Source of the DNA: a virus
Length of the DNA stretch: 48,376 nt
IMG/VR virus record: IMGVR_UViG_3300017917_003681
Coordinates: 1-48,376 of that record
Direction: 5' to 3' (one strand)
The position numbers and the translations under genes were made by a program. Below the pieces are notes generated by a model. That model worked only from the letters and a program-made list of their open reading frames with translations. It was not told the origin of the DNA and did no database searches. Positions 1 through 48,376 of the stretch are shown here, piece by piece (within the stretch, counting starts at the first letter, position 1; each line of letters begins with the position of its first letter).

Positions 1-546
1 CCCATAATCTGCAAAGTCTTTATACATCTGCTCTACAAGGGATGTCGTCGGAACGACTATCAGAGTATTTTGTCCTTTCTCAACGTAATATCTCACAATT
101 GAGTATATCATCAAAGACTTTCCTGATGCAGTTGGAGATATCAATAACTTTCGATTATGTCTTAAAGCGTCGTATACTCCCTCAACTTGGTAATCGCGTG
201 GGGCGTGTCTACTGATTGATGTCATATAATCTTTGACTCCCTCTTTGGAAATTCCTTCATTTACTTCAAAGGGGAGTCCATAAAATTTATTGTCGGAAAA
301 TTCATAAGTATATTCATGATTTTCACAAAACCTTATGACCTTATCTAATAACCCAACATATATCTCTCCGTTTTGGGTATTAAATAAGCGAATTTTTCCA
401 TCCCAATATTTGCTTCTAAATTGAGGCATAAATTTTGCCCCAGGTACATCAAAGGTAAATTGATCAGCGAGTTCGTAATATACGTGTGGTTCTGCTTTTA
501 CCTGAAGATATACCTCATTCTTTTTAGATATAACCAAATGTGACAT
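1..546 (-). CDS. uvsW: UvsW-like DNA/RNA helicase, 3' part cut by window edge
   Basis: N-terminal 182 codons of a superfamily 2 helicase; the frame stays open to base 1, so the helicase core continues outside. The protein begins MSHLVISKKNEVYLQVK and carries a Walker A motif ISPTASGKS at about residues 136-144 (G142, K143, S144), followed by the motif Ia-like LIVVPTTSLVEQM. In T4, UvsW unwinds R-loops and regresses or branch-migrates forks, shutting off origin-primed replication late in infection. That the gene lies next to uvsY supports the name. The ATG at 546 is the first in-frame start. A hairpin terminator at 581-604 separates it from uvsY, and a late-promoter-like AATAAATA lies just upstream, so it is probably transcribed separately. 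Confidence 0.9.
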   Translation of the reverse strand, partial: MSHLVISKKNEVYLQVKAEPHVYYELADQFTFDVPGAKFMPQFRSKYWDGKIRLFNTQNGEIYVGLLDKVIRFCENHEYTYEFSDNKFYGLPFEVNEGISKEGVKDYMTSISRHAPRDYQVEGVYDALRHNRKLLISPTASGKSLMIYSIVRYYVEKGQNTLIVVPTTSLVEQMYKDFADYG

Positions 547-567
547 ACGTTCATATCAATACAAAAA

Positions 568-575
568 TATTTATT
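568..575 (-). promoter_or_regulatory. Candidate late promoter of uvsW (AATAAATA)
   Basis: On the minus strand AATAAATA differs by one base from the T4-type late octamer TATAAATA. It lies about 22 nt upstream of the uvsW ATG and just downstream of the uvsY terminator, where a new promoter is needed. The leader would be short. The match is inexact in AT-rich DNA. Confidence 0.4.
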
Positions 576-580
576 GACAT

Positions 581-604
581 AAAAAAGGGGCATTTCTGCC
601 CCCC
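581..604 (-). terminator. Rho-independent terminator after uvsY
   Basis: Minus-strand reading: GGGGCA, loop GAAA, TGCCCC, then TTTTTT. The 6-bp GC-rich stem with a GNRA tetraloop and a run of six T is a textbook intrinsic terminator. It starts just after the uvsY stop at 607 and ends the capsid transcript before uvsW. Confidence 0.88.
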
Positions 605-606
605 TT

Positions 607-1038
607 TTAATTGAATCCTGCTTGAAATTTATTCCACTCTATGGCGTTTTTAATTTGATAAGTTCTGTTTGAAATGGTTTTTATAATCTCTTCCAGGAAC
701 TTTAACATTATATCATAATATCTAATTTTTAGATCAATTTTGTTCAATTTATCATCTGCATCCATATATCTTTGTATTGCATCCTTTTCTCTTACCTTAT
801 AAGGAAATGGTTCTTCCACATAAACTTCTTGTGGAGCTTTTCCAGTATAGTAATTGTAACGATCAAGTTTAACTTTATTATATGTTTCTCTTGCCTTTTC
901 GCGCAACAAAGTAATAGTATTATAAAGTGTATAATACTTAGAATGAAGTTGAGGAATTTTTAAAGATTCATCATGTAAATTATCAGCATCAATGACAGAA
1001 TCTTTCTGCCACATCTCCTGAATTTGATCAAGGTTCAT
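607..1038 (-). CDS. uvsY: UvsY recombination mediator
   Basis: 143 aa; T4 UvsY is 137 aa. The family loads the UvsX recombinase onto gp32-coated single-stranded DNA during recombination and recombination-dependent replication. The opening MNLDQIQEMWQKDSVID, the central KLDRYNYYTGKAP and the C-terminal EWNKFQAGFN follow the T4 pattern (LDYYSG near the middle, FEAG at the end). It is charged and helical, as expected of the hexameric mediator. The ATG overlaps the gene 3 stop by 4 nt (ATGA), so the two are probably translationally coupled. A terminator follows. Its position gp23-gp3-uvsY-uvsW is the usual cyanophage order. Confidence 0.92.
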   Translation of the reverse strand: MNLDQIQEMWQKDSVIDADNLHDESLKIPQLHSKYYTLYNTITLLREKARETYNKVKLDRYNYYTGKAPQEVYVEEPFPYKVREKDAIQRYMDADDKLNKIDLKIRYYDIMLKFLEEIIKTISNRTYQIKNAIEWNKFQAGFN

Positions 1039-1577
1039 AAAGCTTTTCCGTTTGGACCTAGGATATCATATACAGTATACTTGAAAGTGACCTCTGCTGT
1101 AAAGTAGTTTGTGTCCGCAAGAGTTGAATCGAATTCCAGTGAAGAAAGTACAATCGGAAACAAATCTTTAAATTTAACTACAGCAACTGCTTGTTGATTG
1201 CTATTTAAAATGTGTAAGGAACCGTCACTAAACTGTAATTTTAAATCTCTTTGCCCATCTTGTGTGGTTAATGTTTTAAACTGTTCTGTGGTTTCTGGAT
1301 AACCCAGCCCAGTAATCCAATTATGAATTACCATATAATTGGTTAAGTTTTCATCTACTAAAAATTTAAGAGAAAAATCCCCATACTCAATTTTATCTCC
1401 AGGTACAGGAATATCTTTTAGATATGATGGTTGTATGGCATTACCCAGATTGATTTCTGGTATTCTAGCAGCATTACAAAAAAATGCCGCTTTTGGTTCT
1501 TTTGCTAAAGTAAATCTGAATCCTACTGGTGATAGGAAATTTCTATTTGTAATCTGATTAGCAAATGCACTTGCCAT
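1035..1577 (-). CDS. gp3: Tail completion / sheath-stabiliser protein gp3 (tube-like fold)
   Basis: 180 aa, close to the 176 aa of T4 gp3. Phrases such as NRNFLSPVGFRFTLAKEP and EYGDFSLKFLVDENLTNY, and the ending VTFKYTVYDIL, suggest the beta-rich tail-tube family that includes gp19, gp54 and gp3. In T4, gp3 caps the end of the tail tube where the head joins. I assign gp3 rather than a second tube protein from its place between gp23 and uvsY. The intergenic stretch upstream holds the gp23 terminator and a weak late-like box (TCTAAATA at about 1588-1595). No clear Shine-Dalgarno is seen. The family is moderately sure; the exact gene name is partly inferred from synteny. Confidence 0.65.
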   Translation of the reverse strand: MASAFANQITNRNFLSPVGFRFTLAKEPKAAFFCNAARIPEINLGNAIQPSYLKDIPVPGDKIEYGDFSLKFLVDENLTNYMVIHNWITGLGYPETTEQFKTLTTQDGQRDLKLQFSDGSLHILNSNQQAVAVVKFKDLFPIVLSSLEFDSTLADTNYFTAEVTFKYTVYDILGPNGKAL

Positions 1578-1598
1578 GATTTTTATTTGTATTTAGAT

Positions 1599-1623
1599 AA
1601 AAAAAGAGGGTCCAGAGGACCCT
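1599..1623 (-). terminator. Rho-independent terminator after the major capsid gene
   Basis: Minus-strand reading: AGGGTCC, loop TCT, GGACCCT, then C and seven T. It is a perfect 7-bp stem with a 3-nt loop and a T tract, 25 nt after the gp23 stop. It should define the 3' end of the abundant capsid mRNA. Confidence 0.88.
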
Positions 1624-1647
1624 TCAATTAAACCTTGTGAAAATGGA

Positions 1648-3045
1648 TCACATGAGGTTGTCAACACGTACTCTTCTGTAGTAACGGTTGCTGTTGGTGT
1701 ACAGACGACCCAGACCTTGGGTAGTACCTTCCGCAAATGGGTTAGCAACAAGACCATAGCGGGTCTTAAAGCCGATTTTTGGCTGGAAGGTGTTCTCACC
1801 AACGGCACGTACCATTTGGAGAGGGATATATGGGCAGTAGAAGAGTCCTGCGTCATATGGGGAAGTACCCTTGTATCCAACAACGTAGTACTGGTTAGCA
1901 GATACGTTTGCCGAATATGGATCGATGTATACGCGATACTTACCTTGGAGAATACCTGCGAAGGTATTACCAGTATCGTCAACTTGAAGATTTGCGTTGA
2001 GCGCAGGGGTGTAATCAAGAACACCTGCCATGGTGAGTGCCGAAGCAACGTCAGCAGAGCAGAGGATCATGTTACCCTTCCCTCTACGAGTTCTCTGGGC
2101 GATAGCGTTTGCATCACGCTCGATCTGGAAGATCAGACCCTTGAACTTCTCAACTGACCAACGACCGTTGGAGTCAACGTCGAGGTCGAAAATACCTGCG
2201 GTTGCAGTGTTTACCTGAGCACCTGCTTCAGCGACCTTGTAGATGGTTCTGATAACTTCACGGTTGATGTCAGCAAGAATCTCAGTTGAGAGAATATTTG
2301 CTAACTCAGCCTCAGCATTCAGACCATGGATTGCCTTGAGGTCCTGAGCGAGTTCTAATGAGTACTCAGCTTTCAGTGCACGTGACTTAGCGGTAACGGT
2401 TACCTTTTCAATCGAGAATGACATCTCGTTGAACTGAGGGCCGCTGGAAACGCCAAGGTTTTCTGCGTCACCGGTTACCATTCCTTCGCCTACGCTGTAA
2501 GCGGTTGAGGAAGCAGTACCAACTGGGTTGAGAAGACCTGGGTTTACACCACCCTGGGCGGTTGTACCAAGACCTACAGTAGCATCAACGAAACCTGCGG
2601 TGTTATTGAACTGGTTGCTCTGACCAGAATATGCAGTATCTGCTTCGTTGAACAGTGCTTCAGTACCGCTCTGAGTACCATAGCGTGAGCGCATTGCGAA
2701 GATGAGTCCAGTAGGACCATTCATTGGTTGAACGCCAGCGAGGTCATAAGCGACCAGATTTGGCATCGAGCGACGGATCAGAGAGATCAGAACAGGGTCG
2801 AAACCTGCTACTGGACCTGCAGCTGTAGCGCCACCACCAAAACCACCGGAAGCGCCTGCAGCGTTAGCGGAAGTGGTTGGGGTTTCCATGAGGAATTCGC
2901 GCTCCTCACGGACTGCTCTTTCTTGGTTCTCCAGGAGAACAGCGGTTACCATTCTGCGATGTGAATCTCTGATTGGATCGAGACCCTCATAGTCAAGGAG
3001 TGGTGCCCACTTCTCCTGCAGGTATTCAGCATTGAATCCTTGCAT
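1648..3045 (-). CDS. gp23: Major capsid protein gp23
   Basis: 465 aa; T4 gp23 is 521 aa. It forms the hexamers of the prolate head. The N-terminal region (LQEKWAPLLDYEGLDPIRD...) resembles other T4-like capsid precursors, and the phrases PNLVAYDLAGVQPMNGPTG and IFAMRSRYGT are hallmarks of the family and of g23 PCR surveys. A gp21-type cleavage site, consensus (L/I)-x-E, is visible as L52-M53-E54|T55, which would remove a 54-residue propeptide. A Gly/Ala-rich linker follows (GGFGGGATAAG). The Shine-Dalgarno is GAGG, 10 nt before the ATG. Base composition is visibly more GC-rich than the flanking genes, as expected for a very highly expressed protein. Its own terminator follows. Confidence 0.98.
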   Translation of the reverse strand: MQGFNAEYLQEKWAPLLDYEGLDPIRDSHRRMVTAVLLENQERAVREEREFLMETPTTSANAAGASGGFGGGATAAGPVAGFDPVLISLIRRSMPNLVAYDLAGVQPMNGPTGLIFAMRSRYGTQSGTEALFNEADTAYSGQSNQFNNTAGFVDATVGLGTTAQGGVNPGLLNPVGTASSTAYSVGEGMVTGDAENLGVSSGPQFNEMSFSIEKVTVTAKSRALKAEYSLELAQDLKAIHGLNAEAELANILSTEILADINREVIRTIYKVAEAGAQVNTATAGIFDLDVDSNGRWSVEKFKGLIFQIERDANAIAQRTRRGKGNMILCSADVASALTMAGVLDYTPALNANLQVDDTGNTFAGILQGKYRVYIDPYSANVSANQYYVVGYKGTSPYDAGLFYCPYIPLQMVRAVGENTFQPKIGFKTRYGLVANPFAEGTTQGLGRLYTNSNRYYRRVRVDNLM

Positions 3046-3096
3046 TTGATTTTACCTCTTTTTAAAGTGTTGTGTTTGTTTGATATAATTTAAAAA

Positions 3097-4368
3097 TCAC
3101 TTTTTAGAAACTCTGCTTAGAGTCTGAAGATAACGAGCCATTGGACCGTCATTGCTGTTCGTATAGTCAACTTCTTCAGCAAGATTATCAACAGTGTTTC
3201 TTGATGGAGCACTAGTTGTTCTTGATGGGAAATAAGATTCCCTCAAAGTTACCAGTTTCTCACGATAGCTATCTTCACTATCAAACTCAACATTTTCGGC
3301 AAGAGAAGCGAGTTTATCTTTTTGCGAAAGTGCGAGACCTTCAGCAACTTCACCAAAAATTACATCGGTAACTGACTCAGCTAATCTCCTATTAAGAGCA
3401 ACATTCTTTTCGATTTGCTCGTTGAGTTTTGCTTCCATTTCATCTAGCTTATCTACCATACTCTCAAGTACATCATATCTTTCTTCAGGGATTGTTACAT
3501 AATGATCTTCAAAAAGACTCTTCATTCCGACAAGGAATGATTCAGTCATTTCGGTCTTAAGACCGGACTCGATAGCGAGTTCATTTTCTGATACCCACTC
3601 ATCGGCAACATACTCAAGATATGCATCAACTCTTTCGACGAGTTCGCTTCTAATTTCTACAAGCTCTTCTACGAGTTTTTCTTCGTATGCAATTTGAAGT
3701 TGTTCTTTGATCTCAGAAACTTTTGATCTAATAGCAGCTTCAAAAATAGTACGTGCCTTTTCTTGGAACTCTTCGGAGAGTTCTTCACCAGCGAGGAGAG
3801 CATTGACATCTTCTTCGATGTCAAACTCTTCTTCTACTTCTTCAGATTCAGTTTCTTCTTCAGATTCTGCTTCTGCTTCCTCTTCAGATTCTACTTCTTC
3901 TTTAACTTTTTTCTTTTTACCACTTTCTTCCTCTTCTTCCTCTTCTTCTTCACCCTCTTCCTCCTCTTCCTCTTCTTCTTTCTTTTCTAGAATACGAAGA
4001 GCTTCTTCCATCTTTTTACGAAGAGAAGATTTTTTCTTGCCGCCTTCGGCTTCTTCTTCCTCTTCTTCTTCCTCTTCTTCTTCCTCTTCCTTAGCTTCCT
4101 TTACTTTCATTTGATGCATGGGCTCTGCAGATTTTGCACCTTTGTTAACAACATCTTTTACCTGTTTAATTCCGGAACCAGGAACGCTAAGTTTTGCTGG
4201 ACCTTCTGGGTCATTTGTATAATTTTCTGGGGTAGGACCGCCGAGATCTTCCCATGCACCAGTTTGTCCTGGAGCGATTCCAGTCTTTAACTTGTGCATT
4301 GGTTCTGCAGATGCGGCTCCTTTGGTTACTACGTTTTCCATTTCTTGTAAATTTTTACCAACGGACAT
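3097..4368 (-). CDS. gp22: Prohead core scaffold protein gp22, enlarged by acidic insert
   Basis: 423 aa against 269 aa in T4. gp22 is the main scaffold of the prohead and is degraded by gp21 during maturation. The C-terminal half (about 186-423) is charged and helical and ends with MARYLQTLSRVSKK, a typical gp22 tail. The N-terminal half differs: a 16-residue motif occurs twice, NVVTKGAASAEPMHKL (about 12-27) and DVVNKGAKSAEPMHQM (about 73-88), followed by glutamate runs at about 94-106, 132-139 and 141-149, broken by short Lys-rich segments. The glutamate runs are encoded by a GAA/GAG tandem repeat. It lies between gp21 and gp23, as in T4, and an exact late promoter octamer lies 30 nt upstream. 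Confidence 0.9.
   Translation of the reverse strand: MSVGKNLQEMENVVTKGAASAEPMHKLKTGIAPGQTGAWEDLGGPTPENYTNDPEGPAKLSVPGSGIKQVKDVVNKGAKSAEPMHQMKVKEAKEEEEEEEEEEEEEAEGGKKKSSLRKKMEEALRILEKKEEEEEEEEGEEEEEEEEESGKKKKVKEEVESEEEAEAESEEETESEEVEEEFDIEEDVNALLAGEELSEEFQEKARTIFEAAIRSKVSEIKEQLQIAYEEKLVEELVEIRSELVERVDAYLEYVADEWVSENELAIESGLKTEMTESFLVGMKSLFEDHYVTIPEERYDVLESMVDKLDEMEAKLNEQIEKNVALNRRLAESVTDVIFGEVAEGLALSQKDKLASLAENVEFDSEDSYREKLVTLRESYFPSRTTSAPSRNTVDNLAEEVDYTNSNDGPMARYLQTLSRVSKK
4047..4089 (-). repeat. GAA/GAG microsatellite inside gene 22
   Basis: A 12-nt unit read on the minus strand as three GAA codons and one GAG is repeated about three times and encodes a run of 13 Glu. A second, less regular tract of the same codons lies at about 3920-3985. 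Such tracts are prone to slippage, so length variation between relatives is expected. Confidence 0.75.
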
Positions 4369-4397
4369 TTTTAGATTCTTTGTATATAATCTATATT

Positions 4398-4405
4398 TAT
4401 TTATA
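4398..4405 (-). promoter_or_regulatory. Late promoter of gene 22 (TATAAATA)
   Basis: Exact minus-strand match to the T4 late promoter octamer recognised by the gp55 sigma factor with gp33 and the gp45 clamp. It lies in the intergenic space 29 nt before the gene 22 ATG. Confidence 0.75.
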
Positions 4406-4407
4406 AA

Positions 4408-5058
4408 TTAAAGATTTGAAATGAATTCATTGAATAAATTCAATTTATGCTCTTCAAGTGTTTTTTGATCAACAAGGGTATTAATTCTACCTTTTGTTTG
4501 TTCAGCAAGTTTTTCGCGGAGAATACCACCTTCCCAAACCCATTCTTTACCTTCCATAATTCCCTGAACAAAAGCATCAGGAGCAGAAGGATCGGCAACG
4601 ATATCAGCAGCAGTTGCTAACATAAAATCTTCACCGACAATTTTATGACCTTCATTGGTCATTTTAAGTGATCCAACACCACGAGAAGAAACACCAAGAG
4701 TTACTCCTTCACTGATTAATGATTTTGCAATTTTACCCATTGGAGTTTCGAGTAATTTTGCTTTACCAATAAAATTATTTCCTTCACGAGTAAGAGAAAC
4801 AATTTGATGGGAAACTCTATCTAAATTTACTGTTGGACCATCTGGATGTCCAAGTTCTCCAAGAGCACGTCCTTTTTTAATGAAATTTTCATTATATCTT
4901 TGAACTTCACGAGAAAGAACGTTTACAGGATACATTCTTCCGTTACGATTACAGATATCACCTTGAAGGAAAACTCCTTCAATATACATTTTTTTCTCAG
5001 GACCTTTGCCTTCGACAATAAATTTAACTTTTTGTACTTCTTCTGTGATTAGTTTCAT
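4408..5058 (-). CDS. gp21: Prohead core protease gp21
   Basis: 216 aa; T4 gp21 is 212 aa. It is the serine protease that digests the scaffold and trims gp23 at (L/I)-x-E sites before DNA packaging. Conserved landmarks: GDICNRNGRMYP near residue 33, the catalytic-histidine segment GELGHPDGP (H71), the nucleophile segment GVSSRGVGS (S124/S125) and DFMLATAADIVADPSAPDA near 144-162, which matches the herpesvirus-assemblin-like fold. The ATG overlaps the stop of the 174-aa upstream gene by one base (TAATG), indicating coupling. It lies directly before the scaffold and capsid genes it acts on. Confidence 0.96.
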   Translation of the reverse strand: MKLITEEVQKVKFIVEGKGPEKKMYIEGVFLQGDICNRNGRMYPVNVLSREVQRYNENFIKKGRALGELGHPDGPTVNLDRVSHQIVSLTREGNNFIGKAKLLETPMGKIAKSLISEGVTLGVSSRGVGSLKMTNEGHKIVGEDFMLATAADIVADPSAPDAFVQGIMEGKEWVWEGGILREKLAEQTKGRINTLVDQKTLEEHKLNLFNEFISNL

Positions 5059-5582
5059 TAGATTGTACCTGCGATTTGTACTTCAGAAACACTTACATCT
5101 GCTGAACCATTTTGACCTAGTGCAGAAACTCTGATTGTTCTTGCAACTGTCGCTGTAGTAAGAGCAATTCCAGTAAAAGAACTACTATTAAAATTAATAG
5201 TAATTGAAGAATCAGTGGTTGCAATTACTTGACTATGTACACTGTTGATTCCTACTGGATAAGCATTTTCAATAGCTACATAATCATTTGTAGTAAATGG
5301 ATTGCCGTTATTTTCACCAAAACTAATAAAAGTAGTAGTTCCGGTAACAATTCCAGCAATTACTTGTCTTGCAACTCTTTCTTTAAATACCTGAGCAGTT
5401 TGTGCGGGAACATGAAAAGAACTTGAAGTTGCAGATGGAGAATTTCCAATATCAACGTATGCTGCAGTTGCAGCAACAGAAACTCGAATATATCCACTTC
5501 TTAGTGCAATTCCAGTTGTAGCAACTGAAACTGATGAAGTTGGACTTAATTTAGGAAACGTTTGAACAACTCTTAATGACAT
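5058..5582 (-). CDS. Unknown head-region protein, beta-rich, Ser/Thr/Val-rich
   Basis: 174 aa; no family recognised with certainty. The sequence is rich in Ser, Thr, Val and Ala, with alternating hydrophobic and polar residues and few charges, suggesting beta-sandwich structure (RVSVAATAAYVDIGN, FTTNDYVAIEN, GSADVSVSEVQIAGTI). There is no signal peptide or membrane segment. It lies between the 51-aa core candidate and the protease, where T4 encodes small core proteins gp67 and gp68; it resembles neither. The Shine-Dalgarno AAGGA precedes the ATG at 5582. A minor capsid or decoration protein is a reasonable guess from place and composition only. Confidence 0.8.
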   Translation of the reverse strand: MSLRVVQTFPKLSPTSSVSVATTGIALRSGYIRVSVAATAAYVDIGNSPSATSSSFHVPAQTAQVFKERVARQVIAGIVTGTTTFISFGENNGNPFTTNDYVAIENAYPVGINSVHSQVIATTDSSITINFNSSSFTGIALTTATVARTIRVSALGQNGSADVSVSEVQIAGTI

Positions 5583-5599
5583 TATTTTTATCCTTGATA

Positions 5600-5755
5600 C
5601 TATTCTTCGGTTTCGTTATCAAACATTGTTGATGCAACATATGGCCTAATTTCATTTATTTTTTCAGCCGCTTTTGCATAAAGAACATCTTTAATTGCAT
5701 CAGTAACTTCAGAGGGAGATGCATTAGTTGCAATCAAATCGATAAGATCTTCCAT
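5600..5755 (-). CDS. Small probable prohead core protein (gp67-like position)
   Basis: 51 aa, beginning MEDLIDLIATNASPSEVTD and ending MFDNETEE, with an amphipathic helical pattern and net negative charge. Small proteins of this kind (S-x-x-D-A-I-K, then K-A-A-E-K-I) sit after the portal gene in many T4-like phages and are annotated as prohead core components, corresponding in place to T4 gp67 (80 aa). The name is inferred. An exact TATAAATA late promoter lies 26 nt before the ATG, inside the end of the portal gene, so this gene starts the 51-aa/174-aa/gp21 transcript. Confidence 0.75.
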   Translation of the reverse strand: MEDLIDLIATNASPSEVTDAIKDVLYAKAAEKINEIRPYVASTMFDNETEE

Positions 5756-5781
5756 AAAAAATTTTAAATATGTCTATCTTT

Positions 5782-5789
5782 TATTTATA
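5782..5789 (-). promoter_or_regulatory. Late promoter ahead of the 51-aa core gene (TATAAATA)
   Basis: Exact octamer on the minus strand, overlapping the last codons of the portal gene, 26 nt upstream of the ATG at 5755. Confidence 0.7.
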
Positions 5790-7485
5790 TCTGTGCATCT
5801 TTAGAATCTTTTTCTATCTGGGCATTCATAGCAGATTGCTGTTCTAAATCTTGCTCAATAGGAACTTGTCCAATATCAGATGCTGGATTTTCTCCCATTC
5901 CTTGATCTGTGGGTTGTGGTAAAGGTTCTCCGGTAATTGGATCAATTTGGGATGGGTCGGGAATGATTCCTTTTTTAATTTCATCTTTAATTTGATCATC
6001 CAATTCAATAATTTCCGAATCAGTTTGACGAAGAACTTTTTTGCGAACATATTCTGTTGAATAATATTTACCAATATATGGTTCAATAGTTGCTAATAAT
6101 GTTAAACGATTGGTTAAAAGTTCTGATTCTTTAAGTTCTGCAAAATGATTATCATAAAGAAAATCAAACTGTATATGATCATTCATCAACGTCCAGTCTT
6201 CTGGAGTTATGATATTTTTAAGAATTAATTGTGTTTTAAGCATGTCCGCAAACATGTTAGTAAATCTTTTTCTTAATCTACCAACAAATTTTGAGAACAT
6301 TAATTCATCGCGGAGTATCTCTGAAGATCTTCCTAAATTAAATCCACTATCTGCTCCAATTCTAGATTCTGGAACATTTAATGATCTATATAATTTCTTT
6401 TGGAAATATTCAATATCAGTAAGTTCTCCGAGATTTTGTCCTCCAGGAAGAGTGGTAATTTCAGTTCCTCTACCACCCTCTCTTCGGGGGAGCCAAAAAT
6501 CTTCCATCATTGACATGTATTTACGATCATCACGAACTTCTCCGCTGTTTGCATCGTAAATGAGTTTATTTCTGTAGCGAGACATTACCTCTTTCAGGTA
6601 TTGTTCTGCTTTTACTTTAGGAAGATTTCCAACATCAATATAAAAAATACGACGTTCTGGTGCTCTTGATAATCTGTAAATAACAAGAGAATCCTCAATC
6701 ATGCGAAGTTGATTGAGTGCTTTAATTGCTTTATGTAAATATGAAAGTACAGTTCCTTTATTTCTATCTACAAGACCAGATGTGCAATAAGTTACAGAAT
6801 CTCTAGCAATTTTAATTGATTTTTGCCCACCAGCGCCAGAAATCATTCCTGTAGGATAACCAGGAGCTGGTGTATATAAAAAGTATTCTTCTATTTCTGG
6901 ATTGAAAGTTTTTTGAGTTTCATTAACTCTTCCATAATTATATAATTCTTTATTTTTATCTAACTTTTCTTGTCTGATAAATCTCATTTTCATTGGATCA
7001 ATGTATCTAAGATCCAATATTCCATCTTCTGGTTTATTAATATCAATTACTTTTAAATAATAAATTCTACCGTCTATATACCAGTTCCTAAAAATTTCAT
7101 GGGCCTTCTTATCAAAGTCCATGATTTCTTTAATATATTGAAATTCTTTTCTAATAGTATCTTTTAATTTATCACTTGCATTTAAGTTTGATAATTCAAT
7201 TTCAACTGGAGAATCATAAAGATCGCTAACGATTGCTTCATTTACAATATCTTCAATCGCTTTATCGCATTCTGGATGCAAAGCCATTTCACGATATCTT
7301 TTGATTAGGTCAAATTCTGTTCTATAAACACCTTCAATATCTAAATATTGACCATAAAATCCACTTGCAATAAAATTATCAACCCCGTCCTCATTATTAG
7401 GAGGAACGGGGGAAATAACTGATTTAGATTTTAACCTATCGTCAGAATCATCAATAGAAAAACCAAAAAGTCTTGCACCTGCCAT
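5785..7485 (-). CDS. gp20: Portal vertex protein gp20
   Basis: 566 aa; T4 gp20 is 524 aa. A dodecamer forms the DNA channel at one head vertex, nucleates prohead assembly and docks the terminase. Recognisable segments are KRYREMALHPECDKAIEDIV (about 64-83), LDLRYIDPMKMR, the sequence KAIKALNQLRMIEDSLVIYR in the clip/stem region (about 250-269), RAPERRIFYIDVGNLPK (274-290) and TTLPGGQNLGELTDIEYFQ, a stretch used in g20 diversity surveys. The C-terminal ~60 residues are Pro/Gln/Asp-rich and probably flexible. The gene follows gp19 as in T4, with a near-consensus late promoter upstream. Confidence 0.97.
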   Translation of the reverse strand: MAGARLFGFSIDDSDDRLKSKSVISPVPPNNEDGVDNFIASGFYGQYLDIEGVYRTEFDLIKRYREMALHPECDKAIEDIVNEAIVSDLYDSPVEIELSNLNASDKLKDTIRKEFQYIKEIMDFDKKAHEIFRNWYIDGRIYYLKVIDINKPEDGILDLRYIDPMKMRFIRQEKLDKNKELYNYGRVNETQKTFNPEIEEYFLYTPAPGYPTGMISGAGGQKSIKIARDSVTYCTSGLVDRNKGTVLSYLHKAIKALNQLRMIEDSLVIYRLSRAPERRIFYIDVGNLPKVKAEQYLKEVMSRYRNKLIYDANSGEVRDDRKYMSMMEDFWLPRREGGRGTEITTLPGGQNLGELTDIEYFQKKLYRSLNVPESRIGADSGFNLGRSSEILRDELMFSKFVGRLRKRFTNMFADMLKTQLILKNIITPEDWTLMNDHIQFDFLYDNHFAELKESELLTNRLTLLATIEPYIGKYYSTEYVRKKVLRQTDSEIIELDDQIKDEIKKGIIPDPSQIDPITGEPLPQPTDQGMGENPASDIGQVPIEQDLEQQSAMNAQIEKDSKDAQI

Positions 7486-7512
7486 GTTATATTATTGAAT
7501 GACTGTTTTATC

Positions 7513-7520
7513 TATTTATT
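7513..7520 (-). promoter_or_regulatory. Candidate late promoter of gene 20 (AATAAATA)
   Basis: One mismatch to TATAAATA, 27 nt before the portal ATG in the 40-nt gap after gp19. The sequence is AT-rich, so some matches are expected by chance. Confidence 0.45.
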
Positions 7521-7525
7521 AACTA

Positions 7526-8119
7526 TTAATTGATGTCTTCTCCACCAGCATTAGTGCCACTGCCTTTAATTGCTTCCCACCACTGAACTTGGAATTCGCA
7601 GGTAAATTCTTCAATTCTGTCAGTTTCTTCGTATGAAAGAGGAATACTTGCAATGCTTGTTGGGAAAATATCATACATGTGATATGCTCTCAAAGTAGTT
7701 CCATCACGATCTAACTGATAAACATAAGCATCTGCCTGATAAAGTGCAGGATCAGTAGCTCCAGTTGCATCAGAAAGACGATTAATGGAGTTCATCCATT
7801 TTTCAAGAGAAGAACGAATTGCGAAGTCAGAATCGTTGATAACAGTAACAGTCCAAGACTCGAATGTTCTGTCTCCAGCAATTTTTAAAATTCTTCCTCT
7901 GAAAGGAACATTGATTGGTCCAACAGTAGATGAAGGTAGAGCAGCTGCTTTAATCAAAAATCTAGATTTATCTAAAGTATTCGTATCTGTTGGTGCGGAA
8001 GCAGGAAAAGATAGAACAACTTCAAAGAGGTTCGGACGAGCACCGCCTCCAGCTAACTTGCTCTTAAAATCACTAATCTTTCTTAGTGATGGGGGATTAA
8101 TTTGATTTCTGGTTGCCAT
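7526..8119 (-). CDS. gp19: Tail tube protein gp19
   Basis: 197 aa; T4 gp19 is 163 aa. It forms the hexameric rings of the inner tail tube through which DNA passes. Family features: ARPNLFEVVLSFP near 27-39, FLIKAAALPSSTVGPINVPFRGR (about 54-76), DRTFESWTVTVINDSDF and YEETDRIEEFTCEFQVQWWE near the C-terminus. The extra length lies mainly at the two ends. The Shine-Dalgarno GAGG is 9 nt before the ATG. It lies 20 nt after gp18 and upstream of the portal, the T4 order, and presumably shares the gp18 transcript. Confidence 0.96.
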   Translation of the reverse strand: MATRNQINPPSLRKISDFKSKLAGGGARPNLFEVVLSFPASAPTDTNTLDKSRFLIKAAALPSSTVGPINVPFRGRILKIAGDRTFESWTVTVINDSDFAIRSSLEKWMNSINRLSDATGATDPALYQADAYVYQLDRDGTTLRAYHMYDIFPTSIASIPLSYEETDRIEEFTCEFQVQWWEAIKGSGTNAGGEDIN

Positions 8120-8139
8120 TTTTTTAAACCTCTATTAAA

Positions 8140-10287
8140 TTAGAATTGTCCGATTACTTCTTCAAAGGCGACACCAGTTCTGGTGGCAACAAATGTAAGA
8201 CCAATGAAGTTAATTGATCTTGATGGTTTGATGTAGATGTCAGCAACAAATTCATTTGCATCAATAACGGCTGCTGTATTATTTGTTTCGTCACAAACAA
8301 CAACGTAGTCAAAAATTCCTCTCTTCGCTTGTACATCACGTAAGAATGGTTCTACAATATTTACAAAATTTGTTCTGGTGATTTCATCATTAAATTCAAA
8401 TAGTAGATCTTTTGCAGAACCAGAAATTGCTTTTTCTAGGTAGATGAATAGTCTACGAACATTAATTCTATCAAATGCAGAATTATAACCAACACCAGTC
8501 TTATCACCAAATAGAACAATTCCAGCTCCAGGGGAGAAGATTACTGGGTTAATTCTATTTGTATAGAGACGATCTCTCTGGGACTTAGTTGGATTATATG
8601 CTAGTTTAACCGCATTTAAGATTCCACCTCTTTGTGTACCTGCTGGAGAATTCCATGGGAAATTATTTGCATCATTTCTTGCACAAAGACCAGCAATGTC
8701 TCCATTGAGAGGAACCCAACGGAAAGTATTTGCAAATCTGTCATACATGTACTTATATCCACTATCAAAAATTCCATAAGAAGTGGAAGGAATTGAAGAA
8801 TAGAAACTGATTACATTATCGGTAATAGTGCCATCCGAGTATACTGTGGCAGATCCTGTAGCAGTGTCAACCAAGAATGATTGGCGATTAGGTGAAACAA
8901 ATGCGATAGCATCTTTTCTCTCTTCTGCAACAGCAATACATTGTTGTGCTACTGCTTGAGCGGTAGATTTATCATAATTTGCAGAACCCATCAAAATAAA
9001 ATTAACTTCAGTCTGCTCATTATTAATGAACTTTTGATAACCTAGTGAAATGTTTCCTAAAGTTGCAGTTAATGAACCGCTTGTTGTAATTCCTGCTTGA
9101 CCATTATAGTCAAGACCACCATTTAAAGTATAAGTATTTGATCCAGAAGCACCAAAAATAATATTACTTGCTGGTTGATCCCATCCTGTATTTGTTACAA
9201 CAGTGTATGCATTTGAAAAACCAGTAGCAGTTAATCCAGAAGGTGCACCACCACCAAAAATAGCACCAGAACCATTTGCAATATATGATCTCCAATAAGA
9301 AGGACTTCCAACTGAGAACTCAGCATCGGTAGCCTTTGAAAGACCAAGGTGTTTTTCTAGAATTGTTCCTGCATTTCCTGTTACTGAACCTAAATCATCA
9401 ATTACTACAACGTTAATTTGGTCAAATCTTGAATTTCTTGCCGCAGCAAAGGATGATGTTGCTGGGCGAGGAGCAATATTATTCCAATTAATTGTAGAAT
9501 TTGATAATGTAATGGTTTGTTGGTCGTACCAGTCAAGAATATTAGTTGGAGTTACTGTAGCAATTCCAGTTCCACTGTTATTAAAAACTACAACATTAGA
9601 AGCAGTATTGAATGCATATGTACCAAAAGGTTGGTAATCAACAGTTGTTGATGTATTTGCAGTTGATACTTGTGAAAGAACTTTAACCGAAATTGTGCTG
9701 TTTCCAATTTCAGTAATGATTCCTTTCAAATAACCACTAGCTAGAGAAGTTGATCCAACGCTTGCAACTGCTCCAGTTAATGGTTGAGTGACACCATACC
9801 CAACAAAAAGACCAGATGTTGATGCAATACTGATTACCTGATCTGCTTTTGCATCAATCATAGCAACTTTGATTCCATTTGCCCAAGAACCAGGATCTCT
9901 TGCTGCAAATGTAACACCAGTAATTGTGTTTAAATCGTAACCAAGATTATTATAATCGGTTAGACTTTTAATTTTAATACTTGATGCACTTCCGACAAAA
10001 GCATTTTTTAGGTCAGAGTCATCTGCTCTTACTACCTGAAGTGCTCCACCATAAGAAAGATAAGACGATGCAACTAACCAATGCTCATAGTGCTTATCTG
10101 TATTATATGGTTCACCAAAAATCTTTAATAAATCACTCTCATTTGCTACCAAAGTTGGTACATCAGTTGGTCCTTTAGCAAATGGAGCAACAATTGCACC
10201 AACGCCACTAGTAACTGGAGCTACCTGTCCAGCCGTTAAATCAATTTCTTTTACTACAATGCCAGGAGATGCTAAATTTAGCGCCAT
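8140..10287 (-). CDS. gp18: Contractile tail sheath protein gp18
   Basis: 715 aa; T4 gp18 is 659 aa. It polymerises around the tube and contracts to drive it through the cell envelope. The N-terminus ASPGIVVKEIDLTAGQ is characteristic of contractile sheaths. The C-terminal core domain is also clear (NPVIFSPGAGIVLFGDKT, DRINVRRLFIYLEKAI, FEFNDEITRTNFVNIVEPFL). The middle third (about 130-400) is Ser/Thr/Gly-rich and less conserved, corresponding to the surface-exposed domains of T4 gp18. An exact late promoter octamer lies 37 nt upstream, and the Shine-Dalgarno-like AGGGG sits before the ATG. Confidence 0.97.
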   Translation of the reverse strand: MALNLASPGIVVKEIDLTAGQVAPVTSGVGAIVAPFAKGPTDVPTLVANESDLLKIFGEPYNTDKHYEHWLVASSYLSYGGALQVVRADDSDLKNAFVGSASSIKIKSLTDYNNLGYDLNTITGVTFAARDPGSWANGIKVAMIDAKADQVISIASTSGLFVGYGVTQPLTGAVASVGSTSLASGYLKGIITEIGNSTISVKVLSQVSTANTSTTVDYQPFGTYAFNTASNVVVFNNSGTGIATVTPTNILDWYDQQTITLSNSTINWNNIAPRPATSSFAAARNSRFDQINVVVIDDLGSVTGNAGTILEKHLGLSKATDAEFSVGSPSYWRSYIANGSGAIFGGGAPSGLTATGFSNAYTVVTNTGWDQPASNIIFGASGSNTYTLNGGLDYNGQAGITTSGSLTATLGNISLGYQKFINNEQTEVNFILMGSANYDKSTAQAVAQQCIAVAEERKDAIAFVSPNRQSFLVDTATGSATVYSDGTITDNVISFYSSIPSTSYGIFDSGYKYMYDRFANTFRWVPLNGDIAGLCARNDANNFPWNSPAGTQRGGILNAVKLAYNPTKSQRDRLYTNRINPVIFSPGAGIVLFGDKTGVGYNSAFDRINVRRLFIYLEKAISGSAKDLLFEFNDEITRTNFVNIVEPFLRDVQAKRGIFDYVVVCDETNNTAAVIDANEFVADIYIKPSRSINFIGLTFVATRTGVAFEEVIGQF

Positions 10288-10324
10288 CTGTATTCCCCTA
10301 CAAGTTCCAGAATTATTCTAGAAG

Positions 10325-10332
10325 TATTTATA
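10325..10332 (-). promoter_or_regulatory. Late promoter of gene 18 (TATAAATA)
   Basis: Exact minus-strand octamer in the 57-nt gap between gene 17 and gene 18, 37 nt before the sheath ATG. Confidence 0.78.
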
Positions 10333-10344
10333 AAATTCTGCCCC

Positions 10345-12045
10345 TTATCGATAGTCCCACATGTAAGAACGATCACCATATTCATCAGTATTCCAATTCT
10401 CATGAAATTCATTTAAGTTATTCTTACTAATATTCATCCAACGATCTCCTGTTTCTGGTTCGACATATATGTCCATTATTTCATCCAATCCATCAGATAT
10501 AAATCCAAAAGGAGCCATATCTTGTTCAATTTGATTTTTTTGTTCTTCGTATATTTTTTTTCTTATATCATTATTTGTCATTTCTTTGAAATATTCTTGA
10601 GCAACCAGCCAAGAAAAAATGACTAAGCACATTGCCAAGTCATCATTGCAACCTTCTTCTGCTTCAAAAGAATTATGTTTTTGAATGAAAGTGGTAAGTT
10701 CCGAGATAATCTCATAATCAAACATCATTAATTTATCATCTTCCATTAAAGTCTTTAAATTGGAGCATCCTAATTTTTTAACTGCGGCAGTCATACGAAC
10801 ACCCAATTGCGATTTTTTACCACTAAATCCAGATCCAACTATTTGACCTGCTCTTCCTCTTTGAGAACACATCAAAATGTTATCATACTCTAAATCAAAA
10901 TGTAAGATATTTGCTACTTGGTCTCCAATATCATTAACTTCGCATAAAATATAAGCATCATTATATGCTCTTCCAACGTCATTAATGATACTTGGAAAAA
11001 GCATTGGTTTAATCTCATTATTTTTATATTTTCCAACAACTTTATAGGGAAACTCTGTTATGTCAAAAATTATAAATGCAGAATAATCTTTACCAATTCC
11101 TCTAGCCACATCAACGGTAATTAAATAATTATTTTGTTCTTTGGGTTCCTCATAAATATCCAATCCTGCACTTCTTTTAATCGGTTGATGATAAACAAGG
11201 TTCCTAAGTTTTGATACAGAAATAAGAGTATCAACAGAACCTAAAAATTCACATTCAAATTCTGTTTTAAATTGCTGTTCAGATGTGTTAGCAATTGTCT
11301 GCGCTTTCCATGTCTCATCTCTACCTGGGACTTCAGACCAGTGAACATCTGTTGGAACATATTCATTTTTTCCTCGTTCTGCATCATGCCACATGCGGTA
11401 GAAATGATTCATACCATGTGGTGTAGATACAATAATTACTTTTGTACTTTGACCTGACGAAATAGTAGGATAAACAGAGGCAAAGAATTCATCAGCAATA
11501 TGATTCGGGATGAATGCGAACTCGTCAAGAAAGATGATATTATACGATCCGCCACGGACAGCAGATGCAGAAGTAGACGCGGCGATAATTTTGGAACCAT
11601 TTTCTAATTCTAAAGAACCTTTGTTCCATGATAAAATTCCTTGCTGCATCCATTTGGGCAACTTTTCATAGGCAAATTGCAGTCTACTTAAAAGTTCTCT
11701 AGCAGTAGATGCTTTGTTTGCCAATATAGCTATATTGATGTTGTCATTAAATACCGCATAATGTAACAAATATGAAACACAAGTTGTAGATTTACCCGTC
11801 TGACGGGGCATTTTACAAATATTAAATCTATGCTTATGGAAATTTGTTACTAATTTTTCTTGAAATGGATACATTTTAAAAGGTATTTCACCATGATCGA
11901 GAGAAACAATCTTTACATAATTTTTTGCAAAATAAACTGGATCTTCTTTACACTTCAAAAATTCTATGATATTTTCTTCAGTAAATTCAATAGCAGTATT
12001 AGCTTTTTTTAAATTAGGGTTACCAAGATAAACATTATCTGCCAT
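10345..12045 (-). CDS. gp17: Large terminase subunit gp17
   Basis: 566 aa; T4 gp17 is 610 aa. It is the ATPase motor and headful nuclease that packages DNA through the portal. The Walker A motif is MPRQTGKST (79-87). The Walker B is IIFLDEFAF (170-178) with the catalytic acidic pair D174-E175. The coupling motif is VIIVSTPHG. The RNase H-like nuclease domain opens with YLITVDVARGIGKDYSAF (about 308-325), in which the first Asp should bind metal. The C-terminal CNDDLAMCLVIFSWLVAQEY is typical of the family. Its 5' neighbour is the 406-aa structural gene rather than gp16. Confidence 0.97.
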   Translation of the reverse strand: MADNVYLGNPNLKKANTAIEFTEENIIEFLKCKEDPVYFAKNYVKIVSLDHGEIPFKMYPFQEKLVTNFHKHRFNICKMPRQTGKSTTCVSYLLHYAVFNDNINIAILANKASTARELLSRLQFAYEKLPKWMQQGILSWNKGSLELENGSKIIAASTSASAVRGGSYNIIFLDEFAFIPNHIADEFFASVYPTISSGQSTKVIIVSTPHGMNHFYRMWHDAERGKNEYVPTDVHWSEVPGRDETWKAQTIANTSEQQFKTEFECEFLGSVDTLISVSKLRNLVYHQPIKRSAGLDIYEEPKEQNNYLITVDVARGIGKDYSAFIIFDITEFPYKVVGKYKNNEIKPMLFPSIINDVGRAYNDAYILCEVNDIGDQVANILHFDLEYDNILMCSQRGRAGQIVGSGFSGKKSQLGVRMTAAVKKLGCSNLKTLMEDDKLMMFDYEIISELTTFIQKHNSFEAEEGCNDDLAMCLVIFSWLVAQEYFKEMTNNDIRKKIYEEQKNQIEQDMAPFGFISDGLDEIMDIYVEPETGDRWMNISKNNLNEFHENWNTDEYGDRSYMWDYR

Positions 12046-12050
12046 AAAAA

Positions 12051-13271
12051 TTACCTACTAATCTCTTCCCAGTCCATAGATGCAAAAACATTAGCCCCTG
12101 AGGTATCACTAGAACAAATTAGTGACAATTCATAAGGAGTTTTATTTAGTCCATTCCTCTCTAACTGAAACTTAAATAATGCTTCTTTAAGAATATCAAC
12201 TGGCACAGAACCTTGTTGGGACGAATTAAAAAATCCTTCTGCTAAAATTCTTCCACCACTATAAGTTGCTGCATCAAGTTTATAATCAACAGCACTATCC
12301 GTTCCTGCACTTACCCAATTTCCACCTGAAGAAGTTCCACTTGCTCTGATCTGCCAATTATAATTTGCATTATTTGTAGAACCTAAAAGTGAAATTGCAG
12401 TTAAAATTACAATTGCATCTAATCTATCCGGTGATGATTTCAGACGCAAAGAAACAACATTGTAATATGTTCCTGCTGAGGTTAAAGATACTGGTGATGT
12501 AACTGCAGTTCCAACTGCTTGCTGCAATCCACGAAGTTCATAACCACCTTCAGTGATTACAGTAGAACAAACTTGTTTCATTGTACTTGCACTGGTTGTA
12601 ACTCCAGTATTTGTAATCTCATATCTCAAAGGTAATGATGCTGTTGTAATATAAGTTGACTGAATGAGATTTGCATGATGAAATGAATGGCAATGAATAA
12701 ATTTACCATCAATTACGAAACCAACTCTAACTGTTCCCAATCCTAACCATTCAATGTCAGTCCACATAATTTGTCCTTTAGAAGGATCAAGTGTATAACC
12801 AGAAGGACCAGTTCCATCTAACTTATCATATAACCATTGTGATTGTGGAGTATGAGTTTCAGTTTGTGTTCCTGTCACAATGCTTCTTTCTACGAAGTTA
12901 ACAGTAGAACCATCAATTTCAAAATAAATTCCATTATCAGCACCAAAGTATCCTACTCTCTGACGAAGATTTGTTTTTGGTGCATTCATTACAAATGTAT
13001 TAATTATTTGCAATGATTTTCCTGGTTGATATGAAAATACTTTTGTAGTTTCTCTGATGACTGAATCAGTACTTCCAGTTCCAACTGTCAAGTTGACCAA
13101 TCCTTGTGTTGTCACAAATCCAACTGTTGAACCAGTACCAACAATTAAATTGCTCCAAAGATTATTGTCTCTATATCTGTGAGAAGAATCAAAAAGTGTA
13201 ACTGGACTTGAAGTTCTTAAACGACCAAATGCATCATGCTGGTCTAAACTTGGTTGATATAAATGAGACAT
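12051..13271 (-). CDS. Virion structural protein with DAFGRLRTS N-terminus
   Basis: 406 aa. The ATG at 13271 is preferred over the in-frame TTG at 13286 because the upstream stop overlaps it as TAATG and a GGAGG Shine-Dalgarno lies 8 nt before it. The N-terminal segment DQHDAFGRLRTSSPVTLFDS occurs in putative structural proteins of many marine phages (from memory of the family). The rest is beta-rich: WLYDKLDGTG, DIEWLGLGTVRVGFVIDGK and a final MDWEEISR. There are no membrane segments. The role is unproven; a capsid- or fibre-associated protein is plausible. It sits just before gp17 and is translationally coupled to the 230-aa gene. Confidence 0.8.
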   Translation of the reverse strand: MSHLYQPSLDQHDAFGRLRTSSPVTLFDSSHRYRDNNLWSNLIVGTGSTVGFVTTQGLVNLTVGTGSTDSVIRETTKVFSYQPGKSLQIINTFVMNAPKTNLRQRVGYFGADNGIYFEIDGSTVNFVERSIVTGTQTETHTPQSQWLYDKLDGTGPSGYTLDPSKGQIMWTDIEWLGLGTVRVGFVIDGKFIHCHSFHHANLIQSTYITTASLPLRYEITNTGVTTSASTMKQVCSTVITEGGYELRGLQQAVGTAVTSPVSLTSAGTYYNVVSLRLKSSPDRLDAIVILTAISLLGSTNNANYNWQIRASGTSSGGNWVSAGTDSAVDYKLDAATYSGGRILAEGFFNSSQQGSVPVDILKEALFKFQLERNGLNKTPYELSLICSSDTSGANVFASMDWEEISR

Positions 13272-13963
13272 TAAACTACCCTCCAACCGTTTCTATAAAC
13301 AAAAGTAAGTGAACCAAAATCATATGCAAGAATTGCTCTATCCTGTCCGTCAATTTTATCTGAACCTGATGGAAGGATTGTGATATATCTATTCGTTCCC
13401 TTGGATGCTTCTCCAAGTTCATCTTTTACTATGTATACCTTTCCGTTCTTTCTAGGTGTTGGAAGTGTTATGGTAACTGCTCCAGCATAATTAACACCAA
13501 TATAATAGTCTTGTGGAGTTATTGTATAAGATGATGAAGTAATATATGTAAGTGGCATATCCATGTATGCCAAATTAGTCTCACCGCCTCCACCAAGAGT
13601 TGATAATTGTTGTTGAATTCTATTTAAAAATAACTTATAATGATTTTGTAAATCATCTAAAGTTACATAATTTTGATTTAATGGAGTTAATGGATCTGGA
13701 TTTTTTTCATCAGGAGGTATATTTAAAAGACCCTCAGTAATTATTTTTTCTTTTACTGGTAACTCTATAGATTCTTCTTGTTTTTGAATTGAATTTTTTT
13801 TCTTTTTAACTTTTTTGGGTTTAGCTAACTGTGAAAAAATATTTTGAACAGATTCCTCAGCATTAATTAATTCGGAAATAGTCTTTTCTTCTTCCTCTTC
13901 AATTTGTTTTTTTCTTCTTTTTTCTTCAGCAACTAATTTAAAAAGTTCTGATAATTCTTGCAT
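13271..13963 (-). CDS. Structural protein: coiled-coil N-terminus plus fibre-like C-terminal domain
   Basis: 230 aa. Residues 1-65 are highly charged and helical (MQELSELFKLVAEEKRRKKQ, then runs of Glu and Lys), probably a coiled coil. A linker with NIPPDEKNPDPLTPLNQNYV leads to a second helix (about 100-125), a Gly4 hinge, and a beta-rich C-terminal domain of about 100 aa (TITPQDYYIGVNYAGAVTI, LPTPRKNGKVYIVKDELGEA, ITILPSGSDKIDGQDRAI). That C-terminal pattern recurs in phage fibre and head-spike proteins. It starts 1 nt after the stop of the 690-aa gene and overlaps the next start. No specific function can be given. Confidence 0.78.
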   Translation of the reverse strand: MQELSELFKLVAEEKRRKKQIEEEEEKTISELINAEESVQNIFSQLAKPKKVKKKKNSIQKQEESIELPVKEKIITEGLLNIPPDEKNPDPLTPLNQNYVTLDDLQNHYKLFLNRIQQQLSTLGGGGETNLAYMDMPLTYITSSSYTITPQDYYIGVNYAGAVTITLPTPRKNGKVYIVKDELGEASKGTNRYITILPSGSDKIDGQDRAILAYDFGSLTFVYRNGWRVV

Positions 13964-13964
13964 A

Positions 13965-16037
13965 CTAACACTTCCAACGACGAAGAGCCTTATTGATTCT
14001 TGAATCTGGATCTCTTGCAGTTTTTGCTGAAGTTAATTTTGACTTCATACCCTTCATACGACGGCAAAATGAAGCTCGACGTTTTGCTCTTTTACCTTTT
14101 GGTTTTTTCTCTGTTACTGCAGTTTGAAGTTTTGAACCAGGATTTTCACGACGATATGCATTAACAGCTTTTTGACTCAAACCATCGGTTTTATCTTGGC
14201 GATTGACTTTTTGCCAATCTTCCATAAACTGCTCAAAGGTTTTTTTGGAATCTGAAGTTGCAGAATTTGTATTACCTGGAGAATTTTTTGGATCTTGCCC
14301 TACAGATCCTCTTGGTCCAATATTAAACATTTTTCTCAAGTCCTTAGGTGCAGGAGAAAAAGTTTTACCTTTCATTGGATCAATGTATTCTTGACCAGGA
14401 CTTCCTCCATGACCCTTTGCTTCTTTTACTGGAACACAATTTGGTACAGATTTTCCATTTTTTTCTTTCATACCAACTTGCTTATATCCTTTCCAACAAC
14501 CTTCATGAACAATTGGTTCAATTTGATTGGGTCCAATAATATCAATAAATTCTGCAAATGAATTACCATTCGCATCTTCAATAGTAATAGATTGTTCTTT
14601 AAGTTTTGGTTTGGAATATTGTATAGTTGAACCTAACTTTTTAGCGGCCGCAGATCTTTCCCCTTCAGTTGCCCCTCTAACGGTTAAATTTCTGATCTTT
14701 TCTCTCTTTTGTAATTTTTTATGAGATTCTGGATCTATTTCAAAACTTTCTGGAAAATTTCCTGGATGTGGAGTATTTGGACTATATTTTTTAGTTAAAG
14801 ATGTTGGCATTGAGAATAATTTCCAATATCTTTTACCATACTTACATTCAGATGCCTTTTCATTTTTCATGCATTTTGGACAATATCTAATTACATTGTC
14901 ATGAAAATGAATTGGTGGTGAATGCATTGGAGAATCCATGTCATCAGTTGTTTCAATATTTGCATCTTCAGATTTTACACCCCAGTTTTGAGCACCGACT
15001 TTGCGACACTTTACAAGTGCTCCAGAAGCATATGCACTAGGCCAAACTCTATAACGAGATCTAACCTTGTTATAGCAGGCATCTTTTTTACCGCTACCTT
15101 TGCCTGGTTTATCTTTTTGTGCTTCGTTGATTTCCATTGCTTCTTTAATTCCTGGTTCTGCTTTTACATAACGCGGATCTTTTTTACCTTTTGCAAACGT
15201 TTGGACCATTGTTGGTTTAGCTGCTCCAGATTTACTTTGCTGCCCTGGATCTTGCTCACGTTTGCGGCGAACTGCTGATCTAATTAATGCTTCACCCTTT
15301 TTACCCTTTCTTTTTAATGCATTTAATCTTCCACTACTAAAACATTTAGGCGTTTTAGTTTCTCCTGGTTCATTTGCACAGGGTGAACCATCTGCTTGAA
15401 CCCATCCAGGTTTTCCCCCTTTAGAACGAGAACCTTTAAACCAATGATGTAGAGTTCCTTCTTTTAAATTTTTAATCCAGGAATCTGGAGTTTTATTATA
15501 TTTATTTACAAAAGCATTATGTAATTGTTTTGCCGTCATATCATGTTTTTTCATAATACGTCGCATCAAATGATCAATAGAATCATATGAAGTGTCATCT
15601 AATTTTTTTAATCCAGTTTCAAGTTCTTGAACTGCATCATCTTCGCATCCACAATGTTCTTTTACATCTTTAAATTTTTTATGATGCTTTTTAGCATCTG
15701 ATTCCATTTTTTTTAAACGAGTATAATAATCTGGAATCTCATCTAGATGTTGAAGAGCAATATCAGTTGCAAGATCTTTATCTTTAGTATGCTCATGTTC
15801 AATGGGAATCCCCATTTCAAGTTGTTTTTTTACAAAAGAAACATCAAGTCTGTGCTTTCTTGCTATTTGCTCAACGGTTTTGTGAGATTTAACTTGATGC
15901 ATTTCATTAAAAGGAGATTTTGATTTAGTGGTTTCACCTTTTGCTCTTTTTTTACGAGCAGCACAATGTGCTTTCTGAGAAAATCCTTTCGGATTGCCAC
16001 AATCTATTGATCTTTTGTATTTGTCAGACCAACTCAT
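13965..16037 (-). CDS. Large basic mosaic protein between the terminase genes
   Basis: 690 aa, very rich in Lys/Arg with scattered Cys/His, made of distinct segments. About 48-110 (TVEQIARKHRLDVSFVKKQL ... DEIPDYYTRLKKME) resembles DUF5661. About 200-275 (GWVQADGSPCANEPGETKTP ... LIRSAVRRKREQDPGQ) resembles DUF5872. A Cys block follows (KKDACYNKVRSRYRVWPSAY), then a possible zinc site CPKCMKNEKASEC (about 385-397). After a low-complexity Pro/Gly/Ser segment comes a C-terminal domain ending SFCRRMKGMKSKLTSAKTAR and RRWKC. The domain names are from memory. No enzyme motif is evident; DNA binding, virion packaging or terminase accessory function are possible. It starts 10 nt after gp16. Confidence 0.75.
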   Translation of the reverse strand: MSWSDKYKRSIDCGNPKGFSQKAHCAARKKRAKGETTKSKSPFNEMHQVKSHKTVEQIARKHRLDVSFVKKQLEMGIPIEHEHTKDKDLATDIALQHLDEIPDYYTRLKKMESDAKKHHKKFKDVKEHCGCEDDAVQELETGLKKLDDTSYDSIDHLMRRIMKKHDMTAKQLHNAFVNKYNKTPDSWIKNLKEGTLHHWFKGSRSKGGKPGWVQADGSPCANEPGETKTPKCFSSGRLNALKRKGKKGEALIRSAVRRKREQDPGQQSKSGAAKPTMVQTFAKGKKDPRYVKAEPGIKEAMEINEAQKDKPGKGSGKKDACYNKVRSRYRVWPSAYASGALVKCRKVGAQNWGVKSEDANIETTDDMDSPMHSPPIHFHDNVIRYCPKCMKNEKASECKYGKRYWKLFSMPTSLTKKYSPNTPHPGNFPESFEIDPESHKKLQKREKIRNLTVRGATEGERSAAAKKLGSTIQYSKPKLKEQSITIEDANGNSFAEFIDIIGPNQIEPIVHEGCWKGYKQVGMKEKNGKSVPNCVPVKEAKGHGGSPGQEYIDPMKGKTFSPAPKDLRKMFNIGPRGSVGQDPKNSPGNTNSATSDSKKTFEQFMEDWQKVNRQDKTDGLSQKAVNAYRRENPGSKLQTAVTEKKPKGKRAKRRASFCRRMKGMKSKLTSAKTARDPDSRINKALRRWKC

Positions 16038-16047
16038 TTAAAAAATA

Positions 16048-16482
16048 TTATTTCTCTTTATTATTTAGAAAACCTTGTTTAAGTAATTTTTGCAGTTCGG
16101 CAGTTGATCCAACAAACAGTGCATTATTAGTCACATTGTTTGTAGTTTTGGAAACATTTTCTTCAACTTCTTTTAGTTTCTTTTGCAAATCAATTAGTTT
16201 ATCTGTAGTATCAGCAACATTTTTAATTAACTGACCTGCAACCTCATATGCTCTAGGAGAACCACCTTCTCCAGCAAGTTCCATTATTCCATTAATTGCT
16301 TCCTGTCCCTTTTCAATTAATGAATATAAATTTGCACGAGTATATTCATAGTCTCTTTTAATATCAGACTCAGTTGGTCTTTCTTTTTCGATTACTTCGA
16401 CTTCAGTAGTTTCTGGTGACACATTAACAATATCACTTTTTATATTTAAAGCCTTGCCAATCGTTTCAAATTCTTTAGTCAT
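16048..16482 (-). CDS. gp16: Small terminase subunit gp16
   Basis: 144 aa; T4 gp16 is 164 aa. It recognises DNA and regulates the gp17 motor. The central helical segment DIKRDYEYTRANLYSLIEKG (about 49-68) followed by QEAINGIMELAGEGGSPRAYEVAGQLIKNV is the family signature. The second helix region (TDKLIDLQKKLKEVEENV) forms the coiled-coil oligomerisation core in T4. It lies directly after gp15, the T4 order. Unlike T4, it is separated from gp17 by three genes spanning about 4 kb. Confidence 0.93.
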   Translation of the reverse strand: MTKEFETIGKALNIKSDIVNVSPETTEVEVIEKERPTESDIKRDYEYTRANLYSLIEKGQEAINGIMELAGEGGSPRAYEVAGQLIKNVADTTDKLIDLQKKLKEVEENVSKTTNNVTNNALFVGSTAELQKLLKQGFLNNKEK

Positions 16483-16491
16483 ACTTTAAAA

Positions 16492-17289
16492 TTAAATGTC
16501 TTTTCCTTGTGGTGGACTATAAGATCTAGCATCAGATAATATATCTAGTTCTTCAGTAAATCCAAAGTCATCACTTGGACTTGCATTAATTGGATCTGGA
16601 ACAACAGTGTATCTCATTTCGCGTTTTGCCGTATTTGTATCTGTGCTTGAATAATAATCAATTTGTACTTTTCTAATTAATCCATCCGAAGATTGTGCAA
16701 CAGGACCAAAAAGATAAGTTTTGGCAGTAAATTGTAAAGTATAAATTAATGCTCTGCGTGTAGAAAAATCTCCTTCATAATCATCTTTAAAAGAAATATT
16801 GTCTAAAACAAAAGGAATATCTCTTTTTTCATTTAAGTTGTCTAAAAGATTAATTGTTACTGTAAACTGGGGTTGGAAAAAAGGTAAAATTTGTTCAATG
16901 ATTTGTAGTGCATCATCATTTAATTTTGTAAGAATATTAAGTTCAAAACCAATATTATATGGAACCGGCATGTATATCTGCTTTAAATTTGATCCCTCTA
17001 CTGCTTTAAATGTTTGGGTAGCAGGTGTTTTTCTTGTCCCATCATATTGAATAGAATTAATTTCATAAGACATTCTTGGTAATGTAATTTGAATTGGCTT
17101 ATTCAAATTTGGTTGCTGTTCAATACGTGCTAAAAACTTTTGAACTGGACCATATGCAATAGGAACCTTAATTTCCGAAATAATATCATCAGTAGAATCT
17201 TGATGTTTAATGTAAATATTATTAAACAGTGTACCAAAAGCAGTAACTGTTTTTTTAATTATATGGTGATAGTAATAAGTTCCTAACAT
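16492..17289 (-). CDS. gp15: Tail sheath stabiliser / tail terminator gp15
   Basis: 265 aa; T4 gp15 is 272 aa. gp15 forms a hexamer capping the sheath and tube and joining tail to neck. The start MLGTYYYHHIIKKTVTAFGT and the central VPIAYGPVQKFLARIEQQP with LPRMSYEINSIQYDGTRK are strongly characteristic. The last ~40 residues are a Pro/Asp/Ser-rich tail. The ATG overlaps the gp14 stop as TAATG. It belongs to the 13-14-15 neck operon. Confidence 0.96.
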   Translation of the reverse strand: MLGTYYYHHIIKKTVTAFGTLFNNIYIKHQDSTDDIISEIKVPIAYGPVQKFLARIEQQPNLNKPIQITLPRMSYEINSIQYDGTRKTPATQTFKAVEGSNLKQIYMPVPYNIGFELNILTKLNDDALQIIEQILPFFQPQFTVTINLLDNLNEKRDIPFVLDNISFKDDYEGDFSTRRALIYTLQFTAKTYLFGPVAQSSDGLIRKVQIDYYSSTDTNTAKREMRYTVVPDPINASPSDDFGFTEELDILSDARSYSPPQGKDI

Positions 17290-18668
17290 TAGTAATTACC
17301 AAATGGATTTTCTTCAGAAAAATCTAAAATAAGATCAGCTTCTTCTTCTATTTCTTTATTTTCCTCATATTTATTATAAAGATCATCACTTTCATAATTT
17401 GAAACTGCATAAGTTGCTGATGAACCAACACCTATGATTAATTCACCGGGATAGAATTGACCATCTGTGATAGAAACCTGAAGAATATTTGTATCTTTGT
17501 CCCAATTTTTAACCCTAGCTCTTGTTTTTGATTTAGAACCAACTACAATTTCATTGAAACGATAAGTTCCTACTCCAGTTGTAATTGAAGGTAAACCTAT
17601 GGTAATTGTTGGTGCAACAGTATATCCTATTCCAGGATTTGTAATTAGTATTTGTGATATTGATCCATTTGCCACAGTAGCAATACCAGTTGCAGTAACT
17701 CCCCAACCAACTGATGGTCCAGTAAATGTTACTGTAGGTGCAGTTGCATAACCACTTCCGGAATTATCTAATATAATTTCTTGTATACCAAAATATGTTT
17801 TTTCAATTTCACAAGTAGCTGCTGCCCCAGCGCCCCCTCCACCACTAAATGCAATACTTGGGGCAACAGTATATCCAAATCCAGTATTTGTAAAGTACAG
17901 TGACTTTATGGAGTTTGTGCCTCGGACACTAGTTGTAATTGCAACTGCTGATGCATTATATCCACCAGATGGTGCAGTACCAATTGAAACAACTGGTGCT
18001 GTTTTATAGTCATAACCATCATTTATGAGATACACATTTTTAATATATCCAGAAGTAAGACTTGTACGTGCTTCTGCTCTTACACCAGAGGAAATAAGTT
18101 GAACGGTCGCAATATATCCTTGATCTTGTATTGTCTGATCAACCTCATCAATTGAAGTATCAATAACTTCATCCTCATATTCAAAGAGTTCACATTTTAA
18201 TTCATAAACATAAAGTTTTCCTAATTGGTAGAAAGGTTGTTCGTGCTCTACAAATTTAACTTCAAATAATCTTTGCCCTAAAGGAAAATAAACAATATCT
18301 CCTTCTCTTGGGCGAGTTGATAATTCTATTTCTTCAGGATCCATTGTAGATAAAAATGGAGCAATAAAATCTTCAAATCTTTCTTTAGAAATAATGAGAC
18401 TTAAATCATCCCTCAAACTTACTCCAAATTTTGTTAGAATATCTCCCGAACCACTATATCCTTCATAATTATTGACATATGCTTCTAATGCAAAATTATC
18501 ATCAAATTTTGAAGATGATATTTCCTTTAATATGGTTTCTTTTCTAACAAATTTTCTTGGAATATAAATTACTTCCACACCAAAAATTCTCAGGTGCTCA
18601 TTAATTAACTCCTGAATGAGTCTCTGTTCGCTTGGGGATCCTTGTAAAAAATACTGATTAAGAGCCAT
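17289..18668 (-). CDS. gp14: Neck protein gp14 with inserted G-x-G-Y repeats
   Basis: 459 aa, about 200 longer than T4 gp14 (256 aa). The neck fold is split: residues 1-190 (QGSPSEQRLIQELINEHLRI, FGVEVIYIPRKF, ELSTRPREGDIVYFPLGQRL) and the C-terminal ~80 (EEADLILDFSEENPFGNY) match gp14. In between lie four copies of a ~35-45-residue module centred on G-x-G-Y-x-x-A-P: NDGYDYKTAPVVSIG (~213), NTGFGYTVAPSIAFSG (~258), NSGSGYATAPTVTFTG (~300) and NPGIGYTVAPTITIG (~344). gp14 with gp13 closes the filled head and joins the tail; the repeats may project from the neck. The ATG overlaps the gp13 stop by one base. Confidence 0.93.
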   Translation of the reverse strand: MALNQYFLQGSPSEQRLIQELINEHLRIFGVEVIYIPRKFVRKETILKEISSSKFDDNFALEAYVNNYEGYSGSGDILTKFGVSLRDDLSLIISKERFEDFIAPFLSTMDPEEIELSTRPREGDIVYFPLGQRLFEVKFVEHEQPFYQLGKLYVYELKCELFEYEDEVIDTSIDEVDQTIQDQGYIATVQLISSGVRAEARTSLTSGYIKNVYLINDGYDYKTAPVVSIGTAPSGGYNASAVAITTSVRGTNSIKSLYFTNTGFGYTVAPSIAFSGGGGAGAAATCEIEKTYFGIQEIILDNSGSGYATAPTVTFTGPSVGWGVTATGIATVANGSISQILITNPGIGYTVAPTITIGLPSITTGVGTYRFNEIVVGSKSKTRARVKNWDKDTNILQVSITDGQFYPGELIIGVGSSATYAVSNYESDDLYNKYEENKEIEEEADLILDFSEENPFGNY

Positions 18669-19507
18669 TATCCAATAAAATCGTATGGTGGAAGTTCGTA
18701 ATCCATTGACATCCTTTCTCTTATTGCTTCTATTTCTCTTTCTGCATCATCATAAATTTCTCTTCCATTCAATTCAATTCCACCTGGAAGTTTTACTCCT
18801 CTAAATTTAATTAAGTTTTGCCCCCATTGCCTTTTAATAAGAGCAGTCAAATATCTCTTCAAAAAACTGTCATTATAAACATTAGTAAAATCGTTAGGAT
18901 CAAGAATTCTATAACAATCAATAATTAAAAATGAATCTGGTTTTTGTTGCAACCAATCAATGTCAAGATACATTCTATTTTGTCGTTTATTAAATCTGAT
19001 TTGTTTTTCAGTTTTTAATAAAAAGTCAATATCTTCTAAGTATGTCTTAACCATTGCATATTGTAATAATTCAACAGAATTGAAATAATATAAATCATTT
19101 AAAAATAGTTGATATTTAATACTAAACATACCTCCAGAAATATCACTGGTATCAAATTTAAAAACTTTTTCAATACCAATTACAGAATCTGGAATTTGAA
19201 TATAATTTGAAGTTTCATAAAAATTAAAGGTAGTTTGAATCCCAGAAGAACTTGGTCTTCCAGTTGTAGTTACGATTCCTGGACCTACAGTTCCCTTTGC
19301 TCTACCTCTATCAATATCTTCCTGACTAATTCTATATTTTAAATACATTCTTTCGACACCATCAAAGTGTCTTTCATAAAAATACTGAAGTGCATCATCA
19401 ACAAGATCATCTATTTGATCATCATCTACGTTAATTTCTAATACAGGATATCCCAGTCTTCTTAGACAATAATCAATAAGTTCTTGTCTACTTGCAGGTT
19501 TTGCCAT
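18668..19507 (-). CDS. gp13: Neck protein gp13
   Basis: 279 aa; T4 gp13 is 309 aa. It is a head-completion protein binding below the portal. The N-terminus ASRQELIDYCLRRLGYPVLE followed by NVDDDQIDDLVDDALQYF is the diagnostic start of the family. Near the C-terminus DFTNVYNDSFLKRYLTALIK and NGREIYDDAEREIEAIRERM also match. It is coupled to the gene before (TAATG with the 132-aa ORF) and after (gp14). Confidence 0.96.
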   Translation of the reverse strand: MAKPASRQELIDYCLRRLGYPVLEINVDDDQIDDLVDDALQYFYERHFDGVERMYLKYRISQEDIDRGRAKGTVGPGIVTTTGRPSSSGIQTTFNFYETSNYIQIPDSVIGIEKVFKFDTSDISGGMFSIKYQLFLNDLYYFNSVELLQYAMVKTYLEDIDFLLKTEKQIRFNKRQNRMYLDIDWLQQKPDSFLIIDCYRILDPNDFTNVYNDSFLKRYLTALIKRQWGQNLIKFRGVKLPGGIELNGREIYDDAEREIEAIRERMSMDYELPPYDFIG

Positions 19508-19905
19508 TAGTAAAATCCTCCATCTATTACATTAGACCAAACAGGAACTCCAGAATCATTAATTGATAAAACAACACCATTAACCCTATTTTGTGGTGAA
19601 TCTGAATCCGAACTTGAAACTAATTGACCACTATTGTTAAAATATGCGATTCCATTAGGACCATCATAATTACCAACTTCATATTTAATTGGTTGACCAA
19701 ATGTTGAAATACCACCAACATTTAGTGTTGCAACATCAATTTTAGCATTTGGCTTTAAATTTGTGGCAATTCCTGCAACTCTCGCATATTCTGCATAATC
19801 TGCATAATTTGCGGTAGTTGTTGATATAGAACCTGCCTGTCCAGACAAGGCCGATATGACCTTGATTGAATTTTGTTGCCCAACTCTTACTCTGATATCT
19901 GCCAT
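19507..19905 (-). CDS. Small virion-associated protein of unknown role (132 aa)
   Basis: 132 aa. It opens with a basic, Gln-containing stretch (MADIRVRVGQQNSIKVISAL), then Ala/Tyr-rich repeats (ANYADYAEYARVAG) and a segment reminiscent of fibre and spike proteins (LNVGGISTFGQPIKYEVGN, NGIAYFNNSGQLVSS). The Ala/Tyr-rich repeat followed by LNVGGISTFG recurs in phage adhesins, so a neck- or whisker-associated appendage protein is possible. It overlaps gp13 and the 113-aa gene by one base each, indicating tight coupling in the neck operon. Confidence 0.72.
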   Translation of the reverse strand: MADIRVRVGQQNSIKVISALSGQAGSISTTTANYADYAEYARVAGIATNLKPNAKIDVATLNVGGISTFGQPIKYEVGNYDGPNGIAYFNNSGQLVSSSDSDSPQNRVNGVVLSINDSGVPVWSNVIDGGFY

Positions 19906-20246
19906 TACCTTGTGACTCCTTCTCTAACTAGAGCCATTCCTTCAATTACTCTAGTTTTGGTGTTATCTGGAGCAGTAACAACAATGTCATAAATGTATCT
20001 TCCTGGTCTTATTGAGGAAGTCACAGATGTGCTAAGTCCAATCTGAATTGTTCCAGTTGTTGGACTAGGAATAGATGTTTGAAAATTGTATACAGATGCA
20101 CTTCCTGCATACTTTCTCATTTGACAACTCACACCATATCCAGTCAGATTTAATGCAGAATTATTATTGGTATCATCCAATAAAAAAGTCTGAGAAAAGT
20201 CTGCACCAGAATTAATTACTATGTTGCTGACATATACAGCTGCCAT
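19905..20246 (-). CDS. Small beta-sandwich virion protein (113 aa)
   Basis: 113 aa. Alternating hydrophobic residues and the layout INSGADFSQTFLLDDTNNN, LNLTGYGVSCQMRKYAG, GTIQIGLSTSVTSSI, RPGRYIYDIVVTAPDNTKT resemble Ig-like or BppU-like N-terminal domains found in phage baseplate and fibre-linker proteins; this is an inference from pattern only. It heads the neck gene set, with an exact late promoter 27 nt upstream. No membrane segment or enzyme motif is seen. Confidence 0.75.
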   Translation of the reverse strand: MAAVYVSNIVINSGADFSQTFLLDDTNNNSALNLTGYGVSCQMRKYAGSASVYNFQTSIPSPTTGTIQIGLSTSVTSSIRPGRYIYDIVVTAPDNTKTRVIEGMALVREGVTR

Positions 20247-20273
20247 TTACATCAGGTATATCTATCTATCCTA

Positions 20274-20281
20274 TATTTATA
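20274..20281 (-). promoter_or_regulatory. Late promoter of the neck operon (TATAAATA)
   Basis: Exact minus-strand octamer, 27 nt before the 113-aa gene and overlapping the stop region of the 60-aa gene. It would drive 113-aa, 132-aa, 13, 14, 15, 16 and possibly onward. Confidence 0.75.
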
Positions 20282-20459
20282 AGTCAAAATTAAGACCCAA
20301 ATTAAGTATAGTTTCCTCTTGCTTCAAATAGAGTTTAACATAAGATTTTGCAATATTTTTTAAAGTTTCCATATCATTACAATTCTCAATTTCTCTAGCC
20401 ATTCTTTCATATTCAAAAGACTTTGAAAGATTTTCTAATTGGATATCAGATGGTTTCAT
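20277..20459 (-). CDS. Small helical protein, 60 aa, unknown function
   Basis: 60 aa, beginning MKPSDIQLENLSKSFEYERM and continuing with REIENCNDMETLKNIAKSYV and KLYLKQEETI. It is helical with heptad-like spacing and no membrane segment. Short proteins of this look sit after the large baseplate gene in cyanophages (from memory). The start overlaps the 69-aa gene by 14 nt in another frame. Function unknown; an assembly chaperone or small virion component is possible. Confidence 0.7.
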   Translation of the reverse strand: MKPSDIQLENLSKSFEYERMAREIENCNDMETLKNIAKSYVKLYLKQEETILNLGLNFDL

Positions 20460-20655
20460 TTTTATTCACTAATTGCTTGAGTAAAGATTTAATTTCTTTA
20501 ATTTCATTTTTCATTTCTTCAATTTCTGCTTTTTCCTGATCTTTTTTGGAAATAGCATTCACATAATTTTTATAATCTTCGACATCACAGTTAATAATAG
20601 CACCCGTATATGCATCTCTATAAAGATTTGGATGTCCTTCTACTGGAATTCTCAT
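20446..20655 (-). CDS. Small protein with C-terminal coiled coil, 69 aa
   Basis: 69 aa. An N-terminal motif (MRIPVEGHPNLYRDAYTGAI, then INCDVEDYKNYVNA) precedes a charged coiled coil (EKAEIEEMKNEIKEIKSLLK) of about 30 residues. The V-E-G-H-P-N-L-Y-R-D start recurs in phage proteins downstream of baseplate genes (from memory). It overlaps the end of the 2398-aa gene (ATGA type, 4 nt) and the 60-aa gene. Function unknown. Confidence 0.72.
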   Translation of the reverse strand: MRIPVEGHPNLYRDAYTGAIINCDVEDYKNYVNAISKKDQEKAEIEEMKNEIKEIKSLLKQLVNKNETI

Positions 20656-23600
20656 CTAATTGCAATTGTTCTAATTGAATTTAATCTTGGAGCAAGAGCT
20701 TGATTAGTTCCTTCAAAAACAATTTTTATTATATAACCAGTAAATAAATCAAGATTATCTGCAGTATAAACATATTCAAGAAATTCATCAAGATTGCTTC
20801 CTCTTACATATCTATCTGGTAATCCACTATTATTGGTAGGATTAATTATAGTATCTCCAAATCCACTACCTGTAGTGTCTCTGAGATTGTCATAACCTGG
20901 GAATAGTTCAAATGCTTGAATAATTCCGTTGGCATTTGGTCTAATTAAACTGTAAAGAACTCTAAAATCTGCAGATACATCTCGGTATGCACTTAGATAG
21001 ACCTTTAATCCTCTTGCTGGTTGATCTAAGAAAACTGGAGTAGAAACATAGATAGCAGCACTTGGATCATAGATTAAGGAGTTTACGCGAGGATCTAGAG
21101 CAAAATTTTGAATTGGATTGTTAATGCGATTACTGCGGAATTCTGTAAATGCCTCATTAAGATATATCATAGGAGACAGATTTTTATCTGTCGTTGATAA
21201 TACAATATTTGTAGTAAAGGACTTACTTCTTGTAAATACCAAAGGAGAAAGATAATTTATTTCATTAACTCTTGATGCAACAATTCTTGTTGTTGTGAGT
21301 CTATTGAGAGCATTCAGTTGTACATTTTGGAATCCTTGATCCACAAATGAGGATTCATTTCCTCCCATGCTAGTTCCACTGATAGTTCTAATTGATGCAC
21401 TAACTGAGGTTTTGTCACCTGGAGTGATTACATTATAATTTGGTATTAGAGCATCAAATTGAATATTTTCAGTAGCGTAAATATTTTCCCCACCAAGATT
21501 TGCTTGAGATGCAAAAGCTAATGTTGGGAATCCATTATCGGCACTTCTATCAGTATTTCCTCCTGCAGTACCAACACCAATTTGAACAAAATATCCATCA
21601 CTAGTTGGATAAAGACTGTTAATTCCAAAAGTTGTATTAATTCTTCTTAATGAAACACCATTAAGTTCATATTTGTAAAGTTGAGAAGAAACATTATGTG
21701 GTTGTGGAATAGTTCCATCAATTCCACGAACTAATCCACCAATAGATCCATTACCAATTGAAGTATACTGAATAATTTCATTATCAACGATTACATAACC
21801 AGGATTACTGGATCCAATCGATACTCCTTCATATGTTGTAAAGTTTGATGTATCTGCTGTAGCAACATTAATTGAAGTATCAGTTAGTGAAATACTGGTA
21901 GATGTGAGAACTGGTGGTACGTTTGATTGTGCTCCAGTTATGGTAACATAGTTTGAAGTTGAATTCATGCCATGATCAAAATGATCAACTCCCATAATGT
22001 ATCCAGAATTTTGACCACCAACCGCAGCAGAGGTTCTAATTGTAGTTCCTGCTAAAGATACTATATTACCACTATTATCATAATAAGTTAATGTTCCACC
22101 AACGGTAAATGAATTACCTTGTACATTAGATAGGTATAAAGTATCAAGACCATTAATTGAAGTTATGGTTAATTGTGCATTTGCACCCACACCAGACACA
22201 GTAGATGTGACAATACCAACGACATCACCTACAGCATAACCATTTCCAGCAGTAACAATACTTGCACCAGTAATAACTGATTGAGTAGCAGTTAAGCTGA
22301 GTATAAGACCAGAACCACTTCCAGTAATTGCAAAAGTTGATGCATTAGATAAAGTTCCAGTATAACCAAATCCACCAGTAGTAATACCTACAGATCCAGT
22401 TGGACCACCTTGGCCAACAATATAACCATAATTATAAGGTTTGCCGTTATCACTTACTTTTCTACCCGTAGTTAAAATACCAATTACTCCACCAACAGTA
22501 GTGGTTACAATTCCAACATTTAATCTTCTTGGGAATGTTGTAATCGCATTGTTTCTCAGTTTAATAACATAACTATTACTTTGGTCTAGAGTTGGATTAT
22601 AGAATGTTGCGGTTCCAGTTGTTGATGTAAACTCAGCTTTGTAAAGTTTGAACATCATATCTTCATACTGGTTTGCTGTCCAAATTGTACCGTTTTGTGA
22701 CTTAAAGAGACTTCCTAGAGCAAACTGCCTTGAATAGATTACCCCTTCAGCATTTGGTAAATTTGCAGTGTTAACGGTCGTTTTACCCATTTCTGCAACC
22801 CAAACTTGATATTCATCACTATAAGGAGAGAGTAAAACAATTGCATATTCTCTTCCAGACGCAAGATAGATAGGATATGGGAATTTAATATTTGTTGCAA
22901 CAGATGCATTTGTTGAGGTTTTAACCTCATCCGGTGTAATTGTTACCGATTCACCAACAACCTCACTAGTTGGAGTTCCTAAAACTACTGTTCTAATTTC
23001 AACAGTTAATGGTGCATTTTCTGGGTCTTTTGTTGCAAAGAAAATATCTACTGAAGTAATGAAAACACCATTATCATCTTCTGTTGGAGAATCTGCAGTA
23101 CCATCTGATATATTTCTACCAACACTAAACGATTGTGCAAGAGGATCCAAGTAATATTCTGTTCTGGTAATTGTGGTTACCGTTTGCATTACATTTTGGA
23201 CACCCTCAGAGTTGTATATTGTCTGTGCACTATTCTGAAGTAAATCTCCTGGTAATGGTGGAGTATCAGTAGGACTTGAAGTAAGTTTGTAAGTTTTGGA
23301 TCCTGTTTGAATTCTTACAGCGGGTGGTGGATTTGATAGAGGATCTCTTAAGAAGAATGTTCCTATTAAATCACCATATTCATCAGAAACTAATCTTAAA
23401 TCTTTAACATATGCAGTAGCTCCACTGGATTGTCCAGTAAGAACCATTCCTTTTACTACATAACCAGAATATAATCCTTGTGCCTCTGCGGCAAGAGACC
23501 CAGTATCAATGTTTACAATTTTACTTGAAGCACTATATGAAGATGGTAAAGTTTCACTCTTTACATATGGATTTTTATTGTATGTTTTTGTTGGTGCATT

Positions 23601-26600
23601 AAATGGTCCAGTTTTATGATTTGGAGCAGCAACTCTAAATTTAATTAGTTGAACACCATTATATGTTCCTACTACAGTTTCACCAACAGTAAATGACACC
23701 GATGAACCATAATTTGCAAGTGTAGAATCTGTAGCGATTTCTAAAAGTTTAGGTACAAAATCTACTCCACTATTTCCATCAAGGAATTGATAGTACCTCA
23801 CAAAAGGTCTCATATTTCTTGCAAAAAATTCAGTGTTACGAGATCTCATATAGAGTTCTCTATTACTTGACACTAAAACATTTTGAGTAGAAATGTCTGT
23901 TTCCCAACGTAAAGTGACCCTTCTACCAATAGCAAAAAGCCAAATATGTCTCTCTTGTTCAATTATTCTACCTTGAGTTTGGATTGTTCTTACCCAATAA
24001 TCCTTTTCTGGATTTAATTTAACAGTTCCTGTATACTGTACAACATTAAATGGGTTTACATTTTCAACCTTAGTTGCTAAAGGTTGTTTAATCCACTCTA
24101 CTTCTTTATATTTTAAAAGAACTGTATTTTTCCTTTTAACTAGATTTGGATCTAATAAATCAAAATCTGCAGTTAAATCTAAATTTTGATCTGCAACTGT
24201 TAGGGCAGGTGCAATTTGACTCTGAAGTGTATTTCTAGATACAATAGGTCTTAACTCTTTTGCATCAGTATCAACTTCTACAGAAGAGTAGGTAGAATCA
24301 ACAAATGTAGAAGAGGAAAAATCATCAACAAAAAATCCACTTTTGAATCTATCTAATCCTTGAGCATCTCTAATTTGTAAACTCTTCGTATTAACCTCAA
24401 GCAGTGAGAGAGTAGTAACAGTTTCTAAATTAGAAACTCTCTTATCAATTGTACCAATGTCTCTCATTGTATATCTTCTATTATCAGTTAGAGCAATAGA
24501 AGTTGTTTTTGGTTCATAAAGATATGGAGGTAATGAAATTGTTGCAATTTCCATTACATCATCACTAAATTCTGGTGGTCTTGGATTATCCGCAGATGTT
24601 CCTCGAACTAATAAAAATTGTCCCCTTTTATTTAAATAAAGTTTATCAATTCTTCCCAGATAGTAACTATATCCAATAAGAGACCCCTCATTTGGAGTTA
24701 CAATAGTTCTCAAACTTGTACCAAAACTTCTTGATGAAAAATCAAATGGTGAAGACGAGTTTCCAGAAAATGCTGATACATAAGGTCTAAAATCTAAAGT
24801 ATCTGAAGCTCTTATTTGAGAAGAACCAATGTTTGGAATATCATAATTATATCTTGCCGCATCGTAACTCAGTACAGTGAAAACATCTCCAGTATCACTA
24901 GAAGGCACACTATAATAATCATAAACTATTGTTAAACTTCTAGAAGGTTCAGTTATTGTTTTATTTCTTACTATTCTTGAATAATCATAATATTGATCTC
25001 TTTGTCCTTTATCTAAGAAATAATTATTTGTAATATCTTTGAATCTACCTAAATTAATTCCCAATAAAGTCCCAGAAAGATTGGATTCTACAAAATTAAT
25101 TGTTTCCGCTTGAACAAATCTATTTGCATTTAAATAAACAATTCCAATAGTATTAGAAGCTGGTTTGGTTACAATTCTTGCAACTGTTCCACTTGTTTGC
25201 CCAATAATATTCTCACCAATAATTGATGCTCCTGTTACATTTAATAGAGGACTAAAAAGAAGACTATCTAAAACAGGAAGTCCAGAATCTAAAGATTCAT
25301 AAACTGCAAGAAGATTAGCAACATCTGGATAATTTAAAGAAATTTCTTCATCTTGCACTCTTAATCCATAATATTGATTAAAGTTTAAACCATCACCAAC
25401 AGATGTATTGATTCCGGCTCCAGGTCCAGATTGTGGATATTTTGAAAATGTAACATTTAAAACTGTACTTCTATTGTAAGTTTTAACTTTACTTTGAATT
25501 CCATTCTTTAGTAAAGTTGCATTAATAGAAGTAATAGTCTTACTTGGGGTAAGACCACTAATCGTAACATTATTACCACTGAAAGAAAACTTATCGGGAG
25601 TTAATGTGTCTACAGTTCCATCAGAATAGAATATAGAATATCTTTGATTATTAAATGGTAAGAAAAATGCACTTGAAATGCCAGTTACATTTGCTAAATT
25701 AAATGTAATACTTCCAGTTCCAGTGCTTGTTATTGATGTAATTTGCGTCGTAAAAGTTAAAGTAGATCCACCAAGATTTACTGAAGATATATTTTCATTT
25801 GGTAGAGGTGTATAAAGATTTCCATTATTCTGATTTCTTATAATAGGAGCACCAACAGAAACTGGAGTTTGAATAGTTGAACCAGGAAGAGTCCCGTCAC
25901 AAACTCCAGATACACTTGTTATTGATGCTAATTGGATTGATGTTCCTGCAGTGCTTATTCCAATTACTCTATTATATGTTTCTAAGGTTTGACCTGATTT
26001 TTGATATCTAATAATTGTATTTGTAGTAATACCACTGAAAAACTTTCCAGGACAAGTTAAGTTTCCAGAACTATCGATATAAACTTGATCTGATGAATTA
26101 AGATTTGGGAATGGAACTTTTTCCAAACTTACATCTGCAGCAAAATTCAATGAAAAACCAGATACTGATGTTGATTGAAATACTGACTTAATGTCTTTTG
26201 TACTATAAGATTTTACTGCAACTACTGTTCTGGTTGGTATAGAAGGTAATCCATTAATTAAAATTTGCTCACCAACTTGGAAATTGCCAGATACTTGTCT
26301 TAAAGTAATCAAATTTTGTGTTACAGTACCAAAAACAAAATTAGATGTTCCCGCAATAACAGCATATCCACTAGCTCCACTACTCAAGCCTCTTACATAA
26401 GAAGAAATTGGTAAATCAGTAGCATTTAATCCTAAATTAATTTGTAACTGTGTATAAGTTTGTACATCATAAAGATATAATGCATATTGAGTTGAACTAC
26501 TAATTCCAGAACTATAAGAAGGGTCTAAAAGATTCATTGAATAAACCCTTGCATCACCAATTTTATATCCAATAGGCGCCGTTGATGTTTTTCTTTGGTC

Positions 26601-27848
26601 GTAAAGATCTACTGTTTTACTAAATGAAGGTACTCCACTAGTGTTATTAATTCTTAATGTATTTGTAATCTGGAAAGGTACAAGTACATTATTTACGGTT
26701 TTAGTATCTCTTGGTTTTGGGGAATCTAAAATAGTTACACCAGTTTTATCAATATCATAACCTCTTACATATGCTTTACCTGGAGATATTTTTACACACA
26801 ATAAATTATCACTTGGAGTATTACCCTGATCAGTAGTTTGATTGCTATAATATAAACCGTCATTTCCTAGTCTGTCATTTAATGAATTTTGTACATATAC
26901 ATTAAATGGAGTTACTGTATAGTCACCAGATTCATCATATGTTCTTTGAGCTAAATAATCTTTTATTAAAGAATAATCATTTTTTGGTTGGATTGGTTGT
27001 ACTGATCCCTGTTGCGTTCTTAAAATTTCAATAAAATCAGTATCATTATAATCTGTTCTTGCTTTTTTAGTTAATGTTAATGTAATTTTTAATCTATCAG
27101 CACCAGGAGCTGCATAATTTGTAAAACCTTTAGCATTATCATACAAAGATGAATCATCATATGAAGTTATAAGTTCTTCAGTAATTTTTAATCCAACTCT
27201 ATATGATGGAGTATTTGTATAATAATCCAGAATAATTGTTTGTTTTTGTACAGAAACAAAATATCCTCTAATAAAATACACTCCTTCTGTAATTGATGCT
27301 GAAGATCCTATTGCTGTGGCATCAGCAGCAATTAATCCAACAAGAGGAGTTCCTGCAGTAACTGTAACTCCACCATAAACAATGTTGTCATTTTCTGCAA
27401 CTAATAACTCACCATCTATAAATGAAGAAATTTGATTATTGCTATCTGCACTGTTATACTTTACATATAATGTAGTATATTCTACTTCATCCCCATCAGG
27501 TTTTGCTACTAATTTAACCGTTGCTACAACTCCTGATGTTTGACCAGTTAATTTCTTTCCTACAAGTTTATCAACATATAAATTAATATCAACACCAAAC
27601 AAAGTTGGGTTGATTTTAACTGCATAAAAATTTGAATCATATGTAACGTTACCTGGAACTACACAAGCACCGTTTTTAAATATATTACTACCAAATTTTT
27701 CAATCTGATCTTGAAGAATTGATTGTAATGTCGTTAATTCTCTAGCCTGAATTGGACGCCCTGGATTGAATAGGACTTTATAAAAATTGTTTTGCGACCT
27801 AAAATCGTCATAATATGGACTAATATTTAAATTTGTTTTTTGGGCCAT
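20652..27848 (-). CDS. Very large baseplate-associated protein with DUF4815 N-terminus (2398 aa)
   Basis: The first ~100 residues (SPYYDDFRSQNNFYKVLFNP, GRPIQARELTTLQSILQDQI, EKFGSNIFKNGACVVPG) match the DUF4815 family known from phage structural proteins. The middle is a long beta-rich, Ser/Thr/Asn-rich region. About 1816-1885 holds two G-x-G-Y modules (GGFGYTG, AGNGYAVGD), and about 2010-2045 a module with IVDNEIIQY and GLVRGIDG that recurs in the 4013-aa protein. The C-terminal ~300 residues (YLSAYRDVSADFRVLYSLIR, NLDLFTGYIIKIVFEGTNQA) look like a compact adhesin or baseplate domain. It follows gp8, where T4 encodes gp9-gp12, so a peripheral baseplate or fibre-attachment role is inferred. 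Confidence 0.88.
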   Translation of the reverse strand: MAQKTNLNISPYYDDFRSQNNFYKVLFNPGRPIQARELTTLQSILQDQIEKFGSNIFKNGACVVPGNVTYDSNFYAVKINPTLFGVDINLYVDKLVGKKLTGQTSGVVATVKLVAKPDGDEVEYTTLYVKYNSADSNNQISSFIDGELLVAENDNIVYGGVTVTAGTPLVGLIAADATAIGSSASITEGVYFIRGYFVSVQKQTIILDYYTNTPSYRVGLKITEELITSYDDSSLYDNAKGFTNYAAPGADRLKITLTLTKKARTDYNDTDFIEILRTQQGSVQPIQPKNDYSLIKDYLAQRTYDESGDYTVTPFNVYVQNSLNDRLGNDGLYYSNQTTDQGNTPSDNLLCVKISPGKAYVRGYDIDKTGVTILDSPKPRDTKTVNNVLVPFQITNTLRINNTSGVPSFSKTVDLYDQRKTSTAPIGYKIGDARVYSMNLLDPSYSSGISSSTQYALYLYDVQTYTQLQINLGLNATDLPISSYVRGLSSGASGYAVIAGTSNFVFGTVTQNLITLRQVSGNFQVGEQILINGLPSIPTRTVVAVKSYSTKDIKSVFQSTSVSGFSLNFAADVSLEKVPFPNLNSSDQVYIDSSGNLTCPGKFFSGITTNTIIRYQKSGQTLETYNRVIGISTAGTSIQLASITSVSGVCDGTLPGSTIQTPVSVGAPIIRNQNNGNLYTPLPNENISSVNLGGSTLTFTTQITSITSTGTGSITFNLANVTGISSAFFLPFNNQRYSIFYSDGTVDTLTPDKFSFSGNNVTISGLTPSKTITSINATLLKNGIQSKVKTYNRSTVLNVTFSKYPQSGPGAGINTSVGDGLNFNQYYGLRVQDEEISLNYPDVANLLAVYESLDSGLPVLDSLLFSPLLNVTGASIIGENIIGQTSGTVARIVTKPASNTIGIVYLNANRFVQAETINFVESNLSGTLLGINLGRFKDITNNYFLDKGQRDQYYDYSRIVRNKTITEPSRSLTIVYDYYSVPSSDTGDVFTVLSYDAARYNYDIPNIGSSQIRASDTLDFRPYVSAFSGNSSSPFDFSSRSFGTSLRTIVTPNEGSLIGYSYYLGRIDKLYLNKRGQFLLVRGTSADNPRPPEFSDDVMEIATISLPPYLYEPKTTSIALTDNRRYTMRDIGTIDKRVSNLETVTTLSLLEVNTKSLQIRDAQGLDRFKSGFFVDDFSSSTFVDSTYSSVEVDTDAKELRPIVSRNTLQSQIAPALTVADQNLDLTADFDLLDPNLVKRKNTVLLKYKEVEWIKQPLATKVENVNPFNVVQYTGTVKLNPEKDYWVRTIQTQGRIIEQERHIWLFAIGRRVTLRWETDISTQNVLVSSNRELYMRSRNTEFFARNMRPFVRYYQFLDGNSGVDFVPKLLEIATDSTLANYGSSVSFTVGETVVGTYNGVQLIKFRVAAPNHKTGPFNAPTKTYNKNPYVKSETLPSSYSASSKIVNIDTGSLAAEAQGLYSGYVVKGMVLTGQSSGATAYVKDLRLVSDEYGDLIGTFFLRDPLSNPPPAVRIQTGSKTYKLTSSPTDTPPLPGDLLQNSAQTIYNSEGVQNVMQTVTTITRTEYYLDPLAQSFSVGRNISDGTADSPTEDDNGVFITSVDIFFATKDPENAPLTVEIRTVVLGTPTSEVVGESVTITPDEVKTSTNASVATNIKFPYPIYLASGREYAIVLLSPYSDEYQVWVAEMGKTTVNTANLPNAEGVIYSRQFALGSLFKSQNGTIWTANQYEDMMFKLYKAEFTSTTGTATFYNPTLDQSNSYVIKLRNNAITTFPRRLNVGIVTTTVGGVIGILTTGRKVSDNGKPYNYGYIVGQGGPTGSVGITTGGFGYTGTLSNASTFAITGSGSGLILSLTATQSVITGASIVTAGNGYAVGDVVGIVTSTVSGVGANAQLTITSINGLDTLYLSNVQGNSFTVGGTLTYYDNSGNIVSLAGTTIRTSAAVGGQNSGYIMGVDHFDHGMNSTSNYVTITGAQSNVPPVLTSTSISLTDTSINVATADTSNFTTYEGVSIGSSNPGYVIVDNEIIQYTSIGNGSIGGLVRGIDGTIPQPHNVSSQLYKYELNGVSLRRINTTFGINSLYPTSDGYFVQIGVGTAGGNTDRSADNGFPTLAFASQANLGGENIYATENIQFDALIPNYNVITPGDKTSVSASIRTISGTSMGGNESSFVDQGFQNVQLNALNRLTTTRIVASRVNEINYLSPLVFTRSKSFTTNIVLSTTDKNLSPMIYLNEAFTEFRSNRINNPIQNFALDPRVNSLIYDPSAAIYVSTPVFLDQPARGLKVYLSAYRDVSADFRVLYSLIRPNANGIIQAFELFPGYDNLRDTTGSGFGDTIINPTNNSGLPDRYVRGSNLDEFLEYVYTADNLDLFTGYIIKIVFEGTNQALAPRLNSIRTIAIR

Positions 27849-27851
27849 TTT

Positions 27852-29399
27852 TTAGAATTCCAGGATAATTTTAATGTCTTCTTTTTGCCTAGAGTTTCTA
27901 GAAATCAAAGGTCTATTATCAATATAGATGATTTCTCCAGATGATTTATTTATGTCTGGACTGGCAAGCCCCCTTGTAAAATTCATTCCTAAAGAAATCA
28001 CAGCATTTCCCGTTGGGTTTGTGGTAATTCCTGTAAAATTAACATCAACTGCTGCTTGGAATCCACCGGAAGTGAAAACCGCATTTGAAGTAGATTCAAA
28101 ATTTAAAACTTTACCGCCAGTAGAAATTCCAATATAATCGGTTTGATCTTGAGTTGTTGGGTTATAATAAAGAGATCTATCTCTAAAATATTTTAAAACA
28201 TTTGTTTGTGTATCAAATGAAGCTACATAACCAAGAGCTGTTCCTCCAGAAACAGACTGTTTAATAATGTCACCGACACTAATTGATCCACTATAAGAAG
28301 AGAACTTAATCCCGTATAGTGATGAGTATTGAGTATCAGTAAAATTAGAAGTTGACCCAAAAGAAGTTGGGTTTTTTACGATTCCTACTTGAGCAAATTT
28401 TGTATCAATTGGGAAATCTTTTGTAGAATCATCAAATCGTGCATATACTAAAACTTTATCTGTACCTAATTCTTTATATAAATCAAATCCATGACCTTTT
28501 GATGGAGGAATAACCGGAATTAATTTTGCTGCTCGTGAAGCATTAGCACTAATTGATCCAGTATCAACCACCCCATAAGTATACCCAGAACCACCAGAAG
28601 TAACAGTTGTTTTTACAATTGAACCACCAACAACATCCACAAGAACTGTTGCTCCAGATCCATCACCTAAAATGTTAAATTGTTGACCAACTCCACCAGA
28701 ATATCCTTGTCCACCATCAGCAATATAAACTTTTTTAATTTGATTTTGATTTACAGAAGAATCTGCATTCTGTCTTACTGCTTGAATGGAGGGATCTGAG
28801 GAATTTTCCCAATCATTCGGAACTGTAATATATTCTGTAGAGTCAAATTTAATAATATCACTTGGGCTTACAGTAAAAAGATATTTCCAAATATATCCGT
28901 CACCACTTACTCCAGCCGGAGATGGTTCAAGATCAGTAAAAGTTGGTTGATCTTGAGAAGCATTACCTGTTGTAGTAATTCCACTAGATCCGTTATCAAT
29001 GCAAATATAAACTCTATAATCAGAATTCATTACATAATAATTTGCATCATATAATCTATAAGACTGAGTAATCGGTGAAGGATTTGAAATGCTATAATCT
29101 TGACGATACATTTCATATTTTGTTCCAATGGTCCAATCAATTCTTCTAATCAATCTTCTTACATTGGATTTATTGATTAATCTACCAAATATCATGGTAT
29201 CATGATAATGGTCCATATAGTCAAAACTATCAATTGGACTAGGAATATTACTATCCCAATTAGTAACTCTACCAAATCCAACTTGTGAAGGATTTGGTAA
29301 AGATACAAAAACGTAATAAGAATTAGATGGATCTCCTACAGAGTTAACAAAATTAGTGGCATTTGATATTCTAAATTGATCCGTTACAATTGCTGCCAT
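27852..29399 (-). CDS. gp8: Baseplate wedge protein gp8, enlarged
   Basis: 515 aa against 334 aa in T4. gp8 dimers join gp6, gp7 and gp10 in each wedge. The N-terminal half is clearly gp8: ITDQF-like start, YYVFVSLPNPSQVGFGRVTN, DYMDHYHDTMIFGRLINKSN, VRRLIRRIDWTIGTKYEMYR and GYIWKYLFTVSPSDIIKF. Between about 220 and 280 are two inserted G-x-G-Y modules (DGGQGYSGG, SGGSGYTYG) like those in gp14. The C-terminal part resumes with GLASPDINKSSGEIIYIDNR and ends DIKIILEF. An exact late promoter lies just upstream. It sits between the 4013-aa and 2398-aa genes. Confidence 0.93.
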   Translation of the reverse strand: MAAIVTDQFRISNATNFVNSVGDPSNSYYVFVSLPNPSQVGFGRVTNWDSNIPSPIDSFDYMDHYHDTMIFGRLINKSNVRRLIRRIDWTIGTKYEMYRQDYSISNPSPITQSYRLYDANYYVMNSDYRVYICIDNGSSGITTTGNASQDQPTFTDLEPSPAGVSGDGYIWKYLFTVSPSDIIKFDSTEYITVPNDWENSSDPSIQAVRQNADSSVNQNQIKKVYIADGGQGYSGGVGQQFNILGDGSGATVLVDVVGGSIVKTTVTSGGSGYTYGVVDTGSISANASRAAKLIPVIPPSKGHGFDLYKELGTDKVLVYARFDDSTKDFPIDTKFAQVGIVKNPTSFGSTSNFTDTQYSSLYGIKFSSYSGSISVGDIIKQSVSGGTALGYVASFDTQTNVLKYFRDRSLYYNPTTQDQTDYIGISTGGKVLNFESTSNAVFTSGGFQAAVDVNFTGITTNPTGNAVISLGMNFTRGLASPDINKSSGEIIYIDNRPLISRNSRQKEDIKIILEF

Positions 29400-29416
29400 A
29401 TTAATAGTTTTTTCTA

Positions 29417-29424
29417 TATTTATA
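29417..29424 (-). promoter_or_regulatory. Late promoter of gene 8 (TATAAATA)
   Basis: Exact minus-strand octamer in the 42-nt gap between the giant gene and gene 8. The ATG is only 17 nt away, so the leader would be very short. Confidence 0.6.
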
Positions 29425-29441
29425 TTGAGTTAATTAAGATC

Positions 29442-32400
29442 CTACAAAGATTTTTTCAAAGCTCCTAAGAATCTTAAACCATAACCTCGTCTTTGGATTG
29501 TTGGGAAAGTAGTTAATCCAGAATTAACAGTATAACCACTTACAGCAATAGATACTGGAGAGGTTGATCTGGAAAATCCTCTCAATACACCCCATGAGAA
29601 TCTACCAAGATTATTTCCTGTTGTTGCTATTCCTACAACAGAAGTTCTCGAATCAATATTACATACAATTTCTGCATTAACATTTGTAGTACCTTGATAT
29701 GCAAATGAGTGAATATTGTAAATATTATTTAAGAATGATGTACCTATACCGACAATAGTAGAGTTACTACTATTAATTGAAGTTACACCATTACCAACAA
29801 TAGTATCAGAAATATAAATTGGGAATCCAGTTGCTAAACCAGATGGGAAAGGTGTATTTGCAGATGTCTTCAAATAGAATCTTAAAGCCAAAGGATTTCC
29901 AAGAGTTCCAGAAGTTGTTCCTATTCCAGTAATAATTCCAGAAAATCCTTGTAAACTTGTAACTCCTTTAATATTTTCATAAGATGCTGCAGGAGGAGCA
30001 GTAAAAACAACTGGAGGATTAGTTGAACTATAACCAAGACCTGGATTGGTAATTGTTATAGATCCATTCAAAGATCCATTTGTAATTCCTGCAGTTGCTG
30101 TTGCAGTTGTACCAATTCCAGTTCCTATAGTTATAGGGGAACCAATAATAAGATTCAAACTTGAACCAGTATATCCAGAACCAACACTATTAATTGTTAA
30201 TGAAGATATTGATCCAGTATCTGGGTTAACAGTAGCAGTTAAAGCGGCAGAAACAGGATCTGCTATTCCAGATACAATTAATCCATCAAAATTAGTAATA
30301 GGAATTAAGGTGGAATTATATTCATAGTTGAAGAAATTAGCATCATCAACATATACTACTGTATCAGAAGATGATAAATCTCTAATAATTTTTGCTGTCG
30401 GATATACTTCAGATTCAATAGAATCTCTAGTTTTATAAAAAATTTGACCATTAATTTGTTGATCAACTTTTTGTTTAGTCCAACTTATTGGTTTATACAA
30501 CTTGGTATCAATTCCAGATTCAATATAAACATTTGTTTGTACTTTATCCGAAGCAGGAATATCAAAAACTACTCTAGAATTTTGACTTGTTGTAATTGCG
30601 GAGATTGCATCATTTTTAAATACTTGTATAATGTCTCCAGGTTTTACTGTATCTTGAACAGAAACTTGTTTACTGTCAACATTTCTCGTTCCTCTATAGA
30701 AGAAAATTGATATGTTATCTTGAGGTTGTGGTGCATTTGCAAATGTAAATGAAGAACCTCCATTAAATTCATAAGCAACACCTGGATCTTGAATTACACC
30801 ATTAATAAAAATAAGGAGAACCGCATTTAAATCAATTTTTGATGAATCTGGATTATTTTGGTCAACTTCAAAACTTAAAAGCTGTTGATTATAATAAAGT
30901 GGGAATCTTGTTCTTACACCATCTTGGTAAATTTTAACTGAATCAATGTAATCTAAATCCCCAAATTGCCATGATGAGAATGAATCTGTAAATGTATCAA
31001 GAACAGTTAATCTAAATTTAGATAATGGAGAAGCAAGTCTGGTATCAGTTACTAAACCAACTGGTTCTAAAATGTCACCTCTTTCAAAAGCATATCCAGG
31101 TCTTACAATTTTGAAAGATTCTACAGCAAAGTAAGTGGATCCAACACCAACTGCAGTTGTTGCAGCGGCAACAGAAACATCTAAAAGTAAACCTTTACCA
31201 GGAATACTAGTCGTTCCAGTCGAAAGTCGTGAAATAATATTGACTGGTAAGTTTGAATAACTTGGTGATGGAATTTGGAATCTAGCTTGAGGTGTATATC
31301 TATCCCCCTGTGCTAAAATATTAAAAATTAATGTACCACCAGCACCAACATTTGCAGTTATAAGTGCTGGAAGAGATCCTGGTTGTAAAGAATGGTAATC
31401 ATCCGAAATACCAATTCCAATTGATCCAGAGAAATTATATCCAGATCCCCAACTTCCACTAGTTCCAATTCCAATAGAAGTAATTCTACCAACACCATCT
31501 ACAGTTGCTGTTATTGCCGCTCCGACGAGTGGGGCATAACCAATACCATCAGTTGATCCTAAAGAAATAATAACACCACCTCTTGGCAATTGATTGGCGT
31601 TTACATCATAATCAGATTTAATTAATTGACCATTATCTGAAGTGATTCCAGTAAATACAACACTTGTGATACCAATATTTGTATTTTCTTGAATTGAGAA
31701 ATTATTGAGAGTATTATTAACTGTTGATGGTGTTTGGAATAAATCGTTAATGAATAGAATGCCATTTCCACCAATAGTTCCCAATCCTGTAGTATTAATA
31801 CCTTGGACTGTTAATCTGTATGTTTGTCCAATCCCAGTAAACTGATCAGAAATATTATCATATATTTGATTAGTTGAATAATCACTTCTCAAATATACTC
31901 TTCCATCAAAAGTAGATTTGGCAGGAACAAGATTACTCTTATCAGTTTTGCTTAATAGATTTCCTAATGGAGGGGAAGTGAAGTAAGCTTTATCTCTTTC
32001 AATATTAAAAGATCCTCTATAAATTCTTGCATTTACTCCATCGAGGTGAGATGTTGCAGATGAACCGACATATGCTCTCGAAACATTAACTACTGGAATA
32101 GTTCCTAGTCCTGTAATTGGACCAGTAGAATAACTACTAAATCCAACATTTATAATTCTCATGTATTCATTATCAATTTTTAATATATCATTTGGTTTGA
32201 TTGACGAAATACCGGTCAAACCAAAATAAGTAGTCGCAACACTTATAGATCCACCATTACTATTAAGATCAAAATTAATTGGAGTAAATGCAATTGGATA
32301 CTGAACTACTCCATCAATGGAAATTATGGTTCTTTCCAACTTCTTATTCATTGTCAACTTATGAGCATTTCCAGACCCATAAGAGGTAAATGTAACATAA

Positions 32401-35400
32401 ATGCCTGCTAATGCATAATCTTTTCTTGTAGATAATCTAAAAGTATCATTTGTAACTTTAATAGGATAAACTTTTGGTGGAAGTTTATCGGTTACAATTC
32501 CTGCAAAATTTGCTGTAGAACCAATTCCAATAGCAGTTGCACCAACACCTAAGAAAGTTGAAGTTGGGAGATAATTAATTTCTTCACCGGTAACAAAGAA
32601 GTGATCCTTAATTGTAAAGAGACCAGATGATGAATTTAAAACAGAACTATCTGTAGGATTAAATACCTTTTCAAAAATAGGAATATCTTTATATTTTAAA
32701 GTAAAGTCTGTTCTATTAATTCTAGATCCATTAACTCCGGAAAATTGTGATGGAGATATTGATTCTATTATTGAACCATAATTTAAATCTGGATAAATAT
32801 TTTCCCTATCAACATCAGTATAAAGAATTTCACTAAATGTTTGAATATTAATATTACTTCCAATAAATTCTGGATCTGGATAAAACTCTAAATTCGCAGT
32901 CGATCCATTTAAAGATCCACCAAATGTTCCAATTCCGGATACATTTTTAACTGACAGATATTCATAAGGTAAAACATAAGTATCAATATTATCATGTAAC
33001 ATCATGACTTGATGTAAAACAGAAGTTGATCCAACACTTACCTGAACTGAGGATTTAACGCATGAAATATCATCACTATTAAATGATAAAATTGTAGATG
33101 CTGCAGATACGATTGAATAATTTGATTCATACCTTGCAGATCTTTCTAATCCTTGTATTTGTCCAGTATTAATAAATCTATATGTTGAGATTCCAGAGAA
33201 TCCTGTTGTTGAACCATAACTTACTACTTTTGTTCTAACAGTATTTTGTTTACCACTATCATTTTGATAATTTAAATAAACATAATTTGAATCAGATGAT
33301 GCGGAGAAAGATCCTATATTTCCGAATGAAAAATTCCATCTATTTGTGTTTGAATTAAAATAATAATTTGCAATATAAGTATCAGATCCATCATATATTA
33401 AATAAATTTCAACATAATCCATTTCTGATGTAACATCATTTATGACTTGAGAAGCTGCATGAATGGTGACTGGAACAGTAGTAGCAATGGATACAACTGC
33501 TGTTGTAATACCAGAAGTAACTACTTTATTTGTTGCAAAAAGATTTACAAATCCAACTGATGTGCTACCAATACCAGAAAAAACAGATGAAAAATTATTT
33601 CTTAAAATTTTAATATCATAATCATAGTTGTAAGCATCTGTTGGATCAAATCTTAAATAATTATTTCCTAGATCATCTGTAAATGCATATAGATTTCCAA
33701 CTTTTGGTCCATTTGTTAATGTTGATTTTTCAAGATCTACAAAATTACCTTGACCGTAGATATTATTTAATGTAACTATTTCAGTAAATTGAAATTGTTT
33801 TTTAGTTGTATCAATAATCTGTACTAAAAATCTGTCATAAGTATCATTTGATAAAATTTCAGCAATATTATTTTGATCAGAAATTGCTAATCCTAAACTT
33901 GAGAATTGGGAACTTATATCATCAATTCTTAAAACCCTGTTTGTAGAACATTGAATAAAACTTTGTAATTTTTTATTCAATAATTTTACAAAATTAGATT
34001 TTCCATTTATTATGTTGTAGTCAACTACTAAATCAAAGTTATTAATTGTATCTACTCTATTTGAATTTTTAATGTCAATTAGTGCAAAAGCAGTTGTAAC
34101 TCCAGTTAAGGCAGTTTTATAAGAAGATGTAATTCCAGTATCTGCAAAATTCTTCAAACCACTTGTATGTAATAAATTATTAACGGGAGTTATTAAGTCT
34201 TTAAATTGGATAGGACTTTTAACTGTATAAGCCATATCCTGATAGTAATCATTATTTGCAATAACTTGAAAATCTTCTGAAATTTTTCCAGTGTTATCGG
34301 ACCATCCAAGTTCTTTACTTGCGGAATAATTTAAAGTGAATTTTCCTGAATTTGATTTAACATCATTTACTATAGCAGTAGATCCTGTTGTTTTACCAAA
34401 AATGAGATCACCAACTGATAGATCATATGTACCAATAACTTTAATAAAATTATTTTCAGAAATACTTACTGTTAGATTTCTTTCTATGAGAGAATTTTCA
34501 TTTTGTGGTTTAACAAGTAATTTTTCACCTACCAAGAATTTTGCTGGTTCTTGAGTAACTTTAAATTGTGGATAATTTGAATATTTTATAAGTGAAGCGA
34601 GTGAATCTTGCGCTGTTTTTGCAATTCCCGGATTTGATCCAATGTTTGAAATTGTATATTCTAATTGAGCTGGATTAGTATTTAAATATTTTGTAACTCT
34701 AAAGAATTGATAATTGTTATCTGCAGAATTATATCCTGTTCCACTACTATATTGTTGAATATTCTCAACAAATACTAAATCTCCTACTGTAAATGGAACA
34801 GTTGAAAATCCTAATATTGGAGTGGTTAAATAACAAGTTACAATTCCAGATCCAGAGGTTACAACTCTATCAATACTTACCCCATTTGAATTATTAATAG
34901 CAACTACCTTTGGAATGGTGTCTGGAATTCCAGTTGGTGGTACAACAATGGATACACTTTCTACTCCACTGGCATTTACAGTTGCTTTTAATAGACCACT
35001 ATTAATTTTTTGATTAGTGTCCGAATCTATTAAAATTAAGTCAGGTGCTACTGAATAATATTTTCCACTATTAACAACATCAACTTTTTTAATTATATTT
35101 GAAGATGATAATATAACAGATGGTGGAATGAATGCAGTTGGAGATAATGTGCTATCAGAAGGATAATCATATCCTTCATTTATAATTAATGCTTGATTAA
35201 TTCTTCCAATTTTATCGGATTCTGCTACGACATATGCTCCACTTCCTTTTTCAGAGATTACAGTATTAAAATTTGGAACTTTTTTATAATTTGTTCCACC
35301 AGAAAGTATCTTTAAAGAAGATATTGAACCAGAAGCGGTTTTTGATCTAGTTCTGTAATATAAATCATCACATTCTGAAGGAACATAAGAAAGTTTTTCT

Positions 35401-38400
35401 GGAATTGTTGGTAAAGAAATATTAAAAGTTGTGTTTGTACTTCCAACACCAGATATTGAGTATGTACCAGTATAAGAACTGTCTACAAACAAAATTTTAG
35501 AATAATTGGAAACGTCAGAGTCCGCTGTGCTAATAAAACCAGATTTTTCAAAATTATAGTATAAGTAAACTGGCATTCCAGATGAATATCTTAATTTAAC
35601 TTGAGCATTGGTTGATACTCCGATAGTACCTACACCAGAAACTGCAAAAATAGTAGTGTTTCCAATAGATACAAATTCATTTTTGAATGCATTATCATAA
35701 TAAAACTTAAGATTATAACCTCTTAAAGATGGATGACTTACATCAAAAACTAAATCATTATTTTTAATTACAGAAATTTGAGGATTAATTAATGATAATT
35801 GTTGTAATGTTCCTCCTTGATCCTGTATATCAATTATTGATGGTGGATTAGATTGAGTGTCAGTATAAGTTTGACACAATTGGAAAGAGTCATCATCTAT
35901 TTTAAAAACATAATAATCTCCAGTAGTAATACCTGTTGGAGCTGCAATTGTAGAAATACCTACATATGCAACCTTATCACCAGTTAAAAACCCATGAGAC
36001 TTAATAGTAATGGTATCTGAAAGCGTATTAATACCTGCACTTCCAAAAGTTAAAGGATTAATTAAGACCTTTTGTCTAGAAGAATCATATCTAATTTTTA
36101 CAGAGGTAGAAGTTCCAATACCAACAGAAAGATTTGGTGTAACAAAAAGATCGATACTATCACCATCAGTTAATCCATGTGTAGTGGCAGTAGAAACCAC
36201 TGCTTGAATTTTTTGTACTTTTCCTAAAGATTGTTTAAAGTTGGAAGTTAAAGAATAAAAATAACTATTAAAGGTTCCAGAAGTATTTGGAGAGAAAAAT
36301 ACTTCTGGAGAATTTAATTGAGTTCTAATTCCAATTGTATCTTTAGTTTTATTTGCAATGTAAACTGTTGTTGAAATTGAACCAGATGGAATAGTAAATA
36401 CCGATCCGCCAAAAGAAGTTGATACTGATAGTGGAGAATATGAATTATCAGGCAAACTAATTGTAACTTGTTGATTATCAACAAATGGATGATTTTCAAT
36501 ATAAATTGATCTTAAAGGAATTGATCTAGTTGTCGTTAATCCAGCAAATACAAATGTAGTATTTGAAGTTATACCAACAGTGGTTGTTACTCCAAATCCC
36601 ACAGTTTCCAAAGGATTGAAATATACAACGTCATTTAATTTTGATTCAAAATAATTAGTTTTTTTATTAATTACAAAAGAGTTTGGTGTAAATCCAGCAA
36701 ATGTTGTTGCAGAAAGTGCTGCTCCAGCATTAATTCTTTGAGTTCTAATAACTTTTTGTTCAGGAAATATATTTAAAACTCTGAATATATCAGTTCCTAC
36801 TCCAATTGAAATACTACTACCAATTGTAACTTTTGGTGGAAGACTTAAAAAGTAAATATCTGTTACTAGTCCAGCAGATGGAGCTGCACTTACAGTTTTA
36901 GCAATTGATGTTGAATAAGAACTAAATCCAATATTATAAAATCCATTAATGTTGCCAATATTAGTAGTTAATCCAGAAATTACAACATTGTCATTCTGAA
37001 TTAAATTATGTGCGGGAAGAATATTAACTCTAACTTGATTTTCATTTTCCCAAGTAACAATTGCATTATTATAATTTTGTATACTTGTGTTAATTCTAAA
37101 GATATCTTTTCCTTCAATTTTTGATACCTCTGCACTTAATCCACCACCACCAGTAAATGAATTATCAAAATCAACCAAATCTCCTATTTTATAATCCTGA
37201 CCAGCACTAATTATTCTGAGATTTTCAATCGATCCTTTAGTTACTGATTTTACAACACATTTTTGAGGTATTTTCTTTGCTGATTCAATAATAAAATCAT
37301 TTGAAGCATTAGAATCATTTAATTTATATGGAAAAGTATTTCTGATTAAATTTGAATTATTGAAATCATATTCTTGGGTTAAGATAAGATTATCTTGAAT
37401 AAACTTTGATCTAAATTTATTTCCAATAAAATAAGGGAACCGACTTATTAACTCGTTGCTTACTGTTGCACTAGTGGTAACTCCAGCAAAATATGCATAG
37501 ACACCACTGGGAAATTCTGGAGTTTTTGTAAATCTTCCATTAGATTCATCAAGATCTCCACTATTTCTAAAAATATAATCCTCAACAAAGAATCCAGCAT
37601 CAAATCCAGATGGTCTATCAATAATATTTGATGCATCTAGTTCATAACCAGAATTAATAATCTTTACAGAAGATCCAGTGTCTTTTGGATCTGAATACCC
37701 AAAAGGTCCATAAATTGGGTTTCCATCATAAGCCCATCCAATTATTGGAGAATGATTATTTTGATTGGTGTCATTAAAATTGGTTTTAAGTTTATCGAAA
37801 TAACCAGATACACTGTACTCTAAGTTTCTATTGTACTGCGATTTTATAATAACTTCATCACCATATTTAAAATTAGAGTTAACTGTTAATGATCTGACAG
37901 ATGCTTCAAAAACTGCATCAGATCCTGCAGGTGTAATTTTAAAACTAAGATTGGTAGCAGTATATCCAAAACCAGGATTAACTACTACTGCACTTACAAT
38001 TTTTCCATTTTTAATTACTGGTCTAACAATACAACCATCTCCAGTTCCTTGAACTTCAACATCTGGAACAGAATAATAGTTATAACCACCATAAGCAACA
38101 TTAACCGATTCTATTCTCCCATTAATTACAACTGGAGTAAATTTAGCATCAGATCCTTTTTTGATTTTAATTAGTGGTTTTTTCTCTAGATTTAGGATAT
38201 TTGATCCGTATCCAGTGCCATTTTCATACAAATATGCATCAATAATTTTTCCTCTTACAGATGCAGTTGCTGTTAGTGAAGTTGGTGTAGAAGATCCTAT
38301 TCCTACTGGAACAATGTTAGCCGTAACAGTAATTGGTGGATAACTAAAATATTGATATCCTGATCCTATTCCAGTAAAAAGTACATTATTTTTTCTAGAA

Positions 38401-41400
38401 TAGTTAGTTGCATCTGTTCCTCCTAATCCCGCATTGTATAATCTAAATGAATCATCATCTAATTTAGAAACATAGTAGTATACTGATGTTGATAGACCAG
38501 AAATTGGACTAATTTGGTAATTATAAACAACTAAATCTTTCTCTTTAAATCCATGATTTGTAAAATTAACAGTATGATTAAATGTGGAAATACCAGTGGG
38601 TTTTACAATTAATTTACGATTAGTATATCCACTTCCACCATTAATTACTTTAATTTCACTAATAGTATTTCTGATCACTCCAGATTTAAATTTATGAATG
38701 CCATTATTGTTGGCTACTGAAAAAGGAACAGTATTAATACCAGCGATGGCATTTGATTTTGAATTAAATAATTGAATAGTTTTATTATTTACTACTGAAA
38801 TATAATAAATTCCATTAGAAGCAAGATATACACCTTGATCAAAAGTATTTGAATAATTTGTTGCTATACCTATAGGATTATTTCCATTAGAATCATAAAT
38901 TACAGAGTCTCCTGTATTAAAATTATGATTAGTTAAGAATGTAATAGTATCATTATTAATATCTAAACCGCCAGAAGTACCACTAATTTGTCTAGCATCA
39001 AAAGATACTTCTCTTCTTCTTTTCTGAATAATAGGTTGTAAAAGAGCTCCTGTTCCATTACCACCAGTAACAGCAACAGAAACGACAGTATTCAAATCAA
39101 AGTCTTGTGGATCAACTAAAATATTTTTTACGGATCCTTCTAAAACTGGTTGAATTAATGCAGTAACTCCTGTTCCTGTAGTAACTTCTAGTACGGGAGG
39201 ATTAATAACATCATAGTTTTTGCCACCATTTAGAACCTTAACAGATGTTAATGGACCATAATAAACTTTGTCATCAGACTTATAATTTTGAATTTCTATA
39301 CCATTGATTAAAATACCAACAGTTCCAGATTTAGTTTCTTCTCCAGTGCTTTCTGTATTTTGATTCAGATTGAATTTTCTCAAAAGTTTTTGAGAAGAAA
39401 TATATTGAAATCTTTGGGAATTTAAAATAAAAGTTTGAGAACCTGTTTTGGCATCAAGAGATCTAAATTTTACATATTCTGAAGATCCTACTAAGGATCT
39501 TGATCTATAAAGTCTAATTTTGTTTGATGATATTACATCGACATAATAAATTTCTCCACTATCTAAAAGTGGTATTGTTTTTGATTCTGGAATATAAAAA
39601 ACTTCATCTCCACGAATAAATGGAACTGGATCTGGGAATGAAATTATTGAAAATGTTTGAGATTCATCTTCAAATCCTTGTAAATATCCTTTTCCTTGTT
39701 CACTTTGACTTTTTGAACCAGTGGCTTCTGGAATAACTGATTTAAAAAGATTTTTTTCTATTGTATATGATGGCAGACTTCCAGATGCTACATAAATTTG
39801 ATTTTGCTGATCATCGACATAAACATTTTGTATATCAGAAGTTAAAAGATTATTTCCAAATTCAATAGGTGCTCCACTACTTTTTACAGTGCTTACTTTT
39901 CTTCTCAAATCATATTCAAGATTTTGATTATAAACAAATCCATCATTATTTCCGATGATAACTTGATTATTTGCAGCATCTATACTTTGAATAAATGGTT
40001 CATTTAGGATAGAAGATGCTAGATTTTCAGTACCTCTAAATAAAATTTCTATTTTGTCCCCTTCTTTTAAACTTGATTTATCAATTTTACTAGAAAGAGT
40101 AAATGTTGAACCACTAATTTGACTAATTTTATATCTAGAACTAGTATTATAAATCCAAGCATTTGCAAAAATATTTTTATAATCTTTGTTAAGGTCTTGA
40201 TAATTAGTAACAATTTGACCTAAATTCTTAACAAAAATTTCTTCATTTTCACTAATAGAAATATTGTTTGTTTCTTGAACAAATCCAGATAAAACACCTG
40301 TAATTCTTAATTCTACTTTTCTTGTAAGATCACCATCTTCATAAGCATAAACAGTTTCATTAATACGAATATCATCAGCTGGAAGAATAGAACTTGTAAT
40401 TCCAGAACATCCAAAGAATTGATTAATACTTCTGTCAGAATAATTGATAATATTTTTGTTACAAATCAAAGTTCCCGACTGTGGGAAACCAATAGTAGAA
40501 TCTACAGTAACAACTGAGGATCCAACTGAAACCTTTTCTATGACTTTTGTTTTACCTGGAATTGTGAAAGTACCAGTAATTGCAGAACTTTCTTCATAAC
40601 CAACAAACAAAGAAAGTTTATAATATTGCTTATTATCTGCAGTAAAAATTTCAACCTGCGATACTGATGCTGTGGTTGCCGGATCAGTAGATTTTACAAT
40701 CGTTTGACCTACAATTTTAGAAGGATCACCAGATATTCTTTCTGCAACAACTTCTTCTCTTCTTAGGTAAGATGCCGCAGATGGTCTGATTAAAAGTTCA
40801 CCAAGATTTAATACAGTTGGACTAACACCATAAAGAATATTAAATAAAATTCTAAAAGATTCTTTAGTTCCTTTTGATTGATAAAATTCTTTTGCACTCT
40901 TTATGAAATTGGCAACATTTAATTGAGAAATAAAATCAACATTTTCTAATCCTGGAGCAAAAGAATACTTAGTTTTTTTATAAAATTCTTTTAAAAATAG
41001 TGCACTTAAGTTTGTAACTGCTGCACCAACAGCATGAGAACTTCTACTAGAAGTTGAAAAAACTAATTCTTCTGGATTGTTTGGACTGTGATAACTCGTG
41101 ATTCCGCTGAATCCACGAACACATCCTGTAAAAGTGCTTCCTGCAATTCCAGTATATGTAATTATTTCATTATCAATATTCAGCAATCCATATTTTTGTG
41201 GATATCCTTTAGTTGATTTAACAGTAATTTCTGTTGCAGTTGAAGAAATCCCAGAATAAAGTTTAGTGGTGTTATCAATTACATTAGAACTTAAAACATC
41301 AATTTTTAAATATTGATCTAAATTTTCAACAATATCTGTTGTACCACCAGGATATTCCTGCGAAGTATAATATTGTTTTAAAAATTCCGAAGCATTTGGA

Positions 41401-41483
41401 TTTTCGTCAATTATAAATTCCGGAAGTTGATTCTCAATTATCTGTTGTACTTTAATTCTAGTGTCAAACCCAGTCTGTATCAT
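29442..41483 (-). CDS. Giant modular baseplate protein in the gp7 position (4013 aa)
   Basis: The largest gene, about 12 kb, between gp6 and gp8 where T4 has gp7 (1032 aa). The N-terminus (MIQTGFDTRIKVQQIIENQL, ASEFLKQYYTSQEYPGGTTD) resembles cyanophage gp7-position proteins. About 190-250 (NFIKSAKEFYQSKGTKESFR, ILFNILYGVSP) is helical and probably anchors it. Then come many modules: at least a dozen G-x-G-Y segments, YYV...FRLY segments near 641, 884, 998, 1851 and 3001, and a YHYH-like motif YDGNPIYGPFGY near 1247. The C-terminal ~900 residues include FINGVIQDPGVAYEFNGG. No protease, lysin or membrane motif is visible. The gp7 role is inferred from synteny; the repeats suggest an extended, surface-exposed arm. 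Confidence 0.9.
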   Translation of the reverse strand: MIQTGFDTRIKVQQIIENQLPEFIIDENPNASEFLKQYYTSQEYPGGTTDIVENLDQYLKIDVLSSNVIDNTTKLYSGISSTATEITVKSTKGYPQKYGLLNIDNEIITYTGIAGSTFTGCVRGFSGITSYHSPNNPEELVFSTSSRSSHAVGAAVTNLSALFLKEFYKKTKYSFAPGLENVDFISQLNVANFIKSAKEFYQSKGTKESFRILFNILYGVSPTVLNLGELLIRPSAASYLRREEVVAERISGDPSKIVGQTIVKSTDPATTASVSQVEIFTADNKQYYKLSLFVGYEESSAITGTFTIPGKTKVIEKVSVGSSVVTVDSTIGFPQSGTLICNKNIINYSDRSINQFFGCSGITSSILPADDIRINETVYAYEDGDLTRKVELRITGVLSGFVQETNNISISENEEIFVKNLGQIVTNYQDLNKDYKNIFANAWIYNTSSRYKISQISGSTFTLSSKIDKSSLKEGDKIEILFRGTENLASSILNEPFIQSIDAANNQVIIGNNDGFVYNQNLEYDLRRKVSTVKSSGAPIEFGNNLLTSDIQNVYVDDQQNQIYVASGSLPSYTIEKNLFKSVIPEATGSKSQSEQGKGYLQGFEDESQTFSIISFPDPVPFIRGDEVFYIPESKTIPLLDSGEIYYVDVISSNKIRLYRSRSLVGSSEYVKFRSLDAKTGSQTFILNSQRFQYISSQKLLRKFNLNQNTESTGEETKSGTVGILINGIEIQNYKSDDKVYYGPLTSVKVLNGGKNYDVINPPVLEVTTGTGVTALIQPVLEGSVKNILVDPQDFDLNTVVSVAVTGGNGTGALLQPIIQKRRREVSFDARQISGTSGGLDINNDTITFLTNHNFNTGDSVIYDSNGNNPIGIATNYSNTFDQGVYLASNGIYYISVVNNKTIQLFNSKSNAIAGINTVPFSVANNNGIHKFKSGVIRNTISEIKVINGGSGYTNRKLIVKPTGISTFNHTVNFTNHGFKEKDLVVYNYQISPISGLSTSVYYYVSKLDDDSFRLYNAGLGGTDATNYSRKNNVLFTGIGSGYQYFSYPPITVTANIVPVGIGSSTPTSLTATASVRGKIIDAYLYENGTGYGSNILNLEKKPLIKIKKGSDAKFTPVVINGRIESVNVAYGGYNYYSVPDVEVQGTGDGCIVRPVIKNGKIVSAVVVNPGFGYTATNLSFKITPAGSDAVFEASVRSLTVNSNFKYGDEVIIKSQYNRNLEYSVSGYFDKLKTNFNDTNQNNHSPIIGWAYDGNPIYGPFGYSDPKDTGSSVKIINSGYELDASNIIDRPSGFDAGFFVEDYIFRNSGDLDESNGRFTKTPEFPSGVYAYFAGVTTSATVSNELISRFPYFIGNKFRSKFIQDNLILTQEYDFNNSNLIRNTFPYKLNDSNASNDFIIESAKKIPQKCVVKSVTKGSIENLRIISAGQDYKIGDLVDFDNSFTGGGGLSAEVSKIEGKDIFRINTSIQNYNNAIVTWENENQVRVNILPAHNLIQNDNVVISGLTTNIGNINGFYNIGFSSYSTSIAKTVSAAPSAGLVTDIYFLSLPPKVTIGSSISIGVGTDIFRVLNIFPEQKVIRTQRINAGAALSATTFAGFTPNSFVINKKTNYFESKLNDVVYFNPLETVGFGVTTTVGITSNTTFVFAGLTTTRSIPLRSIYIENHPFVDNQQVTISLPDNSYSPLSVSTSFGGSVFTIPSGSISTTVYIANKTKDTIGIRTQLNSPEVFFSPNTSGTFNSYFYSLTSNFKQSLGKVQKIQAVVSTATTHGLTDGDSIDLFVTPNLSVGIGTSTSVKIRYDSSRQKVLINPLTFGSAGINTLSDTITIKSHGFLTGDKVAYVGISTIAAPTGITTGDYYVFKIDDDSFQLCQTYTDTQSNPPSIIDIQDQGGTLQQLSLINPQISVIKNNDLVFDVSHPSLRGYNLKFYYDNAFKNEFVSIGNTTIFAVSGVGTIGVSTNAQVKLRYSSGMPVYLYYNFEKSGFISTADSDVSNYSKILFVDSSYTGTYSISGVGSTNTTFNISLPTIPEKLSYVPSECDDLYYRTRSKTASGSISSLKILSGGTNYKKVPNFNTVISEKGSGAYVVAESDKIGRINQALIINEGYDYPSDSTLSPTAFIPPSVILSSSNIIKKVDVVNSGKYYSVAPDLILIDSDTNQKINSGLLKATVNASGVESVSIVVPPTGIPDTIPKVVAINNSNGVSIDRVVTSGSGIVTCYLTTPILGFSTVPFTVGDLVFVENIQQYSSGTGYNSADNNYQFFRVTKYLNTNPAQLEYTISNIGSNPGIAKTAQDSLASLIKYSNYPQFKVTQEPAKFLVGEKLLVKPQNENSLIERNLTVSISENNFIKVIGTYDLSVGDLIFGKTTGSTAIVNDVKSNSGKFTLNYSASKELGWSDNTGKISEDFQVIANNDYYQDMAYTVKSPIQFKDLITPVNNLLHTSGLKNFADTGITSSYKTALTGVTTAFALIDIKNSNRVDTINNFDLVVDYNIINGKSNFVKLLNKKLQSFIQCSTNRVLRIDDISSQFSSLGLAISDQNNIAEILSNDTYDRFLVQIIDTTKKQFQFTEIVTLNNIYGQGNFVDLEKSTLTNGPKVGNLYAFTDDLGNNYLRFDPTDAYNYDYDIKILRNNFSSVFSGIGSTSVGFVNLFATNKVVTSGITTAVVSIATTVPVTIHAASQVINDVTSEMDYVEIYLIYDGSDTYIANYYFNSNTNRWNFSFGNIGSFSASSDSNYVYLNYQNDSGKQNTVRTKVVSYGSTTGFSGISTYRFINTGQIQGLERSARYESNYSIVSAASTILSFNSDDISCVKSSVQVSVGSTSVLHQVMMLHDNIDTYVLPYEYLSVKNVSGIGTFGGSLNGSTANLEFYPDPEFIGSNINIQTFSEILYTDVDRENIYPDLNYGSIIESISPSQFSGVNGSRINRTDFTLKYKDIPIFEKVFNPTDSSVLNSSSGLFTIKDHFFVTGEEINYLPTSTFLGVGATAIGIGSTANFAGIVTDKLPPKVYPIKVTNDTFRLSTRKDYALAGIYVTFTSYGSGNAHKLTMNKKLERTIISIDGVVQYPIAFTPINFDLNSNGGSISVATTYFGLTGISSIKPNDILKIDNEYMRIINVGFSSYSTGPITGLGTIPVVNVSRAYVGSSATSHLDGVNARIYRGSFNIERDKAYFTSPPLGNLLSKTDKSNLVPAKSTFDGRVYLRSDYSTNQIYDNISDQFTGIGQTYRLTVQGINTTGLGTIGGNGILFINDLFQTPSTVNNTLNNFSIQENTNIGITSVVFTGITSDNGQLIKSDYDVNANQLPRGGVIISLGSTDGIGYAPLVGAAITATVDGVGRITSIGIGTSGSWGSGYNFSGSIGIGISDDYHSLQPGSLPALITANVGAGGTLIFNILAQGDRYTPQARFQIPSPSYSNLPVNIISRLSTGTTSIPGKGLLLDVSVAAATTAVGVGSTYFAVESFKIVRPGYAFERGDILEPVGLVTDTRLASPLSKFRLTVLDTFTDSFSSWQFGDLDYIDSVKIYQDGVRTRFPLYYNQQLLSFEVDQNNPDSSKIDLNAVLLIFINGVIQDPGVAYEFNGGSSFTFANAPQPQDNISIFFYRGTRNVDSKQVSVQDTVKPGDIIQVFKNDAISAITTSQNSRVVFDIPASDKVQTNVYIESGIDTKLYKPISWTKQKVDQQINGQIFYKTRDSIESEVYPTAKIIRDLSSSDTVVYVDDANFFNYEYNSTLIPITNFDGLIVSGIADPVSAALTATVNPDTGSISSLTINSVGSGYTGSSLNLIIGSPITIGTGIGTTATATAGITNGSLNGSITITNPGLGYSSTNPPVVFTAPPAASYENIKGVTSLQGFSGIITGIGTTSGTLGNPLALRFYLKTSANTPFPSGLATGFPIYISDTIVGNGVTSINSSNSTIVGIGTSFLNNIYNIHSFAYQGTTNVNAEIVCNIDSRTSVVGIATTGNNLGRFSWGVLRGFSRSTSPVSIAVSGYTVNSGLTTFPTIQRRGYGLRFLGALKKSL

Positions 41484-41484
41484 A

Positions 41485-43413
41485 TCACATCCTCTTTAAA
41501 TTACCATTAGAATAACTTGAAGTAAAGTAATCTCTTGTAAATTGTACACCAGATATATCCTCTCCAGAAGTAATAACATCTTTAACCATATTTATTTTAC
41601 TTTTTGAAACATCAAAATAAATGTATAGGTCTTTTAATCCTACAACATCATTTGATTCTGGATAGGCTTGAATTTCAATAATGTTATTTTCAAGATCGGT
41701 AGAACTAATAATTACTGGACTTAATTTAATTTCTCCTTTATTATAGTCCACAGTTCCTGCGGACTTTACAACAACATTAATATCTCCAGCAGAGTCTGCT
41801 GGTTTTACGATTGAAATTATTCCAAGACCACTTCCATCTAAATCTCCCTTAGAATTTTTTCTTGGAATATCTGTAATATAAACAGTATCTGCAAAACCAT
41901 CAATTTTAAATCCAGTAGATTTAATATTATATCCAGCAGGATTAATATGGAATTTATTTCCAAAACAAAGTTCATATTGTGCTAAACTTGCAATTGCAGC
42001 TGCCAAGTTTCTTCTGATTTTAACTCTAGTAATATTAGAGGTTATTGAAATATCTGTACTATCAATAACTTGTAAAACTTTACTGTATTTAAATCTTCCA
42101 CCAAACTTGTTCAAATCTGTAGAGTTTGCATATGTTGTCAATGATGAATTAACTTTATTCAATAAAAACTCTGCAGAACTAGTCTGTGATGCATTATAAT
42201 AAACATATGCATCGACTTCAACATAAAGAATTTTAAGGTCAATAATATTTTGTTTGATACCAGAAAGACTATATTGCTTTAACTTACTAATAATTTGTGT
42301 TTTATCAAAGTCAGAAACGAAAAATCCATTTTTAGGTTTAATACTAATCTGTACTACACCATATTGTGGTGGACTTAATTCTTCTCCTCCAACAATCGAA
42401 ACCGATTCTGTATTTGGATAAATTGTGGGGATGATGGTTTCATAATCACGAGCAGTTACTGCTCTGTTCTGTGCAGAATATGCTTTTGGCGCAAAGTGTC
42501 TAATTGAATCAATTGCTTCTATTTCGGAACCACCTACAGAGGAAATATTTGTTGTAACTGGTACTGCTGCATTTGGAACAATAATTTGATCTAGTGATCC
42601 TCTAAAACTTCCCGAAAAATTAAAAACTTTTGCGCCATTTCCAGCAAGTCCAGTACTCACAATATAAGAAACTGTAATTACTGCTCCATTTTCAAGTTTT
42701 TTTCCGAAAACACCATCTCCAAAAATTAATTCATACTTTTCATCTTGGATTTCTTGAATCAAATAGATTTGAGATGTTTTTGTAATGTTTACGATATTAT
42801 CTACAAGAGAATATTTTAATCCAATACCACTATCAGAAGCTCCTTTTACATAAACTGTAATTGTACTGGTATCAATATATGGATTATCTAAAATAAATTT
42901 TTGATCAAGAGATCCATTATATACAAACTGTTTTGTTAAATATGTACCTTCATAAATCTCAATTTGGTCAAATACTGCAACATTATTTTCAATTGGCCTT
43001 GTAATATCCCCAGGAATTGAAAATACATATGTTGAATCTGCTACGGCACCAGTACACACTAGACCTGCTTTTAATATCGCACTTGCAGTTTTAGTAGAAA
43101 CTTCCTGATCAAATGGTACACTAAAACTAACTATTGCTTTTGCAGATCTTCTGGACTGTGGTACATACCCAATCGTTCTTGCAAGAGAAACGACATTTTC
43201 GCGGAGAGTTGCTGAATCCAAAAAGGATTCATTAACAACCATGTTTGAATTGAATGCAGTAATATACGTGTTGTATGCTAGTGTGTCGATTAAGACAGAA
43301 AAATTCGATCCATCAAAATCAAAGTCCGTGAATGCAGAGTTTGCACGGAGATAATCCTTGATGGATGTTTTTATTTGATCAAAGTCTAGATTTGTAAACT
43401 TAGTAAAAGGCAT
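41485..43413 (-). CDS. gp6: Baseplate wedge protein gp6
   Basis: 642 aa; T4 gp6 is 660 aa. It forms the inner ring of the baseplate and belongs to the gpJ/gp6 family. The N-terminus (KFTNLDFDQIKTSIKDYLRA, DGSNFSVLIDTLAYNTYITA, SATLRENVVSLARTIGYVPQ) is highly characteristic, and the middle ALITAEDY-type segment appears as AQNRAVTARDYETIIPTIYP. The C-terminal domain (DLYIYFDVSKSKINMVKD) completes the fold. It is separated by one base from gp25 and one base from the giant gene, so it is part of one tight wedge operon. Confidence 0.96.
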   Translation of the reverse strand: MPFTKFTNLDFDQIKTSIKDYLRANSAFTDFDFDGSNFSVLIDTLAYNTYITAFNSNMVVNESFLDSATLRENVVSLARTIGYVPQSRRSAKAIVSFSVPFDQEVSTKTASAILKAGLVCTGAVADSTYVFSIPGDITRPIENNVAVFDQIEIYEGTYLTKQFVYNGSLDQKFILDNPYIDTSTITVYVKGASDSGIGLKYSLVDNIVNITKTSQIYLIQEIQDEKYELIFGDGVFGKKLENGAVITVSYIVSTGLAGNGAKVFNFSGSFRGSLDQIIVPNAAVPVTTNISSVGGSEIEAIDSIRHFAPKAYSAQNRAVTARDYETIIPTIYPNTESVSIVGGEELSPPQYGVVQISIKPKNGFFVSDFDKTQIISKLKQYSLSGIKQNIIDLKILYVEVDAYVYYNASQTSSAEFLLNKVNSSLTTYANSTDLNKFGGRFKYSKVLQVIDSTDISITSNITRVKIRRNLAAAIASLAQYELCFGNKFHINPAGYNIKSTGFKIDGFADTVYITDIPRKNSKGDLDGSGLGIISIVKPADSAGDINVVVKSAGTVDYNKGEIKLSPVIISSTDLENNIIEIQAYPESNDVVGLKDLYIYFDVSKSKINMVKDVITSGEDISGVQFTRDYFTSSYSNGNLKRM

Positions 43414-43414
43414 T

Positions 43415-43816
43415 TTATCTTGTTGCCTCTAGTAAAAATGTAAATTGTTGTGCTGGTACTGGTTGACCAATAATTTCAAACTTAACCGTAACTTCAAAGG
43501 AATTTAAATCTGGTTCTGGGTTCACAATTACAGTTACATTTTGTACTCGTGGTTCAAAGTTTGAAATGGTATCAAGTATTTCTGTTTGAATAACAGATGC
43601 TGTACCATAATCTACAAAGTCAAATAGAGACGATCTCACTTTAGATCCTAAAAATGGATTAAAGAATCTTTCTCCGGGGATCGTCTCTACAAGATTACGA
43701 ACCGATCTTATAATTGCATTTTCATTAAGCAGCACCGGTAGATCCTTTGTTACGGGATGCGGTACAAAGGATAAACTAATATCTTTAAATGATCTAGATA
43801 TCCTTTCGACTGCCAT
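43415..43816 (-). CDS. gp25: Baseplate wedge protein gp25 (lysozyme-like fold)
   Basis: 133 aa; T4 gp25 is 132 aa. The GPW/gp25 family nucleates sheath assembly on the baseplate with gp6 and gp53. Segments RSFKDISLSFVPHPVTKD, NENAIIRSVRNLVETIPGER and FFNPFLGSKVRSSLFDFVD are the family core, including the conserved E-R-F-x-N-P-x-x-G. It leads the 25-6-giant wedge operon, with a near-exact late promoter 20 nt upstream. Its usual partners gp5, gp53 and gp4 are not in the window. Confidence 0.96.
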   Translation of the reverse strand: MAVERISRSFKDISLSFVPHPVTKDLPVLLNENAIIRSVRNLVETIPGERFFNPFLGSKVRSSLFDFVDYGTASVIQTEILDTISNFEPRVQNVTVIVNPEPDLNSFEVTVKFEIIGQPVPAQQFTFLLEATR

Positions 43817-43836
43817 TTTACATAAAATTCTTCAGT

Positions 43837-43844
43837 TATTTATG
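43837..43844 (-). promoter_or_regulatory. Candidate late promoter of the gp25-gp6 operon (CATAAATA)
   Basis: Seven of eight bases match TATAAATA. It lies in the 29-nt gap between the 82-aa ORF and gp25, 20 nt before the ATG. Confidence 0.55.
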
Positions 43845-43845
43845 C

Positions 43846-44094
43846 CTATTTCCAGGCAGATCCATAACATGGTTCAGTTCCATATTCCCAGTCATCATAG
43901 TCTTGATCATTGCGAATTTTTTCATGAAGATCAGTTTGTTTTTTTAGATCATGCTTTGGTGCATAATCGTGCATGATTTCTTGAATAACTCTTTGAGAAG
44001 AATCATGATTAGGTGTATAGTCTGTTACAAGACTTGTGGTTCCCCACATTTGTCTCATGTATTCACGATCTCTATCAACTTTACCGTTAGACAT
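43846..44094 (-). CDS. Hypothetical protein, 82 aa, hydrophilic
   Basis: 82 aa, rich in Asp, His, Tyr and Lys: MSNGKVDRDREYMRQMWGTT, DYTPNHDSSQRVIQEIMHDY, ending WEYGTEPCYGSAWK. No membrane segment, signal or known motif is seen, and I do not recognise the family. A good Shine-Dalgarno (AGGAG, 5 nt before the ATG) supports the start. An AT-rich palindrome abuts the Shine-Dalgarno. It lies between speD and gp25 and may be transcribed with either. Confidence 0.7.
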   Translation of the reverse strand: MSNGKVDRDREYMRQMWGTTSLVTDYTPNHDSSQRVIQEIMHDYAPKHDLKKQTDLHEKIRNDQDYDDWEYGTEPCYGSAWK

Positions 44095-44102
44095 GTTAGC
44101 TC

Positions 44103-44123
44103 CTGTTTTTAAATTAAAAACAG
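44103..44123 (-). repeat. 21-nt palindrome abutting the Shine-Dalgarno of the 82-aa gene
   Basis: CTGTTTTTAA, one central base, TTAAAAACAG. On the mRNA the right arm ends with the first AG of the AGGAG ribosome site, so a hairpin would partly mask it. It may instead be a weak terminator hairpin or an operator. Confidence 0.55.
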
Positions 44124-44125
44124 AA

Positions 44126-44133
44126 CTTTTATA
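44126..44133 (-). promoter_or_regulatory. Weak late-promoter-like box (TATAAAAG)
   Basis: Six of eight bases match TATAAATA, 31 nt upstream of the 82-aa ORF start, directly after the speD-distal hairpin. Suggestive only. Confidence 0.3.
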
Positions 44134-44153
44134 AAGGAGGTTGCTATCTCCTT
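44134..44153 (-). terminator. Hairpin after speD, possible weak terminator
   Basis: Minus-strand AAGGAG, 8-nt loop, CTCCTT, then TATAAAAG. The stem is only 6 bp and the T run is poor, so termination would be partial. It starts 8 nt after the speD stop. Confidence 0.4.
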
Positions 44154-44161
44154 ATTACTAT

Positions 44162-44488
44162 TTAACGATCTAAATGACGAATTCTATAGTTATCTGATTC
44201 CAAGTATTTTAAAAGTTCTAGTGCAACTAATTTTGGTTTTCCTGCACCGCAGGTGTATACATCTATAGCAATGGATCCTTCTTCAGGCCATGTGTGGCAC
44301 GATACATGACTTTCTGATAGGGCGATAACTATGGTTACGCCTTGTGGTTCAAATTCGTGTTTAAACACGTTTAGAATGGTCATCTGAGCACGTTCTATGC
44401 CCCGTTTCATGACTTCGACTAGTGTACTGCCATCGTTCAATAGGCAGTGTTTTACGTCATAAACCTCTAACAAGAGGTGATTTCCCAT
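44162..44488 (-). CDS. speD: S-adenosylmethionine decarboxylase proenzyme SpeD
   Basis: 108 aa, matching the short bacterial/archaeal class of pyruvoyl-dependent enzymes. It converts S-adenosylmethionine to decarboxylated SAM, the aminopropyl donor for spermidine. The self-cleavage and active site is intact: ALSESHVSCHTWPEEGS, with cleavage expected between E59 and S60 (S60 becomes the pyruvoyl group), H65 as the processing base and C80 in VYTCG as the catalytic acid; spacing is identical to the Thermotoga enzyme. The ATG at 44488 is preferred to a TTG at 44503 because GGAAAGG sits 6 nt before it. speD is a known auxiliary metabolic gene of cyanophages. A late-like box at 44536-44543 suggests late expression. 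Confidence 0.95.
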   Translation of the reverse strand: MGNHLLLEVYDVKHCLLNDGSTLVEVMKRGIERAQMTILNVFKHEFEPQGVTIVIALSESHVSCHTWPEEGSIAIDVYTCGAGKPKLVALELLKYLESDNYRIRHLDR

Positions 44489-44535
44489 TGAAAACCTTTC
44501 CAATTCCTCATACCCTTTGAATTTTATTAACTTGT

Positions 44536-44543
44536 TATTTATT
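44536..44543 (-). promoter_or_regulatory. Candidate late promoter of speD (AATAAATA)
   Basis: One mismatch to TATAAATA on the minus strand, 47 nt before the speD ATG and overlapping the stop of the upstream gene. Confidence 0.4.
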
Positions 44544-45138
44544 TTACAAAAAATCCCTTTCTCTTATAGTCCGGGTCATTAATATAAGAGTAATTGTCAG
44601 CATTTTCTAAATTTTCATCGTCCCAAACTGGTAGTGCAACAGAATTTCCATATCGAAAATCAGGATTTCTGCGAAAATGAACTTCAATGAGTTTATTTCC
44701 AATAAATTCACAGTTAATCCATTCATAATTACCAACTAAATTTTGCAAAATTTCAGGAAAATTCATATTTTTGTCGATTTTTTCCCATTTTTCCCACTTA
44801 TAAAGAGGATTTTTGACGCTTTTTACTCCTCTGACAACTAAATCTGCTTTCTTTTTGTGAAAATCAACACTAATGTGCTCACCAAAAAATTTTTCACACC
44901 AAAATTCAGCTGGATGTAAGTGCTCTGTTGTTCTAGAGATAAATTCGATCCGAGCAAAGCGCCCCATTCCGAGTAAATTCATACAGGGACGCACCACATA
45001 AGACCCAGGATGAGGTACTACAAGACCTGCAGGACCACATGTATATCCTAAACGAGTGCTTAAGATCAACTTATTGTAAACCCAAAGATCCTCAGGACGA
45101 ATGTGTCTCCATTCAGTACCGACATCTGTGCAATACAT
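44539..45138 (-). CDS. Conserved phage protein of unknown function, about 200 aa
   Basis: 199 aa from the ATG at 45138 (MYCTDVGTEWRHIRPEDLW); an in-frame TTG at 45153 would add MKNIH. Neither has a convincing Shine-Dalgarno, so the start is uncertain. Notable segments are the Cys/Gly/Pro-rich LGYTCGPAGLVVPHPG, YVVRPCMNLLGMGRFARIEF, a central FWCEKFFGEHISVDFHKKKA, and a C-terminal YEWINCEFIGNKLIEVHFRR. The order of these elements, with charged residues after GEHISVD and the I-E-V-H-x-R-R-N, loosely recalls ATP-grasp proteins, but no ATP-binding loop can be shown. It lies between a strong terminator and speD, so it may need its own promoter. Confidence 0.8.
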   Translation of the reverse strand: MYCTDVGTEWRHIRPEDLWVYNKLILSTRLGYTCGPAGLVVPHPGSYVVRPCMNLLGMGRFARIEFISRTTEHLHPAEFWCEKFFGEHISVDFHKKKADLVVRGVKSVKNPLYKWEKWEKIDKNMNFPEILQNLVGNYEWINCEFIGNKLIEVHFRRNPDFRYGNSVALPVWDDENLENADNYSYINDPDYKRKGFFVK

Positions 45139-45170
45139 ATGAATATTTTTCAATTCTTAGTACTACTTAT

Positions 45171-45200
45171 AAAAAAACCCCACTTCTGAGAGCGGGGTTT
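45171..45200 (-). terminator. Strong Rho-independent terminator between accessory and late regions
   Basis: Minus-strand AAACCCC, 12-nt loop, GGGGTTT, continuing into a run of seven T. Perfect 7-bp stem. It lies just after the 40-aa ORF and closes the transcript begun at the glycosyltransferase promoter. Confidence 0.85.
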
Positions 45201-45205
45201 GAGAA

Positions 45206-45328
45206 TTATTTTGTTTTTCTCTTGTTTGATGCATTTTTTTGAGCGGTGGATCGACACTGACCAGTGGCCTTACGTCGATCTCCATTTCCAAAAGTTGGAT
45301 TCTTTTTGGGTTTTTTAGGTGTGGTCAT
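45206..45328 (-). CDS. Tiny basic protein, 40 aa
   Basis: 40 aa, starting MTTPKKPKKNPTFGNGDRRK and ending ASNKRKTK; about 13 Lys/Arg and one Cys. Its ATG overlaps the stop of the 48-aa gene (ATGA), showing coupling. No known domain; high charge suggests nucleic-acid or ribosome binding. It lies immediately before the terminator. Confidence 0.65.
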   Translation of the reverse strand: MTTPKKPKKNPTFGNGDRRKATGQCRSTAQKNASNKRKTK

Positions 45329-45471
45329 CGCCCTTGTCCTCTATACCGTTTTTTAGCACCATTGCGAGACGTTGCGGAATACTTCGTATGAGCACCCATG
45401 CCCTGCAAAGTCTTTTTGGGTTTCGATTCAATTTTGTTTTTCGAACCACTCAGTGATTTTTTAACTGCCAT
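45325..45471 (-). CDS. Tiny basic protein, 48 aa
   Basis: 48 aa: MAVKKSLSGSKNKIESKPKK at the start and RNGAKKRYRGQGR at the end, with no hydrophobic segment. I recall similar short Lys/Arg-rich proteins in cyanophage genomes with no assigned function. It overlaps the 40-aa gene by 4 nt, and the pair resembles two disordered nucleic-acid-binding peptides. Confidence 0.68.
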   Translation of the reverse strand: MAVKKSLSGSKNKIESKPKKTLQGMGAHTKYSATSRNGAKKRYRGQGR

Positions 45472-45473
45472 AA

Positions 45474-45629
45474 TTAATCTCCAATAATTTCGGTTTCAAG
45501 GTCGTTGGGATGAGGAGAACCTGACTGATAATACTCAATTGCCAGGTCCTCCATTCTATCGAAGTATTCTTCTTCCGTAAGACTGGAATAAATTTTATTT
45601 CCCTTACAAAGAATATTGTATGTTGCCAT
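45474..45629 (-). CDS. Small acidic protein, 51 aa
   Basis: 51 aa: MATYNILCKGNKIYSSLTEE, then EYFDRMEDLAIEYYQSGSPH, ending DLETEIIGD. It is acidic, probably with a short beta hairpin followed by a helix. The ATG overlaps the glycosyltransferase stop as TGATG, so it is co-translated. It looks like a conserved cyanophage hypothetical; function unknown. Confidence 0.7.
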   Translation of the reverse strand: MATYNILCKGNKIYSSLTEEEYFDRMEDLAIEYYQSGSPHPNDLETEIIGD

Positions 45630-46390
45630 CAGATTACGCGAGTTTTCTCATGACCAACACGAATGCGTGGATCGCACCAGATTTCGAATCCTGCATCTTT
45701 TGCATCGAGACAGAAAGAAACGTCTTCACCACACATGTCTTGTACTTGCCCAGATTCGAAAACTTGCATCTTCGGTGCAAACCAAGGATACTTCATCTCA
45801 GGATGCTCAAAGACACCATTCTTAATCAGAAGCCATCCAAAACCAGTATAGTCAACTGTGAAAGGCTTACGACGCTTCTGAATGCTCTCCAGAGTTTCAT
45901 GATTCATGACTCCACCATTGTTACGGAAGTCATCCTCTTCCAACCAGTGTGCAACAGAAGTCGTGTGACCATCTTCAGTGCAATACCAACCTGCAGAGAT
46001 ATCTTTATCTAACAGAACGAGTTGGAAGAACTTCTCGGAATTGAACACAATATCAGAGTCAATCCAGAGTTGATAGTCATATGCCAGTTTACCTTGCCAG
46101 GGAATCTGATCAGGACCTGCAAGAACATTCGCACCAAGGCACTTGCAACGTGCAAAATTAACCATCGAGGAATAATCTTGCGAGATTTGAATATTAGCTC
46201 CGTTCTGTACAAGATCAAAACAAAGTTGTACAAAACTCTTTAAAAACGTATATGAAACACCTCTTCCAGGAAGACAGAATACAACGGACTTACCACGAAT
46301 CATTTCTCGTGCTAAATCATAATCCCACTCCTCAGTTTGTTGCTTTGCTGCAACCGGTGCTTTTGCTTTAACAGTAAATCCTTTAGCCAT
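45629..46390 (-). CDS. Glycosyltransferase (GT-A like)
   Basis: 253 aa. After a 30-residue linker, the Rossmann-like start GKSVVFCLPGRGVSYTFLKS is followed by IQISQDYSSMVNFARCKCLG and the metal- and nucleotide-sugar-binding D-x-D at DSDIVF (D111, D113). Downstream come NNGGVMN, DYTGFGWLLIKNGVFE (about 180-195) and the acidic motif GEDVSFCLDA (221-230), with RVGHEK near the end: the order expected in a small GT-A enzyme. The donor and target cannot be told from sequence; modification of phage DNA, virion or host surface are all possible. A near-consensus sigma70 promoter lies directly upstream, so early expression by host polymerase is likely. GC content is higher than in the structural genes. 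Confidence 0.83.
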   Translation of the reverse strand: MAKGFTVKAKAPVAAKQQTEEWDYDLAREMIRGKSVVFCLPGRGVSYTFLKSFVQLCFDLVQNGANIQISQDYSSMVNFARCKCLGANVLAGPDQIPWQGKLAYDYQLWIDSDIVFNSEKFFQLVLLDKDISAGWYCTEDGHTTSVAHWLEEDDFRNNGGVMNHETLESIQKRRKPFTVDYTGFGWLLIKNGVFEHPEMKYPWFAPKMQVFESGQVQDMCGEDVSFCLDAKDAGFEIWCDPRIRVGHEKTRVI

Positions 46391-46412
46391 AATAGAAAGC
46401 GATTACATCAGA

Positions 46413-46441
46413 ATCATAACTCATTATATAGTCCTTGTCAA
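46413..46441 (-). promoter_or_regulatory. Strong sigma70-type promoter for the glycosyltransferase operon
   Basis: Minus strand: -35 TTGACA (46436-46441), spacer exactly 17 nt, -10 TATGAT (46413-46418). The -35 is perfect and the -10 has one mismatch. The start would be near 46406, giving a leader of about 16 nt. This is the best host-polymerase promoter in the window. Confidence 0.85.
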
Positions 46442-46445
46442 GATG

Positions 46446-46613
46446 TCAGTTTTTTTCGGATAGCACCACTTCGTTTCCATCAAGAGTAAACTTGATTTCG
46501 GTATCTTCATACCATGAAAGTTCGTTTGCAATCCATTCAGGAATTATAACATAGTATTCGCCGGTGATGGGGTCTACTTGAACTGGTTGAAAAGAATTTT
46601 CATTTTTTCTCAT
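46446..46613 (-). CDS. MazE/AbrB-like small protein, 55 aa
   Basis: 55 aa from the ATG at 46613 (MRKNENSFQPVQVDPITGEY); an upstream ATG at 46694 would add 27 unlike residues and overlap the next gene by 40 nt, so I reject it. The pattern Q-V-D-P-I-T-G-E-Y-Y-V-I-I-P-E-W, then ELSWYEDTEIKFTLDGNEVV, has the swapped-hairpin layout of AbrB/MazE DNA-binding proteins, where the I-P segment follows the first strand. It could be a transcription factor or an orphan antitoxin; no toxin gene is beside it. The stop lies about 5 nt before the -35 of the glycosyltransferase promoter. Confidence 0.72.
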   Translation of the reverse strand: MRKNENSFQPVQVDPITGEYYVIIPEWIANELSWYEDTEIKFTLDGNEVVLSEKN

Positions 46614-46654
46614 TTTTTTATACACACAATATTTTGATTTTCTCAAATTATATA

Positions 46655-46903
46655 TTATTTTGCAATTTTGGAAGTCAAAAATAGAAAGATACATGCAGGT
46701 ATTACAATATACCAGTATGTAATTGCAAAGTATATTCCGACCAGTCCAAGTAGTGCAATGAATAGTGTGATATCAGGTCCAGTTCTCGATGATCCGCAGT
46801 TGGGGCATCTCAGTGAATAATCTTTGCCACGCGGATACCATGTGTACCAACATGACCAGCACATGTTCTGGGGGCGATATGTTGGTTGAGGTCTACGGGC
46901 CAT
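46655..46903 (-). CDS. Small zinc-ribbon membrane protein, 82 aa
   Basis: 82 aa. The N-terminal part is a zinc ribbon: C15 W S C18 ... C33 P N C36 (CWSCWYTWYPRGKDYSLRCP then NCGS). Residues 45-78 are hydrophobic and likely form one or two membrane spans (ITLFIALLGLVGIYFAITYW, YIVIPACIFLFL), ending TSKIAK. Function unknown; position suggests an early membrane-associated protein. No clear Shine-Dalgarno is seen before the ATG. Confidence 0.72.
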   Translation of the reverse strand: MARRPQPTYRPQNMCWSCWYTWYPRGKDYSLRCPNCGSSRTGPDITLFIALLGLVGIYFAITYWYIVIPACIFLFLTSKIAK

Positions 46904-47131
46904 TTTTTTCTGGGAAAATTTTTTAGATCACAAGGTATTTTATCATGAATTTTGGCCCCCGGTTTTTTGAAATGATGTGAGTCTTATAGATCGATCGCGT
47001 CCGTAACACTTTGTAGGTTAGGGGAGTCATGAGTTTTTATACGGGCGCCCCCAAACACGGCGGGAACTGTCATAACGCACGAACGAATATAAGGGCGGCA
47101 GAGTATCAACAACTGCCGCCCACTAATTAAC
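46904..47131. other. Non-coding gap of 228 nt, locally GC-rich
   Basis: No convincing ORF on either strand. Contains a hairpin at 47093-47121 and GC-rich patches (near 46955 and 47043). On the minus strand there are boxes reading TATAAAAA (about 47034-47041) and CTATAAGA (about 46981-46988) that could be promoter elements for the zinc-ribbon gene, but no matching -35 was found. Confidence 0.6.
47093..47121 (-). terminator. Nine-base-pair GC-rich hairpin after the 104-aa gene
   Basis: GGGCGGCAG, 11-nt loop, CTGCCGCCC, perfectly paired, 11 nt after the stop at 47132. On the minus strand it is followed by TTATATT rather than a clean T run, so it may terminate inefficiently or protect the 3' end. 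Confidence 0.6.
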
Positions 47132-47446
47132 TCAAACCTCCCTTAATCCCAGGTGCTTTGCTACAACATAAGGCATCAGTGTGACCTCAGCAACATAATC
47201 ATAATCCTCTGATTCATCTGCGATAAGTGTAACGTACCATCCGCCAGTTCCTGTCATCGAAGGACGCTCACCATAACATTCACACTTGCAAGCATAATTG
47301 TAGGCGATTGTTCTAATGTAGGATGCCATTGTTTCGGCGTTCTGATGACCATTGCGGTTGATCATCATCAGCACTTTAACTGTATCCTCCAGACCAGAAT
47401 ACTCCCACTTGATTGTAGGATTGCCGTTCAGAGTTGCAGTTGCCAT
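47132..47446 (-). CDS. Hypothetical protein, 104 aa
   Basis: 104 aa: MATATLNGNPTIKWEYSGLE, a central helix (ETMASYIRTIAYNYACKCEC), then YGERPSMTGTGGWYVTLIAD and an acidic DESEDYDYVAEV. It looks like a small alpha/beta protein. Two cysteines are close together (CKCEC) but no full zinc motif is present. Not recognised. Like its two upstream neighbours it has AACCACAC 13 nt before the ATG instead of a Shine-Dalgarno. A hairpin terminator precedes it and another hairpin follows, so it is probably a single-gene transcript. Confidence 0.72.
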   Translation of the reverse strand: MATATLNGNPTIKWEYSGLEDTVKVLMMINRNGHQNAETMASYIRTIAYNYACKCECYGERPSMTGTGGWYVTLIADESEDYDYVAEVTLMPYVVAKHLGLREV

Positions 47447-47459
47447 GATCAGAATTGCG

Positions 47460-47467
47460 GTGTGGTT
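47460..47467 (-). repeat. AACCACAC leader motif of the 104-aa gene
   Basis: Minus-strand AACCACAC exactly 13 nt before the ATG at 47446, preceded by CACTCT. One of three copies in the right-end region. Confidence 0.7.
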
Positions 47468-47478
47468 AGAGTGAAGAA

Positions 47479-47500
47479 AGGGGGAGGATTGTCTCCCCCT
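47479..47500 (-). terminator. Rho-independent terminator after the 85-aa gene
   Basis: AGGGGGAG, 6-nt loop, CTCCCCCT, then TTCTTC on the minus strand. The 8-bp stem is perfect and very GC-rich. It lies 10 nt after the stop at 47510. Confidence 0.75.
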
Positions 47501-47509
47501 AAATGTGAA

Positions 47510-47767
47510 TCAGCGATCCCAGGGTGGAGTAGACAAATAGGCATCAATTGCCTCAGATTCAATACCCTCACACATTTCATTCACAGCATCAGGAATCGGG
47601 CAACCATTGTTGTACAATTCCAGAATCAATTCCAGTTGCCAACCATCATCAAAACAGTAGGAAGGTGAAGCATAATTGTTAGAGAATACTTTCTCACATT
47701 CACGCTCTACTTCCTCACAAAATGTGATGAATTCAGGAGACTTGAAACACGTTTCAGTGGTGAGCAT
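47510..47767 (-). CDS. Hypothetical acidic protein, 85 aa
   Basis: 85 aa, strongly acidic with five Cys: MLTTETCFKSPEFITFCEEV, ERECEKVFSNNYASPSYCFD, then DGWQLELILELYNNGCPIPD and AIDAYLSTPPWDR. It is predicted helical; no family recognised. Small acidic phage proteins of early regions often act as DNA mimics or inhibitors, but nothing here proves that. A possible promoter (CTGGCA-17-TAGGAT) and the AACCACAC motif lie upstream, and a terminator lies downstream. Confidence 0.72.
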   Translation of the reverse strand: MLTTETCFKSPEFITFCEEVERECEKVFSNNYASPSYCFDDGWQLELILELYNNGCPIPDAVNEMCEGIESEAIDAYLSTPPWDR

Positions 47768-47780
47768 GATGGGTCTCGGG

Positions 47781-47788
47781 GTGTGGTT
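47781..47788 (-). repeat. AACCACAC leader motif of the 85-aa gene
   Basis: Minus-strand AACCACAC exactly 13 nt before the ATG at 47767. It is preceded by a run of eight G (47806-47813) in the same leader. Confidence 0.7.
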
Positions 47789-47823
47789 TGGCGGTGAGGA
47801 TCTCTCCCCCCCCGCTTGAACGT

Positions 47824-47852
47824 ATCCTAGAGCATCATTGCCAGGATGCCAG
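47824..47852 (-). promoter_or_regulatory. Possible sigma70-type promoter of the 85-aa gene
   Basis: Minus strand: CTGGCA (47847-47852), 17-nt spacer, TAGGAT (47824-47829). Each hexamer matches consensus at four of six positions. The start would fall about 50 nt before the ATG. Spacing is ideal but the hexamers are weak. Confidence 0.4.
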
Positions 47853-47887
47853 GGTGGCAGTGGACAGTCCGGTGACTGGCACAGTGA

Positions 47888-47971
47888 GTTAGTTACACTT
47901 TAGAGGGGCATCTGTAGAGAGTAAGGCACCACACCACGACCCTATGATGCCCCAGTAAAGTGTAACTAACT
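47888..47971. repeat. Large interrupted inverted repeat (84 nt)
   Basis: The arms AGTTAGTTACACTTTA and TAAAGTGTAACTAACT (16 bp) pair perfectly; after a 2-nt mismatch, GGGGCATC and GATGCCCC (8 bp) also pair perfectly. The loop is 32 nt. No T run follows on the minus strand. It lies 9 nt after the stop of the 47-aa ORF and is by far the longest perfect hairpin I found here. Confidence 0.9.
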
Positions 47972-47980
47972 GTGCATCAG

Positions 47981-48124
47981 TTACTTTATACCACGGGCCA
48001 TCTTTGCAAACTGAGCATCATACTGTTTTAGATGTTGCTCCGCTTGAATGACAATGTGAGAGAGAAGTGTTGCCCACAATGATAACATCACAATGAGCAG
48101 AGAAAGGTAACGTTTCATGGTCAT
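47981..48124 (-). CDS. Small membrane peptide, 47 aa
   Basis: 47 aa: MTMKRYLSLLIVMLSLWATL is a positively charged start plus hydrophobic helix (about residues 5-27), followed by a short hydrophilic tail (IQAEQHLKQYDAQFAKMARG). It could be a single-pass inner-membrane peptide or an uncleaved signal. The ATG overlaps the stop of the 55-aa gene as TGATG, which argues it is real and co-translated. Function unknown. Confidence 0.65.
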   Translation of the reverse strand: MTMKRYLSLLIVMLSLWATLLSHIVIQAEQHLKQYDAQFAKMARGIK

Positions 48125-48291
48125 CAATAGTGATACTTACTCATCACATTGTTCGGATCATTGTACCAATCAGAATCCTCATAAGATTCTGATACATTAG
48201 GCGTTAATCTGATCAACAGATCATCAGTGAGAGTGCAAACACCGGTTGTCACCAGTTGCAGAATCTCATCAGGAGTAAGATACATTTCCAT
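48124..48291 (-). CDS. Small acidic protein, 55 aa
   Basis: 55 aa from the ATG at 48291 (MEMYLTPDEILQLVTTGVCT); starting at Met3 (48285) would give 53 aa and the same 13-nt spacing to AACCACAC as two neighbouring genes. The acidic C-terminal half contains SYEDSDWYNDPNNVMSKYHY. L-T-P-D-E-I-L followed by a helix resembles small regulatory-type phage proteins, but no family is recognised. It is coupled to the membrane peptide downstream. Confidence 0.68.
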   Translation of the reverse strand: MEMYLTPDEILQLVTTGVCTLTDDLLIRLTPNVSESYEDSDWYNDPNNVMSKYHY

Positions 48292-48298
48292 GATCAAA

Positions 48299-48306
48299 GT
48301 GTGGTT
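48299..48306 (-). repeat. AACCACAC leader motif of the 55-aa gene
   Basis: Minus-strand AACCACAC, 7 nt before the first ATG and 13 nt before the second in-frame ATG; preceded by CACTCTC as in the 104-aa gene leader. Confidence 0.7.
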
Positions 48307-48321
48307 TGAGAGTGTAAAAAA

Positions 48322-48376
48322 TCAGCGGGCGATTGCATCTGCTGTAGAGTACAATACCTGGGCAGTGAGTTGCCGA
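48322..48376 (-). CDS. C-terminal fragment of a gene running off the right edge
   Basis: Seventeen codons, ending RQLTAQVLYSTADAIAR and a TGA at 48322-48324. The peptide has helix-like spacing. Too short to identify; inferred because the next gene starts 30 nt later in the same direction. Confidence 0.4.
   Translation of the reverse strand, partial: RQLTAQVLYSTADAIAR

Follow-up and report, generated by a model that had tools for sequence, protein, structure and literature searches.

The window, i.e. the whole stretch of 48,376 bases analysed here, is a virus record and a fragment of a T4-like cyanophage, in which a G-x-G-Y module of about 40 residues is common to neck and baseplate proteins. 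We propose, with a probability of roughly 0.6, that pairs of this module form a pluggable six-stranded barrel similar to domain I of the T4 sheath protein gp18, which would serve as a surface or docking domain on exposed parts of the tail. Cyanophage gp7, gp14 and gp8 exceed their T4 counterparts in size, and module pairs account for part of the extra. Pairs of a putatively barrel-forming module may provide a domain map for these three proteins, would tie cyanophage proteins to a solved T4 domain for which genetics exist, and offer a testable claim on how cyanophages without a recognisable fibritin hold their fibres. The module, which is widespread, is defined here without a Pfam or NCBIfam model match in the proteins scanned.

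Host proteins, module sites and their homology

The closest cultured relative, judged by gp14, is Synechococcus phage S-SRM01 (62.7%). The genes for gp6, gp7 (4013 aa), gp8, a VrlC-like protein of 2398 aa, gp13, gp14 and gp15 all lie on the minus strand. The module-carrying proteins are:

17289..18668, minus strand: gp14 (neck, head closure Hc2), 459 aa; Pfam T4_neck-protein at 2.9e-29 on residues 12-182; phrog_460
20652..27848, minus strand: VrlC-like structural protein, 2398 aa; phrog_358, Pfam DUF4815; syntenic with VrlC in S-SM2
27852..29399, minus strand: gp8, baseplate wedge, 515 aa; Pfam Phage-Gp8; AF2 model against T4 gp8 (1n7z) Z 16.5 over 259 residues
29442..41483, minus strand: gp7-type giant baseplate wedge protein, 4013 aa; phrog_2885 E=0; syntenic with gp7 of P-SSM2 and S-SM2

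Residues 1-178 of gp14 correspond to the T4 gp14-like core. Its assignment as T4 gp14 / Hc2 rests on a T4_neck-protein score of 102.7 bits (cut-off 25), on synteny with gp13 and gp15, and on matches by sequence to T4 gp14 structures (E about 1e-21). In addition to its modules, gp7 carries a YHYH domain. The module sites are as follows, with residues in brackets:

17544..18068, minus strand: gp14 array of four G-x-G-Y modules (201-375), probably two barrels; AF2 pLDDT about 90 over most of it
17916..18047, minus strand: gp14 module 1 (208-251)
17790..17915, minus strand: gp14 module 2 (252-293)
17664..17789, minus strand: gp14 module 3 (294-335)
17544..17663, minus strand: gp14 module 4 (336-375)
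22155..22397, minus strand: VrlC-like module pair (1818-1898); hhalign 93-96% to the other sites
28503..28745, minus strand: gp8 module pair (219-299); kept in all 61 aligned gp8; VIA to T4 gp18 99-188, Z 5.7
39135..39248, minus strand: gp7 module (746-783); 21.0 bits
38598..38666, minus strand: gp7 partial module (940-962); 11.4 bits
37890..38249, minus strand: gp7, three tandem modules (1079-1198); 1123-1160 at 15.7 bits, 1161-1198 at 6.5 bits, the one from 1079 by eye; A2 profile E 6.6e-7
37110..37232, minus strand: gp7 module of the GxxYxxGD variant (1418-1458); S-CAM9 counterpart matched by Gp18_dom_I
34968..35327, minus strand: gp7, three tandem modules (2053-2172); 9.0 and 17.7 bits, the middle one by eye; A2 profile E 1.4e-6
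31215..31583, minus strand: gp7, up to three degenerate modules (3301-3423); the last at 9.8 bits, the others by eye
29991..30212, minus strand: gp7 module pair (3758-3831); 19.2 and 38.5 bits

These sites bear out the inventory of an earlier, sequence-only reading of this DNA, which had described a common module with four copies in gp14 (located here in tandem at 208-375), two in gp8, at least two in the 2398-aa protein, and about a dozen in the 4013-aa gp7. The strings quoted there were located in gp14 (NTGFGYTVAPSIAF), gp8 (SGGSGYTYG) and the 4013-aa protein (NPGLGYSSTNPPVVF). For gp7 the count is 8-9 by an HMM trained partly on these same proteins, and about 14 once copies picked out by eye are included; 6 of the 8-9 outscore every decoy. 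In gp14 the full motif is counted nine times (3 copies with overlapping starts), where shuffled sequence would give 0.014. The second copy of the VrlC-like pair is of the GxGYxxGD variety, as found in T4 gp18. It had also been claimed that insertion of the modules explains the excess length over T4. This holds for most of gp14, where modules make up about 170 of about 200 extra residues and the small barrel described below adds to them; in gp8 it holds for about 80 of 181 residues, the rest being a second insertion.

An HMM built from the four gp14 copies of the window only is too weak to tell the gp7 and gp8 copies from shuffles. A gp14-only HMM built from 334 copies out of 83 gp14 orthologues gave, at 8 bits or more, 162 matches in gp7-class proteins, 19 in gp8 and 2 in VrlC-like proteins, and no match in shuffled or reversed decoys at that threshold. 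Profile-profile comparison between the families (HHalign) gave probabilities of 90-98% for all ten module-module pairs. By sequence comparison the modules at the gp14, gp7, gp8 and VrlC-like sites are homologous, because the gp14-only HMM matches these proteins without matching decoys and the profiles agree at this level. Convergence of unrelated, low-complexity beta sequence with glycine turns would fit the weak scores of single gp7, gp8 and VrlC copies against the gp14 HMM (several copies are individually weak), but is extremely improbable given that no decoy reaches 8 bits and that control pairs from other regions of the same proteins stay at 3.1% or less. Sequence searches of Pfam, NCBIfam and PDB returned no named family for the module, a literature search on a GxGY repeat in phage returned none, and a module search of plasmids gave no match.

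Predicted fold and likeness to T4 gp18 domain I

Structure predictions cover gp14 and gp8. The gp14 model is confident only in the module and barrel region, most of the core being poorly modelled; the gp8 model has a mean pLDDT of 80. The strand order is identical in both models, with a long strand A, a short strand B and a long strand C, and with C forming a hairpin with the next A. The sequence-only reading had named two outcomes that would speak against a common module, an HMM that fails to link the copies and unrelated folds at each site; neither was obtained. Each module would thus consist of strand A (xIxxIxIxnxG), the G-x-G-Y turn, short strand B (PxVxI) and a strand C hairpinned to the following A, and two such modules of about 40 residues would together fold into one six-stranded beta-barrel. 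In gp14, such barrels would presumably be closed. Two further barrels are relevant here:

17388..17543, minus strand: gp14 small beta-barrel, C-terminal part (376-427; first strand 183-200 at 18069-18122); VIA-align
28062..28322, minus strand: gp8 small barrel (360-446); fold shared with the gp14 carrier barrel

The gp14 array is inserted in a loop of the small barrel formed by residues 183-200 and about 376-427. VIA-align of gp14 183..427 matches JBD30 491-559 and barrels of the EF-Tu/eIF2gamma type, with Z up to 6.7. The comparison with the gp14 model listed the carrier barrel alone; the array was not matched to gp18, an absence that is uninformative. A Foldseek search of the full gp14 model against the PDB gave no match with E under 0.001.

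The modelled gp8 pair (222-299) aligns with T4 gp18 99-188 at Z 5.7, rmsd 2.9 over 73 residues and 18% identity (3fo8), a Z below the value of 8 that the notes of the aligner ask for before a match is trusted by itself; across three T4 sheath entries and the KP1 sheath, the values are 5.1-5.7 throughout. Domain I of T4 gp18 is a six-stranded barrel inserted in domain II, which protrudes and lies outside the subunit contacts (PMC3004832). It binds the long tail fibres when these are retracted, as well as the baseplate, and its mutations G106S, S175F and A178V inhibit fibre retraction (PMC3004832). Numbering T4 gp18 (sequence of record L084) without the initiator Met fits all three mutation letters, and G106 is then the motif glycine of ISTPG-SNY. 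T4 gp18 domain I (PF22639) shares with the module pair a length of about 90 residues and two G-x-x-Y turns; it forms a six-stranded barrel within another domain and belongs to an outward-facing tail part, as the pair is predicted to do. Unlike the module pairs of the window, it sits once, in the sheath, and it has an extra helix.

A blind search of eight complete non-T4 phage genomes with the Pfam model Gp18_dom_I gave weak best matches in 6 of 8 (E 0.002-0.08), and in 4 of these 6 genomes they fall on module sites (two VrlC-like, one in gp7 and one in a 754-aa ORF). The best score outside T4 is 15.9 bits against a cut-off of 27; in the window the model has no match, including the sheath protein at 8140-10287. 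Hhalign to T4 domain I is weak as well (7% for gp8, 36% for VrlC). Module HMMs align on T4-type sheaths at about residues 100-155, and the gp8 and VrlC HMMs score above shuffled sheaths, the other two of the four being no better than shuffles. Since this sequence support is weak, though in register, we claim a likeness to gp18 domain I, for which homology is likely and not proved; the module pair would be distantly related to that domain or, failing this, its structural counterpart.

Sheath and major tail proteins can bear additional domains, Ig-like ones among them, that are thought to help adhesion or stability (PMC9230969). The module pair resembles these additional domains in being an optional, putatively surface-exposed domain inserted in tail proteins (PMC9230969), and differs from them in being built of two like halves. 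Ig-like families gave no Pfam match for gp14, gp8, gp7 and the VrlC-like protein, and no NCBIfam match for gp14, gp8 and the VrlC-like protein.

Pairs, copy number and possible roles

Among 186 unique gp14 inserts, four modules are present in most and 6, 8 or 10 in others; a clade whose array contains an inserted domain reaches 12, a count that includes one degenerate copy judged by eye. Arrays of six with a gap contain two variant modules, likewise judged by eye. The tree of the gp14 core requires the copy-number class to have changed at least 12 times. No odd copy number is found among curated gp14 arrays, in which corrections were made by eye after the automatic counts were known and hence not blind. 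The odd counts returned automatically (3, 5, 9 and 11) trace to fragments of about 2.5-5 bits, to a degenerate array, or to arrays broken by another domain. In gp8, two modules are present in all 61 aligned sequences from three lineages, with G230, Y233, G269, G270 and Y273 invariant. The ep3-type sheath proteins of Escherichia phage Alux-21 and relatives, and the major tail proteins of P. putida prophages, have one inserted pair, found by the same HMM at 27-36 bits per copy; compared with the window, these are single pairs in unrelated host proteins. The runs of three tandem modules seen by eye in gp7 may be exceptions.

Two modules together appear to make up the folding unit. Even counts in gp14, two copies in gp8 and single pairs elsewhere are most simply accounted for if two modules make one barrel. 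Such a pair would form an autonomous domain, which loops of phage structural proteins can accept as an insert and which can be amplified in tandem, in steps of two.

A common surface function, as the sequence-only reading had suggested for these modules, is plausible by analogy because of the likeness to gp18 domain I. In the likeliest role, the barrels would be a surface platform on which fibres and other appendages are docked or spaced, and the docking function in particular is one that we infer. Because the module is also found in secreted-looking bacterial giants (see below), it is not dedicated to fibres. In contrast to a platform with partners, the module may be passive filler, i.e. a stable barrel that duplicates readily and gives large structural proteins spacing or stiffness without binding anything. 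The variation of gp14 copy number from 4 to 12 among relatives that retain the core, and the presence of the module in unrelated proteins, would agree with this. We consider it a possibility on the unlikely side, as the gp8 pair is kept in 61 of 61 aligned sequences with its motif residues invariant, and mutations in T4 domain I do show a phenotype (PMC3004832).

Within the docking reading, the cyanophage lineage would place its barrels on the baseplate (gp7, gp8 and the VrlC-like protein) and on the neck (gp14) instead of the sheath, and gp14 may assume the neck role played in T4 by the fibritin whiskers and the fibritin-binding domain of gp13. Fibritin_C has no match in seven other cyanophage genomes, and gp13 of the window lacks the segment that in T4 constitutes the fibritin-binding domain, so that fibres may have to be held at the neck by other means. 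A more far-reaching form, in which the fibre-docking knob of the sheath moved to neck and baseplate, was amplified in even steps and became a new docking system replacing the fibritin collar, seems unlikely to us.

Alternatively, the modules could be adhesion domains which, by binding receptors or glycans, attach the virion to the surface of the cyanobacterium. Surface proteins of bacteria and phages carry modules, gp7 contains the YHYH domain, and in four records (L394, L400, L417 and L420) the gp14 array is interrupted by a separate domain with a weak resemblance to laminin-G (E 0.11). This resemblance is far under the cut-off, however, carbohydrate-binding families of Pfam or NCBIfam give no match above cut-off, and the conserved module positions are the turn glycines, the tyrosine and the proline, all of which makes an adhesion role quite doubtful. 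The identity of the middle domain of L394 as laminin-G was not confirmed.

Duplication, transfer and spread

The sequence-only reading had further proposed duplication and transfer within the genome. Duplication inside gp14 is supported by copy numbers that rise to 6-12 in relatives, by two copies in record L082 that are 74% identical in DNA, and by a stretch of 41 nt shared at 85% between modules 2 and 4 of the window. Recent transfer between genes is not supported, because gp14 is not closer to the gp7 of its own genome, the module positions predate the radiation, and the module is also found in unrelated phages and bacteria. The mean score of gp14 modules is 48.9 against gp7 modules of the same genome and 50.0 against those of another genome, and the four gp14 positions split before the sampled radiation (identity 0.52-0.69 within and 0.29-0.40 between position classes). 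Recent copying from gp14 to gp7, gp8 and VrlC would extend to other genes the local duplication visible in L082 and between modules 2 and 4 of the window, but it is very improbable, as the own-genome gp7 ranks only 5, 5, 1, 2, 5 and 3 of 6 in similarity to gp14 and the position classes are older than the sampled radiation.

Per cyanophage genome the A2 profile finds as many as 18 sites; it finds two in Sinorhizobium phage phiM7, and in T4 it has no site. Smug et al. (2023; PMC10684548) describe a mosaicism of domains in phage proteins, in which tail, neck and baseplate proteins likewise exchange domains; the G-x-G-Y module is absent from that account in the portion of the text available to us. 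Foldseek against predicted viral proteins gives matches in many phages and in Sylvanvirus. With a chimeric tandem query, bacterial carriers were found as well, among them giant and secreted-looking proteins with up to 27 module matches.

The module in relatives and bacteria

In two related sequences (L394, 1501-4257; L417, 1501-4236) the neck protein gp14 comprises ~910-920 aa, and its tandem run of the G-x-G-Y module is interrupted by an additional domain of ~250 aa, which displays only weak likeness to laminin-G (E 0.11). Matches of the same module, numbering 19-27, are found in bacterial proteins of 1800-2800 aa (L519, L520, L521), which are apparently secreted.

Other modules of gp7 and the VrlC-like protein

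Besides G-x-G-Y, the giant baseplate wedge protein gp7 carries a second repeated module, H-x-F-x-T-G-D-x-V-x-Y ... YYV-x-x-x-DDSF-x-L, in about 5 copies, accompanied by DNA repeats (<=84%). A third module, xITVxSTxGFPxxGxLxIDNEIITYT...GCxRG, is common to gp7 and the VrlC-like structural protein; both were recognized by eye. A fourth shared piece, GExIxGxxSGAxAxV, corresponds to a small barrel in the predicted models of gp14 and the baseplate wedge protein gp8; gp7 and the VrlC-like protein contain similar-looking segments.

Shared and repeated pieces (window positions)
38760-38954, 38430-38582, 35868-36020, 36963-37034, 32541-32630: second module, gp7
41100-41237, 40398-40520: third module, gp7
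21711-21878: third module, VrlC-like protein
17388-17543, 28062-28322: small barrel, gp14 and gp8
34326-34424, 23337-23459: lookalikes, gp7 and VrlC-like protein

Moreover, gp7 contains a YHYH domain (37467-37769; Pfam, 7.2e-26), which published work (PMC7824862) has predicted to act as a metal-dependent hydrolase associated with the tail.

Other tail and neck proteins

In gp13 (18668-19507) no stretch matches the fibritin-binding domain III of T4 gp13, and the fibritin model Fibritin_C is without a match among the cyanophage genomes tested. The sheath protein of the window (715 aa, 8140-10287) lacks a match to Gp18_dom_I, domain I of T4 gp18; other extra sequence separates its N-terminal part from the core. 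A 690-aa ORF (13965-16037) displays DUF5661 and DUF6321, located at its ends.
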